Positions 1 through 64,000 of a stretch of 64,000 bases of DNA are shown here, in pieces. Made by a program: the position numbers and the translations under genes. Positions within the stretch are counted from its first letter, which is position 1. The number at the start of each line of letters is the position of its first letter. Source of the DNA: Puccinia triticina (lineage: Eukaryota > Basidiomycota > Pucciniomycetes > Pucciniales > Pucciniaceae); NCBI RefSeq assembly GCF_026914185.1, contig NC_070568.1, positions 3,554,001 to 3,618,000 of the forward strand, read 5' to 3'. The notes below the pieces were generated by a model. It was not told where the DNA came from, searched no databases, and was given only the letters and a program-made list of their open reading frames with translations.

Positions 1-2150
1 TACCTGAAGAAGTGCCCGGCATACCGAATTGGGATCATGGAATCCTTTTTGGCGGGCCGTCAAACTAGGATAGATAATTGTATTTCCCCCCAGTTTGATG
101 CGGCTATAGGGGTTCCCCAGGGCTCCCCTCTCTCAATGATACTGTACACTATGTGCCACAACAAATTATTCGCCAAACCGTTCTCGATTGGTGAGAAGGT
201 GACAATAGGTTGCATCAATGATGTTGTACACCTTGTGGCTGCCAGGTCCCCAAGTTCCATTTCCGGAATTGACTTTGGAGGCAGCCCTCCCGCTGAAGTG
301 GGGTTCAAGGTATGGGGCTATGTATCTTTGAGAAGAAGAAAGTCCAATTCATCTGGTGCTCTAGAAAGGTCCTTCCGGATACCACCTTTGTATTAGGCAA
401 GCAAAGCCTCAAGAAAGCCTGGACGGCTATGTGGCTAGGGATTCTGTGAAACCCCAAAGTTAAACTAATCTGTCAACTTTGAAATGGTTTCAGAATGAAT
501 CACAAAAACGTTCACCGAGTCTGGAGCGCCATGAAAAACACATGAGGATTTAGCGGCAAGGATCACTTTAAGTGATGGCCGCCCTTGTCGGTCCTCTTAT
601 CACCTGTGGGGCACCTGTTTGGGCTTCCAGCTAAATCATAGCAAAGTCAGAACTGTTGTCGAGAAAGTTGAGGACTGCTTGGCAACCTGCACCTCAGGCG
701 CATTCAAGTTGACTTAAATTGTTTGGCACCAAGCAAATTTGGCTGTCCGCCCGACCACGAAATGCATCTTGAAAGCCAGGCTCGCAGCCTAAGCTGTATT
801 GCCAGAACGCATGCAATCAGATCGGGCAACTCCAGGGTGCAGGATATCCCATGTGGCAGAGGGACAAGGGAAGCAAACTGGATTGCACCCCATTCCCCTC
901 CGACCATGGAGCTGTTCCTCATTAACAATAAGGGGGGGCACTGTCCAGGGGATGTTCATTTGATATAGCCCATCATGTGAGACTGACAAGAGGCAACTCT
1001 CTCATATGAACATGTCAGCAACAAAAGAGCAAGCGAAGCTGGCAGTAGAATCATGCTGCGACGCCTTACCCCTCAGTGTCACTCCCAGGCAATATTCACG
1101 GATGGATCATACAAGGAGTGGCGAGGACGTGCGGCGGCTGCGGTCCGCCTGATTGTGACCTCGGTTATTGTGCGCGCCTGGGATTGGGAACCTCAACCCT
1201 CAAATCAATTACCAAAAGTCAGCCAGTAGGCTTGTTACTGGCATTAGAGCCAATCAAAATGGTTCTGCCTCCCCTGTTGTCAGCAACTTGGAGCAAGGCA
1301 TATTCAACCAAAACAGAGGTGTTGTGGAGCGGATGCATCCTCCAGGGGCGACCAAACCCGGCCACAATGTCTGCTCAAAATGGTGGACGTCTGGCAACAG
1401 CTGCTTGCTGATGCACAGATTACTTGTGGTTGGTGCCCACCACATTCTGGAGTCAGGGGAAACGAGCTGGCCAACAGGATCGCGGATGAAGCAACCAAGC
1501 GGAGAAAACATCCCAACAAGGACAGCTGGACAAAGATTTATGATCAACTGACTCACCCGATTGAATCTGCTGAAAATCCCATGCCCAACAAATTTCAATT
1601 CTCCTGGGTCCCTATCCTTCAGTCCTCTGTCATCACCCAGATTCTATCAGGCCATTCCCCCGAACCATCAACTTCGCAAACGGAAACGTTGCCTGGATCC
1701 CTCCTGCACTTTCTGTTGGCCCAGAGAAACTACAATCCACTGTACAGACCTCTTCCCCCAGCTGAAAAAGGCAACGCCAACACCTCACATTAATTCAGAA
1801 ACAACAAAATAAGTGTGTCCACGCACAAGCCCCACTTACATCCCCGGAACCACAAAGCTCACCCGCTCCATCTACATCATTACCTCAAAACAATTTCTCC
1901 ATGTGTGCAAATTTAGTCTCCCCCTTTGTTGTCATCTTATTTCCTGAGCATTTCTTCTCACTCTCGTCATTTGCTCCTTGTTGCCTTGCTGCTTTCCTTT
2001 TGGTTGCGTGTTCTGACCACCATTTACACTTATAGCAGCTGTTTGCTTGTCCTCAATATGTTTCTGAGTTGTGAGGTTGCTACCTCAGTCTCATGGTGCA
2101 ATCCCACTCCAGAAAAGAAATTGCATAATAAGCAAAACAATGATGATGGT
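1..2150 (+). mobile_element. Decayed non-LTR retrotransposon (Tad-like LINE), 5' end outside the window
   Basis: Reverse transcriptase, RNase H and a C-terminal Cys/His motif occur in the order expected for the second ORF of a Tad-like LINE, but scattered over several frames. The AT-rich tail near 2100-2150 with a GATGATG run is the likely 3' end. The left part lies beyond the window, so completeness cannot be judged. The element is clearly inactive. Confidence 0.75.
37..1812 (+). pseudogene. LINE reverse transcriptase / RNase H remnant
   Basis: At 37-396 the translation carries the RT motif GVPQGSPLSMILY and, about 40 residues on, a block in which the catalytic YxDD-type motif reads INDVVHLV, so a catalytic residue is lost. 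At 1380-1510 another frame has the RNase H segment WCPPHSGVRGNELANRIADE. A short Cys/His cluster (CLDPSCTFCW followed by TTIHC) lies at 1700-1760 in yet another frame. The pieces follow the order RT, RNase H, C-terminal finger of ORF2 proteins in fungal LINEs. Repeated frameshifts mean no protein can be made. The family assignment is firm; the clade (Tad-like) is inferred from the presence of RNase H and a fungal host. Confidence 0.75.
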
Positions 2151-2544
2151 GTCTGAAAAATCTTATTTCCACTGTCAGAAAAGAGACAGATCATTGATCA
2201 TCACTTACATAAGTAGTATTACTATTGTACACAGTTTTGTTGGATGTGGAACATAATCATGTTCTGAAAAATATTGGATCTATCACAAATATCTGAAATC
2301 CTTTTCAGAAGCTGAAAATAAGAGCCAGGTCATCCAGAATTAGAAGATGAAATTAGCCTGAGGTTGGCAGAAGATGAGACTAATTGATGAGTTTGACATT
2401 CAACCGAGTTACACATGACTTCATACTGACAACAAACTTGTGTGGAGCTGACTCCAGACCCATTTCCTAGAAGTTACCAAAGGGTTGTTCAAGATAGTTA
2501 TGTGAAAGCACTTGCATGCAAGTGCCATGAAAACATCCCTGGTG

Positions 2545-3547
2545 ATATGGCAGAATTATTCCCACGCTGGGATGAGATATAGTGGCAGAAACACCAAGAA
2601 ATACCAAAGTAGTGATATTTGGGAACTGATCAGACTGTAGCTGCTACATTTGGGGGCCTTGTGGTGACTTAAGCTCCAAAATGAATCTTTGGGGGCTATA
2701 TAATATTTTGGTAACCATATGGCAGAATTATCCCCCTGCTGGGATGAGATATAGTGGCAGAAACACCAAGAAATACCAAAGTAGTGATAGTTGGGAAGTG
2801 ATCAGACTGTAGCTGCTACATTTGGGGGTTTTGTGGTTAGTAAAGGTACATAATGAATCTTTGGGGGCCTCTAAACATTTTGGTAACCATATGGCAGAAG
2901 TATTCCCACGCTGGGATGAGATATAGTGGCAGAAACACCAAGAAACTACCAAAGTAGTGATATTTGGGAACTGATCAGATTGTAGCTGCTACATTTGGAG
3001 GTTTTGTGGTCAGTAAAGGTACATATGAATCTTTGGGGGCCTGTAACCATTTGGTAACCATATGGCAGAAGTATTCCCACGCTGGGATGAGATATAGTGG
3101 CAGAAACACCAAGAAATACCAAAGTAGTGATATTTGGGAACTGATCAGACTGTAGCTGCTACATTTGGGGGTTTTGTGGTCATTAAAGGTACACGATGAA
3201 TCTTTAGGGGCCTCCAACCATTTTGGTAACCATATGGCAGAAGGATTCACACACTGGGATGAGATATATTGGCAGAAACACCAAGAAACAATGGTGTAAC
3301 CATTACGATACATTGAGCGTATTGGGTAAACATTTTTCATTGAAGATGCATACCTACATGTCCAATCTTTTGTTTTTAGCCATTATCCATACAATAACAG
3401 CCAAAAACAAAAAATTGGACATGTAGGTATGCATCTTCAATGAAAAACGTTTACCCAATACACTCAATGTATGGTAATGGTTACACCGTTGCAAGAAACT
3501 ACCAAAGTAGTGATATTTGGGAACTGGTCAGACTGTAGCTGCTGCAT
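2545..3547 (+). repeat. Tandem repeat, five units of about 172 bp
   Basis: The landmark ATATGGCAGAA recurs at 2545, 2717, 2889, 3060 and 3232, giving spacings of 171-172 bp. Each unit carries GGGATGAGATAT, then AGAAACACCAAGAAA and CTGTAGCTGCTACATTT. Units differ by a few substitutions. The fifth unit is split by a hairpin MITE (3289-3491) and resumes after it. No convincing coding frame runs through the array. Confidence 0.9.
3289..3491. mobile_element. Near-perfect hairpin MITE (about 203 bp), hAT-like
   Basis: The sequence is an almost complete inverted repeat: CAATGGTGTAACCATTAC at the left is mirrored at the right end, and the pairing continues inward nearly to the centre (3370-3410). 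CAAGAAA at 3282-3288 recurs at 3492-3498 and gives a 7-bp (possibly 8-bp, CAAGAAAC) target duplication. Undisturbed repeat unit 3 shows the empty site. The CA...TG ends and 7-8 bp duplication suggest hAT mobilisation; this is inference. Confidence 0.85.
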
Positions 3548-4129
3548 AATGGATGTGACCCCAAACACAATATTTCTGGGTTTTCTATGCAGAAAAATTG
3601 TCCAATGAAATTTTATGTGGAAATATTCCTCATTAATCTGTGGTTGACAACAAAAGTTGATAAAAAAAAGAACCTGACAAAAATATGCTAAACCATGGTA
3701 AACTAATTTCAAAAAGGCCTTCTATGCATGTAGCACTTCAAGTATGATGTGCAATATCTTCAGGAAGTTCAACCAACCAAATTAGCAATGTGTGCAGGAT
3801 CGTATCATGATACTGATAGAGGTCAGGGGTCAATGTTTTTCCTTTTTTGAAAAAAAGTAGATTTGGAGACTTCTGATAACATCAATTGTTGAAGCAAAAA
3901 AAAACAAGAAAAAAAAAATTGATCCCCCTCAGCCACTCTGGATTAATCCTAAACCTTGCAGTGTATTTTTTTCATGTAGAATTGAATGGTGTATGTATAA
4001 ATTTATGAATGTTATCAGACAAAAAAAAAAGATTCCTGTGGCTTGAAGCAAATACAGGGGAAGGAGATAGATTATAGAAGAGCATTAAGGAGACATGGAA
4101 CACAGACAATGGTATCAAGAGGAATAAAA
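3548..4129. other. AT-rich intergenic stretch
   Basis: Contains several poly-A runs (3898-3920, 4020-4030) and no open frame with recognisable protein character. No RNA gene or terminal repeats were seen. Confidence 0.5.
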
Positions 4130-4262
4130 AAAAAATTGATCAATATAAATTGATCAATATATGCTATATTGATCAATATACAACATCGCAAATTCATCCA
4201 TCTTGGTAGTGCCCTGGGCAGCCGCAGGTCCCAAGCATTCAAACCTGTGTGTATATAAGGGA
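4130..4262 (+). promoter_or_regulatory. Promoter-like region: TTGATCAATATA repeats and TATA box
   Basis: Three copies of the palindromic TATTGATCAATA-type motif lie at about 4136-4180. A TATATAAGG box follows at about 4252. Placed upstream of the exon/intron-like sequence at 4270-4830, this looks like a polymerase II promoter on the + strand. No motif identifies the factor involved. Confidence 0.35.
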
Positions 4263-4269
4263 CCGATTT

Positions 4270-4830
4270 GAGCATGAAGTAGATTCACTAGACCAATCAT
4301 CGAATCACTTCAACAGCTTGCTCTCCCGTAGAATCACTCCAAGCCCCTTCAGCCCAGACTCTTGCATAAGTTCCCCGAACAACGAGTAAGTCAGACACTC
4401 ACTTAGCACAATGGTGTTCAGCCAAGCTAACGATCCGATGTTGCATCTCTAGCCTCAACAGGACAGGCCCATTGCCGCAATAAGGAATCCGTCATTGCGT
4501 GCGTGCGAAAGATCAGAGGTAATGCACCTTTGCTTAGTCGGAAAACCGATCCAAGAAGCATACTAACATCATGAATGTTTGATGCGGCAGCGTTACCATC
4601 TGTTTCTTTTCTGCCGATCCCTTTCTTCCATTTCCTATCTCACTCAGGCCTCGTGCCCCATTCACTTCTATCTCAAAGCTCAGAGACACGGCAATCTCGC
4701 CTGCTCTTAGGTAAATACCAAGTCTCATTCGCTAGATCACAGTCTCACCATTTCTATCTAGGCACAATGCCTTTTGATGTAAATAGTTCATGAATCGTTT
4801 CTCTAACTGCGAAATGCATCTCTTAGTTGT
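4270..4830 (+). ncRNA. Candidate spliced, apparently non-coding transcript
   Basis: Three segments have good donor/acceptor pairs at the intron sizes seen in the host genes: GTAAGT at 4386 to CTAG near 4452; GTAATG near 4519 to GCAG near 4589, with a perfect TACTAAC branch point at about 4562; and GTAAAT near 4710 to CTAG near 4761. A TATA box sits just upstream. After removing the introns I find no long open frame: the first frame closes in exon 2, and the last exon opens with an eight-codon ORF starting MPFDV. It may be a non-coding RNA, the 5' part of a gene whose coding exon I misplace, or a relic. It is convergent with the zinc-finger gene at 5683-8405. Confidence 0.35.
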
Positions 4831-5682
4831 CTACATTTTTACAATAGAAGCCCACAAGCCACAAGCGTCGTTCAAAGACTGCTACACACCGGGCAACGGC
4901 CACACACACACACGAGCCGACAGATCGACATTGTAATTGATTATATTCCTGGCACCCAGCTCTTCCTCCCCGTCGTTCAAGGTTATCTACACACACACAC
5001 ACAGAGACACCCGTCCGTCTTCTCTCCACCACGACACCCAAGAAACACGACGAGGAAGAAGAAGAGGGCCGGGAGCCAAGGTCAGACATCGGGCAGGCGA
5101 GGGAAGGACGGGCGAGGGAAGGACGGGCGGAGAGTGGAGGAGCGCGCACGCCCACCGCCCGAAGAGGAGCCCCACACACACCCGCAGAAAAAAAAGAGAC
5201 TTACGAGCAAAAAAAAACAAGGGGGCGGGTAAGAAGAGCGGCGGGGCCGGGGAGGGGCGATGAGCGGACGGCTGTGCAGAAGATCAGGGCACGGGTAACA
5301 GACGGAAAAGAGGGGTAAGGCGATAACGATATAGGACGGAAGAGGGGCGCTCTTGGGGCGGAGGAGGAGAGGGCCGAGAACAAAGGCGACGACTCACGGT
5401 CACGGACGAGGAGGCGGGATGCTCGAGCCGGCGGAGCGGGGGTCCTGCACATCGCGAGGCCAAGTCAACGCGCGGCGCGCTCTCTCACGAGCCCAGGAAA
5501 AGGGACTGACGGACATTCACACACACAAACACTGGCCCTCCTCCCTGACACAAACCCCCGCAGAAAAGAACACTATCGATATAAAGAAAGAGAGAGAGAG
5601 AGAAACGTACGCGGATCCGGCCTCCGAGTGCAGAAAGAGAACAAGAAGAGAGAAGAAGAGGGGGATAAAGAAGAAGGAAGGG
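4831..5682. other. Intergenic / 3' UTR region with CA, GA and purine-rich repeats
   Basis: Holds (CA)n runs at 4900-4920 and 4990-5005, a duplicated GGGCGAGGGAAGGAC at about 5095-5125, and long purine-rich stretches. Open frames here are low-complexity shadows. It probably contains the 3' UTR of the - strand zinc-finger gene. Confidence 0.5.
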
Positions 5683-8405
5683 TTACGGGGAGCTGGCGCC
5701 GAGGAGGAGACGGGCGACGATTTCGTCGTCGTCGTCGTCGTCGGAAGAGAGCTCGGGGTCCTGGGGGCGATCGAGCGGAGAGCGGGGCTGGGGCAGACGG
5801 CGGCGGGGGTCTCTAGTCGACGACGGCATGGACGTCGTCGTCGTCGTCGTCGTCGTCTTCATCGCTGAGGCAGAAGAGAGCGGCGGGGGGAGCTCGTCGT
5901 CGTCGAAGATCTCGCCCTCCTCGATCTCCTCGCCGGGCCCGAGAGCCGCGCGGTGGCGAGGAGGCAAGGGCTTGGGTCTGGGGGGCAGCGGGATGAGCGC
6001 GGGCTGGAGGGGCTCGAAGGCGGGGGGGAGGAGGAAGGAGGGGCGCGGGGGGAGCGGGTGGGTGGGCGTCGGGAGCGGCCGGTCGTCTTCTTCCTCTTCC
6101 TCGGGTCCAGCTGGGCCGGACGCTTCTTGTGCTTGGTCTCTTTCTTCTTCTTCTGCTGCTGCTGGGACGGTTGCGTCTTGTGCTTGGTCTCGTTCTTCTG
6201 CTGCTGCTGCTGGGATGCTGTCTTCCTCTCTTTGTTCGAGGGGATGGTCGGTGAACACGCTCTCGAGCTCCTCGCTATCGACGCTGCTCGGATCCTCCTC
6301 CTCGTCCTCCCCAGAGGAAGAGGCGGAGCATCCAGCAGGCTTGCGCACGCCAGGCGCGTCCTCGTCGCTGGAGATGAACATGACGAAGTCCGAGTTGTCG
6401 GCCATCTGGTCGTACTTGGCGCGTTTGGCGCCGGGGTTGACCTCGGTGTTGTGGCTGATGCCCGTGAAGGCGCGGTGCGGGTGGGCGTCGAGGGGCGGTT
6501 TGGGAGCTTTGCGTTTGCCCTTGGGACGGTCGGAGCCGGTGAGGTCGGTGAAGAACAGGCCGGCCGAGCCGGACCCCCCGGGCGCCTCTGCATCCGACGA
6601 CCCCCCGGGCCCGGCGGCCGAGCGCCGGTCGTCGTCCGGATGGCCCGCCTCCCCCTCCTCGTCGTCCTCGTCGTCGTCGCCATCGGGCTTGTGGTTCCGG
6701 TTGATCATGTGGCGCAGGCGACAGCCCGGGTTGGAGCAGGTGCCCTTGGTGCTGAACTCGGGACACTCGCGGACGTGCCGCTCGGCGCACTGGGCGCCCT
6801 TCGAGCACCAGCCGAGGTCGGCAAACTCTTGGCAGATCTGCGCGGTCGTCGGCTTGACGTGCGGATAGGGACACTCGGCCTTGTTGCATCGGGGGAAGTG
6901 GGAGCAGTGCTCCATGTTGTGCGGGTTCGGCTTGTGCGAGAGCGGACACGAGTTGGCGGAGTACGAACACTTCTTCCGCAGATACCGCGGACAGATCGCT
7001 ACCTGCGATGGATCATGCTGGTAAACACACGTCAGACCGTTTCGACAGGCACCTAGACCATCAGTCCCCAATGTGATCAGAAGCAAAGAAAGAAGAAAAA
7101 AAAAAAAATCAGAATCCAAACCAATCAGGCGGCTTTGATGAGCGCTGTGTGGAAAGAGAGAAAGGCTGGAAATGTAGAGGAGGAGAGAGAAGCTGAACCG
7201 GTCTTGGCAAAAAATCGGCACTGTTCGTTCTTTTTAATTAATGGTGGTCGCGAGACTTTGGTTGCAAGTTTAGAATGACGTCTGTTGGGAGACATACGGG
7301 AGGGGTGAGACCAAAAGTAGTGGGATATATGTGGGCAGTGTGCGGGCGTGGGGGGAGTGAGTGTGAAGGGAGCTTACGAGTGGAGGGTGGTCTTCTTAGA
7401 CGGGTCCCACGAGTGGACAGAAGAGTACGAGCGAGCGGCGGGGGTGTACCTGGCCTTGATGGCGTTGACGGAGGCGAGGAGTTTGGCGCGCTTGAGCTGG
7501 TGGAGTCTCTGGGCCTGGAACTTCTTGAGCGCGCTGAGCTCGACGAGGTTGCCGGACTTGGTGCGGACGTAGGTCGTGCCGCCGATGAGCGCCTTGCTGG
7601 GCGTGGGCTTGGGGGCGGTCTGGGAGGCGGGGGGCGGGGGCGGGGGGGCGGCGGTGTCCGGTGGGGCCGGCGCAGGGTCTGCAGATCCCACAGGAGGGGG
7701 GTCAGAGGGGCGCACGAGGGGCATGGAGAGAGAGAGAGACTGACTGGTCTTCCGGACGAGCTTCTTGCCCTGGGTGTCGCGGACGAAGGAGACGCCGTTG
7801 ATGACGAGCTCGTTCGGCTTGCTGGCGGCGGCGGCAGGGGCCGGCAGCGTCGGGGCGAGGCGCAGGTTGCCGAGGGTGGCGGCGGCTTGGGAGACGGGGG
7901 AGGGGGCCAAGATGTGGCGCGGGGGGGCGAGGGAGGCGGGGTTGTCTGGCTGGGGGGGCGGGATGGCGGGCTGGAAGGGCTGGGCGGCGACGGAGAGGGC
8001 GGAGGCGGGGGGCGGGAGGGGCTCGGAGGGCGGCGGGACTGGGGCTTGTGGGGTGGGCTGGCTTGGTGGCCGGTTGAGGATGAGTTTGGTGGATCGGCCG
8101 GCGTGGGGCCGGGCGGGGCTTGGGCCGGCGGGGGCGGGGGCCAGCTTCCAGGTGGTCTTGGTGACCACGGGCAGGGCCGAGTTGAGCCGGGAGTAGTAGC
8201 TGGCTGGGGCCGGCGTGGCAGTGACAGTGGCGGTGCTGGCTGCTGAGGCTGAGGCTGAGTCCTGCAGGGTCTTCTTGCATTCGTCGATGGTCCCTGCGGG
8301 CGGAGGATGAGGGGGTCAGCACACTGGACACTCTGCTGGGTTGTTGTGGTGCTTACCCTGCAGCCTGGCCATCTGGGCGAGCACTGACTGGTGCTCGGCA
8401 GTCAT
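5683..8405 (-). CDS. CCCH-type zinc-finger protein, ZC3H3/Red5-like (805 aa, 4 exons)
   Basis: Model: complement of 5683-7052, 7199-7281, 7378-8293 and 8357-8405. Phases join exactly (2418 nt, 806 codons). Introns of 63, 96 and 146 bp have GT/AG ends. Five CCCH fingers follow each other: CRFFAKTGAC...CVYQH (split across the last intron), CPRYLRKKCSYSANSCPLSH, CSHFPRCNKAECPYPH, CQEF...CAERH and CPEFSTKGTC...CRLRH. This five-finger block matches metazoan ZC3H3 and S. pombe Red5, nuclear factors linking polyadenylated RNA to exosome-dependent decay or export. Before it lies a long Pro/Ala-rich region containing two similar blocks (INGVSFVRDTQGKKLVR and IGGTTYVRTKSGNLVEL), also a feature of ZC3H3 proteins. 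The C-terminal tail is acidic, Pro-rich and probably disordered, ending in a poly-Asp run. Nuclear location is inferred from the family. The gene is GC-rich and looks intact. Confidence 0.85.
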
Positions 8406-8540
8406 CCTCTGCTTGGTTGGTTCGTCGTTGCCAGCCAGCGGGCGGGCGGGGCGGAGTCAGCAGAGCAACCCACTAGGAGCATACTCCCCCCCCAAATAAA
8501 TAATAGCCTTATACCGAAACACCCTTTCAAGCACCAATCC

Positions 8541-11372
8541 CAGGATGCAAGTGGGTCGGGTCGACCCGAGAGAGACCCGAGACCGGGCGGGCTCGGGCAA
8601 GTCTTTCGGAATCTTGACCCGACCCGCCCCGACCCGACCTCCAAATGGGTTCGGGTTCGGGCACGTCTTGTTCATTTCGGGTCGGCCCGAAGACCCGACA
8701 ATGACCCGATCAAGTCACCTGTCAGCCGTGACTGGTGACATATCTGATATTCCCTCGCAAGCCCATCCCCATGGAACGGGCCATGGTGGTATCGATATCC
8801 AGCATTAACAATCCTTGGCCCCCAGAGATGCCCCGCTTCAAACAGAAACGACCCGCCGCCGTGATTTCCTCTTCATCCAATGAAGATTCCGATCCCATTG
8901 CAGTTATTACCCAAGTCACCGCCAAGGATGAGACCCCGTCAAGCACTCAACAGAACAACCAAAAAGAACAGTCCAGCGCACAAGAATCTAGCCAACCATC
9001 AAAGAAGCAGAAGACCACCAGCAATATATGGGAGCACTTCACTAAGAAAGAAAACAGCAAGTCACTAATTATTTTGAGCCATCCAGATTCCAAATTGTAT
9101 GTGTTCATCGGCACCCACTGACAATCAACATATTAATTCCTTTCCTTTTTAAAGGCAAGGGTACCAAGGCTCAATGCCAACACTGCCAACAACAACCGGA
9201 CGGTAAGAGCATCAACGGTACAAAGCACTTATGGCGCCACCTCAATCGATGCAGCTCCCACATCAGTGCAACCAAGCAGACTGTGCTGAAACTCTCAGCA
9301 GCAGGCTTGAAAGGACCAACAGCAACCAATCAGATCTTTTCTCAGGACGTCTCACACAAACTATTAACTAAAATGATCATCGCACACAAACAGCCTTTTG
9401 TCTTTGTCAAACAACCACTCTTCCAAGCCTTTGTTGCCTCACTACAACCCCAGTTCAAATTTTTTACTCGCACAACCCTCAAGACCAATATCATGGCTCT
9501 ATACAATTCAATGAAGGAAAAGCTAGCGCTCAAGATTTCTGATGTTAATCAGGTAGCCTTAACCACAGATCTCTGGACCTCGTCTAACCAGACACCATTT
9601 ATGGTGGTTTCGGCTCACTACATTTTGTCCGACTGGACCCTGAAGACTCGTGTCATTTCCTTCAAAGAGCTTCCAACTCCTCACACCGGTGTTGCTATTG
9701 CCAATCAACTTGTAGCTACGATGACTGAGTGGAAGATATTTGATAAGGTAGCATCTATCACCGTTGACAACGCCGCAGCCAACAACTCTGCAGTCACTCA
9801 AGTGATGTCAGTCATTTCAGCTCGGAGAAGAGTCCCCCTTGAGATGAAGGGAAAGTATTTCCACATCTGATGCCTTGCACACGTCATCAACTTGGTTGTG
9901 AAGGATGGCCTTAAAATATTCTCAAAAGCTATCAACAAGATTTGGGAGAGCATTTGTTATACTAAGAGCACCCCTTTGCGCAAACAGTTGTTCAAGGAAT
10001 CAATTGATGTTATTAGAATGGACCAGCAAGCATTCCCATCAGTCAATGTTCCCACCCGCTGGAACTCTACTTATCTAATGCTTACGTCAGCCCTCCTGTA
10101 CCAAGAAGTGTTTGAACAGCTAGTGATTCAAGACACAAACTACTCTAATTGTCCTACCTCAACTGAGTGGGAGGAGATTGCTACAACGAAGGGCTTTTTG
10201 GCTGTTTTCTACTCGGGTAAGTCTTTTCTTCTTTGCTGCGTTCAATTACCATCAATCAATTAACTGGCATTGTATTCACCCCTTATTTATTAAAGCTACT
10301 TTAACGCTTGGAATGACGCAATACCCAACTGCACACCTTGCCTACAAGACTATGAAGAAGATCGATAAGCAGCTCAAAGCCTCCCTACGCAGCAGCTTGG
10401 CCCACATCTTAGAAATGACACAGCCCATGCAGGATAAATTTGACAAGTATTGGATTCCAATGGAAGACTTCACAGCCATCAACCAAGTATTTGATCCACG
10501 TTGCAAGTTCCAACACATTGAATTCATTGTCTCTGAGGAGCTTGGAAACAAGCAACCTACAATCACCATCAACCGAATCAAGAGTATCCTTTCAACCTGG
10601 TTTAAAGAGGTGATTAGCAACAAAAACAAATCCATCGCAAACAATATCCCAAGCCCAAATCCCAAAGAAAACAACTCAACCAACACAAAGAAATTGACTA
10701 ATCTCGATGAAGACGATCAGCAATTCAAGCAATACCTCAAACAGAAGAAGGTTGCCCAATCAGTCTCTACAACCGCCGAGCTAGATCTTTATCTCCAGGA
10801 ACCACCAGTTCTGGTCAAATCCAAGAGCTTTTCTGTCCTCTCCTGGTGGAGCACCCATAGCAAACGATTCCCAACTCTTGCTATACTAGCAAGATCAATC
10901 CTTATGACTCCAATGACTTCCATTGCATCAGAGTCGGCATTCTCCTCAGGTGGCAGAATGCTCAGTAGTTATTGAACCCAAATGAAACCCTGCACTCTTG
11001 AAGCACTCGTATGCGGGCAAAACTGGATCTGCGCGGACAAGGCGATAATGATGGATGATCAAGGAGTCTATTCGGATCCGGTTTCCATTAATTCCACTTC
11101 AGCCTAGTTTTTTTCTCAACTTTCTATTGTCTGCAATGTATATATATTTTCTTGTTTTTGATCATTTCTTCTCACTGTCCCTTCCAACTTGTCTCTATTC
11201 TCATTCAACGGCTCAAAGAGCCCGGGTCAACCCAAACCCAACCTGGACCCAATCTGAACCCAACTACACTTAGTCGGGTTTGGGTTTGGGCAGCGTATTT
11301 GGAATTTTGACCCGACCCAACATATTATTGGGTCTGGGTTTGGGCACTGTTTTCCAACCCGTTTACATCCTG
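8541..11372 (+). mobile_element. hAT DNA transposon (2.8 kb), inactivated
   Basis: Imperfect 19-bp terminal inverted repeats (15 of 19 match, all differences transitions): CAGGATGCAAGTGGGTCGG at 8541 and its mirror ending at 11372. Subterminal regions are packed with GGGTCGGGT/ACCCGACCC-type motifs on both sides (8550-8705 and 11222-11360), and TTGACCCGACCC is shared between ends. A hAT transposase lies inside. The flanking 8-mers (8533-8540 and 11373-11380) do not match, so the target duplication is lost or decayed. Confidence 0.85.
8735..11107 (+). pseudogene. hAT-family transposase, two nonsense codons
   Basis: In order: an N-terminal BED zinc finger (CQHC...KHLWRHLNRC, 9175-9255), the RNase H-like catalytic core with TTDLWTSSN (first Asp) and ITVDNAAAN (second Asp), CLAHVINLVV, RWNSTYLML, and a C-terminal dimerisation region with LSWW and SIASESAFSSGGRML. 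Intron 10217-10295 (GTAAGT/AAAG) joins in phase. A first intron near 9110-9160 interrupts the BED finger, but its ends are uncertain. The frame is broken by TGA at 9868-9870 and TGA at 10973-10975; coding character continues after both, to TAG at 11105-11107. At both places family members usually carry arginine, so CGA-to-TGA mutation is the simple explanation. The upstream start is uncertain. Confidence 0.8.
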
Positions 11373-12220
11373 ACCTGCATATTCTATCAAAAGTACATGT
11401 TGCTAACCAAAACATCATCTCATCCTCCATGTCAAAAGAATCCACCAGGGGAGCTGTTCATCCAGCCCAAAACCGGCTCATGAAAGGCTGGAGAAATAGC
11501 TTTCTCAGATTTCCAAACATAAAACACTCAAGCCTCAGTGGTGCAAGTTCGCTGTTGAAAAGCTGATATGGACCGATTTGCAGGAGGCAAAGAGATGCTT
11601 GTAGAACAAACAAACAAATCTAGTCGCAGAGTAAATGATGCCAGGATTGTTTGTCAGCCAGCTTTGAGAACCCGACCCTCCACCTTGAAGCGTGGAGAGA
11701 ACCGCGGAAAAAGATTGGGTGCGCCCAGACCTTCTTCCCTGTCCAAGGTCCAAAAATTGGGTGTATTTAATAGAAAGAATGCTGTGGGATTTCCAAAATT
11801 CTACAGGTTGGACAGCCACAAGCTATGTAGTCTTGATCAACCTGTGCAATTTTATCCAAAAGAAAGCAGATCTTTCAATATGCAAGCCACCTCACTTTAC
11901 ATTAACTAGCCCCTGTGAAAAGGGTTGACTGGGCACACGTCCCTCCAGCCAAGGGTGTTTGAGGGTCTTCTCTGCTGGACATGCACCCACAGCAGCAGCA
12001 AGGGCCTTTGTTTAGTTTTGCAGGTCACAGGCGGATGCTCCTGATCTTGCCCCAAACTGACACAAGTCCCTCCCTGTGCTCACAGCACGCAAGCACCCTC
12101 CCACTTGCAGGAGGGACTGGTGCTGTTGGAATATATGCTTCAAGCCCCATTTGAGTGGCCAATTGGCTATATGATCTACTATTCAAAAATCACCAGTAAG
12201 ACCAACTGTGTGTTTAGCTC
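11373..12220. other. Intergenic sequence without recognised genes
   Basis: No supported coding frame. One short palindromic element of the AAGTCCCTCC...GGAGGGACT type lies at about 12064-12118 (see the repeat family at 52.9-55.5 kb). Confidence 0.5.
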
Positions 12221-12537
12221 ACACCGCATGCAAACAGCTGATGATTTTGCATAATTGTCATCATAGGGATTTGCGCGCGGGCTCAAAATGCATTTGAGGA
12301 CACCTGCGTGACAGGTCAGTCGCCACGCCTGTCAAAATTTGTCTGGTCAGGGGCCAGCCCACAAGCCCCAATTCCCACAAGCAACAACTTCCCACAACAA
12401 GTGACACATCAAGCGCACATCAAGCGACAACTTCCCACAACAAGCGACAGCCTGCCACCAATCAACACTTCAAGCCACGTAAGTTTATTTAACCCAATGT
12501 CATACATAAATTGTTATAAAATTCAAGTCAACCCGGC
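12221..12537 (+). repeat. Left terminal inverted repeat with leader exon
   Basis: Begins ACACCGCATGCAAACAGCTG and ends in TCAAGTCAACCCGGC. It contains short direct repeats of CAACTTCCCACAA. A splice donor, CAC|GTAAGT, lies at 12478/12479, with the matching acceptor CCACAG at 12571-12576 just outside the repeat, so a 5' leader exon lies inside it. Confidence 0.85.
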
Positions 12538-12601
12538 TAATGTACACACCCCCTCTCCCTTTCATCTTACCCACAGGTCCGCTTGGGGCGTCACCATCAT
12601 C

Positions 12602-15521
12602 ATGATAATCTGCACATGTTCAATATGTATCAAGTTCACGGTCACTGATCCCACCGGAACAAACATCAACGGCCGTTTCATGTCTGCTCAAAATAAAATG
12701 AAGCATCAAAGTGACAATCGCATTCGACATACGTCAATTGGTACCCAATTTCATATCTCGCATTAATCTACTGAACCATCACATACATCTGAATCTAATT
12801 CAGATTTGGCGAGTGAGAATTCAGCACAACTGACTGATGATTCCCCTACCACGCTTCAAAAGGCTCCAATAGATGGCAGGTTTTTGTTTATAAATCATTC
12901 ACACTTCTTAATTGAAGTTATTCTAACACATTTCGTCTTCTTTTTTGTAGAAATGATGGTTTTTTTTATATGCTGGCTACATCTCTATGGAAATGTTGGA
13001 TTGAAACAATGTCAGATCGCACAGAACCTGATCATGAAGATTATTGGCAACGCAGAAACAAACCCGCATGGACTCTCAACTATCCCTAAAGATCCTTGCA
13101 CAATTTCAAGAGACGACCTGTTGCCCAACATGTTTCAAGCTATACGAACCACCAGATTTGCCCAACCACTGCACCTATCGCGAAACTCCTAGGGCTTGAG
13201 TATGTGGATCACCTCTGTTCAAAGAAAAGCAATTATTTGTCGGCAATTCCCACCTTGGAAAATTCCAACTGTATCAGTTCCGCTTGCGCAATCGTCAGTT
13301 TTCCTCGGTCAGAATACCTGCGACAGTCTTTGTCAGCCAAAGTCTTTTGGACTGGCTCCGATGGTTTCTCAATCTTCCTTCAATTGAAAGTGAAATTGAC
13401 GCTTGGCAAACACACATTGAAAACACTTCAGGCAAAGCTCTCATTGACATCCAACAAGGCTCAGCTTGGAAAGGATTACGCTGGACTGAAAATACGGAAA
13501 CATCTAATTCACTCAGACTAGTTTTTAACCTCTTCGGGAATTGGTTTAACCCTACTGGAAACAAACTTGCTGGACGACAACAATCAATTGGGGTAATTCT
13601 TATGAATTGCATGAACTTTCCACCAACGATGCGAAACAAGACTCAATACACATTCCTATTGGGCATTACCCCAGGACCACAGTACCCAAGTATGACTACG
13701 ATCTCACACCTAATCAAGCCGTTGATTGATGAGCTGGTCCAACTTGCAGCACCAATTAAAATCAAAACAGCAGCTCATCCGGATGGCTGCTTGGTAGAAG
13801 TAAAGCTATTACCCGTTGTTGGTGATATGGGTGCAACACACAAGGTTTGTGGGTATGCATCTGACTCGGCCAATTACTTTTGCTCATGGTGTGGTGTCAA
13901 GAGTGACAATCGTAACCAAATGAAGATAGGACCCCCAAGGTACAGATCAGAAGTGCGAAGGTCTTCGAATGCGTGGCTGGCAACAAAAACACTGAGCGGC
14001 CAGGAGAAAATTCTACAAGGTACTGGCGTACAATACTTGGAGCTCAACCGATTGACTTGCCGTGATCTGGTCAGACATGTTGCATTGGGAATCTTGCATA
14101 ATTGGATGGAAGGTGTCCTGATGCATCACTTTCGCGAACGCTGGGGCTTTCAAACTCTATTGTTCAAGGAGGCAAAACGTCAAGGTGCTCAAGAGTCAAC
14201 TAGCAGAAAAAGACCACAATTGGATGGCTTACACGGACGTGAACCAGATGAAGCAGAGAGTGATGACGGGGATAGTAGCAACAATGATGTCAAGCTTGGT
14301 CAGGGGGTAAGAGGGTTGTTGACCAATGAAGAAATGGACTACTTTTGTGGTGCACTAGCCAAGGTGGTCCTCCCTACCAAGGTTGGCATCATTCCAAGCG
14401 ATTTGGGGAAGGCCAAGTGTGGAAAACTGAAGGTATCTCAGTGGTATACGCTCTTCGTATATGTCATTCCACTTATCATACCCAAGATGTTTTTCAGCAA
14501 TGTTACAAAGATAAAGCAGCACCCCAATTGCTCCCTCATCATGCAGAACATCTCAAATCTAGTTCAATGCACCCACTTAGTCTGTTCAAGGACAATCCGA
14601 CCCTCCCACATGGTCCAATTTAATCAAATGTACAATAGGTACACATCAACTTTGGAGCAGATTTATGAAGACCTAGTTGTCCAACCAAGCCACCACTACG
14701 CATTGCATGTCCCTGAACAAATGGCCTTGTGGGGGCCATTAGGTGGTGTTGCTGAATTTGCAGGGGAAAGGATGATTGGGAAGCTGAGGACTTTGAATAC
14801 CAATGGGCGACTGGGTGAGTGATTCCTCTAGCCGTGCTTGATTGGTTGTACTGATGAGCACATTTTGCCTGTTGTAGGTGAATTGGAAGGTACATTAATC
14901 CGCCGCATCTCTCAGATCCAAAAACTCAAGGCAAACAAGGATTTTCAGAATTTTCTTGCGCCACAGCTCAATCCAGAAAGAGAGCGAGGGCAAGGGAGGT
15001 GTGTAGCTGTGGACAATGCACTATACACTTGGGTGCATTCCCATGCCTGCTTGGTTGACCCAATGGTCCGCCGATTTGACGAGTTACCCCACCCACCTGA
15101 CGCCCAAGTGTTATCATCCCGGATGTCAATCATGGCCACGTGGCACATCTCGGGAAAGCTGCATGTGGAGACACAAGCACCAAACAACGTGATTGGATGG
15201 AAAAAAACAGAAATTGTTGAATACGGGTTTGTTAGAGATATTGTGGGGTATGACCACCCAGACCAAGGGGCATGCATGGTGCTTAACGTTCAACCCATCA
15301 AAAACAAGTTTTGCAAGAAAGCAACCAACTCCTCTGCCAAATTTTGATTTTGGCTCTATTGTATGAAGGCAGTTGTTGGGACAGTTGCATCTGACCACCT
15401 CATCATCCCGGTTGAAGATGTCCAGTACGTGGCTGCCTATCGGATGCTTCCACCCGGTACATTTGGCTTGCCCTCACAGGGAATTATCTCAAGCCCAGTC
15501 AATCATTTGGGGGGGGGCTAG
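12602..15521 (+). pseudogene. Plavaka/CACTA-like transposase
   Basis: After the leader intron (12479-12576), ATG at 12602 opens a frame with a CTCSICIKFT Cys motif. Further motifs are those of basidiomycete Plavaka transposases: CCPTCFKLY, PVVGDMGATHKVCGYASDSA, NYFCSWCGV, HNWMEGVLMHHFRERWGF, SHHYALHVPEQ, GPLGGVAEFAGERMIGKL, and near the end YVAAYRMLPPGTFGLP. Introns at 12880-12950 and 14815-14877 splice cleanly; the second joins in phase. The frame is broken by TAA at 12764, a frameshift near 13090, TGA at 13197-13199 and TGA at 15345-15347, with similarity continuing afterwards. The longest intact block is 13284-14814. The final stop is TAG at 15519-15521. Assignment to the CACTA/Plavaka group is confident; activity is excluded. 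Confidence 0.8.
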
Positions 15522-16069
15522 AGATCCCTGAGTAGCTACTATTTTCATATTTTTTTGTTCTTGTCACAATTTCGTAGCTTTCCTTCCTATTTTTTTTGTT
15601 GTAACAATTTGATGGGTATCCCCAAATTGTCACCCCTTTTAGCAACACTCACGTAGTGCCCATGAAAATATACCAATTGCAAACCAGGAGAGCCAGAAGA
15701 AGTCAGAAGCACGCTCCTGTTGGTCCAACCTGCTGCAAACCGGGCCTTGAGCCGTGAGCTTTCAATTTGCTACCAGGCCTCAACATAATTCAGCAAAACA
15801 ATTCTGTAGATTGAGGATCAATTTTTGTGAGATTTGTCTTGTTCACAGTAGGTAATATTGTGTAAATAAAATTTAATTATGACCAGCATCTTGGATCATG
15901 CCGTGCTCCGCTCCCCCACAGCGAATGACTGTCCATTGGGTAAGTGGCTCTTGAATCACATCTTTTTTTTCGATAAATTCCCAGTCTATATCTTCTATTT
16001 CCATGCTGCATTTGAATTCAGATTCAAATCAGTAACACCAAAATGTGAAATATTCAAAGTGTCAAGAGC
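15522..16069. other. Spacer between convergent transposon genes
   Basis: AT-rich sequence with T-runs after the transposase stop, probably holding the two convergent 3' UTRs. No supported gene. Confidence 0.5.
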
Positions 16070-16755
16070 TTACTTTTGATAGGCCTCAACGCCTGGACAA
16101 GCTTCAAGCTCAATGCCTCCATTTGTCTTTCCAACCATAGATAACCCCGCCAAAGTGCTCTTCATCTCAATAATAGCCTTCATGTACGCAGCGGCCCAAC
16201 AGTAAGTGGTGATTGTTTTCTCAAGGTGAGTGATGCTTGAATTGTTGAAGTGTTTGTCGTAGCTTGCTTGTTCCACCATTGAAAACGGTGCACCCTTTTT
16301 GATCCAATTTCGAAAGTCTTCCTCAGCGTGGCCGAGAGCCATTTTTTGAAGCTCAGTGACTGCTGCCTCCAATTTCTTCACTCAATCAATATGTTCCTCC
16401 TTGAGCCACCTGAGTTTGTCGTGAGTTAATGTGTAAGACCGTTTCAAGAATTTTCCCATGTACCACGCCGCCTTCCAGATATCAGAGTCTCTGACCGCCA
16501 TCTTGATGTTTTTGAAGGCCAGTGCGTGTTCCTTGTCAGCCGTGTTGGTGATTCTGAGATTGTCACTCATTGCAGTTCTGTCTTGCTGTCCAAAAAACAC
16601 ACCGGTGTCACCGCGTTTATTCTGTATGCGGTTCTTCGGAAATATTCCACCTCATTCCCTCACACTCCATTTCTGTGTGGGCTCCAGGGCCTCGCAGCAT
16701 TGCACAGCAAGACCCACAGCTTTGTGCAAGGCAACATTGCTTGATTTTCTGTTTC
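16070..16755 (-). pseudogene. Unknown transposon-associated gene fragment
   Basis: One frame runs from about 16745 to a stop at 16070 and is cut only by TGA near 16636 and TGA near 16382. It reads protein-like throughout (for example AVGLAVQCCEALEPTQKW, then DNLRITNTADKEHALAFK, then LEAAVTELQKMALGHAEEDF). I do not recognise a domain. The sequence is charged and helical, with no signal peptide or membrane segment. It sits tail-to-tail with the transposase inside the inverted-repeat pair, so it is probably a companion gene of the element or a captured gene. The start is not visible; upstream sequence at 16750-16900 is AT-rich. Confidence 0.45.
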
Positions 16756-16926
16756 ATTTTTTCTTGCTATCATATTTTGAATTTCACACTTTCACTCTTG
16801 ATCAGGGTACTAAGTTTTGTAGATGAGGTTTAATGACAAAGTAATAGGAAAAAACAACTTTTTAAAAGCCCAAAAAAGCCAGAAATGGAGTCAGAAAGTA
16901 ACATGGACAAACCACTTCACATGAGA

Positions 16927-17989
16927 TCATTCGTAATGTAAATCAAGGTCTCTATCAACAATAAAGTCAAAATCTGCAATATGCTTTTTTTCAACATCTT
17001 CATGAATCTCATTGTTCTCAATTTTATCACAGATGTTAATCATTTTTTTGGCAATCTGAAGAGATATACCAGTCTTTGTGAATTCACCATTTTTGGTTGG
17101 CCTCAATGTCCCGTGAGTGTGTAGTCGTTGCGAAAAGATCATTTGAACCATCATGTCGGGCTTGAAGTGGACGCCAAACCCAGCTTGCGGAAATACAAAC
17201 TGACCATTCTGCACATCAGAGCCTAAGGCGCTTAGACCGGTGGACTTCAGCGTTGGAATAACCAATAAGAAAGCAAACAGGAGACGTTCATCGTCCCTGC
17301 GGTCCTTGTGCGGAAGGTGAAGGTAAGATTGCTGGAAAAGCACTTGCAACTGAGTGGTGTGTCAAGATCAGGGATTTTGGGCTCTGAAAATCCTGGTATG
17401 CTGTGTTCAATCATGAATCGACGGTTTCGGAAGAGAGCAACTTTCCAATTGGCTGAAACAAGTCCCATAAAATCTTGTTGGCACGGTTGGCATCTTGCAT
17501 GTGTTGTTTCCATTCTTCGAGGTTTTCCTTAATAGCCTTAGAGTTGACATAGTGTCCAACGATTTCTAGCCTAGTTGAAGATTTGCGCCATCCTATGGCC
17601 CACATGAAGCCCCCGCAAGATCGAGATTCAGATCCAACAGCATAGACAAACATTTTGGACTCCTCCAGAAAGGCTAGAAACCAGTCCAAATCACGACGCT
17701 TATCCGCAGAAATATCCTTAAGATCAGTGAAGACTATATCAGCCACAACGGTTTGCTGTTTATCTTTCGTGAGCTTCTTGTTGAATACGCAAACATGCCC
17801 GTTATCATAGAGGCGGAACTTTTTGGGATCAGTAACAACCGAGATGGCAGCATCCATTTCTGCACTTGTTGGGTTGCGCGCGAGTATTGGCTCTGTAGAA
17901 GGTGGGGGTCCCCCATTCTTGAACTCGGCCTTCTCCAATTTCCGCTGATCCTTTCGCTTATTCAAATCAGCCGTGATTGCTGGGAAGAG
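16927..17989 (-). pseudogene. Unknown transposon-associated gene, frameshifted
   Basis: Two good blocks lie in different frames. The first, 17965-17415, begins near LNKRKDQRKLEKAEF and includes KKFRLYDNGHVCVFN and GGFMWAIGWRKSSTRLEIVG. The second, 17349-16927, includes FVFPQAGFGVHFKPDMMVQM and HGTLRPTKNGEFTKTGISLQ. Between them (17450-17350) the third frame reads RFMIEHSIPGFSEPKIPDLD, so at least two frameshifts are present. I recognise no catalytic motif. No ATG start is obvious; TGA codons precede the first block near 17990. Its position beside the Plavaka transposase suggests an accessory gene of the element. Confidence 0.45.
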
Positions 17990-18059
17990 ATCTCAAAGTG
18001 CTCAAAGTGGATCAATCTTGACATCAGTTGTACAACCTCCAGTTGCGGGAGGTAAGTCC

Positions 18060-18860
18060 GTGACCCAGTTCACCATTGTGGTGCTCCATTCCAAACCATA
18101 AGTAGTATTTTATTGCTTCTTTTTACATATATTCATCATTACATAGCCCATCTCCCCTTCACCCTTCACGAATACCTCATTATTATTACATATTCAGGTT
18201 CTACATCAAATTTCACATATAGTCACTCATACATAGTACCCCCTTATCTTCAATGGTTCAGTAGTTATAGAGGATATAAGACTTACAGACAACCTACAGT
18301 CTTCATTAGTTACAATACTCAATTCATTAGTAACTTACTTGAATCATTACAGTAAATTCCTTTTACATAATTACTCTCACATACTAAACCCTTTACATAC
18401 ATTTCTCATTATGTACTATGCCTATTGTATACATTACATCATTGGATCTGTGCTTACCCTTTCCAGTAGTGCTCATCATTACAAGTTGTTACTATGTTCA
18501 CATCACTCTTCCCTATTTGTACAACCTTCCTTCCCATAGCCAGAACTCTTCATTGTCTGTGCTCATCCTTCCTTCATATAAGAACTGTCTTTCCCCCCCT
18601 CACTTGTACCTCATGCAGAATTCTATATACAGAAATTATAAGTTAGAAATTACTCATCACCCATTGATATCAGTGCAGTTGCTCCTGAACCCATTGCTAT
18701 TGAACCTTGCCATTGCATTCCCCACTCTCATCACTCCTCCAACTCTCTTACCCTCAGTAGTCAGTAGTTAAGCTCATAGTACTAGCTCCTAAGATCAAGC
18801 AGAAATCAGCCACACCTTTTCTTCTTTTTCTTAGTGTTACTCTCATCCCCTCAGCATTAG
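18060..18860. other. Low-complexity CATTA/CTCAT-rich stretch
   Basis: Long runs rich in ACATTACTCA-like words and pyrimidines on the + strand. Likely the 3' flank of the gene at 18861-19478. No supported coding frame. Confidence 0.5.
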
Positions 18861-19478
18861 TCAGGAAGGCAGCCTCATCAGCACCTTTGCATAGCTTACA
18901 TTAGTACTATTGTTGCTATCCATTTCCCTTCCAAGCTCTATTCTCCCCTTTGAGTAGTTCCACACCGTGGCTGCGGTGTGCCTCGCTCCTTGCTTCTTCA
19001 TCCAATTACGATTCCTCTGGCGTTGCCAGGTGGCTGTGCGCTGACTAGAAAAAACCATCAATCAATTCCATGCAGCTAGAGACATTGTTAGAGTTTTGAC
19101 TTACATTAATTTTTCCTCTTCTGTCTTGGGAGCCTCCTCTTGATTCGGGAGTTCTAGCTGCTCAGCCTCAGGCCTCATTGGAACAAGTCCCTCACCATTT
19201 TCAGATGATTCACCAGCACTAGATTTGTTGTCCGAGGCAAGATCAAATCCACCATCACTCAATTCCTCATCCCCTTCCAGATCGATTTCTCCATCACTAG
19301 ATTCCTTGTTGTCCCACGCAAGATCAAATTCTCCGTCACTCAATTCTTTGTCCCCATCTAGATCAATTTCTCCATCACTCAATTCGTCAGCCAGGCTAGT
19401 TAGAGGAGAGTCAACCCTCAATTCGTCAGCCAGGCTAGTTAGAGGAGATTCAACCTCATTCTCGTTCAGGTGGTCCAT
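18861..19478 (-). CDS. Hypothetical acidic-repeat protein (185 aa, 2 exons)
   Basis: Model: complement of 18861-19044 and 19105-19478, with a 60-bp intron (GTAAGT to TTCTAG). The total is 558 nt, exactly 186 codons, and the splice joins in phase. The N-terminal part has a duplicated block (DSPLTSLADEL and its near copy) and four imperfect acidic repeats of the form LSDGEIDLDGDKE / LSDGEFDLAWDNKE. The C-terminal exon is basic (QRTATWQRQRNRNWMKKQ) and ends MRLPS. No signal peptide, membrane segment or known domain is seen. The acidic/basic layout would suit a nuclear or chromatin-binding protein, but that is a guess. It lies within the inverted-repeat pair and is not obviously broken. Confidence 0.55.
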
Positions 19479-19911
19479 CGTGTCTTAGCAGTCAATGACA
19501 GGGAAAAAAAGCAGTTAGGGCAGGGGAGATAAAGGAGTCATGGAAAAAGCTTTACTCACTTAGTTTATCGGGTGTGGAATCTATTCAGCAGAACCACAAT
19601 TATCCTACAAGCTAGTTCACAAGTGAGAAAACGATATATATTTGATGTTAGTATTTAATTTATTAATATAAGGACCCCACCCCTGCTGAACTATGATCAG
19701 CCAAGGTCAACAACAACCCGGTTACTCTTGCGTTTGTATTAGCGTTGAGCGGGCCTGATTGTGGATGACCCCAGCTTTCACATAGTGCCAGAGGAGCAGG
19801 ATATATGATCAAAGGGCACTCACTTTGTGAAATGACAATAATCAACAGTGGAGTTGCGCACAAACAGATCCTACAAGCAGCTAGAATCATTACAAAACAT
19901 GCAATCAATTA
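19479..19911. other. Upstream flank of the acidic-repeat gene
   Basis: No supported gene. A short open frame on the - strand (19663-19908) lacks protein-like features and was not accepted. Confidence 0.4.
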
Positions 19912-20270
19912 ACCAATCAATCAGTTGATTTGTTGGCCCAAGTAAATAAATGAAAGGATAGCTCACACTGATCGGGTGGGGGTTGAGCAGCTTGGGCTCG
20001 GCTTGGATGGAGGAAACGGTGATTCTGTAATCAATCGACTCATCAATCAGTCAATTCGTTGGCCCGAGTTCATAAATCAAGGGATAGCTCACACTGATCG
20101 GGTGGGGGTTGAGCAGCTTGGGCTCAGCTTGGATAGAGGAAATGGTGATTCTGTAATCAATTGACTCATCAATCAGTCAATTCGTTGGCCCGATTACATA
20201 AATCAAGAGATAGCTCACACGGATCGGGTGGGGGTTGAGCATCTCGGGCTCGGCTCGGATGGAGGGAAGG
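19912..20270 (+). repeat. Tandem repeat, three units of about 126 bp
   Basis: TTCGTTGGCCCGA-type sequence (TTTGTTGGCCCAA in unit 1) recurs at about 19930, 20057 and 20183, each followed by GATAGCTCACAC and GATCGGGTGGGGGTTGAGCA. Units differ by a few substitutions and the third degenerates toward its end. No gene runs through it. Confidence 0.85.
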
Positions 20271-20467
20271 AGCTGGGGAGTCTGCAATCAAGCCGCCGGT
20301 TGGGCTGGCTGGCTGGGCAGATCGGAAACCGCGATGACAAGGAGGGGGCACGAGACGCACGTCCGATTGAAAAGTGGTGAAAACAAGTGCTGTCGATGTG
20401 GTGGGAGGTGGTGGGGCTGTCTTAGTCCACGCTTGGATTAAGTTCAAAGTTTGAACTCAATGCTGTT

Positions 20468-20496
20468 CCCCCCCCCCCCCCCCCCCCCCCCCCCCC
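20468..20496. repeat. Poly-C tract (29 C)
   Basis: An uninterrupted run of 29 cytosines just upstream of the JmjC gene. Length is likely unstable and may be an assembly-sensitive site. Confidence 0.9.
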
Positions 20497-20689
20497 GTTA
20501 CTGGAAATTCAGTGTTCCAGACCGCCTACAACCTCTCAATCCTCAACCGCTCCGTCGGCTGGATGATCTTCGAACTCACCGACCTCACGCTCACCTTTGA
20601 TCTCAACTCCTTGGCCAGAGAAGCCGGCGCAAACGGTCTCACTGTGTTCTGAACTCGTGGTAGGAGGGGGTGCGACATGCTTTTCATTG

Positions 20690-22080
20690 ATGATCTCTGA
20701 TTCTGATCTGGGCCTGACTGAACACACTGACGCGATCTACAAACACTATGAACAACTAAATCAAATGTCTTATGGGACCTTTGATCCCTCCCCTGAAGAT
20801 ACTTGGGACCAAGTTCAAGAACTGCCTCGGATTGACAAACCAACGAGCCAAGCCTGGATCGATGTTGTTTTGGCTGCTAAGCCTGTGTTGTTTGATACTC
20901 GCAAGGAGATTGGAGAGTGTGTCAAAAGTTGGACACCTGACTATCTCAAGCTGAAGTGTGGAAAGAAAAAATGCTCGGTTCATCTCTCCAATCCTCTCTC
21001 TTCCACCACTTTAAGATGGCACAATAAGAACTTCAAATACAAGACAATGAGCTTTATGGAGCTGATCGATCGAACAACCGGCGCCGCAACTTTTGGCGGC
21101 GAGAACAAGGATCACCGGATTGTTTACCTTCGCTCATTATCTAACTCCCCCAAACATCCCTCTAATTTTCATACCTACTTCCCCAAAATCTTTCTTGATT
21201 TTAAGATCCCTCAAGCCGTGAATGATTATATTATTGATTGTGACGCCTTCTTTTTGAGTGTTCTCCGGATTTCTGGGGCTGATATGGGGTAAGGTTTTTT
21301 ATGTGAAAAATAAAATTGAATCCGCATGTGTATTGAATCGCATTGTCTTTTTCACAATGGTGGCCAGTCTCTGGGCTCACTACAATACATACGACAATAT
21401 CCTTGTGCAAGTTCAAGGGAAAAAACTGGTCAGGCTCTGGCACCCAAGGTAAATTCAGACCCGCATCCAATTCCTTGGAATTTCCATGTGGCAGCTAACT
21501 GTATCTCGATCAACCAACAGGGAGATTACCAATCTGTATATCGAAGGTAGTTCATCACGTATTCCTAGCTTTGACCCGCCTGATTTGAATCGGTTCCCAC
21601 TCTATTGCACGTTGCATCCACTGCTTTGTGTCTTAAACGTACGTCCAAATCATCTGCGCCAGCCGCTTGTATTTGAGGGATAGTTGATGATGAAAATGGG
21701 GCTTTGTTTGACGGTATGAAAAGTCAGGAGATAGCTTATTTACACCCGCAAACTGGATACACGCCGTCCAGACGCTAGAGCCGAGCATCTCAGTCAACAC
21801 GTTTTTCAAACCCAATCGCCTCTCAGACTTTTACGAGTCTAAGAAGAAGGACATATGGGGCAATGTCGATCTGGCACCTTACAACAAGCTCCACGAGCGA
21901 CTGTTCCAGGATATCTTGGCTGCAGCTCCTCATCAACGCTTAGCAGACCCACCTCGCGATCAGAACGACTCACTCGGCTCGCGCTTTAACTGCTTACCCA
22001 TTGATCAGCGGCAATTTTATTTCAAAAAAATTGCCATCGACTTGATTAGACATGCTGATCAATTGTCCCAATCCTTGTAA
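20690..22080 (+). CDS. JmjC-domain protein, TYW5-like, with altered Fe(II) ligand
   Basis: Model: 20690-21288, 21368-21448, 21521-21638 and 21724-22080. Introns of 79, 72 and 85 bp have GT/AG ends and keep phase, giving about 384 codons from the first ATG (MISDSDLGL). An upstream exon is possible, since the frame is open back to 20597. The order of motifs matches tRNA-wybutosine-type JmjC hydroxylases: YLRSLSNSPKHPSNFHTYFP, then DAFFLSVLRISGADMG, LWAHYNTYDNILVQVQGKK, and GDSLFTPANWIHAV with PSISVNTFFKP. In that family the second block carries an HxD iron-binding pair, usually HYD; here it reads HYN. The distal His (WIHAV) is kept. An Asp-to-Asn change would be expected to weaken or abolish Fe(II) binding. 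It is either a decaying copy, cargo of the surrounding transposon, or a derived protein. The function (tRNA hydroxylation) is only inferred from the family. Confidence 0.6.
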
Positions 22081-22425
22081 AAGCAAACAAAGTTTCTTGC
22101 GCATTTCTCCTATATCTTCTGCCATGCCGTTATCTGTGAAATTAGGAACACTTTAGCTTATTGCTTTTGTGCTCAGTTCGGTGTATACATTTCCTTGTTT
22201 TTGGAACCCTTCAATACTGCCATTGGCAGTCAAAATCATCCTCCCTTGGTCTTTTGCTTGTTATTCAAGGAAAGCGATCAATATGAAGATCGGTGCAAAG
22301 TTATTTCCCTTTGGTAAAACCACTGGAAAATACTTCACAATCACACATGTAACAATGTGTTGACAAATGATTAATCCATTAAATTCAGGTGTGAGGGCAA
22401 AACACAAGCATGTCAAGCATTACGG

Positions 22426-23479
22426 TGTGAGAACTCCTTTGGGATGGGTTGGCAGTCCTTTGAGGGGGAAATAACAATATGATATTCCAGCTAAGTAATA
22501 CTACTGTTACGGGTGGTTTGAAAGACCTGCCCCTCTATTATACTACAGAATTCTGACAACAAATTTATTTATTGTTGTGGCGTGACTTTTATGACGGAGA
22601 AAACTTGTATGTAGTAGTCTCTATCAGACCTAGATCAGTTTTAACAAGTACAAGATGCGTATACAACCTCTATATGGCAAGATGGGCAAAGAATATAATC
22701 AAGTGAGAATATGTTTTGTTGGGTTTTTAATGATTTCAGCAGAGAGAAATGATGATGGAGTGTGGTATGAGATTTCTATGTTAATGTATGATGACTGTGT
22801 CTTCTGTGATGATAGCAAAAATGATGACTGGTGACCACTGAGCTGGGGTGCCTGGGTGATGATGGAAAAATGGTGGGAGGAGGGCCTCCTTATATATTCT
22901 TTTCTGAGTTATTTTTGCTGGTGAGGGCTGCACTCGAGGCATTTCTGCTGGTGGTGACCCTGTGGATTGCACTGCCTTCTGCAAGGGGTGCATAACTTAA
23001 ACTGATGTTCCGCATGACCATGTGTGATTTGTACTTTTTAAGGCAAAGTCCACCTAGGTTGGTTGCACTGCCAAAGTGGAGGCTTTCTGACCGCATGCAT
23101 CGATGTAAGGTCCGCGCAAATCTGTTGAGTTGTTGAGTGGAGGCCTAGTCGCTGCAGTTTCCAACGCGCAGGTTGCGTGAGGTGATCTGTAGCTAATAGT
23201 GGAGGCCTGCCTAACTAGTAAATCTAACTATACTCTTCTATATATGCATGCCTTTTATGATTTATATGACTTTCCACCTGGGTATGGCCTGTACTAAACC
23301 TATAATTGTAACTAACTTCTAAACTAAAAGAGCTAGCTGGGTAGTTGAAGTGAGTGACTAGGGTTAAGTTTGTATGTAGAATCTATTTCTCTAATAATAT
23401 TCTATCATATGCTAGTATTGTAGGCTGTAAGTTGAGGTTTTGACAGTTTTGTTGCACGCAACAGATCTGGATCACCACA
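22426..23479 (-). repeat. Gypsy 3' LTR (1054 bp)
   Basis: Matches 38004-39241 with about three substitutions, and lacks the MITE carried by the other copy. It is the 3' LTR because the genes read on the - strand; the polypurine tract abuts it at 23480. Confidence 0.95.
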
Positions 23480-23750
23480 TCCCCCCCCAAATTAATGCTG
23501 TCCACAGCATTCCTAAGCAAGCAACAAAAAACTGTTGAGTCCTTCCCACTAAGAAATTTCTAGTCCACTGATGTTGTTGTAAGTCCTTGACAATTTTGTA
23601 CAAGTTTCCGCGCTTCTTTCCTGTTCCTTGTGTTTTTCCAATTGGCTACTTGTGTTGCATTGAGTCAACTCCAAATCGGTATTGTATCTTCCGATCTATA
23701 CATCCTTTCTCTATCTCAAAATCTAGTATATGTATGTCCTATGTAAACCT

Positions 23751-24330
23751 TAAAGAACCTAAGATTTGATTGCTAAAGAAACTAAGACCAGATCCGGCAA
23801 AGTGCTTAGAATAGCGGACAGACAACTAGACAGAGAGAGAGAGTGGACAAGAACGGAGAAGCAGGGACTAAAGACAAGAGAAGAGATTAGTAATGATTAG
23901 ATGATTGTGAAAGAGGACTGGTTCCAAGATTTGACTGTTCACTTCTCACCAAGTTGAGAAAGGGACGAGACGTCCAGAAGAAGTGTTGATGAGCTGAGAG
24001 TTGAGTCGAGTTTTGTGGTCGGTGATTGAATTGAGAGTTTGAGGTCGGTGATTTGAGGGAAAGGAAAGGAAAAGGGAAAAGAGAAAGGAAAAGGAAGGGG
24101 AGTAGTGTTTGTCGGCGGATCGGAGAAGTGAGGGATGACTGAGAGCGGAGATCCGACCAGAAGAGTGATATCGGTTGACTGGATATCTTGAGAGCAATTA
24201 GGTTTTGGGTGATGATAGTCATGCTTTCGACAGGCGGTACTTGCTGGTCATGTGCCGCAGTTTCAACTGTTGCTGACCGTTCACAGACAGTGGCCGCGGA
24301 AGTAGCGAGATGTTACGTCGAGTTTCAACA
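23751..24330 (-). repeat. Copia 3' LTR (580 bp)
   Basis: Near-identical to 28266-28845: one difference near 24182 (ATATC versus AGATC) and one near 24320 (GTCGAG versus GTCAAG). Confidence 0.95.
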
Positions 24331-27300
24331 CCCCCCGCAACTTGATGAGTAGTGAACCAAAAAACAGGTTTCTTTGAGGCGGTTGAGAGAGCTGGTATTG
24401 CTGGCTTTGGTCAGTGGATCGGCTATCATATCTTCAGACGGAATTAGAGTAACTGTAATTTCATTTTTATTTTTCAGTTCTCGTAGCCATTTGATCTTGA
24501 TGTCTAGGTGTTTTGTCTTGGAGTTAGAGCCAAAATGATTGATTTTTTCAATGAGTCCTTGATTGTCAACGTGAAAATTTGATGGCTTGAGGTCTTCATT
24601 CCAGAGTTCTTCGGCAAGAAATTTTATCCATTGATTTTCTTGCACCCCGTCCGAAAGTGCGTTGAGTTCAGCTTCAGTCGATGAGAGAGTGATATTTGTT
24701 TGTTTCTTGCTGTTCCACGCCACAGGGCAAGATTTCCAGAAGCATATGGAGCCGCTGCGCGAGAGACGTGTCTCTAGGTCATCAGCCCAAGTGGCATCGG
24801 TATAGTGTTGAATTGCTTGAGATTTATTGTTGAGATTTGGTCGAAGAGTTAGATGCAAGTGTCTTGTGCCTTTCACATAGCGCCAAACATGAAGCCCCTG
24901 TTTCCAGTGAGAGATTCCAGGGTTGTTGTTGAAGCTCGATAATATGGAAACAGCAGGCGCCAGGTCTGGTCTGGTTCGGCAAGAGAGGTAGTTCAATATT
25001 CCCGTGAATGTCCGATAGTTGATCTTGAGCTTCTTGAATTCAAGAGATTCTTCTTGAGTGGCTGGTTTCAATTGAACCGCAACTGATAGCGGCGTTGTAA
25101 CTGAGCAACAGTCGGAGAGTCCCAGCATGTCTAGTCCTTTGTCGATGAGTTTTTCTTGCGACAGAGTAATGGCGTCTTCTGTCCGTTCCACGTCCATCCC
25201 CAGAAGTGTGTCTGGTTCATGTGCGGATGAGTTGGGAAAGCGATGGAGAAACAGACTTTCGAATACCTCAACATTGCCTACAACAACCAAGTCGTCTACA
25301 TGAAAAAAAATGAACGAGTTCTTGTCTTCATGAATATAGAGACACGGATCGGCGGTAGATTGATGGAAGTTGATGTCATTGAACCATGATGTCAGAGTTT
25401 CAAACCAATTCGCCGGTGCTTGTTTGAGGCCGTACAGAGATTTTTTGAGGCGGAGAAAAGGTGCTTTTCGAGAGGAGCCTTCCGGAGTTTTTATGTACAG
25501 TTCTTCTTTTAAGGGAGCGTACAGGAAAGCACTTTTTACATCAAATTGGCGCATGAGTAGTTTCTTGTCGACCGCGTACATGAGGAGCATCAGCATCGTG
25601 GTGAATTTGCCAGTCGGAGCAAAAGTGTTGCCGTAGTCTTGACCTTCGATTTGCTTGAATCCTTGTATGCACAGCCTAGCCTTTTTTCTTTCGTCAGACG
25701 AGAGAGTAGCTGGCTTTGTTTTGAAAATCCACAGAGTGTGTAGAAAAGATTCCGGAGTGCTGAACATATCCTCCCACACATCGTGGTGCTCAATGTTGTT
25801 GAGTTCCTCGTTCGCTGCCTTCTTCCAGCCTTTCTTCTCCTTTGATGCCATTGCCTTTTTGAAGGAAGTCGGGTCGGTTGTCAAGTGAGTATATTTGGTT
25901 GGTTTGACTTGAGACGTTCTTTCTCTGAGAACTCTGCCGATCGGTGCTTCATTGTCGAGATTGGGAACTAGACCTGACGCCACTTCATCCTCACTGTCTT
26001 CATCCGTTGATAGAGTGTTCTCTTCAGATTTGTTTGATTCTGTTGGATCTGATCCGGACTGCTCGGTTTCTGAGGTTGGTTCGTCTTCAATCTCAAATTC
26101 CCAGTCTACCTTTTTCTTGTTTGGTGGAGAGTAGTCCAGAAATCGAACATTTTTAGTTTCAACAATTTTTCCGGAGTCAGACAGAATTCGATATGAACGC
26201 AATTCATCGGTATATCCAATCAGAATTCCCAATTCTCCTTTGGGTTTGAGCTTGGAGAAGGACCGAGTGGGTTGGATCAGAAAGGACACGCGATTGCCGA
26301 TTGGATGGAAGTAATTCAGCGGAATGGAACGATTTTTGAACAATTCAAACGGCGACTTTTTTGAGCGATGAGCAGGGATCTGATTCAGCGTAAGTGAACT
26401 GACTCTAGCAATTTCGTCCCAGTAGTGTTGATGTACGCCAGAGTCTTCAATTATTGTTCTCATTGATTCGAGAATTGTTCTGTTGAACCGCTCAGCAAGT
26501 CCATTCTGTTGAGGGGTGTACGGATCTGAGCATTGCTGTTTGATCAGATGCTTCTGACAGTAGTCTTCAAGGCTTGAGTTGAGGAATTCGGTGCCTCTGT
26601 CTGAGTGAAGAGTGGTTGGATAATACCCAAAACGTTTGGCTTCGACGTCAATCAGATAAGACAATGTTTCAGGTACATCGCTTTTTAGTTTAATTGGAAT
26701 AGCAGCGCAAAATCTGGTGCAACTGTCGACTATCGTGAGAATGAAACGATGTCCTGTTTTTGACGACGGCAAAATGGGACCAACAAGATCTAGATGGAGT
26801 TCTTCGAAAGGACACGAAGCAGCTGAATGAACAGAGTTGAATGAAGCCTTTGTGACCTTCGCAACAGCACACGATTCGCAGTCCTGAGTGATTTTCAGTG
26901 GAATTCCCAGTTTCTTGCGTAGTCGGTGATAGCTCACATGACCCAGTGACTTATGCAGATACTCAGCACTGGACAGATTACTGGAATGCACAACATTTTC
27001 GAACTCAAGACTCGGTAGATTTGAAATGTAATTGCCAGTCATTTTAATTTCATTGTTTTTTGAGATTTCAAAGCTATTTTTATAGAAATGAACAAGATAG
27101 TCTTCAAGCGCCAGACAACGAACTGAGAGAAGGTTTACAACGAGATCTGGTATGAAGAGGACTTGATTAAGAAACAACTCTCCTTGATCGTTCTTCAGTC
27201 TGATGGATCCGATGCCTTTGATACGTAGATCATCGCGACCCGAGCTAGTCTGAACAGATCCTAGTTCTTTGTGTTCTAGAGTATGAAATAGATGAGAGTT

Positions 27301-28233
27301 TGAAACCATGTGAGCTGATGAACCCGAATCAAGAATGAATAGGTGTGGTGATTTAGAGAGAGATGAGTGGAAACTACTGACAGTAGTCTCAGTCTTTGGA
27401 TTGACTTCTCATTGATATTGAGGTGGTCGAAGTTTAGGGTATAGCATCCAGCAGTTGGATTCCGCGTGAGGAGCTAGAGTATTGTGCATCGCAGGCGAGT
27501 TTTGAGTTTTACGGCGACATTTGGTGGATTTGTCAGTGTACAAGGTGATGGGATCAGACCTGGTACCACTTCCGCTAGCTCGCAACTCTTGATTGTCAGC
27601 ATGCAATCTGAGATGATCTAAGACCGTATCAAGAGTGATCTCGGAAGCTGAGTGAGTCATCGCATCGGCTATGTGGTGCATATTGGCGGGGAATTTTTTG
27701 ATAACCAGATGACCGATAGCGTCCGTCGGAAGTTCCCAGCCCACTTCAATGAGTTGAGTCTCATACGTCTTCATGGAGGTTATGAAGCCGGGAATATCAG
27801 TCGGAGTATAAGGAGCTCAAACAAAAGACCTGAAAACTCTGGCCTTGTTTGAGGATTGATTTGAAGCGAAGAAGTTGGTGATTGACGCCCAGATGAGTCT
27901 GGCGCTGTCTTCGTTTACCACATTGATGACATTGGCTTGAACAGCAGAGTTGAGCTTCGCTATGAAGATGGATTTGACGAGCTTGTTGTTCGCCTCCGAG
28001 ATGGTGCCCTTTTGAGAGACGACAGTGTCCTTGAGATCGATTAGATCCAAAAGATTGAGAACACGTCGCTTCCAGTCCGTGTAGTTGTCCATAGAGAGGA
28101 GGGGAATTCCCTCGATCGACGATTTGATCACGGCATCTTTCAGTTTGTCAGCCATGACAGTCGATTTGTCGGTCGTAGTTGTCGTAGAGTGAATCTGGTC
28201 TTTAGAATCCTTGGGTTGATTGTTGGTTGACAT
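24325..28233 (-). pseudogene. Copia gag-pol polyprotein with two in-frame TGA codons
   Basis: From ATG at 28233 one frame runs to 24325. Gag begins MSTNNQPKDSKDQ. TGA at about 27817-27819 and TGA at about 27409-27411 are the only interruptions. In order come a Cys/His region (CRRK...HNTLAPHAESNC), protease FILDSGSSAHMVS, the integrase zinc region (HKSLGHV...CESCAVAK), the integrase core (LDLVGP, HSDRGTEF, PYTPQQNGLAERFNRT), RT (RQFDVKSAFLYAPL, LYGLKQAPANW, FFHVDDLVV) and RNase H (YTDATWADD, SSTEAELNAL). This Gag-PR-IN-RT-RH order defines Ty1/copia. The near-identical LTRs show the copy is young, so the two TGA codons are either fresh mutations or sites of readthrough. All visible catalytic residues are kept. 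Confidence 0.85.
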
Positions 28234-28244
28234 GAATGGGTTTT

Positions 28245-28265
28245 AGCGCTTTCGACTGTTAATCG
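28245..28265 (-). promoter_or_regulatory. Primer-binding site resembling an internal tRNA-Asn fragment
   Basis: The bases directly next to the copia 5' LTR read, on the + strand, AGCGCTTTCGACTGTTAATC (plus one G). This looks like the D-stem end and anticodon arm of tRNA-Asn, with CTGTTAA as the loop and GTT as the anticodon. The - strand template is thus complementary to the 3' end of a 5' tRNA half, as in Drosophila copia, which uses half of tRNA-iMet. Confidence 0.6.
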
Positions 28266-28845
28266 TAAAGAACCTAAGATTTGATTGCTAAAGAAACTAA
28301 GACCAGATCCGGCAAAGTGCTTAGAATAGCGGACAGACAACTAGACAGAGAGAGAGAGTGGACAAGAACGGAGAAGCAGGGACTAAAGACAAGAGAAGAG
28401 ATTAGTAATGATTAGATGATTGTGAAAGAGGACTGGTTCCAAGATTTGACTGTTCACTTCTCACCAAGTTGAGAAAGGGACGAGACGTCCAGAAGAAGTG
28501 TTGATGAGCTGAGAGTTGAGTCGAGTTTTGTGGTCGGTGATTGAATTGAGAGTTTGAGGTCGGTGATTTGAGGGAAAGGAAAGGAAAAGGGAAAAGAGAA
28601 AGGAAAAGGAAGGGGAGTAGTGTTTGTCGGCGGATCGGAGAAGTGAGGGATGACTGAGAGCGGAGATCCGACCAGAAGAGTGATATCGGTTGACTGGAGA
28701 TCTTGAGAGCAATTAGGTTTTGGGTGATGATAGTCATGCTTTCGACAGGCGGTACTTGCTGGTCATGTGCCGCAGTTTCAACTGTTGCTGACCGTTCACA
28801 GACAGTGGCCGCGGAAGTAGCGAGATGTTACGTCAAGTTTCAACA
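28266..28845 (-). repeat. Copia 5' LTR (580 bp)
   Basis: Same length as 23751-24330 and about 99.7% identical by eye. Flanked outside by the target duplication AACCT at 28846-28850 and inside by the primer-binding site. Confidence 0.95.
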
Positions 28846-29271
28846 AACCTATTCCCCCTGCCACTCCCGAATCAAAGGATCCTAACGCCCTTCAAGTATA
28901 CTCTGTACTCCTGTCGTTGACCCAAAGAAAAGGGATGTGGTTGATGATTCCCTGATGAAAGTATAACATACGTCCCCCAGTTGATGAGTTAAACACGTTT
29001 GATTAACTTCCCTCCAACTGGTTTCCCGTATTCCTATGTATTTCTAAATAACTCTTTCCTTCCATCACATCGTACTCCTTTTAAGGCCTAACTATACTTC
29101 TATTTTCTCTACTAAAGAATGGGTGATGTCGTCCAATATTACACCCGTTTAAAATTCTTCCCTATGTTTCCACGTCCTTCCATTTGATATTACACCTAGT
29201 CCAGAAAATCGAGCTAGGATAGTCTGTACAAAACACAATTTCCTTCTTCTTAATCCATTTTCTAAAATTTC

Positions 29272-32200
29272 CTATCCAGTCCTGAACTCGCTTTGTTCGC
29301 CAAAATCTTCTCCATATTCCTCACTATTGCTAGTACTAGAACTACTACCTGTATCTTTGTTTGTACCCTCCTCATCTACTTCATCCTCCTTACTCGTGCT
29401 GCTAATTTTGTCGGTATGTTCATGTGTGCCTTCTTCATCCTCTTCCTTGTCTTCTTCTGTAATAGGTGCTGCCCGGACATAATAACGCTTGATATGGTTG
29501 GCAGCGTACCGGCGACTTAGCCTGGTTCCATCCAGTTCTTTGAGTTCGTATGGACCATTGTTAATTTGGTGTATTACCCTATATGGACCATTCCACCTGT
29601 TCTTAAAAAGTAGGCCCCATTGATTTTCCAATGATTTGTTATAAACTAACACCAAATCTCCTGGCTTTAAAGGTGCTCTCATGCAATGAGCCAATCTCCG
29701 GTCCCAGTACTTCACAGATTGCTTCCTAGCTTGGTACAACCTTTCCGTTGCTTCACTAATGTTCTCTTCTCTTTGTGCCAGTTTTTCCGCTCTTGCTGCT
29801 AACAAATCACTAGTTGTTCTGACTTTGTCCCATTCTACCGTTAAGTAACTCCTTAGTTCTATATCAATAGGCAAGACCGCTGGCTGTCCAAACTGGAGTT
29901 CAAATGGTGTGAAGCCGGTCGTCCTCTTTGTTGATATTCGATCCGCCAAGGTGACCAGGGGCAAATACTCTTTCCCCTTGCTTCCATTTTCCCTGCATAA
30001 TTTAATAAGTGCATCTTTAATCTCTTTGTGCCCCCGTTCAATCATTCCTTGAGCCTCCGGGTAATAGGGTGTTACTGTTCTTAGTTTTGTTCCTACTTTC
30101 TTCATTGCGCTTTGAAGTTCCTTTTTAAATTCAGCGCCTCCATCTACAGTCACCTCTTTTGGAACTCCATACTGACAAATCCATTCTGAGACAAACCAAT
30201 TGGCTATAGTTTTTGATTTTAGATTAGTCAATCCTGTAGTCTCTGCCCATCCCAAAAAGTCATCCCTAGCGATTATGATATATTTCCATTTTCCTGCTTT
30301 AACATGTACTGCATCCATGCTGACCCGCTCAAACAAGGTTGATGTGGATGTTGCTTGACCAATTTCCTTAGGAAGATTTTTGCTTCTCTTTTGACATGGC
30401 TCACACGATTGAACCCAATTTCGTATCATCTTCTTCATTCCTTCCCACCAAAATCGTAATTTTATCCGTTTATATGTTTCCGCAATCCCTCTATGACCAA
30501 GTTCCTCGTGTAATGCTCTCATCACCCGTTGTTGATTTTTAGGATTTGATATCACAACTTGTGCATGCGGTAATGCTCTTTTCTTTAATTGATTCTCTTC
30601 AAGAAAGTAGTTATGTGACAGCCGCTTAATTTTCTGAAACTCCTGGTCTGAACAGTTTGGGGGTCGTCGCAAGTCCTGCAGATATAAAGCTATCTTCTTC
30701 CAGATACCGCACTGACTGTTGTCTACATCTGCAACTTTTATAAATGACACATTTAGAGGCTTAACACCCAGTCCTGGGTGTGGTTTAACCCATTCTTCAT
30801 CCTCGTCAAAATCTTTCCCTTCCTCTTCATCATCCAATGGGCGTCTTGACAGACTGTCAGGCAATGTGAAAGTTTTTCCCGGCTTGTGGACTAAATCAAA
30901 AGAAAAGAGTTGAATGAATGCTACCCATCTTGTCATTGGTGCGCAGGGCAAGCTTGGTGTGTTGATCATTTCTATTAATGCTTTTGCGTCCACTTGTAAC
31001 TCAAAATGTTGCCCCCATAATGTTGTTTGAAGTTTCTTTAGGATTTTGGTTACTCCACATAATTCCAGTTTTGATTGAGCATATCCTGATTCTGTCCTCG
31101 AAAATCCCACTGATTCGTATAACACAGGTCGATCTTTGCTGTCTTTGTCTTTTTGCATAAGCACTGCCCCGGCTGCAATGTAGCTTGAGTCTACTGCCAG
31201 AGTAATTTTTCCCGCATCCTTCTCATAGTTTAGTTTGTGCAATACTATCTCTTCTCCAATTATTTCTTTTAAACGTTGGAAGGTTTCTTCACATTCTTTT
31301 GTCCATTCATATTCTACATCCAGTTGTGTCAACCTCCTCAGTGGTGCCGCCAGCGCAGAAAAATTTTGGATGAACATCCTAACGTAAACACATATTCCCA
31401 GAAAGCTTCGGACATCCTTCTTATTTACCGGCCTTGGCCAACTTTGGATTTTGTTAACCTTCTTCTTCGCCACCAGTCGGCCATCATGTGACACCACATG
31501 ACCAACTATATCTAAAGCGGGTACACAGCAAGCAAATTTTTCTCCAGAAATTGTAAGACCAGCTTCCTCAATACGAAACAAGACCCTTTCCAAAGTGACT
31601 GCGTATTCCCACACAAACTTCCTAATTCCTGGATTCTCCGCAATTGTTTCATTATTGTACGTGGATCGTGGCCCCTTGATCCCTCCATCGTCAATAAATA
31701 TACCCACATTCTCCGGTATCTCTTCTTGTAATATCCATGTCATTTGAGCTTGGTAAACAGCAACTGAATTGGTAGCGCCTTGGGGTAATCGTGTCAACTG
31801 GAGCCTCCCTAGTACTGTTTCAAAAGTAGTAAGAGTTCTTGACACTGGTGCGATTTCTCTTTCATCATATCCTCCCATGATATCCCCCAGTTCATAACAC
31901 GCTCTCCCAGAAAAGGATTCAACAAATTCCTCAATTTTTGGAGGTAATCCTGCGTCCTTAATAGTCACCTTATTCAATGGCTGAAGGTTGTGTACAATCC
32001 GGAGTTTTCCATTGGATTTTGTAACACAGAAGACCGGACTTGAGTAACTTGATGTTGACTGCTCGTAAAGGCCTGTCGCAATTCTTTTCCTGACTAGATT
32101 TACAAACTCTGGTAGGATAGGTTTAGGTATTGGGATGGGCTTTTTCTGCCAGGGTTCATGCGCTACCACCGGTATTTGATATGGCTGCCCATAGCTATGT

Positions 32201-32517
32201 TTCAGGATACCTCGTTCCTCCTCACAAAAAGCTATTGATTTTTCTTGTATAACAACGACGTGTTTTAATAATTTAATTTCCTCTTCCTTGAGCCATTTAG
32301 CTGGGCCGAAGTTTACCACTTTCAATCTTTCTTCTGTCATTCGTGCCGTGGGGGCAAATTCTGGTGGGTGTGGTGTCAGCAGTGTTTTGTAAGGATCCCT
32401 TGAAAGCGGAGGTCTCTGTAATGGGGGGTTGATATCTTGGGGCATAGGCTGATTTACTGGCCTAATTTTCTTGTCTATTGTTTTATATTTGGCAGCGTGC
32501 GCTGATAATTTTGCCAT
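29272..32517 (-). CDS. Gypsy Pol: reverse transcriptase-RNase H-integrase (1081 aa)
   Basis: An uninterrupted frame starting MAKLSAHAAK. RT spans about residues 130-300, with LRIVHNLQPLNKV, RLPQGATNS and the catalytic FIDD (about 274). RNase H follows (LAVDSSYIAAGAVLM and later DAKALIEMI). The integrase has an HHCC zinc region (HEELGHRG...CEPCQK), then a DDE core with MDAVHVKAGKW, VDGGAEFKKE and PYYPEAQGMIERGHKEIKD. A GPY-type module (NRWNGPYRVIHQINNGPYEL) and an acidic tail end the protein. The integrase-last order identifies Ty3/gypsy. No protease is present here; it lies in the upstream gag ORF. All catalytic residues seen are intact, so the protein could be active. Confidence 0.92.
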   Translation of the reverse strand: MAKLSAHAAKYKTIDKKIRPVNQPMPQDINPPLQRPPLSRDPYKTLLTPHPPEFAPTARMTEERLKVVNFGPAKWLKEEEIKLLKHVVVIQEKSIAFCEEERGILKHSYGQPYQIPVVAHEPWQKKPIPIPKPILPEFVNLVRKRIATGLYEQSTSSYSSPVFCVTKSNGKLRIVHNLQPLNKVTIKDAGLPPKIEEFVESFSGRACYELGDIMGGYDEREIAPVSRTLTTFETVLGRLQLTRLPQGATNSVAVYQAQMTWILQEEIPENVGIFIDDGGIKGPRSTYNNETIAENPGIRKFVWEYAVTLERVLFRIEEAGLTISGEKFACCVPALDIVGHVVSHDGRLVAKKKVNKIQSWPRPVNKKDVRSFLGICVYVRMFIQNFSALAAPLRRLTQLDVEYEWTKECEETFQRLKEIIGEEIVLHKLNYEKDAGKITLAVDSSYIAAGAVLMQKDKDSKDRPVLYESVGFSRTESGYAQSKLELCGVTKILKKLQTTLWGQHFELQVDAKALIEMINTPSLPCAPMTRWVAFIQLFSFDLVHKPGKTFTLPDSLSRRPLDDEEEGKDFDEDEEWVKPHPGLGVKPLNVSFIKVADVDNSQCGIWKKIALYLQDLRRPPNCSDQEFQKIKRLSHNYFLEENQLKKRALPHAQVVISNPKNQQRVMRALHEELGHRGIAETYKRIKLRFWWEGMKKMIRNWVQSCEPCQKRSKNLPKEIGQATSTSTLFERVSMDAVHVKAGKWKYIIIARDDFLGWAETTGLTNLKSKTIANWFVSEWICQYGVPKEVTVDGGAEFKKELQSAMKKVGTKLRTVTPYYPEAQGMIERGHKEIKDALIKLCRENGSKGKEYLPLVTLADRISTKRTTGFTPFELQFGQPAVLPIDIELRSYLTVEWDKVRTTSDLLAARAEKLAQREENISEATERLYQARKQSVKYWDRRLAHCMRAPLKPGDLVLVYNKSLENQWGLLFKNRWNGPYRVIHQINNGPYELKELDGTRLSRRYAANHIKRYYVRAAPITEEDKEEDEEGTHEHTDKISSTSKEDEVDEEGTNKDTGSSSSTSNSEEYGEDFGEQSEFRTG

Positions 32518-33460
32518 GGTGTGTATGGTATATCAATTTTTGATGAAAGTTTTTGTAGTTATAGTTTTGATTCAGCTGAAAGGCTGGTTTGCAGTTTTTG
32601 GTCATACAGGACCATAAAAAAAATCCTAACCCCATGGTTTCTTTTCTTTTTCTTTTCTCTGCTTCCAATCAAAACTTGTGACTTAACCTGCGCCGCGCGC
32701 CCGGATCCTCTTGTGTGCAGCTTTCACAGAGATGAGGTGTCAAGCGAGCTGCGTCGGCCCGTCGGCGTAAGCCCGCTCCAAGCTCCACAAGCCCGCCCAA
32801 TCTCTCTCTGCCGCTGTGCCCTCTCTCCGCCGCTGTGCCCTCTCTCCGCCGCTGTGCCCTCTCTCTGCCGGCCAAAACTGTGAAGCCGAGGCTCTCTAGT
32901 ACTTGCATCGCTTCCAGCTTTCCGTTGCTGTTTTTGGTAGGTATTGACGCTGTGCTCGCCTTGTTTCTCATGTTACTAATGTTACTTTCCTTTGTTCTTT
33001 CTCAGGCTCCAATCGGTTTAGCTAATGTTGAATGTATTCTTGCATGTCATATGAATTAACGGCCTCGATAATCATGCGACTTCTCCAGGTCCTCAGTGAG
33101 TTCCTCCTGGTTCTGCTGCCACTCGGCAGAGCTACCTGCTGATGTCTTGATTCTGAACCACCATACGACATGGCACGAACGGTTAACGGGCCCTCCACTC
33201 GACCTTCTACCTCATTTGGTTGTTCGCTCCCTCGGCTCTGCCTGATCACGTACGTTCACGCCTTCTGGGACCGACTGTTGGTTCCACCGCGTGCTAATTC
33301 AACCATCCTCCTGTACGAACTCTGAACAACGTCGCCTCCGAACTTCTGCTACCGGTGTGCCCCACCCGACTAGTTGTTGCCTACCCTGCTGTCCAGCTGG
33401 ACATAAAAGCAACCCTGGTGTGCTGGTTCTTCCCTCTTCACTCCGCTATCGCTTCACAAG

Positions 33461-34310
33461 ATGGCTGACCACCCTGAACAATAAATCATCTCCTCTGATG
33501 ATTCCGCATCAACCGTTTCTTTTGATGCTCCTTATGTCGCGGACACCCCGTCCCCAGTATCTGATGATGATGATCCTTATTCTTACCATAACGTTTTTAT
33601 GGCCTCGTCCGACGAGGCCAGTGACAATGATATCCGCTCTGATGATGATGATCAAGGTATGTTGTGCTGTTATCTTTGTACCTATTGTGTCAGCTGTTGA
33701 ATTTTGCATTTCCATACATAGACCTCGATGTCTTGGCCGCTCATGCCGCGATTAACAATCACTTCGATAACCTTGAGTCTGACATACTAAACTCTAGTGA
33801 CCAGGATGTCAACGAATCTGATAACAACACTTCCGATCAATCTGATATCCCGGGTAGGTTTCCTGTTGCAGCCTATTCTCTTATATGCATGCGTTGCTTA
33901 TCTATAATATGCTCTCTCTTTTTCTTAATTTGACATTAGTTCCTCTCCTCGACGAGATGCGCGACTCCTCCCCGGATGTTCAACCTTATCAGGCTCATCC
34001 AGGGTCTCCCCGCGGGTTCCCGCGTTATAACTACGCGGATTACACTGTAGAGACGCTGGTAGATCCCCGCCTCCGTTACAACCCCTTTTGTTTATTTCCG
34101 CGACATCAGCTTCCCACCTTCCCCCCGGCGAGACCCCCTATGTTACCTCGCCAAATGTTTGAGGCATCTTTCCGTGACCTAACCATCCGCCTCAAAAATC
34201 TTCTAACTCGTACTGCTCAAGGCCATACCGTCTATAATGAACTCAACTCTGTTGAGTTCATTCTGAACGCTGCCAATGATTGGTATTATGTATACCAAGC
34301 GTTTGAGTTC

Positions 34311-34341
<31 letters not shown>

Positions 34342-34400
34342 CAAATGGAATGCTGACTTTGGTTTTACCTTTTCTTTTACTTCTTTAGACATGGTGTTGA
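33461..34400 (+). pseudogene. Intron-bearing unknown gene inside the gypsy element, early stop
   Basis: Model: 33461-33656, 33722-33853, 33940-34289 and 34389-34400, totalling 690 nt (230 codons). Introns of 65, 86 and 99 bp have GT/AG ends and join in phase; the last contains a long T-run. Codon 8 is TAA (33482-33484), so translation from this ATG stops at once; the next in-frame ATG is near 33599. The protein is acidic and Asp/Ser-rich at first (SDDDDPYSYHNVFM), then has a conserved-looking core: YNYADYTVETLVDPRLRYN and RQMFEASFRDLTIRLKNLL. I recognise no family. It reads opposite to the retrotransposon, between gag-pro and pol. A spliced gene cannot survive a retroviral cycle in sense orientation, but antisense introns can, so it may be carried cargo or a separate insertion. 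Confidence 0.5.
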
Positions 34401-34775
34401 TAATTAAGAAAAAAAAAACCCCTGTTCCCCGTCTGGCTAGAAATCTTGTGGAAACAAAAAAAACTATCAGCTTTCTACTTATAAATGTTAGTGTTAGCTA
34501 AAAAAAACCCTGTCAGCAACAATGGCTCCTGCTACCATTGTACTGGTATATTCTTTCCTCTCTCTGGTTATTGATTACCTATATAGAAACTGAACCTCAG
34601 AGAAAAAAAAATAAAATGAAATTACTGTATCCCTTCTTAATGTAGAGTGACGTTAGTATACAAGTGCTGTCTCAATACCTTTGAGAGCCACAAAAAAATT
34701 CTGGTATAGTAATCCTGAAATAGTTGAAAGAGATGATAAGCAAAGAAAATACTTGGGTGAATTTGGGTGCATTTT

Positions 34776-35303
34776 TCAGATGAAGACCCGCGCCCTGCCA
34801 TACAAGGCGTTAACTTGGTATTGAGGATTCTTTAACACATGTTTTTTATACCACTTCTTTGCGCCTCCACCATACAACTTGTACCGGATAGCCAAGCTGA
34901 CCGGCCCGTATCTTGATCTCCAGGGACCAACCTTCAAGTATTGTGCTCCGCCTTTTGATGTCAAAATTTGCAGAAAATCTAAAGGATCTAACCCGCCTCC
35001 GGGCAATTCCTTCAACCAGGCGGGTAGTCTTTTAAAAACCCTTTGCTGCCCGTACCACGTGAAAACTTCCTTGAATTGTGGCTTTATTCGTGTTTCTGCT
35101 ATATAGCAGCCCCAAGCGTCCTCTTCCGGGTCCAGATTTGTTCCCCACTCTACTGAGTTAATCTGATGATAAGTGTTCCAAGAGTTGTCATCCAGCTGTG
35201 CTGCTCCAAGCTCCAATGCCCAATCCACTGGTTCTGGTAATGTTATGTTCCACCTATCCCCATCCATCATTTCAAAGGGAAGCAATGACTGATAATGCTC
35301 CAT
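34776..35303 (-). CDS. Unknown gypsy ORF downstream of Gag-protease (175 aa)
   Basis: Starts MEHYQSLLPFEMM immediately after the gag-pro TGA and in the same frame, so the two could be one reading frame split by a single stop. Tryptophan-rich blocks (WALELGAAQL, WNTYHQIN, WYGQQRVFKRL, WLKELPGGGLDP) look like an ordered domain rather than a shadow frame. I do not recognise it. It ends GRARVFI at 34776, next to the 2.2-kb segment that separates it from pol. It may be a C-terminal extension of the Gag-protease polyprotein made by readthrough. Confidence 0.6.
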   Translation of the reverse strand: MEHYQSLLPFEMMDGDRWNITLPEPVDWALELGAAQLDDNSWNTYHQINSVEWGTNLDPEEDAWGCYIAETRIKPQFKEVFTWYGQQRVFKRLPAWLKELPGGGLDPLDFLQILTSKGGAQYLKVGPWRSRYGPVSLAIRYKLYGGGAKKWYKKHVLKNPQYQVNALYGRARVFI

Positions 35304-37988
35304 TCAACTTTGCATAGATTCCTCCTCATTTTTGGGTTCCTCTGCCTCCCAGTTTGTTACTTGTAACGCACAAACTTGTCTTAACTTGGGTGGCTCCTTG
35401 TGCCATCCGGGAGCATTTGGTAAACATATAGGGATGCAAAGTCTTCGTTGTTCTGAGTCCATAAAGCTTAAGATTTCTCCCTTCTGGTTGGAGAGCTCCA
35501 GTCTGATGTTATGATCCGCTAGAAAAGGCCTTCCTAACACGGTATGCACCAAACCTTTGACAATAAAGAAGTTTGCCAAGTGCACATATCCTGGAAATAC
35601 GGTTACAGGTATATTTTCCGCAATTCCAATGATTGGTGTGAAATGCCCTCCTATTCCTCGTAATCGCATAAATACTTCCGTAGTTAAAAGGCCTAGCTGG
35701 TCTGCAAGATGGTCAGGAATAATATTCATCTCTGCACCAGTATCAACTAAAGTTCTGATTTTCCGGTTGTTAATGGACATGTCCACCATGCCGACGGGAC
35801 AAGCATACGTGAGCCTTGAGTCTTTATCATCCTCTTCCATTTCCAAACTTGTGGAACCATTAAATTTGACGTTGTTTACCCCCTTCTCTGCTGGGTCCGC
35901 TTGACCTTCACCAAGCGTTTTGAGAAAGTGAGGGGCAATCTTCAAAATCTCCTCCAGTGTAAGCGTGTACGTCTGACGAAAGAATTTGTTTCGGATTGAC
36001 CTGTCCATTTGTCGTTCTGGTTGCTCTCTTGGGTTTTCTGGCCGGAGATTCTTGGTCTTTGCCAATGGTTCTGTGACTGGTTTAGACCTGACAGGGACAA
36101 TGACACTCTCATCTTTGTTTTCCTCCATCCACAATCCAGGAAAGCTTTTCTGCCTACTGGGTTCTTTTTGAGCTTCTTGCGCTTTGGCTTTGGGTTGACT
36201 TTCCCTCTCTGCATCCTTGTTTTCAACAGGCTGGCTTCCAGAAGTCCCATTTTTTTCCTGTAGTCGCTGTGACTTCCGGAGGCCAAATCCTAAATTATTC
36301 TCCAGATCGTCCTCCCCCACATTAAACTGTGGTGGAAACCATGATCCCCATTCTTCGACTTCCGCTATTGCTGAGGTTGCCGCCTTCTCTCCCTTACCTG
36401 TCTCTGAAGAAGGTTTCTTCTGTTCTTCCTCGAACCGCCTGACCAAATCCCTCACTGAGGAGTCTTTATCCATTATTATTGGCTGGTTGTTGGGATAGTA
36501 GTATGTTCCTTGGTGTTTGTATACATTCCGAACTTTCAGGTCTTGCTGAAGGTATTCACACTGAGTTACCAAGTGTTTTTCTTTACAATAAAAACACTCT
36601 AAAGGACCCAATCTTGCCCTCCCTTCGGGAAGTCCTGGTGATGATGGTCTGCCAAAATGTGGAGGAACTTGCCGCTTCTGGTTCTCTAATGCTATGGTTA
36701 ACTTTGTAATTTTCTCCTCAAGTTCTTCTCTGGAGGAGGAGGGCTCCTGTATTTTTACCGTCTTTCTTGCATTGTCTTTGGGAACCGATGCCTCATTGTC
36801 GCCGTCAAAATCCACAATAACCAGTGCTAGTTCCACATAGTGCTTAAGGGTTTTTAGGTTTGGAACAATATTCCTCCCATCTTTTGTTGTATGCAGCTCC
36901 TTTGCGTGGGCTAACTCCTTAGTAACCTCCTTCTTCAGCTCTGTGGAAAGTGCCTTCCATAAGGGGTCCCCACTTTCCAAGTTCAGGTTTCTATATTCCA
37001 TCCTTGTAAAGTAGTCCATGATTTCTTTGTAAGTGCCAATAAATTTCTTATACTCTTGTCGGGTACTGATTCCGCCATTTGCTTGAGCCATCTGCACCAG
37101 TGTTGGTATTGCGTCCTCCTTATAGCGTCTTAATGGAGTAGCCCGACCCCATTTCCTAATCATTTCCTTCTTGAGGAGTTCCCAGTCACCACTCTTGTGT
37201 CCTTCCATCTGTTCAATGGTTTTGCTGATTTTTTGGTTATGAATTATCAATGGTAGCTGGACTGCAACATCTATCCCTCCTGCTTTTTGTAGAAAGGCCA
37301 CCTTCTCTACCCGCTTGATAAATAATTCAACCTCGGTCCCATCAAATTGTAAGTTGGTCTTTTTGGTGTCCAGGACCACTCCTTTCTGCTTGTTTGGGAG
37401 ACTGATATCAACTCTTTGCCTGGACTGCTCAATTGCTGGGGACTGAGCAACCGAATTCAAAACAGAGTTGAATCCTGCCCCAATGGTAGTGTCCCCTCCT
37501 GGGGTTCCCCTAGTGTACGGTGTCGAAGTTACAAATCGCAAAGCTGTCGGTCTGTGTACCGGTGTCTCCGGTAAAGGTACATTTCGTGGGGCTCTGTCCT
37601 GTCCAAGAAGAGTCTGTACCAGATCTCTTAACTCAGCTACCGAATTTTCCATCCTTGAAATCTGCTCCCTTTGCTCTTGAATTATATTTGACTGATCCAT
37701 AGTTGATTCTTTGTGATTAGACATGTTGATACTCTGCTTCTGATCCCGTTCAATCTTCTCCACGACCTCCTCAAGTGATTCGATTTCTTGTTCCGTAAGA
37801 CTGCCGTTGAACCAAATCCTTCTCTGTTTGCTTGCTGTGTTCCTTCTGTCGCCAATGGCAGACTGGCCGTAATGCTGCTCGCTTGAATGTGCTGGAGGGG
37901 AATCTTCCTGATTCTGATCCAGGATGTGAGTTGTTTCCGCTTGGGTTTTGTTAATCTGTTGCTGATCTTTCTGGAAGTTGACAGCCAC
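35304..37988 (-). CDS. Gypsy Gag-protease (about 894 codons)
   Basis: One open frame begins inside the 5' LTR edge with no clear ATG there (GTG at 37988); the first internal ATGs are possible starts. It has an N-terminal Gln/Asn-rich stretch and a coiled-coil-like segment (EQREQISRMENSVAELRDLV), then a retrotransposon Gag domain (LFIKRVEKVAFLQ to MDYFTRMEYRNL). A short zinc knuckle CFYCKEKHLVTQC follows near residue 460; its spacing is C-x2-C-x3-H-x4-C, one shorter than usual. The aspartic protease active site VDTGAEMNIIP is near residue 748. It ends with TGA directly followed in frame by the next ORF. Gag coats the RNA and the protease cuts the polyproteins. Confidence 0.85.
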   Translation of the reverse strand: MAVNFQKDQQQINKTQAETTHILDQNQEDSPPAHSSEQHYGQSAIGDRRNTASKQRRIWFNGSLTEQEIESLEEVVEKIERDQKQSINMSNHKESTMDQSNIIQEQREQISRMENSVAELRDLVQTLLGQDRAPRNVPLPETPVHRPTALRFVTSTPYTRGTPGGDTTIGAGFNSVLNSVAQSPAIEQSRQRVDISLPNKQKGVVLDTKKTNLQFDGTEVELFIKRVEKVAFLQKAGGIDVAVQLPLIIHNQKISKTIEQMEGHKSGDWELLKKEMIRKWGRATPLRRYKEDAIPTLVQMAQANGGISTRQEYKKFIGTYKEIMDYFTRMEYRNLNLESGDPLWKALSTELKKEVTKELAHAKELHTTKDGRNIVPNLKTLKHYVELALVIVDFDGDNEASVPKDNARKTVKIQEPSSSREELEEKITKLTIALENQKRQVPPHFGRPSSPGLPEGRARLGPLECFYCKEKHLVTQCEYLQQDLKVRNVYKHQGTYYYPNNQPIIMDKDSSVRDLVRRFEEEQKKPSSETGKGEKAATSAIAEVEEWGSWFPPQFNVGEDDLENNLGFGLRKSQRLQEKNGTSGSQPVENKDAERESQPKAKAQEAQKEPSRQKSFPGLWMEENKDESVIVPVRSKPVTEPLAKTKNLRPENPREQPERQMDRSIRNKFFRQTYTLTLEEILKIAPHFLKTLGEGQADPAEKGVNNVKFNGSTSLEMEEDDKDSRLTYACPVGMVDMSINNRKIRTLVDTGAEMNIIPDHLADQLGLLTTEVFMRLRGIGGHFTPIIGIAENIPVTVFPGYVHLANFFIVKGLVHTVLGRPFLADHNIRLELSNQKGEILSFMDSEQRRLCIPICLPNAPGWHKEPPKLRQVCALQVTNWEAEEPKNEEESMQS

Positions 37989-38003
37989 TGTTGGGACACG
38001 AGA

Positions 38004-39241
38004 TGTGAGAACTCCTTTGGGATGGGTTGGCAGTCCTTTGAGGGGGAAATAACAATATGATATTCCAGCTAAGTAATACTACTGTTATGGGTGGTTTGAA
38101 AGACCTGCCCCTCTATTATACTACAGAATTCTGACAACAAATTTATTTATTGTTGTGGCGTGACTTTTATGACGGAGAAAACTTGTATGTAGTAGTCTCT
38201 ATCAGACCTAGATCAGTTTTAACAAGTACAAGATGCGTATACAACCTCTATATGGCAAGATGGGCAAAGAATATAATCAAGTGAGAATATGTTTTGTTGG
38301 GTTTTTAATGGTTTCAGCAGAGAGAAATGATGATGGAGTGTGGTATGAGATTTCTATGTTAATGTATGATGACTGTGTCTTCTGTGATGATAGCAAAAAT
38401 GATGACTGGTGACCACTGAGCTGGGGTGCCTGGGTGATGATGGAAAAATGGTGGGAGGAGGGCCTCCTTATATATTCTTTTCTGAGTTATTTTTGCTGGT
38501 GAGGGCTGCACTCGAGGCATTTCTGCTGGTGGTGACCCTGTGGATTGCACTGCCTTCTGCAAGGGGTGCATAACTTAAACTGATGTTCCGCATGACCATG
38601 TGTGATTTGTACTTTTTAAGGCAAAGTCCACCTAGGTTGGTTGCACTGCCAAAGTGGAGGCTTTCTGACCGCATGCATCGATGTAAGGTCCGCGCAAATC
38701 TGTTGAGTTGTTGAGTGGAGGCCTAGTCGCTGCAGTTTCCAACGCGCAGGTTGCATGAGGTGATCTGTAGCTAATAGTGGAGGCCTGCCTAACTAGTAAA
38801 TCTAACTATACTCTTCTATATATGCATGCCTTTTATGATTTATATGACTTTCCACCTGGGTATGGCCTGTACTAAACCTATAATTATGGTGTTCAAAGTT
38901 GGTTTGCATAATTTTATGCATGCATAAATCATAAAATCATAAAATCTTTTTTGCAGGGGATATGACTGTCTGATTATGTGATACAAAATTTCCTCACCAA
39001 AATATTTTTATGATTTTATGATTTATGCATGCATAAAATTATGCAAACCAACTTTGAACACCATAAATTGTAACTAACTTCTAAACTAAAAGAGCTAGCT
39101 GGGTAGTTGAAGTGAGTGACTAGGGTTAAGTTTGTATGTAGAATCTATTTCTCTAATAATATTCTATCATATGCTAGTATTGTAGGCTGTAAGTTGAGGT
39201 TTTGACAGTTTTGTTGCACGCAACAGATCTGGATCACCACA
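38004..39241 (-). repeat. Gypsy 5' LTR, carrying a MITE (1238 bp)
   Basis: Equal to the 1054-bp LTR at 22426-23479 plus a 181-bp MITE and its 3-bp target duplication. It lies next to gag on the - strand and so is the 5' LTR. Confidence 0.95.
38885..39065. mobile_element. 181-bp MITE inserted in the gypsy 5' LTR
   Basis: Ends are TATGGTGTTCAAAGTTGG and its mirror, with long subterminal pairing built on GCATGCATAAATCATAAAAT. The target duplication is AAT (38882-38884 and 39066-39068). The other LTR (near 23300) is the undisturbed empty site. The same element occurs at 45895-46075. Confidence 0.92.
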
Positions 39242-39485
39242 ACAGTGTATTGAAGCAAGGGAAAAATTACAAGACTGAGGCAGGCTGAGAGTACAACTTC
39301 AAGATCAAGGTCAATTGAGGGGAGAGTCGTCACCCTCATGAATTTAGGTGGATAGAGCAACCATTGCACGGAAGGGTTGAACAATTTATAGAGCAATGAA
39401 CAACATATGTAGGTGGACAAAGGAAAACAGTGTTGTTTTATGATTCTCTTTTTTTGTCTGTGTTTTCCAAGGAAATATGTATATA

Positions 39486-41467
39486 CTACCTAAAACCAAT
39501 TATCGGCTTAATACATTTCATCTTTGTCATCTTGATCCTTGCCATCATCACCCATGATTTCATCCTCCAGTTGTTCTTTGTCACCATTTCTTCCTCATAG
39601 TCCTCATCCTCGTCCTCATCATATACATTTTCCCAGTCGCCCTCTGCCACAAATTGATCATCATTTTCCTCCAGGGGAGCCAGATCGATAGAATCCTCTT
39701 GTACTTCTTCCTCTTCACCATCACCTTCATCCTTGTTATCTTTGGGGATGTCAACCAGTTTGTAAAGTATCAATGCGGGTGCCAATTTGTTGCGGCTGAA
39801 CCTGGAGTCCGATAATGCCTCTTCTGCATTGTAGTTTGGGTGATTTTGAGGCAAGAGAGACTTTGACGGATCCAAAAGAAAGGCCACCCGGGTCAGGTCC
39901 GGTATTTCACGCTGTTGGGGTGTTGGTAAGTTACCCAACCAGCAACGCAAATAGAAGTCCAAAGGAAGCTGTCTCGGAACTTTTGGAAAGATTGATAAGA
40001 CTGGTTCCCTGGGTACCCTGCAAGGCTTGCTTTGGGAGCTCTTGCCGTTTGCAATAGCAACTTCATTCATCACACTGTCCAATCGTCGGAAGAAGATGTT
40101 GGCAGCTTTTGAGCGAAATGGTAGGGTCTTGACAACAAAGCATTTCCCAGCTTCATCCCATTCGTCATTGCTGTTTGCCGCAACATCCTGGATGATGTCC
40201 TTGTACCGTTTGGGAAAGTCGTTCGCCACAGCAAACTTGTAACGCGCCTCTGCAAGCTGTAAAAATTAAGTGAGCCAGAGCCAGGACCCAATTGGTAATG
40301 TAAGAGGAATGACTCACTCGAGATCGCTTCCTTGCCGCGTTTTTGACCATTACGGTTTCAGCGTGTTTACCAGGCTCCTTGTTCTCTTTGGAGAACTTAT
40401 CAAGCTGGACATGGTGCACATAGTGATTGTATGCCCGAATGAAGATCACCATGTTGTCCTTGTATTTTCGGTTGAAATTCATAAAATCGTAAGCCCCGGA
40501 CATGGCAATTTGCCGGAAGATGTTGAGAGCTGCAATACGACAAGCCAAGTTGTACAAGCTTTTGGGTCCTTCTTCAAGGTTTGGACACCAGATACAAATC
40601 CCTAACTTTGCGAGATAACCGTGAATGTATGCAATGTAGCTTTCCTCAATGTGGCCAAAGCTTTTTCCAACTTTGATTCTGCCTGCCCGAGCATCTCGTA
40701 AGGTCTGTACGTCAGATTCGGCAAGTATACTGGCGGAGTTTGAATCTTGGGCAAAGCGTTCAAAGTCGGCAACATTGGAGAATCTTGAACAAAATTCGGC
40801 AACCAGGGCGGCATTGATGACGGGGGGGACAGAGGCAGTTTCAAGCAAACCCCACAACAATCGGATATGAACAAAAAGACATTCCTAGATGAAAGCACCA
40901 TCACGTCAGGTTGATTCAGATGATGAGGAAGATAGCTTAATTACATACTTTGGTTGCCTTGAAATCATCCGGGAAGTCGTCCGTTATCATCTGATTTGGC
41001 TTCTTCTTGGAGGCTGATGTGGATTTGTTAGCCTGAGCGGTAGTGCTTGGTCCAGCCCTCTTGGGAGTAGTGGATGATGGAATGCTTGAGGCAGGTTCTG
41101 ACTGGGCACGGCGGAATCGCTGACTTGAGGCAGTATTTGTAAGGGCTTGGGCTCTTCTGAGATTTGGTTGTGGAGTTGGGGGTTCTACGGCAGGCTTGGG
41201 GATTGTTGTGGCTCAGCGGTTGCTGGAGTTCACGGCCATTGGTTGTGCAGTTGTTGGTGTTGGGTTGGAAGATTCGGCATTGCCCATTTTGAGCTGCTTG
41301 ACTTTGTGTTGAAGCTTTTCAAGGGTACCCTCGACTTGGGCCGCATGACGAGAAAAGATTGTTTCAATGATATTGTCAAGATGCGAAAATAAGTTATTTT
41401 CGGAGACAGAGTCCATGTTGGTGTTGACGGGGGCAGATGGGTCCACTGGGATCATTTGTTCTGACAT
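39486..41467 (-). pseudogene. Unknown transposon-associated gene driven from the right inverted repeat
   Basis: Model: complement of 39486-40256, 40318-40884 and 40949-41467, 619 codons in phase. Introns of 61 and 64 bp have GT/AG ends. A further leader intron (41479-41559) starts inside the terminal repeat, and the ATG (MSEQMIPVDPS) is 11 bases after its acceptor. TGA at 41213-41215 interrupts the first exon; the preceding codon context fits a lost CGA. The N-terminus has a coiled coil (EGTLEKLQHKVKQLKM). The middle contains FCSRFSNVADFERFAQ, SYIAYIHGYLAKLGICIWC and AALNIFRQIAMSGAYDF. Near 39600 the acidic tail moves to another frame, so a late frameshift is likely. I recognise no known domain. 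It lacks transposase motifs and may be a regulatory or cargo protein of the element. Confidence 0.6.
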
Positions 41468-41500
41468 GATTGGACGAGCTGTGGGTGGATGTGTGCACAG

Positions 41501-41818
41501 GCCGGGTTGACTTGAATTTTATAACAATTTATGTATGACATTGGGTTAAATAAACTTACGTGGCTTGAAGTGTTGATTGGTGGCAGGCTGTTGCTTGCTG
41601 TGTCGCTTATTGTGGGAAGTTGTTGCTTGATGTGTCACTTGTTGTGGGAAGTTGTCGCTTGTGGGAATTGGGGCTTGTGGGCTGGCCCCCAACCAGACAA
41701 ATTTTGACAGGCGTGGCGACTGACCTGTCACGCAGGTGTCCTCAAATGCATTTTGAGCCCGCGCGCAAATCCCCATGATGACAATTATGCAAAATTGTCA
41801 GCTGTTTGCATGCGGTGT
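41501..41818 (-). repeat. Right terminal inverted repeat with leader exon
   Basis: Inverted copy of 12221-12537. The leader donor GTAAGT (intron start at 41559 on the - strand) is conserved, and its acceptor lies at 41479. The outermost bases continue to CACTG on the - strand, ending at 41823. Confidence 0.85.
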
Positions 41819-41890
41819 CAGTGGTATAAGAGCAGCTCTCATGAATGTAGAAGGTCGTGGGTTCAAATCCCACCACACACAATTCTTTTC
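41819..41890 (+). tRNA. tRNA-like sequence abutting the transposon end (Met-like, degenerate)
   Basis: A perfect T-arm, GTGGG-TTCAAAT-CCCAC (41857-41873), gives a B box GGTTCAAATCC. GTGGTATAAGAGC upstream resembles a D-arm/A box, TCTCATGA resembles a CAT anticodon loop, and CTTTT at 41885-41889 could terminate polymerase III. The anticodon stem does not pair well and the acceptor 5' strand appears replaced by the transposon end, so it is probably a broken tRNA gene or tRNA-derived repeat. Confidence 0.35.
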
Positions 41891-44800
41891 ACCTGAGTAA
41901 TTTCAACAGGTGCCTAATGAGTGGCTGCACCACTACTTTACCGCTACCTGTTGAGACATAGTGTAATGTCAGGAGTCATTTTTACCCCTGGAAACTGGGT
42001 AGCATAGCCCATATTAGCCCAGGAAAGTCTTGGCGCCTCACCCAGGGGTGAAACATCTTTGATTTGCCCTGGATAATGGAGTATGGGTTTAGCCAGGTGT
42101 GAAACAGGCTCAAACAGCCCTGACCCTGGGAGAGCTCCCCCTGTCTCAACCCAGTCATTGCTGCCATCCAAAAACACGACTTCCCATTATTTTTGGGGGT
42201 GGTGCATTCCATAGTGTAATGCAAAGATATGTATTTACTAGCCTCCCAATAGCATAGTTGTTGGATTTCTGTATTTCCATTCATCCCTAAAACCCCTTCA
42301 CTTTCTCCTCACACCATCTCCACTTACTTTTTCCTCCTCTATGGGCTTGTTTTCAGATCAAAGCTATCAAACACTTATGTTGCCCCCTTTCTATGTGGTC
42401 TGTCTTTTATTCATGGTCATGCTTCTTTCTTACTGATCTTGTAGACTTTGATCCCTGCTCAGATTAGACTGTTAGCTTTCCTTCTTTACTGCTTATCCTC
42501 TAGATTTTGCGCATCTCTGATGGGGATATCAATGTACCTTTTGACATGTTACACTGAGTTGAGAAGTTTCAAATTCATTATTACTCTCAAACCACAAGTT
42601 GATGCCATGTAAATAGTCTATTTAACCATAGCCTAGTCCAAAGAAATCAACCCATTGGTTGTCTCCCTCTTTTTCCGCCCTTGAGCTGTTCCAGTGAGAA
42701 AATCCTCCTCTTGCTGTCCAGCATATCCTTGCCGCTTCTCCGCCCCTTTTTGGGCCCTTTGGTCAAAACCCTAACAATAGTTGCAATCAAAAATCAGCAA
42801 AACTATGCACCAATAATGTAGTGTGGGAGGGACTGGCTGTCTGAGTTGAGATGGTTCAGAATGCAAGAAACGCCAAGCTGAGCAAGCAGTTGAGAGCAAT
42901 TGGCTGAATTGAGACTGGTTCTTCTGTCTTGCCCAACTGAACGCAGGGTGGCAAGCAGGAAGAGGGTGGAGGACGGTTGGTGGACAGGGAAAAGAGAGGG
43001 GAAAGTGGGTGTGTGTGTGGGGAGGACAAGAACATACCCTGATCAGCACCACCAGGCATGATTGAAATGGATGGAAAGCGGGGGAGACAAGAGTCTGGGG
43101 GGCTGACTTTTCTGTATTGGCGAGTGTGTTGTTGAGAAGGAGAAGATGGAGGATGCAGAGCAGGGGCAGCTCAAGCGGGGAGGGGAGGGAAACAAACTTA
43201 GAATGATACCAACAAACAAGGAAACACCGGACAGAGACCTGCCTAAATTTCTGTGGCAATTCTATGCCAGCCTTTGGACCTGGTGAACAGAATCCGCATG
43301 CTTCCAACATAAACAGCGTTGAAGGCAAAGGAGCTCCAAAAATATACGTGTGGAATCAAGAAGAGAGACCTGTGTTCTCTGGCAGCTCCAAAACTTGTTG
43401 CAGCAGGCCTAAAATCTTCCCCTGAACAAATAATATATTCAGGAGCAGGGGGGCACAAGAGCAGTCAACTTGACTAAGTCCCTCTGTTTGTGGAAGGGGG
43501 ACACCATCCTGCAGGGACCCTCTAAAAGAGGGACTTATACACGTAACACTGCATGCCAGTGCTTGCCCTAGTCTTTTTTTTTTTTTTTTTTTACTTTTTT
43601 TATGCTATTGGTTGTACCTCTCCAGTCTTAAAGAATAGCATGAACATTCCGCTGAGCAAAATGACTGCTTGGATCTCCTGCATCTTGCAGTGTACATATC
43701 ATAAATGCTGGACCTGCTCTGCATTTTTTTATCATTGACAGAATGACTTTGCAGACAAACTCAATTCTCATGATACCACTTCCTGTGCTCTGACCAATGG
43801 CTTTCCAATGTGTACATAGCTAGTAATACAAAATTGCTTTGAGTTCCAAACATTCCAAGTCTCACCTATGGGGGAATGTGAGTGTGATTGGCCTGCAAAG
43901 AGCAACCCAGAATATGTCCTTTCTCCAAGTTTTATCCCAGTGAGACAACTTGCAAAGAAAAACAAGCCCAATGTCAATTGGATCAAAAACCAAGCCGTCT
44001 CACTGCCCAAAAGAATCACAGCCCTCAGCGACGAACTTCTCTATTGCTATATCTTGGTTTCAAAGGATTTCTATCATGGCAAAGAGGTTCAAATGGTGTC
44101 TGCTCTTGCTCAAGTTGTCCCTTGCTTTCTTCTCCGTCCCGTTTGGCTGAGAATACATATCAGAAATATCACGGGATCTGTATCCCAGATGTGGATTGGA
44201 AGGTTGCAGAAGATATGTATAGCCATAATCTGGCCTCAGAAGCGCTGCAATCCAGTTTGCAACTTTCATAAAAAGAAAGAAACCATTGTAAGTGTGATGA
44301 AAAGAATTATGACAACTGAAAGTTTATTGCTCAATCAGATTCAATTTCTAATTACAAGTTTGTCTTGTCAGATATGAGTAGAAAGGAAGGGTGCGGGTAT
44401 GCACCTGAAAGCAGGGCAGGAAGTGCCCTGTGTCTGGTCTGTCTGAAGAAGATGGGTGCGGGTCTGTTTAAGCTTTTGTGTTGGCTTTGCCAGTTGTGTC
44501 CTATACAATAGACATTTCCTGTGCACTGGACAGTCATAGTCTTGGATTCAGCTTCTTTTCTCCTTTATTTTTTCTTCTTTCTACTCACGAATAAAATCCG
44601 AGTCAACACAGTAACTTTGTATTATCCTGTCTGAAGGATTCTGATGTGTCTGGCACTGTTTGAACAAAGTTCGTCAGTGTTAGCTTGTTGCTTTTCTGTC
44701 TGGGCTTTATTTGGGCTGGGTGTTACTTACAGCTTCCAATAGTCTGGCTAGTAGTTCTGTTTGCTTCTTGAATCCAAGGCGTTCTGCAAGAGTTCTGTGA

Positions 44801-45029
44801 AAGAACACAATGAAGTCAGTCTCATACACCACCAGGTCACTCAAACGTTGTCATAACATTTGTTTGCAGCATTTTTTCAACAAATGTGTCTGGCTGGGTG
44901 GCAAACATTGAGTCCTTGTTTTCATGTCCTCCTCAAACGGGAACAATCTGTGCATTGGCTTGTCCAACAAGTCTCCAACAACCAAGCCGTAACTCCCACC
45001 ATGAAGTGGTGCAGCCTGTTTGCGGGCAC
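41891..45029. other. Gene-poor intergenic stretch
   Basis: No supported gene. Two copies of CATAGTGTAATG (about 41957 and 42210) flank a 250-bp block of CCCTGG-rich repeats. A palindromic AAGTCCCTC...GAGGGACTT element lies at about 43475-43537, and a T-run at 43573-43592. An open frame of 185 codons at 42771-43328 (-) is low-complexity and was not accepted. Confidence 0.5.
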
Positions 45030-45115
45030 CCAAGAAAAAAGATTTGGCAGGAATCAAACACCCAACCTGATTGCAAGCAGCGTTGGGACCACACTGCTTA
45101 ACCGCTAGGCCAGGC
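45030..45115 (-). ncRNA. tRNA-related (polymerase III-like) sequence, degenerate
   Basis: On the - strand, TGGCCTAGCGGTTAAGCAG resembles an A box and GTTTGATTCC a B box with one C-to-T change. A TTTTTT terminator follows. The stems do not fold into a clean cloverleaf, so this is a tRNA pseudogene or SINE head. Confidence 0.35.
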
Positions 45116-45894
45116 CAACTTGATTAGAATGGCCACTATTGGCATGAAATACAGTCAAATTTGGACCCAATCATCCAAATCTGACAAAAGCAGACACTCA
45201 ATGTTGGGGACACGTTTTTCCAACCTGTCTCAAACAAGGCCTCAAGCCGCAAAGGCAAGGTGGATTGGTTTGTCCAACATTATCCAATCAAGGATTTGTT
45301 GGAAAAACAAACACCAATAAAAAAATTTGACCTGGTGGTGTAGTGAAGCCTGCTTCTTGTTTGGTCTTGGGATGTACAAGGTTCTTAAGTCTGTTTAGTC
45401 TTGTCTTTGGGCTTTGACCAGGTTCTTGCTAGTTGAGCATCTGTAATTGGCAAGTGATACTTTGTGTTAGCTTTGCCGTGGTTAGGGCTTGGGTCTGGAC
45501 TGCAAAGGAGGGCTAACCTTTCTTTGCAGCTGGGCTTGCGCCTTGGACTGGCCGCCCAAGCTTCCGTAAAGGTTGCTGCGGGTTTTGGTCTGGATTCCTA
45601 CAGTGATTGGGACGCTGAGCCTTGGCAGATTTTTAGAGGAGAAGCAGGTGATCATGTAACACTAAACAATAAAAAAAATGTTGAGTGAATCACATTTTAT
45701 AGTGGTTCTAAAATAATGCCATCTCCCTCGGAGGCTCGCGCTTTGCGCCAGCCACAAAGGCCCTCCAAAAAGAGGGACTCGTGTTAAGTTAGCGATCACA
45801 AGAGAACTTTGGAGCCATTTTTAAGGTGAACATTCCATACAACTTCCACGTTGTGCTGATTGTTCAGCAAGATGGCTCACAAAAATCTTACAAT

Positions 45895-46075
45895 TATGGT
45901 GTTCAAAGTTGGTTTGCATAATTATATGCATGCATAAATCATAAAATCATAAAATCTTTTTTGCAGGGGATATGACTGTCTGATTATGTAATACAAAATT
46001 TCCTCACCAAAATATTTTTATGATTTTATGATTTATGCATGCATAAAATTATGCAAACCAACTTTGAACACCATA
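45895..46075. mobile_element. Second copy of the 181-bp MITE
   Basis: Same length and ends as 38885-39065, with about two differences. The target duplication is again AAT (45892-45894 and 46076-46078). Confidence 0.92.
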
Positions 46076-46644
46076 AATGTTGTGCATAAACACTGAAGTT
46101 GGGATGTGAACCCACTTGATGAATTTGAGCGCATATATGCATTCACAAACAGGTTGCATGAATTCAGAGAAAGATGGGAATATCATGTTTGTTTTGGCTG
46201 TTTTGTATCAATCTTTGATTTGACATATGTATATTTATATATTTGAGAGAAAAGAAGACAATGGTAAATTATCATATTATAAGATAAAACATCATGAAAA
46301 AGAATCAAGAGGAGAGGAAAAGAAGAAAGGCCAGGACAAAAAGAGGAAGTTGTGTGAAGATAATGATGATGAAAAGAAATGAGAAGTAGAAGATGATGTG
46401 TTACGTGGCTAGAGAGGATCAGCCCAGTACATGAGGACGCAAGCTATTGAACAAAAAAAGGCAGAGGAATGGAATCAACAATGCACGCGAGTCACACAAG
46501 CTGGAAAGAGGGGGAGGGGAGATGTACAAAGCGGCCACGCTTACAGAGGGTTGGCCACAGCGAGGTGGGAAAAGAAGGTGACAGAGGGAGAGAGACATGG
46601 AATGGAGATGGGTAAGGATCAAAGTCGGGCCGAAAAGACACTGC

Positions 46645-48098
46645 TCAACATGCGCACGGGCCGTCCTGAGTCTCGCCTTGGTTGAGGCTGACCCCGCCGC
46701 CGGCCGTTCGGCTCCCTGCGGCGCCCCGAGGGCCGCGGGAGGCAGCCGTTTCGAGGGGAAGCTTCTTGGCTGTGTCAAACACATCCATCATGTCAGGGAA
46801 AACGAAGCCTTAGTGCCGCAAAGGGATTCGTGCGGTACTGACCGATTGCCGTGAAGATATCAGAGACATTGGTCGAGTCTTTGGCCGATGTCTCGAAGAA
46901 CAGCAAGTTTTCTTCCTCTGCAAACCGTTGAGCTTCCTTCATTTTGTGTGATCGTTGCGCAAAAAGCAAGGCGGGTCGGGTGAGAAAGGAGACGGGGATG
47001 AGTGCAGTCGCAAAAAAGGGGCAGATGAGGCATAGGGACTGACTTCTGTAGGGACTTGTCGTCGCTCTTCTAGGTCTGCTTTGTTGCCGGCAAGAGCAAT
47101 GACAATCTGCGCATCTGCTTGTTTCTGCAGTTCTCGAATCCAGACCTTAGCTTTCTCCAATGATGCCTAGAAACGATCGATCCAATGAGTATCCAAAGAC
47201 AGCACACGGCTACAATACTTGTGCAATGGGTGCATACACTAGATGTGATGTCGTAGACTACTACTGCACAGTTCGCATTTCGGTAGTCTGTTCACGGGGG
47301 TTTTGGTGAGTTAGACTTCCCTTCTGAAGAATCATCGGCATGGATGGCTGGCTCATTTCCAGTGGGATGTGAGAGGTGTACACGATTAACATACACATAG
47401 GGGCCAATGACTTGTAGCGCTCCTGACCAGCTGTATCCCAGATCTGTGATATCGGACCCAGTGTGAGGACAGATGGGCAAAAAGAGACATAAACCATCAG
47501 CACAACAGTTCAGTGCTCAGCCAACAACCCAGTAAGATTACGTTCTATTTGCGTCCTAGACTTACCTCGAATTTGATCGTTGTTTGATCATTAATCTTGA
47601 CTGTTTGGGTCAGAAAAGCGGCCCCGATTGTACTTTCGCGATCTGATGACCTCGAGTGGCATTGATTGGTGATGAGCAAGAGGGATAAACATAAGCCTCC
47701 GTTTAGAACTCTGGAGCGCTGATTCAAAGATGGACAGGTGATCTTTCGCACATTCTTGAAAATCGTTTTGGACGAATCTGAGCACTAGAGACGACTTTCC
47801 AACGGCTGATTCTCCCAAGAGGACGACTGTTTGTTTTCCGGTTTCGTGTTGTACATAGTCCCAAACAAAGAAAACAAAAGAAATGGGAAATAAATCAGGT
47901 GAGTTAGCGGGGCATGTTGATGGCCAATTTCTATTGCCCAGGCACGGGTGAGACAGTGACCGCTTTGGGGCAAGATCTATGAGTGAAAGAGCCGGATAGC
48001 CAGCTGAGAGAGGAGGGACAGGGGAAGGGGATCCATTATGACGTACGTTTAAATTGATAGTTTGGACGGGACGAGTTCGGTCGCGGGTTGCTTGCCAT
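46645..48098 (-). CDS. RAB5: Rab5-family small GTPase (Vps21/Ypt5-like, 214 aa, 8 exons)
   Basis: Model: complement of 46645-46769, 46843-46936, 47044-47166, 47238-47287, 47395-47443, 47566-47642, 47752-47826 and 48047-48098. All junctions have GT/AG ends and keep phase (645 nt, 215 codons). The start [17 protein letters not shown] fits Rab5 N-termini. GTP-binding motifs are all present: GESAVGKSS (P-loop), ESTIGAAF (switch I), WDTAGQERY (switch II), NKAD and ETSAK. The protein ends PCAC, a CxC geranylgeranylation signal, after a variable Gly/Ala/Arg tail. Rab5 recruits tethers and PI3-kinase at early endosomes and controls endosome fusion and endocytosis. Seven introns in a 214-codon gene is notable, but the gene looks intact. 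The assignment to Rab5 rather than another Rab rests on the switch regions and [13 protein letters not shown]. Confidence 0.92.
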
Positions 48099-49411
48099 GA
48101 TGAGTGGGCTGATGGCGATTTTTATTCCAGGTTCAGTATTTCTTGTTGTTGTGTCGTTCGATAGGTTGAGATGGTTGGAAAGGAAGACAGGATGGTGATG
48201 GTCGTTGGCTTGAATGGGCGTCGATGGTCCTGGTGAACGGTCAAGGCGGGGTTCCTGGCCGGACCGAGGAGGCACCGAAACTGGGCGGAGCGGTTAATTG
48301 GAAATTAGACTGGCTTACATCAGCAAGATCGAAAAGACTAAGGAAAGATCTGTCTACTGAAGTGCGTCACTATCTACACCGTCGGGCAGGCTTCCTTTTC
48401 TCCTGGCCTGTTTTGATTAAAGCATGGATAAAAAGAATTACAGGAGCATTGTATTGGTTGTGCAATCAACAATGCAAGCCAATCCAAGGCCCTTACATTT
48501 GCCACCATCCTACCACTAGATATTAATCCACCATCAAACCAATAAAAACCAAACCATCCAGCCAGTGCAAGGGGATACTGGATAAACTCCCTTCCAATCT
48601 GCGACCCTTTCAGATGTCAATGTTTTCACAGGGAAATTTTGCCCTTGAGGCTTTAAATCCATTCCGGGGGGGGGCAGATCTTGATGGGAAGTGCTCCACT
48701 ACGTACACAACTCCTCAGAAAGTACTTCTGCTTGCTTGAAGTGTGGCACAGATTAAAGAGTACTCATTGGCTGAGTCCCAAGATGGGTAGCATTTAAACA
48801 TATGTATCATTTTTCCACTCAACATAATTGGGAATTGATGTGACACTAATTTTGATAGTGATCATAACAGGTTTGGAATTTTCAAAGAAGCACTCTGTCC
48901 ATCATCATCTGAATTTTGATGGTCTGACCTGTGTCATACATACCTGCATGATGAAGTACTGTTTGGTAATCAAGTGTCATAAATGTGTGAAGTCTTAATT
49001 GTTTGTAGTGGAAAAATATATATATTTCACAATACTTGATTAACATATATTTATACGCAACAGACAGTGACAAGTGTTTGCACAAGTCTTGTTGGTAGAC
49101 TTTGAGCACCCAGGCAAGCCACACCAGAACATAGTGACCAAACTCCCAGCCAAGCACTTAAAATCCATACATCCTAAAAACAGTGTTTTTTTGCTATTGG
49201 TAGCTCACAACCTTATAAAGACAGCTGCTCAAAGATTTCTGTACAGAATTCTTGGAGTTCTGTACTTAGCAGCATGCACATATTTGTACCATCACAATAC
49301 CATGTTGCATGGTTTGTTGAATTAGCTCCAAACATTCATACATTTTGGTTACTGTGTTCTGGTGCAGCTTGCCTCATTTCTAGACTCTCCATATCAAATT
49401 TCTAAAATATA
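48099..49411. other. Rab5 upstream region and intergenic sequence
   Basis: Includes the Rab5 promoter and 5' UTR (48099-48300). The rest is AT-rich with no supported gene. Confidence 0.5.
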
Positions 49412-49474
49412 GGCCCCGTTTGGAGCCAATATAAATACAGGTGACATAATCATTTGTAAATTCAATAAAAAATT

Positions 49475-50891
49475 GGACTTACTTCGCGCACTGCGAGAAA
49501 CTCTTCGCGCACTGTGGCGGTCGTCGTCTCGACGTCCCGCCCCCAGTGCGCGCTTTCGCCACGGCTCTTCGCGCACTGTGCATTCCCCCCAAAAACCGGC
49601 TTGCATTTCTTGAGATATTTTTTGATGAATCAATAGAATGGCTTTTTATGATCCCCCTAAAAAATAATCAAGTCATTTAGGGGTCTCCTTGAGCCTAGAG
49701 AAAATTGACATGAAAAAATCATATTTTAACGCGGCAGGGACCTGTAATACCGCTTCTTGTGCCCCATTAGCCCCAAAAATTTCACAGTATCATGGTACAT
49801 GTGCAAATTCATGACCTGATAATTTTCAGAATTTTCACCAGCTTTTCTTTAGCCCAAATAGGTATTGTGTTTATTATTTTGCGTATATGTATAACTTTTT
49901 TGTTACACACAACAAAGGTACAAAATTTTGAGAGCACAGAGAAATATGCTTCAAATTAATTCCCTGAAATTCCTAGCAATAGTGTGTCATTATAAAATGA
50001 GATATAAGGGGTGCGCAGCAGGCTTAGTAGGAAAATTACTGCTAACTGTATAGCTTTTTTGTTACACACCCAAACAGTCCCAAAATTTCAGAAATTTTTT
50101 CATTGTGGATATTCTCCGCGCCATAAATTTCTTGGCAATAGTGTGTCATGATAACATGAGATATAAGGGGTGCGCGGCGGGCTTAGTAGGAAAATGGCGG
50201 CTACATGTATAGATTTTTTGTTACACGCTGAAACAGTCTGAAATTTTCAGGAATGTTTCAATTTTTCATATTCTCCGCGCCATAAAGCTCTTATCAATAG
50301 TGTGTCATTAAAACATGAGATAAGTTAGCAGTCATTTTCCAACTAAGCCCGCCGCACTACATCTCATGTTATCATGACACACTATTGCCAAGAAATTTAT
50401 GGCGCGGGGAATATCCACAATGAAAACATTTCTGAAATTTTGGGACTGTTTGGGTGTGTAACAAAAAAGCTATACAGTTAGCAGTAATTTTCCTACTAAG
50501 CCTGCCGCGCACCCCTATATATCTCTGGGAAAAATTCTGAAAATTATCAGGTCATGAATTTGCACATTTACCATGATACTGTGAAATTTTTGGGGCTACT
50601 GGGGCACAGGAAGTGGTATTACAGGTCCCTGCCGCGTTAAAATATGATTTTTTCATGTCAATTTTCTCTAGGCTCAAGGAGACCCCTGAATGACTTGATT
50701 ATTTTTTAGGGGGATCATAAAAAGCCATTCTATTGATTCATCAAAAAATATCTCAAGAAATGCAAGCCATTTTTTTGGCGGAAAATGCAGTGCGCGAAGA
50801 GCCGTGGCAGAAGCGCGCACTGGGGGCTGGACGTCGAGACGACGACCCCCACAGTGCGCAAAGAGTTTTCCGCAGTGCGCGAAGTAAGTCC
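49475..50891. repeat. 1.4-kb foldback with TTCGCGCACTG arrays
   Basis: The outer arms GGACTTACTTCGCGCACTGCG (49475) and its mirror (ending 50891) are followed inward by about 600 bp of matching inverted sequence, for example GCGGCAGGGACCTGTAATACC at 49731 and its opposite near 50630. Each arm starts with several copies of CTTCGCGCACTG. The left arm also has two or three direct repeats of about 160 bp (49990-50290, with ATGAGATATAAGGGGTGCGC). No coding frame crosses it. Confidence 0.8.
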
Positions 50892-50934
50892 GTAAAAAAT
50901 ACAAAACTCAACATTAAGAATCCAATTTTTTTTG

Positions 50935-51125
50935 TAGGAAACCTACAGTACTGGTCTCATCAACTATGAAGTCAGATTTAACTGATTCAGCCATCTTCAG
51001 CACCATAATACCATTATATTGCTTTGTTTTGGTCAAATGCGATATAATGGTACTACAGTACTGAATATGGCTGAATCAGTTGAATCTGACTTCATAATTG
51101 AAGAGACCAGTATTGTAGGTTGCCT
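50935..51125. mobile_element. Hairpin MITE (191 bp)
   Basis: TACTGGTCTCATCAACTATG near 50948 pairs with its mirror near 51110, and pairing (CTGATTCAGCCAT and its mirror) continues toward the centre at about 51030. It lies inside the Harbinger-like element, next to the larger foldback. Confidence 0.7.
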
Positions 51126-51939
51126 AGAAAAAATATTTGGAGGCTTTATGTTGAATTTTGTAGTTTTCATTGAATTAACCAATGATTATATCACATATAT
51201 TTATATTGGCTCCAAACAAAGCCATAATCAACCCTCCTTTCACTCTTCTTGTTCAAGATGGGAGTTTTAAGTCAAGCAGGTGATTCTGAGAATATGATTT
51301 TGTTTTACTTTGGAGGTATGGTCATTTTATACCTAATGTGATTTGCATATAACAGCTGCTTCTTGGGACAAGCAATTTTTGCTTCATAGGAGAAACTTGG
51401 CAGTAGTAAGTGGTTCATGATGTGTATAAATGTATATACTACTGCCAAACCAAAGATTTCTATGTGTATGTTTCAATTTTCTCAGTTCAGTCACCAGTTT
51501 GCATGTTCCTCCCTGTGAATTTCCATGTGACTGAGGGTGTTTCTGGATAGTAGGATACTTCTTACGAGACAGAAATCTTGAGCTGGGTCACTGTAAGGGT
51601 TGGTGAGCTGCTCCAGAGTAGACACAAGCTCTCAATTGGTAAAATGTAAAATGGGGAAGCGGTTTTTGACTTCAAGCGCAGAATTCAATGAGATAAATAA
51701 GGATGAGAACAATCTTAGGATTGTAGAGACATAAAGTGGATTCAGTTGATGAAATCCATCCGAGCATCTCAGCGATTTATGTAATAGTTCTCATCCATTC
51801 GACTGAAAGATTCATGCCAGCAGCGTTTTGACTGCTTACATATAGGTTTTTCAAGACCGGGCAATTTGTCGAGTCAAGAAGGGGGGTCACACGGATGACG
51901 TTGATGACATCAAGCGCGGCCTTGCGAAACATTACTTTA

Positions 51940-52595
51940 TTATGAAGCGATAGGCGAGCCTGGGGGAGAAGCGATCGCGGTACTTGGGTCGTTTTCAGCT
52001 ACAATGGCAGTTTCTGGAGTATAGCTGGTTTGAGGTTCAGAGCTCGTGGCCGTTCCAGGAATCGTTTCAGCAGTAGAAGTGTTGTTGAGGGGTGACATAT
52101 TGCTATTTGACGAATCGGCGTCCAAAAATGGATCCCCAAAGTCTAAGGGTGATAAGGGCGATCACGAACCAACATCAGTTTTCCAGCGAAACGAAGTGCG
52201 AGAAAAGAGTCTCGCGTCATCTGTACAGATGGCTTTGACCCTGAATTCCGGGTGACAATCAAAATAAGCTGGGCTTGTGGCAGACCGTTATATTGGGAGG
52301 CGAGCTCCTTATCGACTATTTTCGTCGCACTCCTTGGACTCATTTGATTATCATCGAAAGAATTAGACAACCATTCAGTGGCGGTAGGATTTCCGCGGCG
52401 CGAGCCTGAGGAGCGGAAGGAGTCTGCTTTGTGCCGAATGGAGTGGCTGGGCGCCTCGAACCGATTTCCACCGACAGTCATCATTCTCGCTTTCGACCCT
52501 CGTGCTTTCGATCTCGATGAAGACGGAGCGGGAGCGGGGAGTTCACTCGCTGATCCTAGTGGGCTCGAAGAAATGTTTGAGGGTTCGACGTCCAT
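51940..52595 (-). pseudogene. Hypothetical Ser/Pro-rich protein, probably frameshifted
   Basis: The first block, from ATG at 52595, reads MDVEPSNISSSPLGSASELP and stays protein-like to KIVDKELASQYNGLPQ (near 52280). From there the coherent reading moves to another frame (FDCHPEFRVKAICTDDARLF) and continues through TGA near 52166 into LDFGDPFLDADSSNSNMSPL, ending SPPGSPIAS at 51940. A one-base loss near 52270 and a nonsense codon explain the break; no plausible intron does. The protein is Ser/Thr/Pro-rich and mostly disordered, without a known domain. Either a decaying host gene or a misjudged model; confidence is low. Confidence 0.4.
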
Positions 52596-52734
52596 CCGGA
52601 TGAGTAGGGGCTGTTTGGTTTGACCGTTCGCGCTGGAAGGTCAGCGTGGGGTTCAATCCAGCTTCGGTCACTTCGGGGGGATCGGGGATCTCACAAGCGG
52701 ATCGACACTTTGTGCTATCGCATTCTTCGGGAAG

Positions 52735-52858
52735 TTGACAATTTGGGGCAACTTAACCCGACCGGCAATCACATCCATCCGGGCTTGACCCGGGTCAACA
52801 AACCTCAGGTTTGATTTCGGGCTAAGTTCAGCTAGGTTTAGCGAGCCTTAATTACCTG
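52735..52858. repeat. Fragment of the 54.3-kb foldback family
   Basis: GGGCAACTTAACCC...GGCAATCACAT and CCTCAGGTTTGATTTC match 54425-54545 in inverted orientation. It is a truncated copy of the element at 54251-54722. Confidence 0.6.
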
Positions 52859-52942
52859 AAATCTACACCCGGGGAGTCCTTCGACGAGGATATCTCGCGA
52901 GGAATCCTCGTGGATTCCCCGTAGTGCCCCTGCGCCTAACTT

Positions 52943-53037
52943 AACACAAGTCCCCCACTTCGGAGGGCCCTGGTACAGCCGGGGCTGGCGCGAAGCGCCC
53001 TCGCGCGAAGCGCGACCTCCGAAGGAGGGACTTGGGA
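52943..53037. repeat. Palindromic AAGTCCC element
   Basis: AAGTCCCCCACTTCGGAGG is mirrored by CCTCCGAAGGAGGGACTT, with a GC-rich core of CGCGAAGCGC repeats. One of at least six related elements in the window. Confidence 0.6.
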
Positions 53038-53556
53038 CTAATGTCCACATTTTGGCCTGAGAGATTCCGATCTTCCAAATGTTTTTGCAGGCAATTTTGT
53101 GCCTTTCAATTTTTGACCCTGTTCCCAAAGGGCCCCAGGCATGCGCTTTGGATCATCAAACTCATCTCCCTCTTCCCTGTCTTTTGCCGCTACACATGTT
53201 CCTGGAAGTCCAACCATTGTTGCTCCATGACCCTTCAAAGTTATGTATTTTCAAGGTTCCTTGAGCTGTATGCTGTGCGGATTGAACTGACCACGGAAAA
53301 CAGTATGGTTTCTCAATTCAATTACACAGGAACCAAGCTCTCCATGCTCTGGTTAAGAGGCCTTGGCCACTGCAGCCCTTGCATCCAATCCTCATCATGA
53401 GGACAGGGACACATAGCCAAGATGTTCAGCTATCTTAACCCTTCAGGGCTCCAGCAGAGGCTGCCTAGTTTTTTCGGTGTGAAGGGAGAAAGGAAAAAAT
53501 GGCATAAAAAGCCACAAAAGCCCCAATCTCTCAGGCAAGAAGTGTGACACAAGTCA

Positions 53557-53603
53557 TAAGTCCCTCCTTCGGAGGTCGCTTCGCTCCCCCAAGGAGGGAC
53601 TTA
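53557..53603. repeat. Palindromic AAGTCCC element, short
   Basis: AAGTCCCTCCTTCGGAGG...CCAAGGAGGGACTTAG. It is close to the copy at 52943-53037 but has lost most of the core. Confidence 0.6.
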
Positions 53604-53740
53604 GTTAAGTTAGCCCCTGCGCAAGGTTGGACCAGCGGCTGCTGGTCCAAGGATTCCACGGATATTTACAGATGTGTACCCGTGGAATCCACGTGGCCAC
53701 GTAGGCGGGGCTGAAAAATTTAGCAGGAGTAGCCCGTTGA

Positions 53741-53828
53741 AAACTGTCACCAGTGAGACTTGAACTCACAATGAGGGCAGGGAGCCTGAGTGAGAGGGAG
53801 TGCCACACTTAACGCAGCTATTTCACAT
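53741..53828 (-). ncRNA. tRNA-related sequence, degenerate
   Basis: On the - strand, GTGAGTTCAAGTCTCAC forms a T-arm with a good B box (GAGTTCAAGTC), preceded by GCTGCGTTAAGTGTGGC, which resembles a D-arm. The long spacing would suit a Leu/Ser-type tRNA or a SINE. No clean anticodon arm was found. Confidence 0.35.
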
Positions 53829-54250
53829 TCCTGTACCACGCTTCTTTACACGCTATCAACCCCCCAAACAATGGTTTGCAATAGGGTTTTTTCTTAAGTT
53901 TTTTTTTCCAAGTTTTTTTCCTCTCTTCAAAATCAAGTTTTTTCAGACTTTCAAAACCTCAGGACCAGCCTGAGGTGGTCTTGACCAGAAGTTGAAAAAA
54001 AAAAAAAAAGCCGTGAAACCAACATGAGCAACGAGCTGACGTGGTCTCCACGCGTGCCAGGAAGGCACATCGTGGAACCGACGGGGAAAAGTGTGAAGCC
54101 CATTGGTTCCACGTGGAAAAAAAGCATTTTGTGGAACCAACAAGCTTACCAAGGGGTTACCAAGCCAAGCCTTGTCGGTCCCACGGATTACCCTCCTGTT
54201 GTCGGTTCCACAAACGAGTGTGGCAGGAAGTACCCCCGCCGTGTAGCCTC

Positions 54251-54722
54251 AGAGCATTCGCATTTGTTTGCTAAGTTTTTGGGTTAAATAAGCCCGGGTT
54301 TGTGGGCAGGTTAGCTGACGAGGTTGCCTTCAAGTGGGCAAACGCATTTGTTTGGTCAGTTTCAGGCTAAAGTGCACTGAAATGAGTCGCAGACCGCCCT
54401 AGCCTGAGGCTAGATTTCAGGTTAAGGCTTGCTAAATTTAGCTGACCTTAGCCTGAAATCAAACCTGAGGCTTGTTGACCCGGGGTTAGCCCGGACCAAT
54501 GTGATTGCCGCTTGGGTTAAGTTGCCCAAAATCATCAACTTAACCCAATGAATGCAAATGCTCTCAGGCTGGGGTGGTCTCCGGCTCATTTCAGGTCACT
54601 TTAGCCTGAAACTGACCAATCAAATGTGTTTGCCCACTTGAAGGCAACATCAGTCATCTAACCTGCTCACAAACCCGGCCTTAGTTGACCCCAAACATTG
54701 ATTGAACGTATGCAAATGCTCT
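54251..54722. mobile_element. Foldback MITE of about 470 bp
   Basis: The ends AGAGCATTCGCAT and ATGCAAATGCTCT are inverted. Inside, GGTTGCCTTCAAGTGGGCAAA at 54322 is mirrored near 54640, and GGTCAGTTTCAGGCTAAAGTG at 54354 near 54605. Many copies of AGCCTGA/TCAGGCT fill the arms. A related truncated copy is at 52735-52858. No target duplication was identified. Confidence 0.65.
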
Positions 54723-56045
54723 AACCAAGTCCCTCTTGGGCCAAAGCACCTGTCTTCAAAGGAGGGACCAAGGAAGCAATGTGGTTTTTTTGTGTGAGAG
54801 GTATGTAGAAGCACACCTTCTTTGTTTGGCCATATCTTGACCAAAACCCATCTAAACATCTTCACAAAAAATGTAATGAGTGGCCAAGAATCTCAGCTAA
54901 ATTCTCCAATTACTTCTTTCATTTTTTAAGAAAAGATTTGCCACCAAAGGCACAAAGGAATTGGAGTGTCAGTCTTTCCTCACGCAAAATTCAAAAAGGC
55001 ATGCATTTTCCAGCCCAACGTGGGGACACCCATGTTTTCAGGAAGGTGAAGAAGGATATTCCCCAAAACTGGTGAGGAAAAAGGCCAGATGAAGACCTTT
55101 TTATCATATTTTTTGTACCACTCTACGGCCTAGTGTGGTTAAAAAATTATTCAATTTTTTAAAGTTTCCTGCCAAATTCCAAAAATGTAATGGTCTGTCT
55201 AGGGTAGGAGAGTTGGGTTCTTGGGTCACTGTCTTGAGCATGTGGATTGCTGGATGGGGAGAGGTTTGAGGATCTCTCCCCTGCTTCCCCTTAAGGGTAA
55301 AAGCTGTGACATGTCTAAGAACAATGACATGTACTAGTAGGCTATGGCACATCTGCAGCTCATAACAAAAAAATAGTCAGGCCAAAAAACCTGGCTCACT
55401 CCTAAGTCTATCCTTTGGAGGTGTTTGTGCTGAGGAAGGAATCAGCTATGGTTGATGCTAAATCAACCATGTCCCTCAATTGGAGGGGGGACACCTTCCC
55501 ACAGGGAGGGACCCTCCAAAGGAGTGAATTATGTGCTATGTTGACCTGGCAGGTGTAGAGAGTTAGAGAAATATCATTTTTTAATCCTCTCTGGCTGCAA
55601 AAATTTTCATTTGGTGATTATTTTTAAGCAGAAAAAATTGCACATCTTGCAATGTACATAATCTGAAACAATTGATCTTAAAGCTCTCATTTAAGGTCAA
55701 CAAGAAGGGTTGAGGATGTGAAAGAAAAAAAAAATTGAGAAAGATGGGGACATCTTGGGCCATCCCAGAAATGAAAACTAAAAAAAAATGGTTTGGACGC
55801 TCAACTGTGAGATTGAGTTGAAAATGGTCACCAAAAAACAGCTAATATATTCTTTACTCTCCCAGGGTCAAAATAGCCCATTACTGCAGGATGGCATTCC
55901 CCTCTGATTGGGGAATTAGGAAAGTTAGGGGAGAATATATAATGCCACTTAAAGGGAGGGGAGGGCCCAAACTTAACACAAGCACCTCCTGAAATAATAT
56001 GGAGAACTGGTGTATTTCAGATTTCTTAATTAAGTATAATTTTAA
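54723..56045. other. Intergenic, with two palindromic AAGTCCC-type elements
   Basis: AAGTCCCTC...GAGGGACC at about 54726-54769 and GTCCCTCAATTGGAGG...GGGAGGGACCCTCC at about 55472-55520. No supported gene. Confidence 0.5.
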
Positions 56046-56195
56046 AGCCCCGTTTTGAGCCAATATAATTGAGCAATATAATCTGGAATTTTGTGACATC
56101 TGATCAAGTTTTGGCGGACCTGATCAGATGTCACATAGGATATCAGGCAAAAAAACTGATATTTTGCCCGGATTATATTGGCTCCAAACGGGGCC
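56046..56195. mobile_element. 150-bp Tourist/Harbinger-like MITE
   Basis: Ends AGCCCCGTTTTGAGCCAATA and the mirror of GGCCCCGTTTGGAGCC, with perfect TAA target duplications at 56043-56045 and 56196-56198. The internal sequence is also largely palindromic (GACATCTGATCA...TGATCAGATGTC). Confidence 0.88.
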
Positions 56196-56569
56196 TAAGT
56201 CTTTAAATAAATGTTATTGATCATAAAGAATATAAGGGAAGATCCTTTACCATAAGGCAGATATAACTTGTATATGAAATAACAATGATAATAATAGTGA
56301 TATACAACTAAGGTTGAGAGTGCAATACAAATTTGATTGAGATGGCCCAAGTATATATGACTGCTTTGATCTAGTTGAACAGAAATTTCATTTTAAAGTA
56401 ATATGTTAATTAGAACCAACCCAAAGATTTTTAATAAAATCATTGTATTACTTTTTGATACTTTCTGTTCTTTCTGTTCTTTATTTTAATCAATCCTATG
56501 CTTTCAGAAACTTATCTGAGCAGCAAATGAATAAATGATTGATTATTATTTCTATAATCTAGAAGTCTA

Positions 56570-57667
56570 CACCAGGGGAGATATGTTCCCACTCCCCAGG
56601 GAGTGCCAGAGCTGAATTTTATGTGAGTTTTGGTCGGATGTGAGCCTGATGAGGATTAGTAACTCATCCCCAAAATAGTAAATTGGATGGAGAAGTTAGT
56701 GAAAAGTCAGTCACAATTGATTTGGAAGTCAACACAATGTTGTGTAGAATTCTTTTGTTTTCTATGTACAACTGTAGGAAGAAATATGATGAAATGATAT
56801 TTCACCAAAGTCCAACTCATCAATTGCTCCTGTCTACTGATTTTTAAGGATAGCAAAGCAAAATTCCCATTCTCAAAAGTAATTCCTCCAAAAAAATGGG
56901 TTTCTTGTAATTCACATTATATGCCCTGATGTACAAAATTAAACTAAAAGTTGACTTGGTATTATTGGGTTTAGATTTTTGGAATGTGGTAATGTTGCAG
57001 TCATTGAAATTGAAACCCATTTTCTTGGAAATGCGGGAATTAATTTGAATTTGGCTGATAAAAATGACAAAAAACTGTTTTAATAGGGTGAAAGTCTGAG
57101 TTAAGTCAAGGTTGGATTGCGGTGCCAATTCACTTTGGCCATATATCCTGTCCTCCTCACGAAAATGATCTAGTGAATTTTGTATTTTTTTGCTTTTCAA
57201 AATTCACATGTGCACATGCAAGTTAACCTTTTTGCACTTTGCTAATAGTCACCCTGATGTACGCGCGTACATTGAGGTGGAAATATCACAGGATGGGCCT
57301 TTCACAGCCACATGAAAAGTAAAAAATTTGTTTTGAGACGCCAATTGTCCCCCTGATGTACGCGAGTACATGAGGGGGAAAAAATCACAGGCTGGGCCTT
57401 TCACATCTCCATGGAAAGGACACACTGGTCATGAAGCCAAGAAAGGACTATATTCTGGATGAGTTCTGGATGAATTATAGATGAGTTCTGGATGATTTTT
57501 TGGCAAGTTATGGTTTATTTCAGGATGATTTCCAACTGATTTTCACGCTGACTTCCAGTCTTGTTCATACCTATTCAATATTGCTTTACCAAAGGCCTCC
57601 AGCACAGTTATGGAAAAAAGTTACGGTAAGGCACTCCCTGGGGAGTGGGAACATATCTCCCCTGGTG
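56570..57667. mobile_element. 1.1-kb non-autonomous DNA transposon, perfect 38-bp TIRs
   Basis: The 38-bp ends, starting CACCAGGGGAGATATGTTCC, are perfect inverted copies (56570-56607 and 57630-57667). CTA flanks both (56567-56569 and 57668-57670), a 3-bp duplication as in CACTA elements, whose ends also begin CAC. Inside are an imperfect direct repeat (CCTGATGTACGCG...GGGCCTTTCACA, about 57250-57320 and 57350-57410) and a GATGAGTTCTGGATGA array near 57460-57500. No transposase frame is present. Confidence 0.88.
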
Positions 57668-59617
57668 CTAATTTCCTAATTCATTCCTTCTTGACTCACC
57701 AGAGCTTGGTGAAGAGATACAGAGAATGAGCTTTGGGTTGGGCTTGTGCTGAGTTGACTAGATGAGAGTTCTGAAGAGCAAAAAACCAATGTGTTACACT
57801 CTTTACTTCTTTCTCATCATGATCAGAATCATTGACTCACCTCTGGATCAATGAATTCCGTTCATCTACATCATAGTTGATGACAAGAATCACATCATCT
57901 CCTATTTCTTTCACAAGCTGATTGATTCTTCTTTGGCTGCTCTAAATCAGGGCTTGCCAAGCCTATGCATGGAAATGAAACCCTTTTTCAGCTTTTATAT
58001 CCTCTTGACTATGTAAAAGTTGAGAGACCTCAAATGAGACATTAAAAATAAAAAAAATTACCTTGCAAAAGAACAATAACAAAAGAACTGGTCTTTTTCT
58101 TTTGGATTTCTTTCTTTTTGATTGTGTTTGGGTTGCTTTTATTGTTTGGACTGGGCTTTCTCTTATTTGACAATATTTTCATCTTTTCTGGTCCAGTATT
58201 TGCTTCAGCTGAGCAGAAATAAATTATTGCTTATTTCACCTGCTTCATGTTGTCTGGGCCAAGCTGAATTGTGGACTTGTTTGGGAGATCTGTGATTTGG
58301 TTTATGAGCAACTTGTTGTCTACAAGATTCCCAGGGCCATCAAGCCATCCTTCTTTCTTGGCTGTGAGCTTCTGGCCTTGATTTAAGTGGCATACCAATC
58401 TTTCTTGAAATTCTTTGAATTACTTCTTCATCTCCTAATTATTGTATATAATTGTATTCCTTGAGGTGGTGAACTTCCATGTGTTCAACTTTGTTTAATT
58501 TGTTGCATTGGTCATGTTAGGTCTTTGAGGATCTGGATGAAGATAGATGCTGTCTCTGGTCAAAGTAAGATGGACAGGTGTGTTCATGTTGAGGATTAAG
58601 TTTGCGCTCAAGGCTTCGGTGGAGATGTAACTGGATGACTTCCCCTTGAGATTTGCGGGCCTCACAGTCACAGAAAGAGCCCAAAAAGCTAGATATCCCT
58701 GCAAAATTTTAGACTTTTTGGGTCTAATCCAACATCTGCAGGGGTCCCAGATTGCAAGGCAAGTCCTCCACTTCAAGCCCTCCCGGCATTTCGTGTGTTC
58801 GACGGAAATGCTGTACATTGGAGGACTTCCCTTTGGTTTGTAGAAATTCATGCTTGGACCCCGTGGGGCTGTCTTTTTTTCTCCTGAGGGCTGTGAACCG
58901 GGCTCTCACCGAGAAGGCTTGGCTCGCTCCTTCGGGGGGTCGCGTCGCGTCAGGCTGCACGCCCCTCCGCCGAAGCGAGCAGCGTGCATTAAGTTCGCGG
59001 CTGGACTGACCGCGCTAGAGCTGCTATTCTGCAAATGACGGGGCAGCCCAGCAAAGAAAGGCCAAGATATGCACTGGGCAGATCTTTTCGTCCCCCAACG
59101 CACCATCCTTCTCTTCCCCTCTTTTCCAAGTCCAGACCTTCGACATTCAGCACACTTCCCTGCCAATAACCCCGAGACTTTCTGGAGACATCCTCAGCTT
59201 CCTAGCTTGCGGTAATATTGAATTCGACCACCAAATTACATTATTAATTATCTGCGAAACACGAATTCGACGATTGGGACCCTTTGATCTCCTATGCCTT
59301 CGCTTTCGGTGCGTCGGACATGCTCTGAGGATCTTGCAACCTCACCCAATTGTAATTCCAAGTGAAGTCTCAGAGTCCCATCCTTTACGCGTCTTCCTTT
59401 TTGATACTGATTTTATCTTTGCTACCTTCCGCGCAGTCCCTCACCTTCATGCCCAGCTCCCAGCGTTGGGATAGAGTTCCCCTCCGAAGCTACTAATCTC
59501 CTTGCTCTGGAATCAGAAAATGTTGATGTTTCACCAATTGAAAATGCTCCCTCTCGATCCCACTTTCCGGTTACTGCATCGACACTCCGTGAATCCGGAA
59601 CGCCTGCTACAGATCCA
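57668..59617. other. Intergenic region upstream of the RhoGEF gene
   Basis: AT-rich to about 58500, then a GC-rich block (58730-59040) with palindromic GCTCCTTCGGGGGGTCGCG-type sequence akin to the AAGTCCC elements. The frame of the next gene is open back to 59411 without an ATG, so an unplaced upstream exon may exist (a candidate acceptor CGCGCAG lies at about 59430-59436). Confidence 0.5.
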
Positions 59618-62600
59618 ATGAACGACACACCAAGCAGATTGAACCGGACGCCGTTGGATCGTAGAATATCACTTCCGCTACTTGGAATCGATTTGGGCCG
59701 GTCAGGCCCGTCTTATGGCCAGACTTTGAAGAGAATGAGCGTCGCGGTCTACGGTGTTGCTAGCAATGCATTCGAGCCCCTGGACAACAACTCCATGAAA
59801 GACTATACCTCAAGGCGCCCGTTCTCTCCAGACCATTCAACTGACCGGCCAGCTCATCCTCAGAAAACCAACCCAAGGCCAACTGTTAGCATCTCAGCTT
59901 ATGGCGAGGGATCAATAGCTCAAAGTTCGGACAGCTACGGAAGCTGTAGCTCGAACGACAGCGCAAGGTTATACGAGAAGAACGACACCGAAAATCTCAT
60001 ACCACTTTCACATCAGTCCACCTCAACCATGGTCCAGCCTGTATTTCCCAGTCGGACTAAATCCTCACGGAGCTCTAGACCACCCGGCCTCAGGGCCCAG
60101 CGCGAACTGAAAGCTCGAAACGTAAACTTGCCTTTTAAAACCAATGTGAAGTATCCACTCAAAACGACCAGGCCAGAAGTCGCCGGAGTAAGCCACTTGG
60201 ATCGCCAGTTAAATGCGCATTCCTCATCTGACACGTTTCAAAGGTCGAACGACTCGCCAAATTCATTGAATTTTCCACCCTTCCCGAATGGCGAAGCTCT
60301 CTATCAAAAGAACTTGAAAAAACAGCGGCAGATTGTCAAGGAATTGATTGAAACCGAGAGGCGATACTTCGAACTGCTTAACAAAATCCAATCCAATTAT
60401 ATTGTACCCATACAAGCTTCCCACAAGTCAACTGACTACCAGGTAAGAAGCCCATCTGATCTTTATCAGGTCACAGTGGTTGCCGATGGAAAATTGATCC
60501 GCGCGGAACGCTTTGTTTTTCACATCTTAGAGAATAATTTTATCCAAGAAAACCACAGTGGACATTTTCTCAAACTTCGCCGCTATCCTTGGTCTCTCCG
60601 GTCAGTTTTTGGCCAGCCTGGAAAAGCTAGGACAAAATCACAAATTATTCGATCCACCTGTACCCACGCATTCCCCTCTCCTAACCACGGCGTCAAGCAG
60701 TTCGCAAGAAAGACAAACACTACGCTTCCCCAAAGCTGAAAGCTCCGCGGTTAAGAGGCTGAAAATCGGGGAGACTTTAATGGAATTTTTACCATTTTTC
60801 AAATTGTATACCACGTTCACTAGTAACTTCTCTGTTTCTCAGTCTACCCTTCATCTTCATTCGGCTAAACGTGGGCCGAGTCCAGCATTTTTCAATCTCC
60901 TGGAAGATTGTCGCCGACGCGGCGTTGATAATGGCTTGGGACTAGCGCACATGCTCCTCGGCATCATTCAACGGGTGCCTCGCTACGAACTTTTGATCAA
61001 AGAACTAATCAAGTATTCCGAAGAAACTGATCCGGACTATCGCCATCTTTTGTCGGCCCAGACAATGGTTGGATGTGTTGCACGGCGGCTAGAAATCGGA
61101 ATGAACGAGCAAGCTGCAACGAAAATCATTCTCACCATCCAACGTGCTATGGAAGGACTCGAGTTCCCGCTAGTCATTCCCAGTCGTAAATTGGTCAAGA
61201 TTGGCCAACTTAAGAAGATTGGCCGGAAGGGAGACTTGCAAGACCGAGTCTTCTTCCTTTTCAACGACTCTCTAATCTACTGTGGCATCCTTAAGAACGG
61301 GAACGTAGAATCTGTGGAAAAGTGGCTGGGGCAGCTGGGGACATCCTTCAAAAACACCGCCAGTGCCGGTAGTCTCCCAATCGGCCCCGTGAATGCATTG
61401 ACGATAAAGCACATCTCGACAAATTTTCTCTTGCCATTCACGCATGGAGACGACAACTCGCCTCGCTTAATCTTTTGCTGCAAGATGAACTTGCATGATG
61501 TGACTACTGTTGGTACAGTTGGAGGGCGGAAGAGTGAATATTCTACCGGGTTTCAAATCATATCTTCAGCGAAAAGCTTCGTCGTTTATGCCAGTAAGTT
61601 ATTACTCCTCTGTCATCAAAGAAGAATGTGTCAATTAATTTTCGTTCTACGCCATCCGCTACAGAAAATGCTATAGAAAAGGAGGACTGGATCAGCACTT
61701 TGAGGGAAACCAAGAGCGAATTACTTGATAGTAGAAGGACATTATTCATCAAGGAGGAATTTGGCGATCGCGATAAAAATTCACATCCAAACAAACTCGG
61801 TTTTATTATCGAAGGCCAACCTTCTCGGGGATACTCATGGCTTTCACTTGCTTCCACCGAAGACGATTCCCATTCAGCACACAGTGACAAGCTGGCCGAA
61901 AGAACTCCTCAGAAGTCAAGGAATAAACCTTCAACATTATCTTTTCCTGCGCTCTCAAATTACAGATCGCCCGTGAAAAGCTCGATGTTCACTAACCTCC
62001 TCTCACCTCGGGCGAGGTTACATTCTACTCCTTCGAAATCATCCGTCTTCAATTGGAAACCTTTGGTCAACCTGAGCATCCCGCCTCTTACCAACCAAAT
62101 GACCCAAATTCTTGAAGGCATTCAAGAAGCCCACGCTGGATCGTTAGCCGAGAATACCAGTAACCCGGCTGAACCCACTGTCTCACTCGAACCAAAGCCT
62201 CCCAATCAACCGCGAAGCCAGCATAACGAAGACCTCGAAGCTTCGAGGAAACCATTCGGAATGAAATATGTCGCGGAGAATTATTGCGCACCTGTATGGG
62301 TTCCTGATAACCATGTTAATAGATGTATGGGGAAATGTCAGATGTGGTTTAGCGTTCTTAAGAGGAGACATCACTGTAGGTTATGCGGTGGAGTGTTTTG
62401 CTCTAGTTGCTCATCCAGGGTAAGCCCCGGTTGCATCATTGAACTTGGTGTGCTCGCAAAAGCTGATTTTTTTTTTGTCCATTTCCTCGCTAGCTCTTTG
62501 TGATCAGGAACCAAGAGCAAGGCGATCAGCTTGCTCGAGCTTGTGAAGCTTGCTTCCAATCAGTATTCTTGGACGTTCATGACGGGAAAACGAAGCAAAC

Positions 62601-63000
62601 AACGGGAGAGGATGAATTCTACCGCCCCATATTGTCCAATAGGCCTCATGACGATCAAGACCTGATACTGCGTAGACAAAGGCCCCATCTCAGACATGCG
62701 CACCGTCAGAGCCTCCCCATGGACTTGGGCTCAGCCTACTTTCGGCACAGTAGCCTAGCTAATCTCGGTGAAGACGATCAGCGTCGCTCAATTATCTCTG
62801 CCGTAACAAGCGTGGGAGGCGACTCGGTTTATGGGGCTTCAAAGGCTGATGAGCTGAATGATTTCGTGAACGATGGACCGACCCCACACGAAGAGAACCA
62901 CAAGAACGTCCCCCATCCTGTACCAAGCCCCTCACCAGCACGCTCGCAGACACATGCACGTCAAAGGCTTACTAGTCTCCTTCAAAGCAGATCTCGGTGA
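59618..63000 (+). CDS. FGD-type Rho guanine nucleotide exchange factor (DH-PH-FYVE), 1049 aa or longer
   Basis: Model: 59618-60442, 60531-61593, 61665-62419 and 62494-63000 (3150 nt, 1050 codons). Introns of 88, 71 and 74 bp have GT/AG ends and keep phase. The N-terminus is Ser-rich and probably disordered, and the true start may lie in an upstream exon. The DH domain (about residues 235-475) begins KELIETERRYFELLNKIQ and contains the core helix LGIIQRVPRYELLIKELIKY. A PH domain follows (about 500-640: GQLKKIGRKGDLQDRVFFLF to EDWISTLRETK). The FYVE finger near residue 850 has WVPDNHVNRC, RRHHCRLCGGVFCSSCSSR and CEAC. DH-PH-FYVE is the FGD layout: GDP/GTP exchange on Cdc42-like GTPases, with the FYVE finger binding PI3P membranes. 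The first Cys pair is C-x3-C rather than C-x2-C. Confidence 0.88.
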
Positions 63001-64000
63001 CAAGTTATTCTCCACATCCTCCCATGCTCCTGGACGGCATCCATTGTTTCTGGCTTGAACCACCTTTACCACCTCTATTCGGTCCAACGACTTTTAACGT
63101 CTCATCTTTGCTCCAGAAAGTGAACCAGATGACTTAAGATCGGCCAACATTCGTCAGTTATCATATCGATAACAATGTACTCCCTGTTTATACGTTTTTC
63201 GTCAAAGTCGAGATAAATAATCTGTATTCATTCAAAATCCTCGTTGTATCATTTTCCTGTTATTTGAATCAGTTAAGTTTCCAATATACCATCTACCTAA
63301 TGATTTAATCACATTGCAGAAGCGTTTTCTGTTTGTCACATGATCTCAAGCTCTTTCTTTCCATGGCTTTAACAATTCAATGTGAATGCAAAGCATCAGT
63401 CATATATATAATGTATCAATCTATGCCTTTTTTTAATACTGTGTCACACGGATTAAATTTGGTTCTGCAGGAGCTGCAGAACAAATGAAATGTCATCAGT
63501 AAAGCAATTTGGGTCTGATTTTGGAAATTATGCTGGTTCGGGTTTAAAACCCAACAATCACTCAAAAAAACTGGGCACACCTCCTTCTCCGCTTTCATTT
63601 CAACATTTTCAGAAAACTAATCTGCTTGAATTCTACACGGATTATTGTGATTTGTAAAAAGCTTGGACTCAAAATTGAGTCTGCTGTGCAGAATCATGGT
63701 GTTGCATGATCACTTTTTTTCTGCTCTTTTGTTTTTGCCTCATGTCGTGAAATCAAGTTTTTCATGATCATTTCGGCTTCTCTCGGCCTCGCCCCCCCCC
63801 CAGTTGACAATCTTGGCCTCGGCCATCGTAGCCAGGCCCAGGCCGCCAAAATTCCTATCCGAATAGCTTAGAAAGCCTTTTTTTTGTTTCTATACTTTGG
63901 ATTGTCGGCTATTGGACTCGATCTGCTTGGCAGGAAGAAGCCACCTCCCGGTTCCTCTTCTGCCTCGGAACTCCTAGCTACCGAATATGCGGCATGGGTC
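63001..64000. other. 3' flank, no gene recognised
   Basis: Begins with the RhoGEF 3' UTR. AATAAA-like sequences occur near 63214. No supported gene before the window ends. Confidence 0.5.

What the first reader, a model, noticed from the sequence alone, without database searches (positions are those of the whole stretch)
12217..41823. A possible cargo-carrying Plavaka/CACTA-like giant transposon, each inverted repeat holding a leader exon for a different gene
Inverted repeats of about 318 bp at 12221 and 41818 share a spliced leader (same GTAAGT donor). The left one feeds a transposase, the right one an unknown 618-codon gene. If they are two ends of one element, it carries at least five genes, including a JmjC protein and an acidic-repeat protein, and its ends act as twin promoters. 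The gypsy between them lacks a target duplication, so the link across 22.4-39.2 kb is not proven.
Basis: partly seen in the sequence, partly recalled or inferred. Interest (0 to 1): 0.75.

Follow-up and report, generated by a model that had tools for sequence, protein, structure and literature searches.

The report
Cargo transposon that targets tRNA promoters
A large jumping gene in a wheat leaf-rust genome, carrying extra genes, sits inside the internal promoter of a tRNA-like repeat, and its relatives in the same genome favour the same kind of site, a targeting habit that I did not find described for this superfamily of jumping genes.

Summary
The two ~317-bp inverted repeats end one CACTA/EnSpm-type transposon (12222-41817). 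A second copy (C17:2087920-2101409, 13.5 kb) runs straight across the window's gypsy site. The window element has a perfect 3-bp TSD (TCA) and lies in a solo LTR whose own 5-bp TSD (GGTGC) is intact on both sides. The right-hand gene is probably core, not cargo: homologs lie within 20 kb of the 6 best-scoring transposase relatives, and a 6.6-kb relative has only that convergent pair.

The main result is the target. Of 28 end pairs formed from listed ends, 27 have identical 3-bp TSDs, and 22 rejoined sites score as tRNA box A plus box B at a level reached by 0.4% of random positions. In the tRNA-like Helenus-type LTR, 24 of 24 exact left halves followed by CAC continue as CACTA-type tips (15 variants). 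Dada transposons hit the same tRNA position but have other TSDs and structure. Both full copies are decayed. How targeting works is inferred, not shown.

The parts
12119..12123 (.). 5-bp TSD (GGTGC) of the solo LTR, left copy
   Evidence: identical GGTGC directly before TGTTGG here and after CAACA at 41909-41913
12124..12221 (+). left half of a Helenus-like solo LTR with the 5' part of a tRNA-like sequence, up to box A
   Evidence: LTR-internal-LTR units at 384-388 bp spacing with TG..CA ends and a 5-bp TSD elsewhere; Helenus described in PMC10886601 (passages)
12219..12221 (.). 3-bp TSD (TCA) of the CACTA element, left; part of box A TTTAGC[TCA]GTGG
12222..12537 (+). left terminal inverted repeat with leader (ends 12478) and GTAAGT donor (12479)
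12577..15347 (+). transposase gene region (ATG at 12602 after the presumed leader intron; ORF 13200-14819 with Transposase_21 E 3.9e-8 and DUF4218 E 1.8e-4; further ORF 14832-15344). A stretch of 541 bp from about 15010 is absent from the C17 copy
16073..17992 (-). TET/JBP-like 2OG-Fe(II) dioxygenase gene, ORFs 17414-17992 (PF20515 E 6.7e-20) and 16930-17361 (E 1.7e-17); ORFs 16385-16651 and 16073-16381 perhaps its 3' part (inferred)
19104..20277 (-). acidic-repeat ORF (19104-19484) and 126-bp tandem repeats (19900-20277); length differs strongly between the two copies
20653..21978 (+). captured 3' part of a host Kelch-cupin gene (Cupin_8/JmjC domain), 93% identical to C1:167500-168852 over 1353 aligned columns; the far end of the match was not reached because the fetched host stretch ended
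22426..39241 (-). nested gypsy LTR retrotransposon (itself holding a copia element), absent from the C17 copy
39489..41478 (-). conserved second gene (ATG at 41467), ORFs 41216-41478, 40940-41212, 40168-40884, 39489-40265, the last with an acidic stretch; in-frame stop 41213-41215
41501..41817 (-). right terminal inverted repeat with leader (ends 41560) and GTAAGT donor (41559)
41818..41820 (.). 3-bp TSD (TCA), right copy
41818..41908 (+). right half of the Helenus-like LTR, rest of the tRNA-like sequence with box B GGGTTCAAATCCC
41909..41913 (.). 5-bp TSD (GGTGC) of the solo LTR, right copy

Best explanation
One CACTA/EnSpm-type DNA transposon of about 12.8 kb (later split by a nested gypsy) inserted into box A of the tRNA-like promoter of a Helenus-type solo LTR in Puccinia triticina. 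Core: a Transposase_21-type transposase and a conserved partner gene, reading towards each other from the two inverted repeats, each apparently started from the same leader in its repeat. Between them lies cargo: a TET/JBP dioxygenase (probably lifts cytosine methylation from the element) and a captured fragment of a host Kelch-cupin gene. Elements of this TIR group, with and without a transposase gene, integrate preferentially in box A of tRNA-like Pol III promoters with 3-bp TSDs. Shown: single element, TSDs, two copies, gene order, convergent pair in a compact relative, enrichment of tRNA-like box A/B at insertion sites. Inferred: use of the leaders, function of TET and of gene 2, and that the preference arises at integration, through box A DNA or the Pol III factors bound there.
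For: Second copy colinear without the gypsy; nested TSDs TCA and GGTGC; domains; gene 2 within 20 kb of the 6 best-scoring transposase relatives (one search scored 80 of 364 candidates); a 6,605-bp relative at C2:7462959-7469563 with the convergent pair and no TET or cupin match, also in box A of the same LTR, TSD TGA. Targeting: 28 end pairs examined (all 27 paired from 117 listed ends, plus the window), 27 with identical 3-bp TSDs; box A+B score >=20 in 22 of 28 vs 0.4% of 20,000 random window positions, >=19 in 24 of 28 vs 2.6%; by a cruder fixed rule 61 of 100 listed 13-base flanks (36 of 68 distinct) vs 16% background; 24 of 24 exact TGTGTTTAGCTCACAC sites continue as CACTA-type tips of 15 variants, beside 72 exact empty sites.
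Against: 6 of 28 sites score below 20, and 4 of them at 18, which 15% of random positions reach. Positions shifted within the same sites reach >=20 in 7.9% of 280, so part of the score comes from lying in tRNA-like DNA. In the cruder test 39 of 100 flanks did not match. The insertion point wobbles by up to 4 nt within box A, so the site is a zone, not one bond. 8 of 28 sites are the same repeat, so targets are not all independent. ARAGORN called a tRNA in 11 of 28 rejoined sites, mostly odd calls: many targets look like tRNA-like repeats, not normal tRNA genes. dN/dS between the two copies is 0.36-1.08 over 12 segments, little sign of recent selection.
Confidence: 0.85

Rival explanations
1. 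Survivorship, not targeting: the elements insert anywhere and only those in harmless tRNA-like repeats persist.
For: Both full copies are decayed; many sites are repeats, where insertions do little harm.
Against: PMC12210899 (passages) gives about 77% TE content for P. triticina, so harmless sites abound; survivorship would not place insertions within a few nucleotides of box A in about 12 different sequences, most of them tRNA-like.
Confidence: 0.06
2. Targeting by sequence alone (a sub-case of the best explanation, not exclusive with it): the transposase prefers a short motif, about TAGCNNARTGG, that box A supplies, with no role for Pol III factors.
For: C9:4933894 lies in a box-A-like stretch without a good box B. 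Dada is argued to read DNA sequence (PMC8869645, passages).
Against: The insertion point moves up to 4 nt on the same target sequence; diverse box A variants are accepted; box B candidates lie at 34-53 bases in 22 of 28 sites.
Confidence: 0.45
3. Two separate elements or a chimera: the 39.2-41.8 kb part is a complete separate element.
For: The gypsy's duplication is imperfect; the ends are 91% alike.
Against: The C17 copy spans the junction; GGTGC and TCA duplications match across 29.6 kb.
Confidence: 0.01
4. The right-hand gene is passenger cargo rather than a core gene.
For: No Pfam family above cut-off and no usable structure (mean pLDDT 44).
Against: Lies within 20 kb of the 6 best-scoring transposase relatives and is the only other recognised gene in the compact C2 element; homologs in other rust genera.
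Confidence: 0.08

Closest known systems
TET+ EnSpm families of Puccinia (PMC12730594; outline, abstract and passages seen)
   Same: CAC..GTG termini, 3-bp TSD, EnSpm-type transposase related to Plavaka, TET/JBP gene; P. triticina is named among the species with related families
   Different: 'tRNA' and 'JmjC' occur 0 times in its main text; its supplements were not readable here, so the target, the captured cupin gene and the partner gene may appear there
Dada DNA transposons (PMC3706591, passages; PMC8869645, Introduction and passages)
   Same: DNA transposons inserted inside tRNA genes; some families hit nucleotides 8-13 in box A (TAGCTC followed by AG)
   Different: Another superfamily: 6-7 bp TSD; Dada-U6 and Dada-U1 are described without terminal inverted repeats. 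Here 3-bp TSD and CAC..GTG TIRs; many targets here are tRNA-like repeats
Helenus (TRIM with tRNA-like LTR; PMC10886601, passages seen)
   Same: The repeat that surrounds the window element: small LTR element with tRNA-like sequence in the LTR, many families in P. triticina
   Different: It is the target, not the element; the main text has 0 occurrences of 'EnSpm' and 'DNA transposon'. I did not match the repeat to a named Helenus family
MuDR (recalled, not looked up)
   Same: Two genes transcribed towards each other from promoters in the two inverted repeats
   Different: Unrelated superfamily; here the repeats also hold a shared leader and donor
Pack-type gene capture by CACTA elements (recalled, not looked up)
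   Same: A host gene fragment with introns carried inside a transposon
   Different: Here in a large element with its own transposase

Membership tests
EnSpm/CACTA | Transposase_21-type transposase | tested here: met
   PF02992 E 3.9e-8 above cut-off; DUF4218 E 1.8e-4 below its cut-off
[quoted passage not shown]
   CACCGC..GCGGTG, TCA/TCA; 27 of 28 related pairs with identical 3-bp TSD
EnSpm/CACTA | DDE triad with C(2)C and H(3-4)H motifs | not tested
   motif named in PMC12730594; not checked residue by residue
Plavaka | Plavaka transposase domain (PF18759) | tested here: not met
   no hit at E<=1 for the window ORF; weak, below-cut-off hit in a distant relative P0029
Plavaka | termini TGT..ACA or CATCA..TGATG (PMC12730594) | tested here: not met
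   termini CACCGC..GCGGTG
Dada | 6-7 bp TSD; no terminal inverted repeats (as described for Dada-U6/U1) | tested here: not met
   3-bp TSD and ~317-bp TIRs
Dada | insertion inside small RNA genes | tested here: inconclusive
   box A of tRNA-like sequences, so it works like it; but many targets are tRNA-like repeats, and use of normal tRNA genes was not established
Helenus (the flanking repeat) | small LTR element with tRNA-like sequence in its LTR, 4-5 bp TSD | tested here: met
   LTR about 191 bp, unit spacing 384-388, TG..CA, TSD CCCCA in L033 and GGTGC in the window
TET/JBP dioxygenases | 2OG-FeII_Oxy_6 domain | tested here: met
   PF20515 in two ORFs
TET/JBP dioxygenases | oxidation of 5-methylcytosine | not testable with these tools
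   no assay; the C17 copy of the gene is interrupted

The most novel reading that the evidence does not exclude
A clade of CACTA transposons has evolved targeting of Pol III type-2 promoters, independently of Dada but at the same few nucleotides of box A, using a dedicated partner protein (the conserved second gene) that recognises box A or its bound factors; in rusts it uses Helenus LTRs as a large, harmless landing pad.
Probability: 0.3. Interest if true: 0.8.

Novelty: new variant of a known kind. Interest (0 to 1): 0.66.

Why it matters
Target choice inside tRNA genes by DNA transposons is, as far as my searches show (open-licence papers only), described for Dada and not for CACTA/EnSpm. 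A second, unrelated superfamily that converges on the same nucleotides of box A would make the question 'DNA sequence or Pol III factors?' testable by comparison, and would add a layer to rust genome growth: transposons that live in the promoters of other transposons. The conserved partner gene is a concrete candidate for the targeting factor.

Tried and rejected
Considered and rejected: two separate elements (C17 copy and nested TSDs); a normal tRNA gene at the window site (ARAGORN and Rfam found none in the window, where the sequence is split; the rejoined site is an LTR repeat with an odd tRNA call); Dada-like mimicry of the target in the TIRs (best box A match in 120 bp of 13 ends is 10 of 12 in twelve and 11 in one, but 70% of random stretches reach 10 and 9% reach 11); selection on cargo from the pair of copies (dN/dS 0.36-1.08, uninformative); a fold for gene 2 (mean pLDDT 44, not searched further); a role of the captured cupin gene in targeting (no match to it in the C2 element, which sits at the same site). 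A PDB sequence search with the TET ORF gave nothing useful, NCBIfam nothing for the cupin relatives. A first, looser flank rule put 66 of 100 flanks in box A without a control; I report the later fixed rule with its background. Not reached: ends and targets of the distant EnSpm lineages (mostly 27-33% identity), which would show whether the preference is clade-wide or general.
Full report
What is there. The window is G000:C11:3554001-3618000 of a 122.8-Mb genome in 18 contigs. A homolog of a window ORF is annotated PtA15_17A172 of Puccinia triticina on a contig of 4,350,819 bases, exactly the length of C17 here, and a piece of the transposase is 98% identical to a P. triticina protein over 53% of the query, so I take the genome to be that of P. 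triticina. Another window relative, PtB15_11B325 (99% over 34% of the query), suggests that the insertion is also present in the other haplotype (inference).

One element. A genome-wide search with the left repeat gave 18 rows: the two window ends, two ends on C17 at 92-94% identity, and 14 partial matches, mostly ends of short relatives. The C17 element (13,490 bp) is colinear with the window element but inverted with respect to its LTR flanks, and passes from window 39247 straight to 22428. The window element spans 12222-41817 with TSD TCA; the surrounding repeat is a solo LTR (TGTTGG..CAACA) with a perfect TSD GGTGC. So the layers are: host DNA, solo LTR, CACTA element, gypsy, copia.

Genes. 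Left to right: transposase (plus strand), TET/JBP-like gene (minus), acidic-repeat region, captured cupin gene (plus), gypsy, second gene (minus). The cupin ORF has three rows in the whole genome: the two element copies and C1:168189-168854, where it lies in an open frame of 634 aa. The fetched C1 stretch has weak, below-cut-off Kelch-type hits upstream of the cupin domain and is 93% identical to the element over 1353 aligned columns, with the match starting inside the gene. A Melampsora relative carries a source name beginning 'tRNA wybuto' (cut off in the listing) and its best solved relative is human C2orf60, E 8.4e-58, known to me as TYW5; I read the C1 gene as TYW4-like (recalled architecture). 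The element therefore holds a captured host fragment. Gene 2 has 11 rows, at 9 loci; besides the window and C17 copies, 6 lie within 20 kb of the 6 best-scoring transposase relatives (38-44% identity) and one, C1:6608879, has no listed transposase nearby. One search scored 80 of 364 candidates, so its list is a lower bound. Relatives of gene 2 occur in Puccinia, Cronartium and Austropuccinia. The TET ORF has 82 rows in the genome; among the relatives of this clade it is near C11:5859692 (35% identity) and beside C1:6608879 (75%), and has no row in the C2 element.

Twin leaders. Both window repeats contain the same leader and GTAAGT donor; in C17 the left donor is kept and the right one is mutated to AT. 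After the left acceptor the first ATG opens a peptide with a CxxC-type start that resembles the start of the C2 transposase (my reading); after the right acceptor an ATG opens gene 2. No RNA data were available.

The target. A pattern for the TIR tip found 180 ends (92 plus 88; reversed-pattern control 0), of which 100 were listed. From 117 listed ends pairs closer than 15 kb were formed; all 27 and the window element were examined. 27 of 28 have identical 3-bp flanks; in the exception, C10:6871382, the left flank seems to lack the last base. In the rejoined sites the TSD usually falls as TRGC[NNA]RYNGG; the best box B candidate lies at 34-53 bases in 22 of 28 (one of these 22 matches only 7 of 11). 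Score control: 24 of 28 at >=19, 22 of 28 at >=20, 15 of 28 at >=21, against 2.6%, 0.4% and 0% of 20,000 random window positions; at shifted positions within the same sites 22.9%, 7.9% and 0.7% of 280 (that control stays partly inside tRNA-like sequence). By my reading there are about 12 different target sequences; 8 of 28 sites are the same Helenus-like LTR. On the same target sequence the insertion point differs by 1 to 4 bases between copies. In the 60 loci fetched with the LTR halves, a script counted 66 uninterrupted sites and 10 distinct sites with inserts under 1.5 kb; 9 of the 10 inserts begin with CAC at the site, the tenth (L042) 11 bases further on (loci overlap, so the 66 are not all distinct). 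Exact TGTGTTTAGCTCACAC occurs 24 times, each time continuing as CAC plus five bases plus GCA or ACA, 15 different 10-base tips; only the tips were read, and rows with 2 mismatches are mostly noise, as the control counts (26 and 29) show. Exact uninterrupted sites: 72; within 2 mismatches 129. The two patterns differ in length, so about a quarter occupied is only a rough ratio.

How it most likely works. The transposase, probably with gene 2, excises and integrates the element with 3-bp duplication; integration is directed to box A, either by reading the DNA or through factors bound there. The TET-like enzyme would counter methylation-based silencing, as proposed for rust elements in PMC12730594. 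These functions are inferred. The two copies are decayed: C17 has insertions in the TET region and in gene 2, and a 1-base deletion in the transposase; the window copy has a stop in the gene 2 frame and the gypsy.

Known versus new. TET+ EnSpm elements of Puccinia and Helenus are in print (PMC12730594, PMC10886601). Insertion at nucleotides 8-13 of tRNA genes is in print for Dada (PMC8869645). I found no paper that joins CACTA/EnSpm with tRNA targeting in searches, judging by listings and abstract starts; subscription journals and supplements were not covered.

Noticed in passing
window 23742-28556: A copia-type element (RVT_2, integrase domains; 300-bp direct repeats 99% alike) is nested inside the gypsy that is nested in the CACTA element.
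   Followed up: partly
window 38874-39068 and 45884-46078: Two copies (97%) of a 195-bp palindromic miniature element, one of them inside the right LTR of the gypsy.
   Followed up: no
window 2517-3600: Tandem repeats with a unit of about 172 bp.
   Followed up: no
window 9046-10975: hAT-type transposase pieces (BED zinc finger, hAT dimerisation and RNase-H domains).
   Followed up: no
window 49475-50891: Large inverted repeat (367 bp, 94%) enclosing 159-bp repeats.
   Followed up: no
window 60531-61676: RhoGEF domain ORF, probably a host gene.
   Followed up: no
L034/L035 (C2:3012575-3013375): Tandem array of Helenus-like LTRs at 388-bp spacing, with uninterrupted tRNA-like box A.
   Followed up: partly
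G000 C3:3242288-3248938, C14:180002-190889, C17:2707800-2717337: Three further large elements (6.7-10.9 kb) with related TIR tips and matching 3-bp TSDs; interior not read.
   Followed up: no
L130 (C1:167500-169300): Apparent host donor of the captured cupin fragment, a Kelch-cupin gene resembling wybutosine-synthesis genes: a tRNA-modification gene fragment inside a tRNA-targeting element, probably a coincidence.
   Followed up: partly
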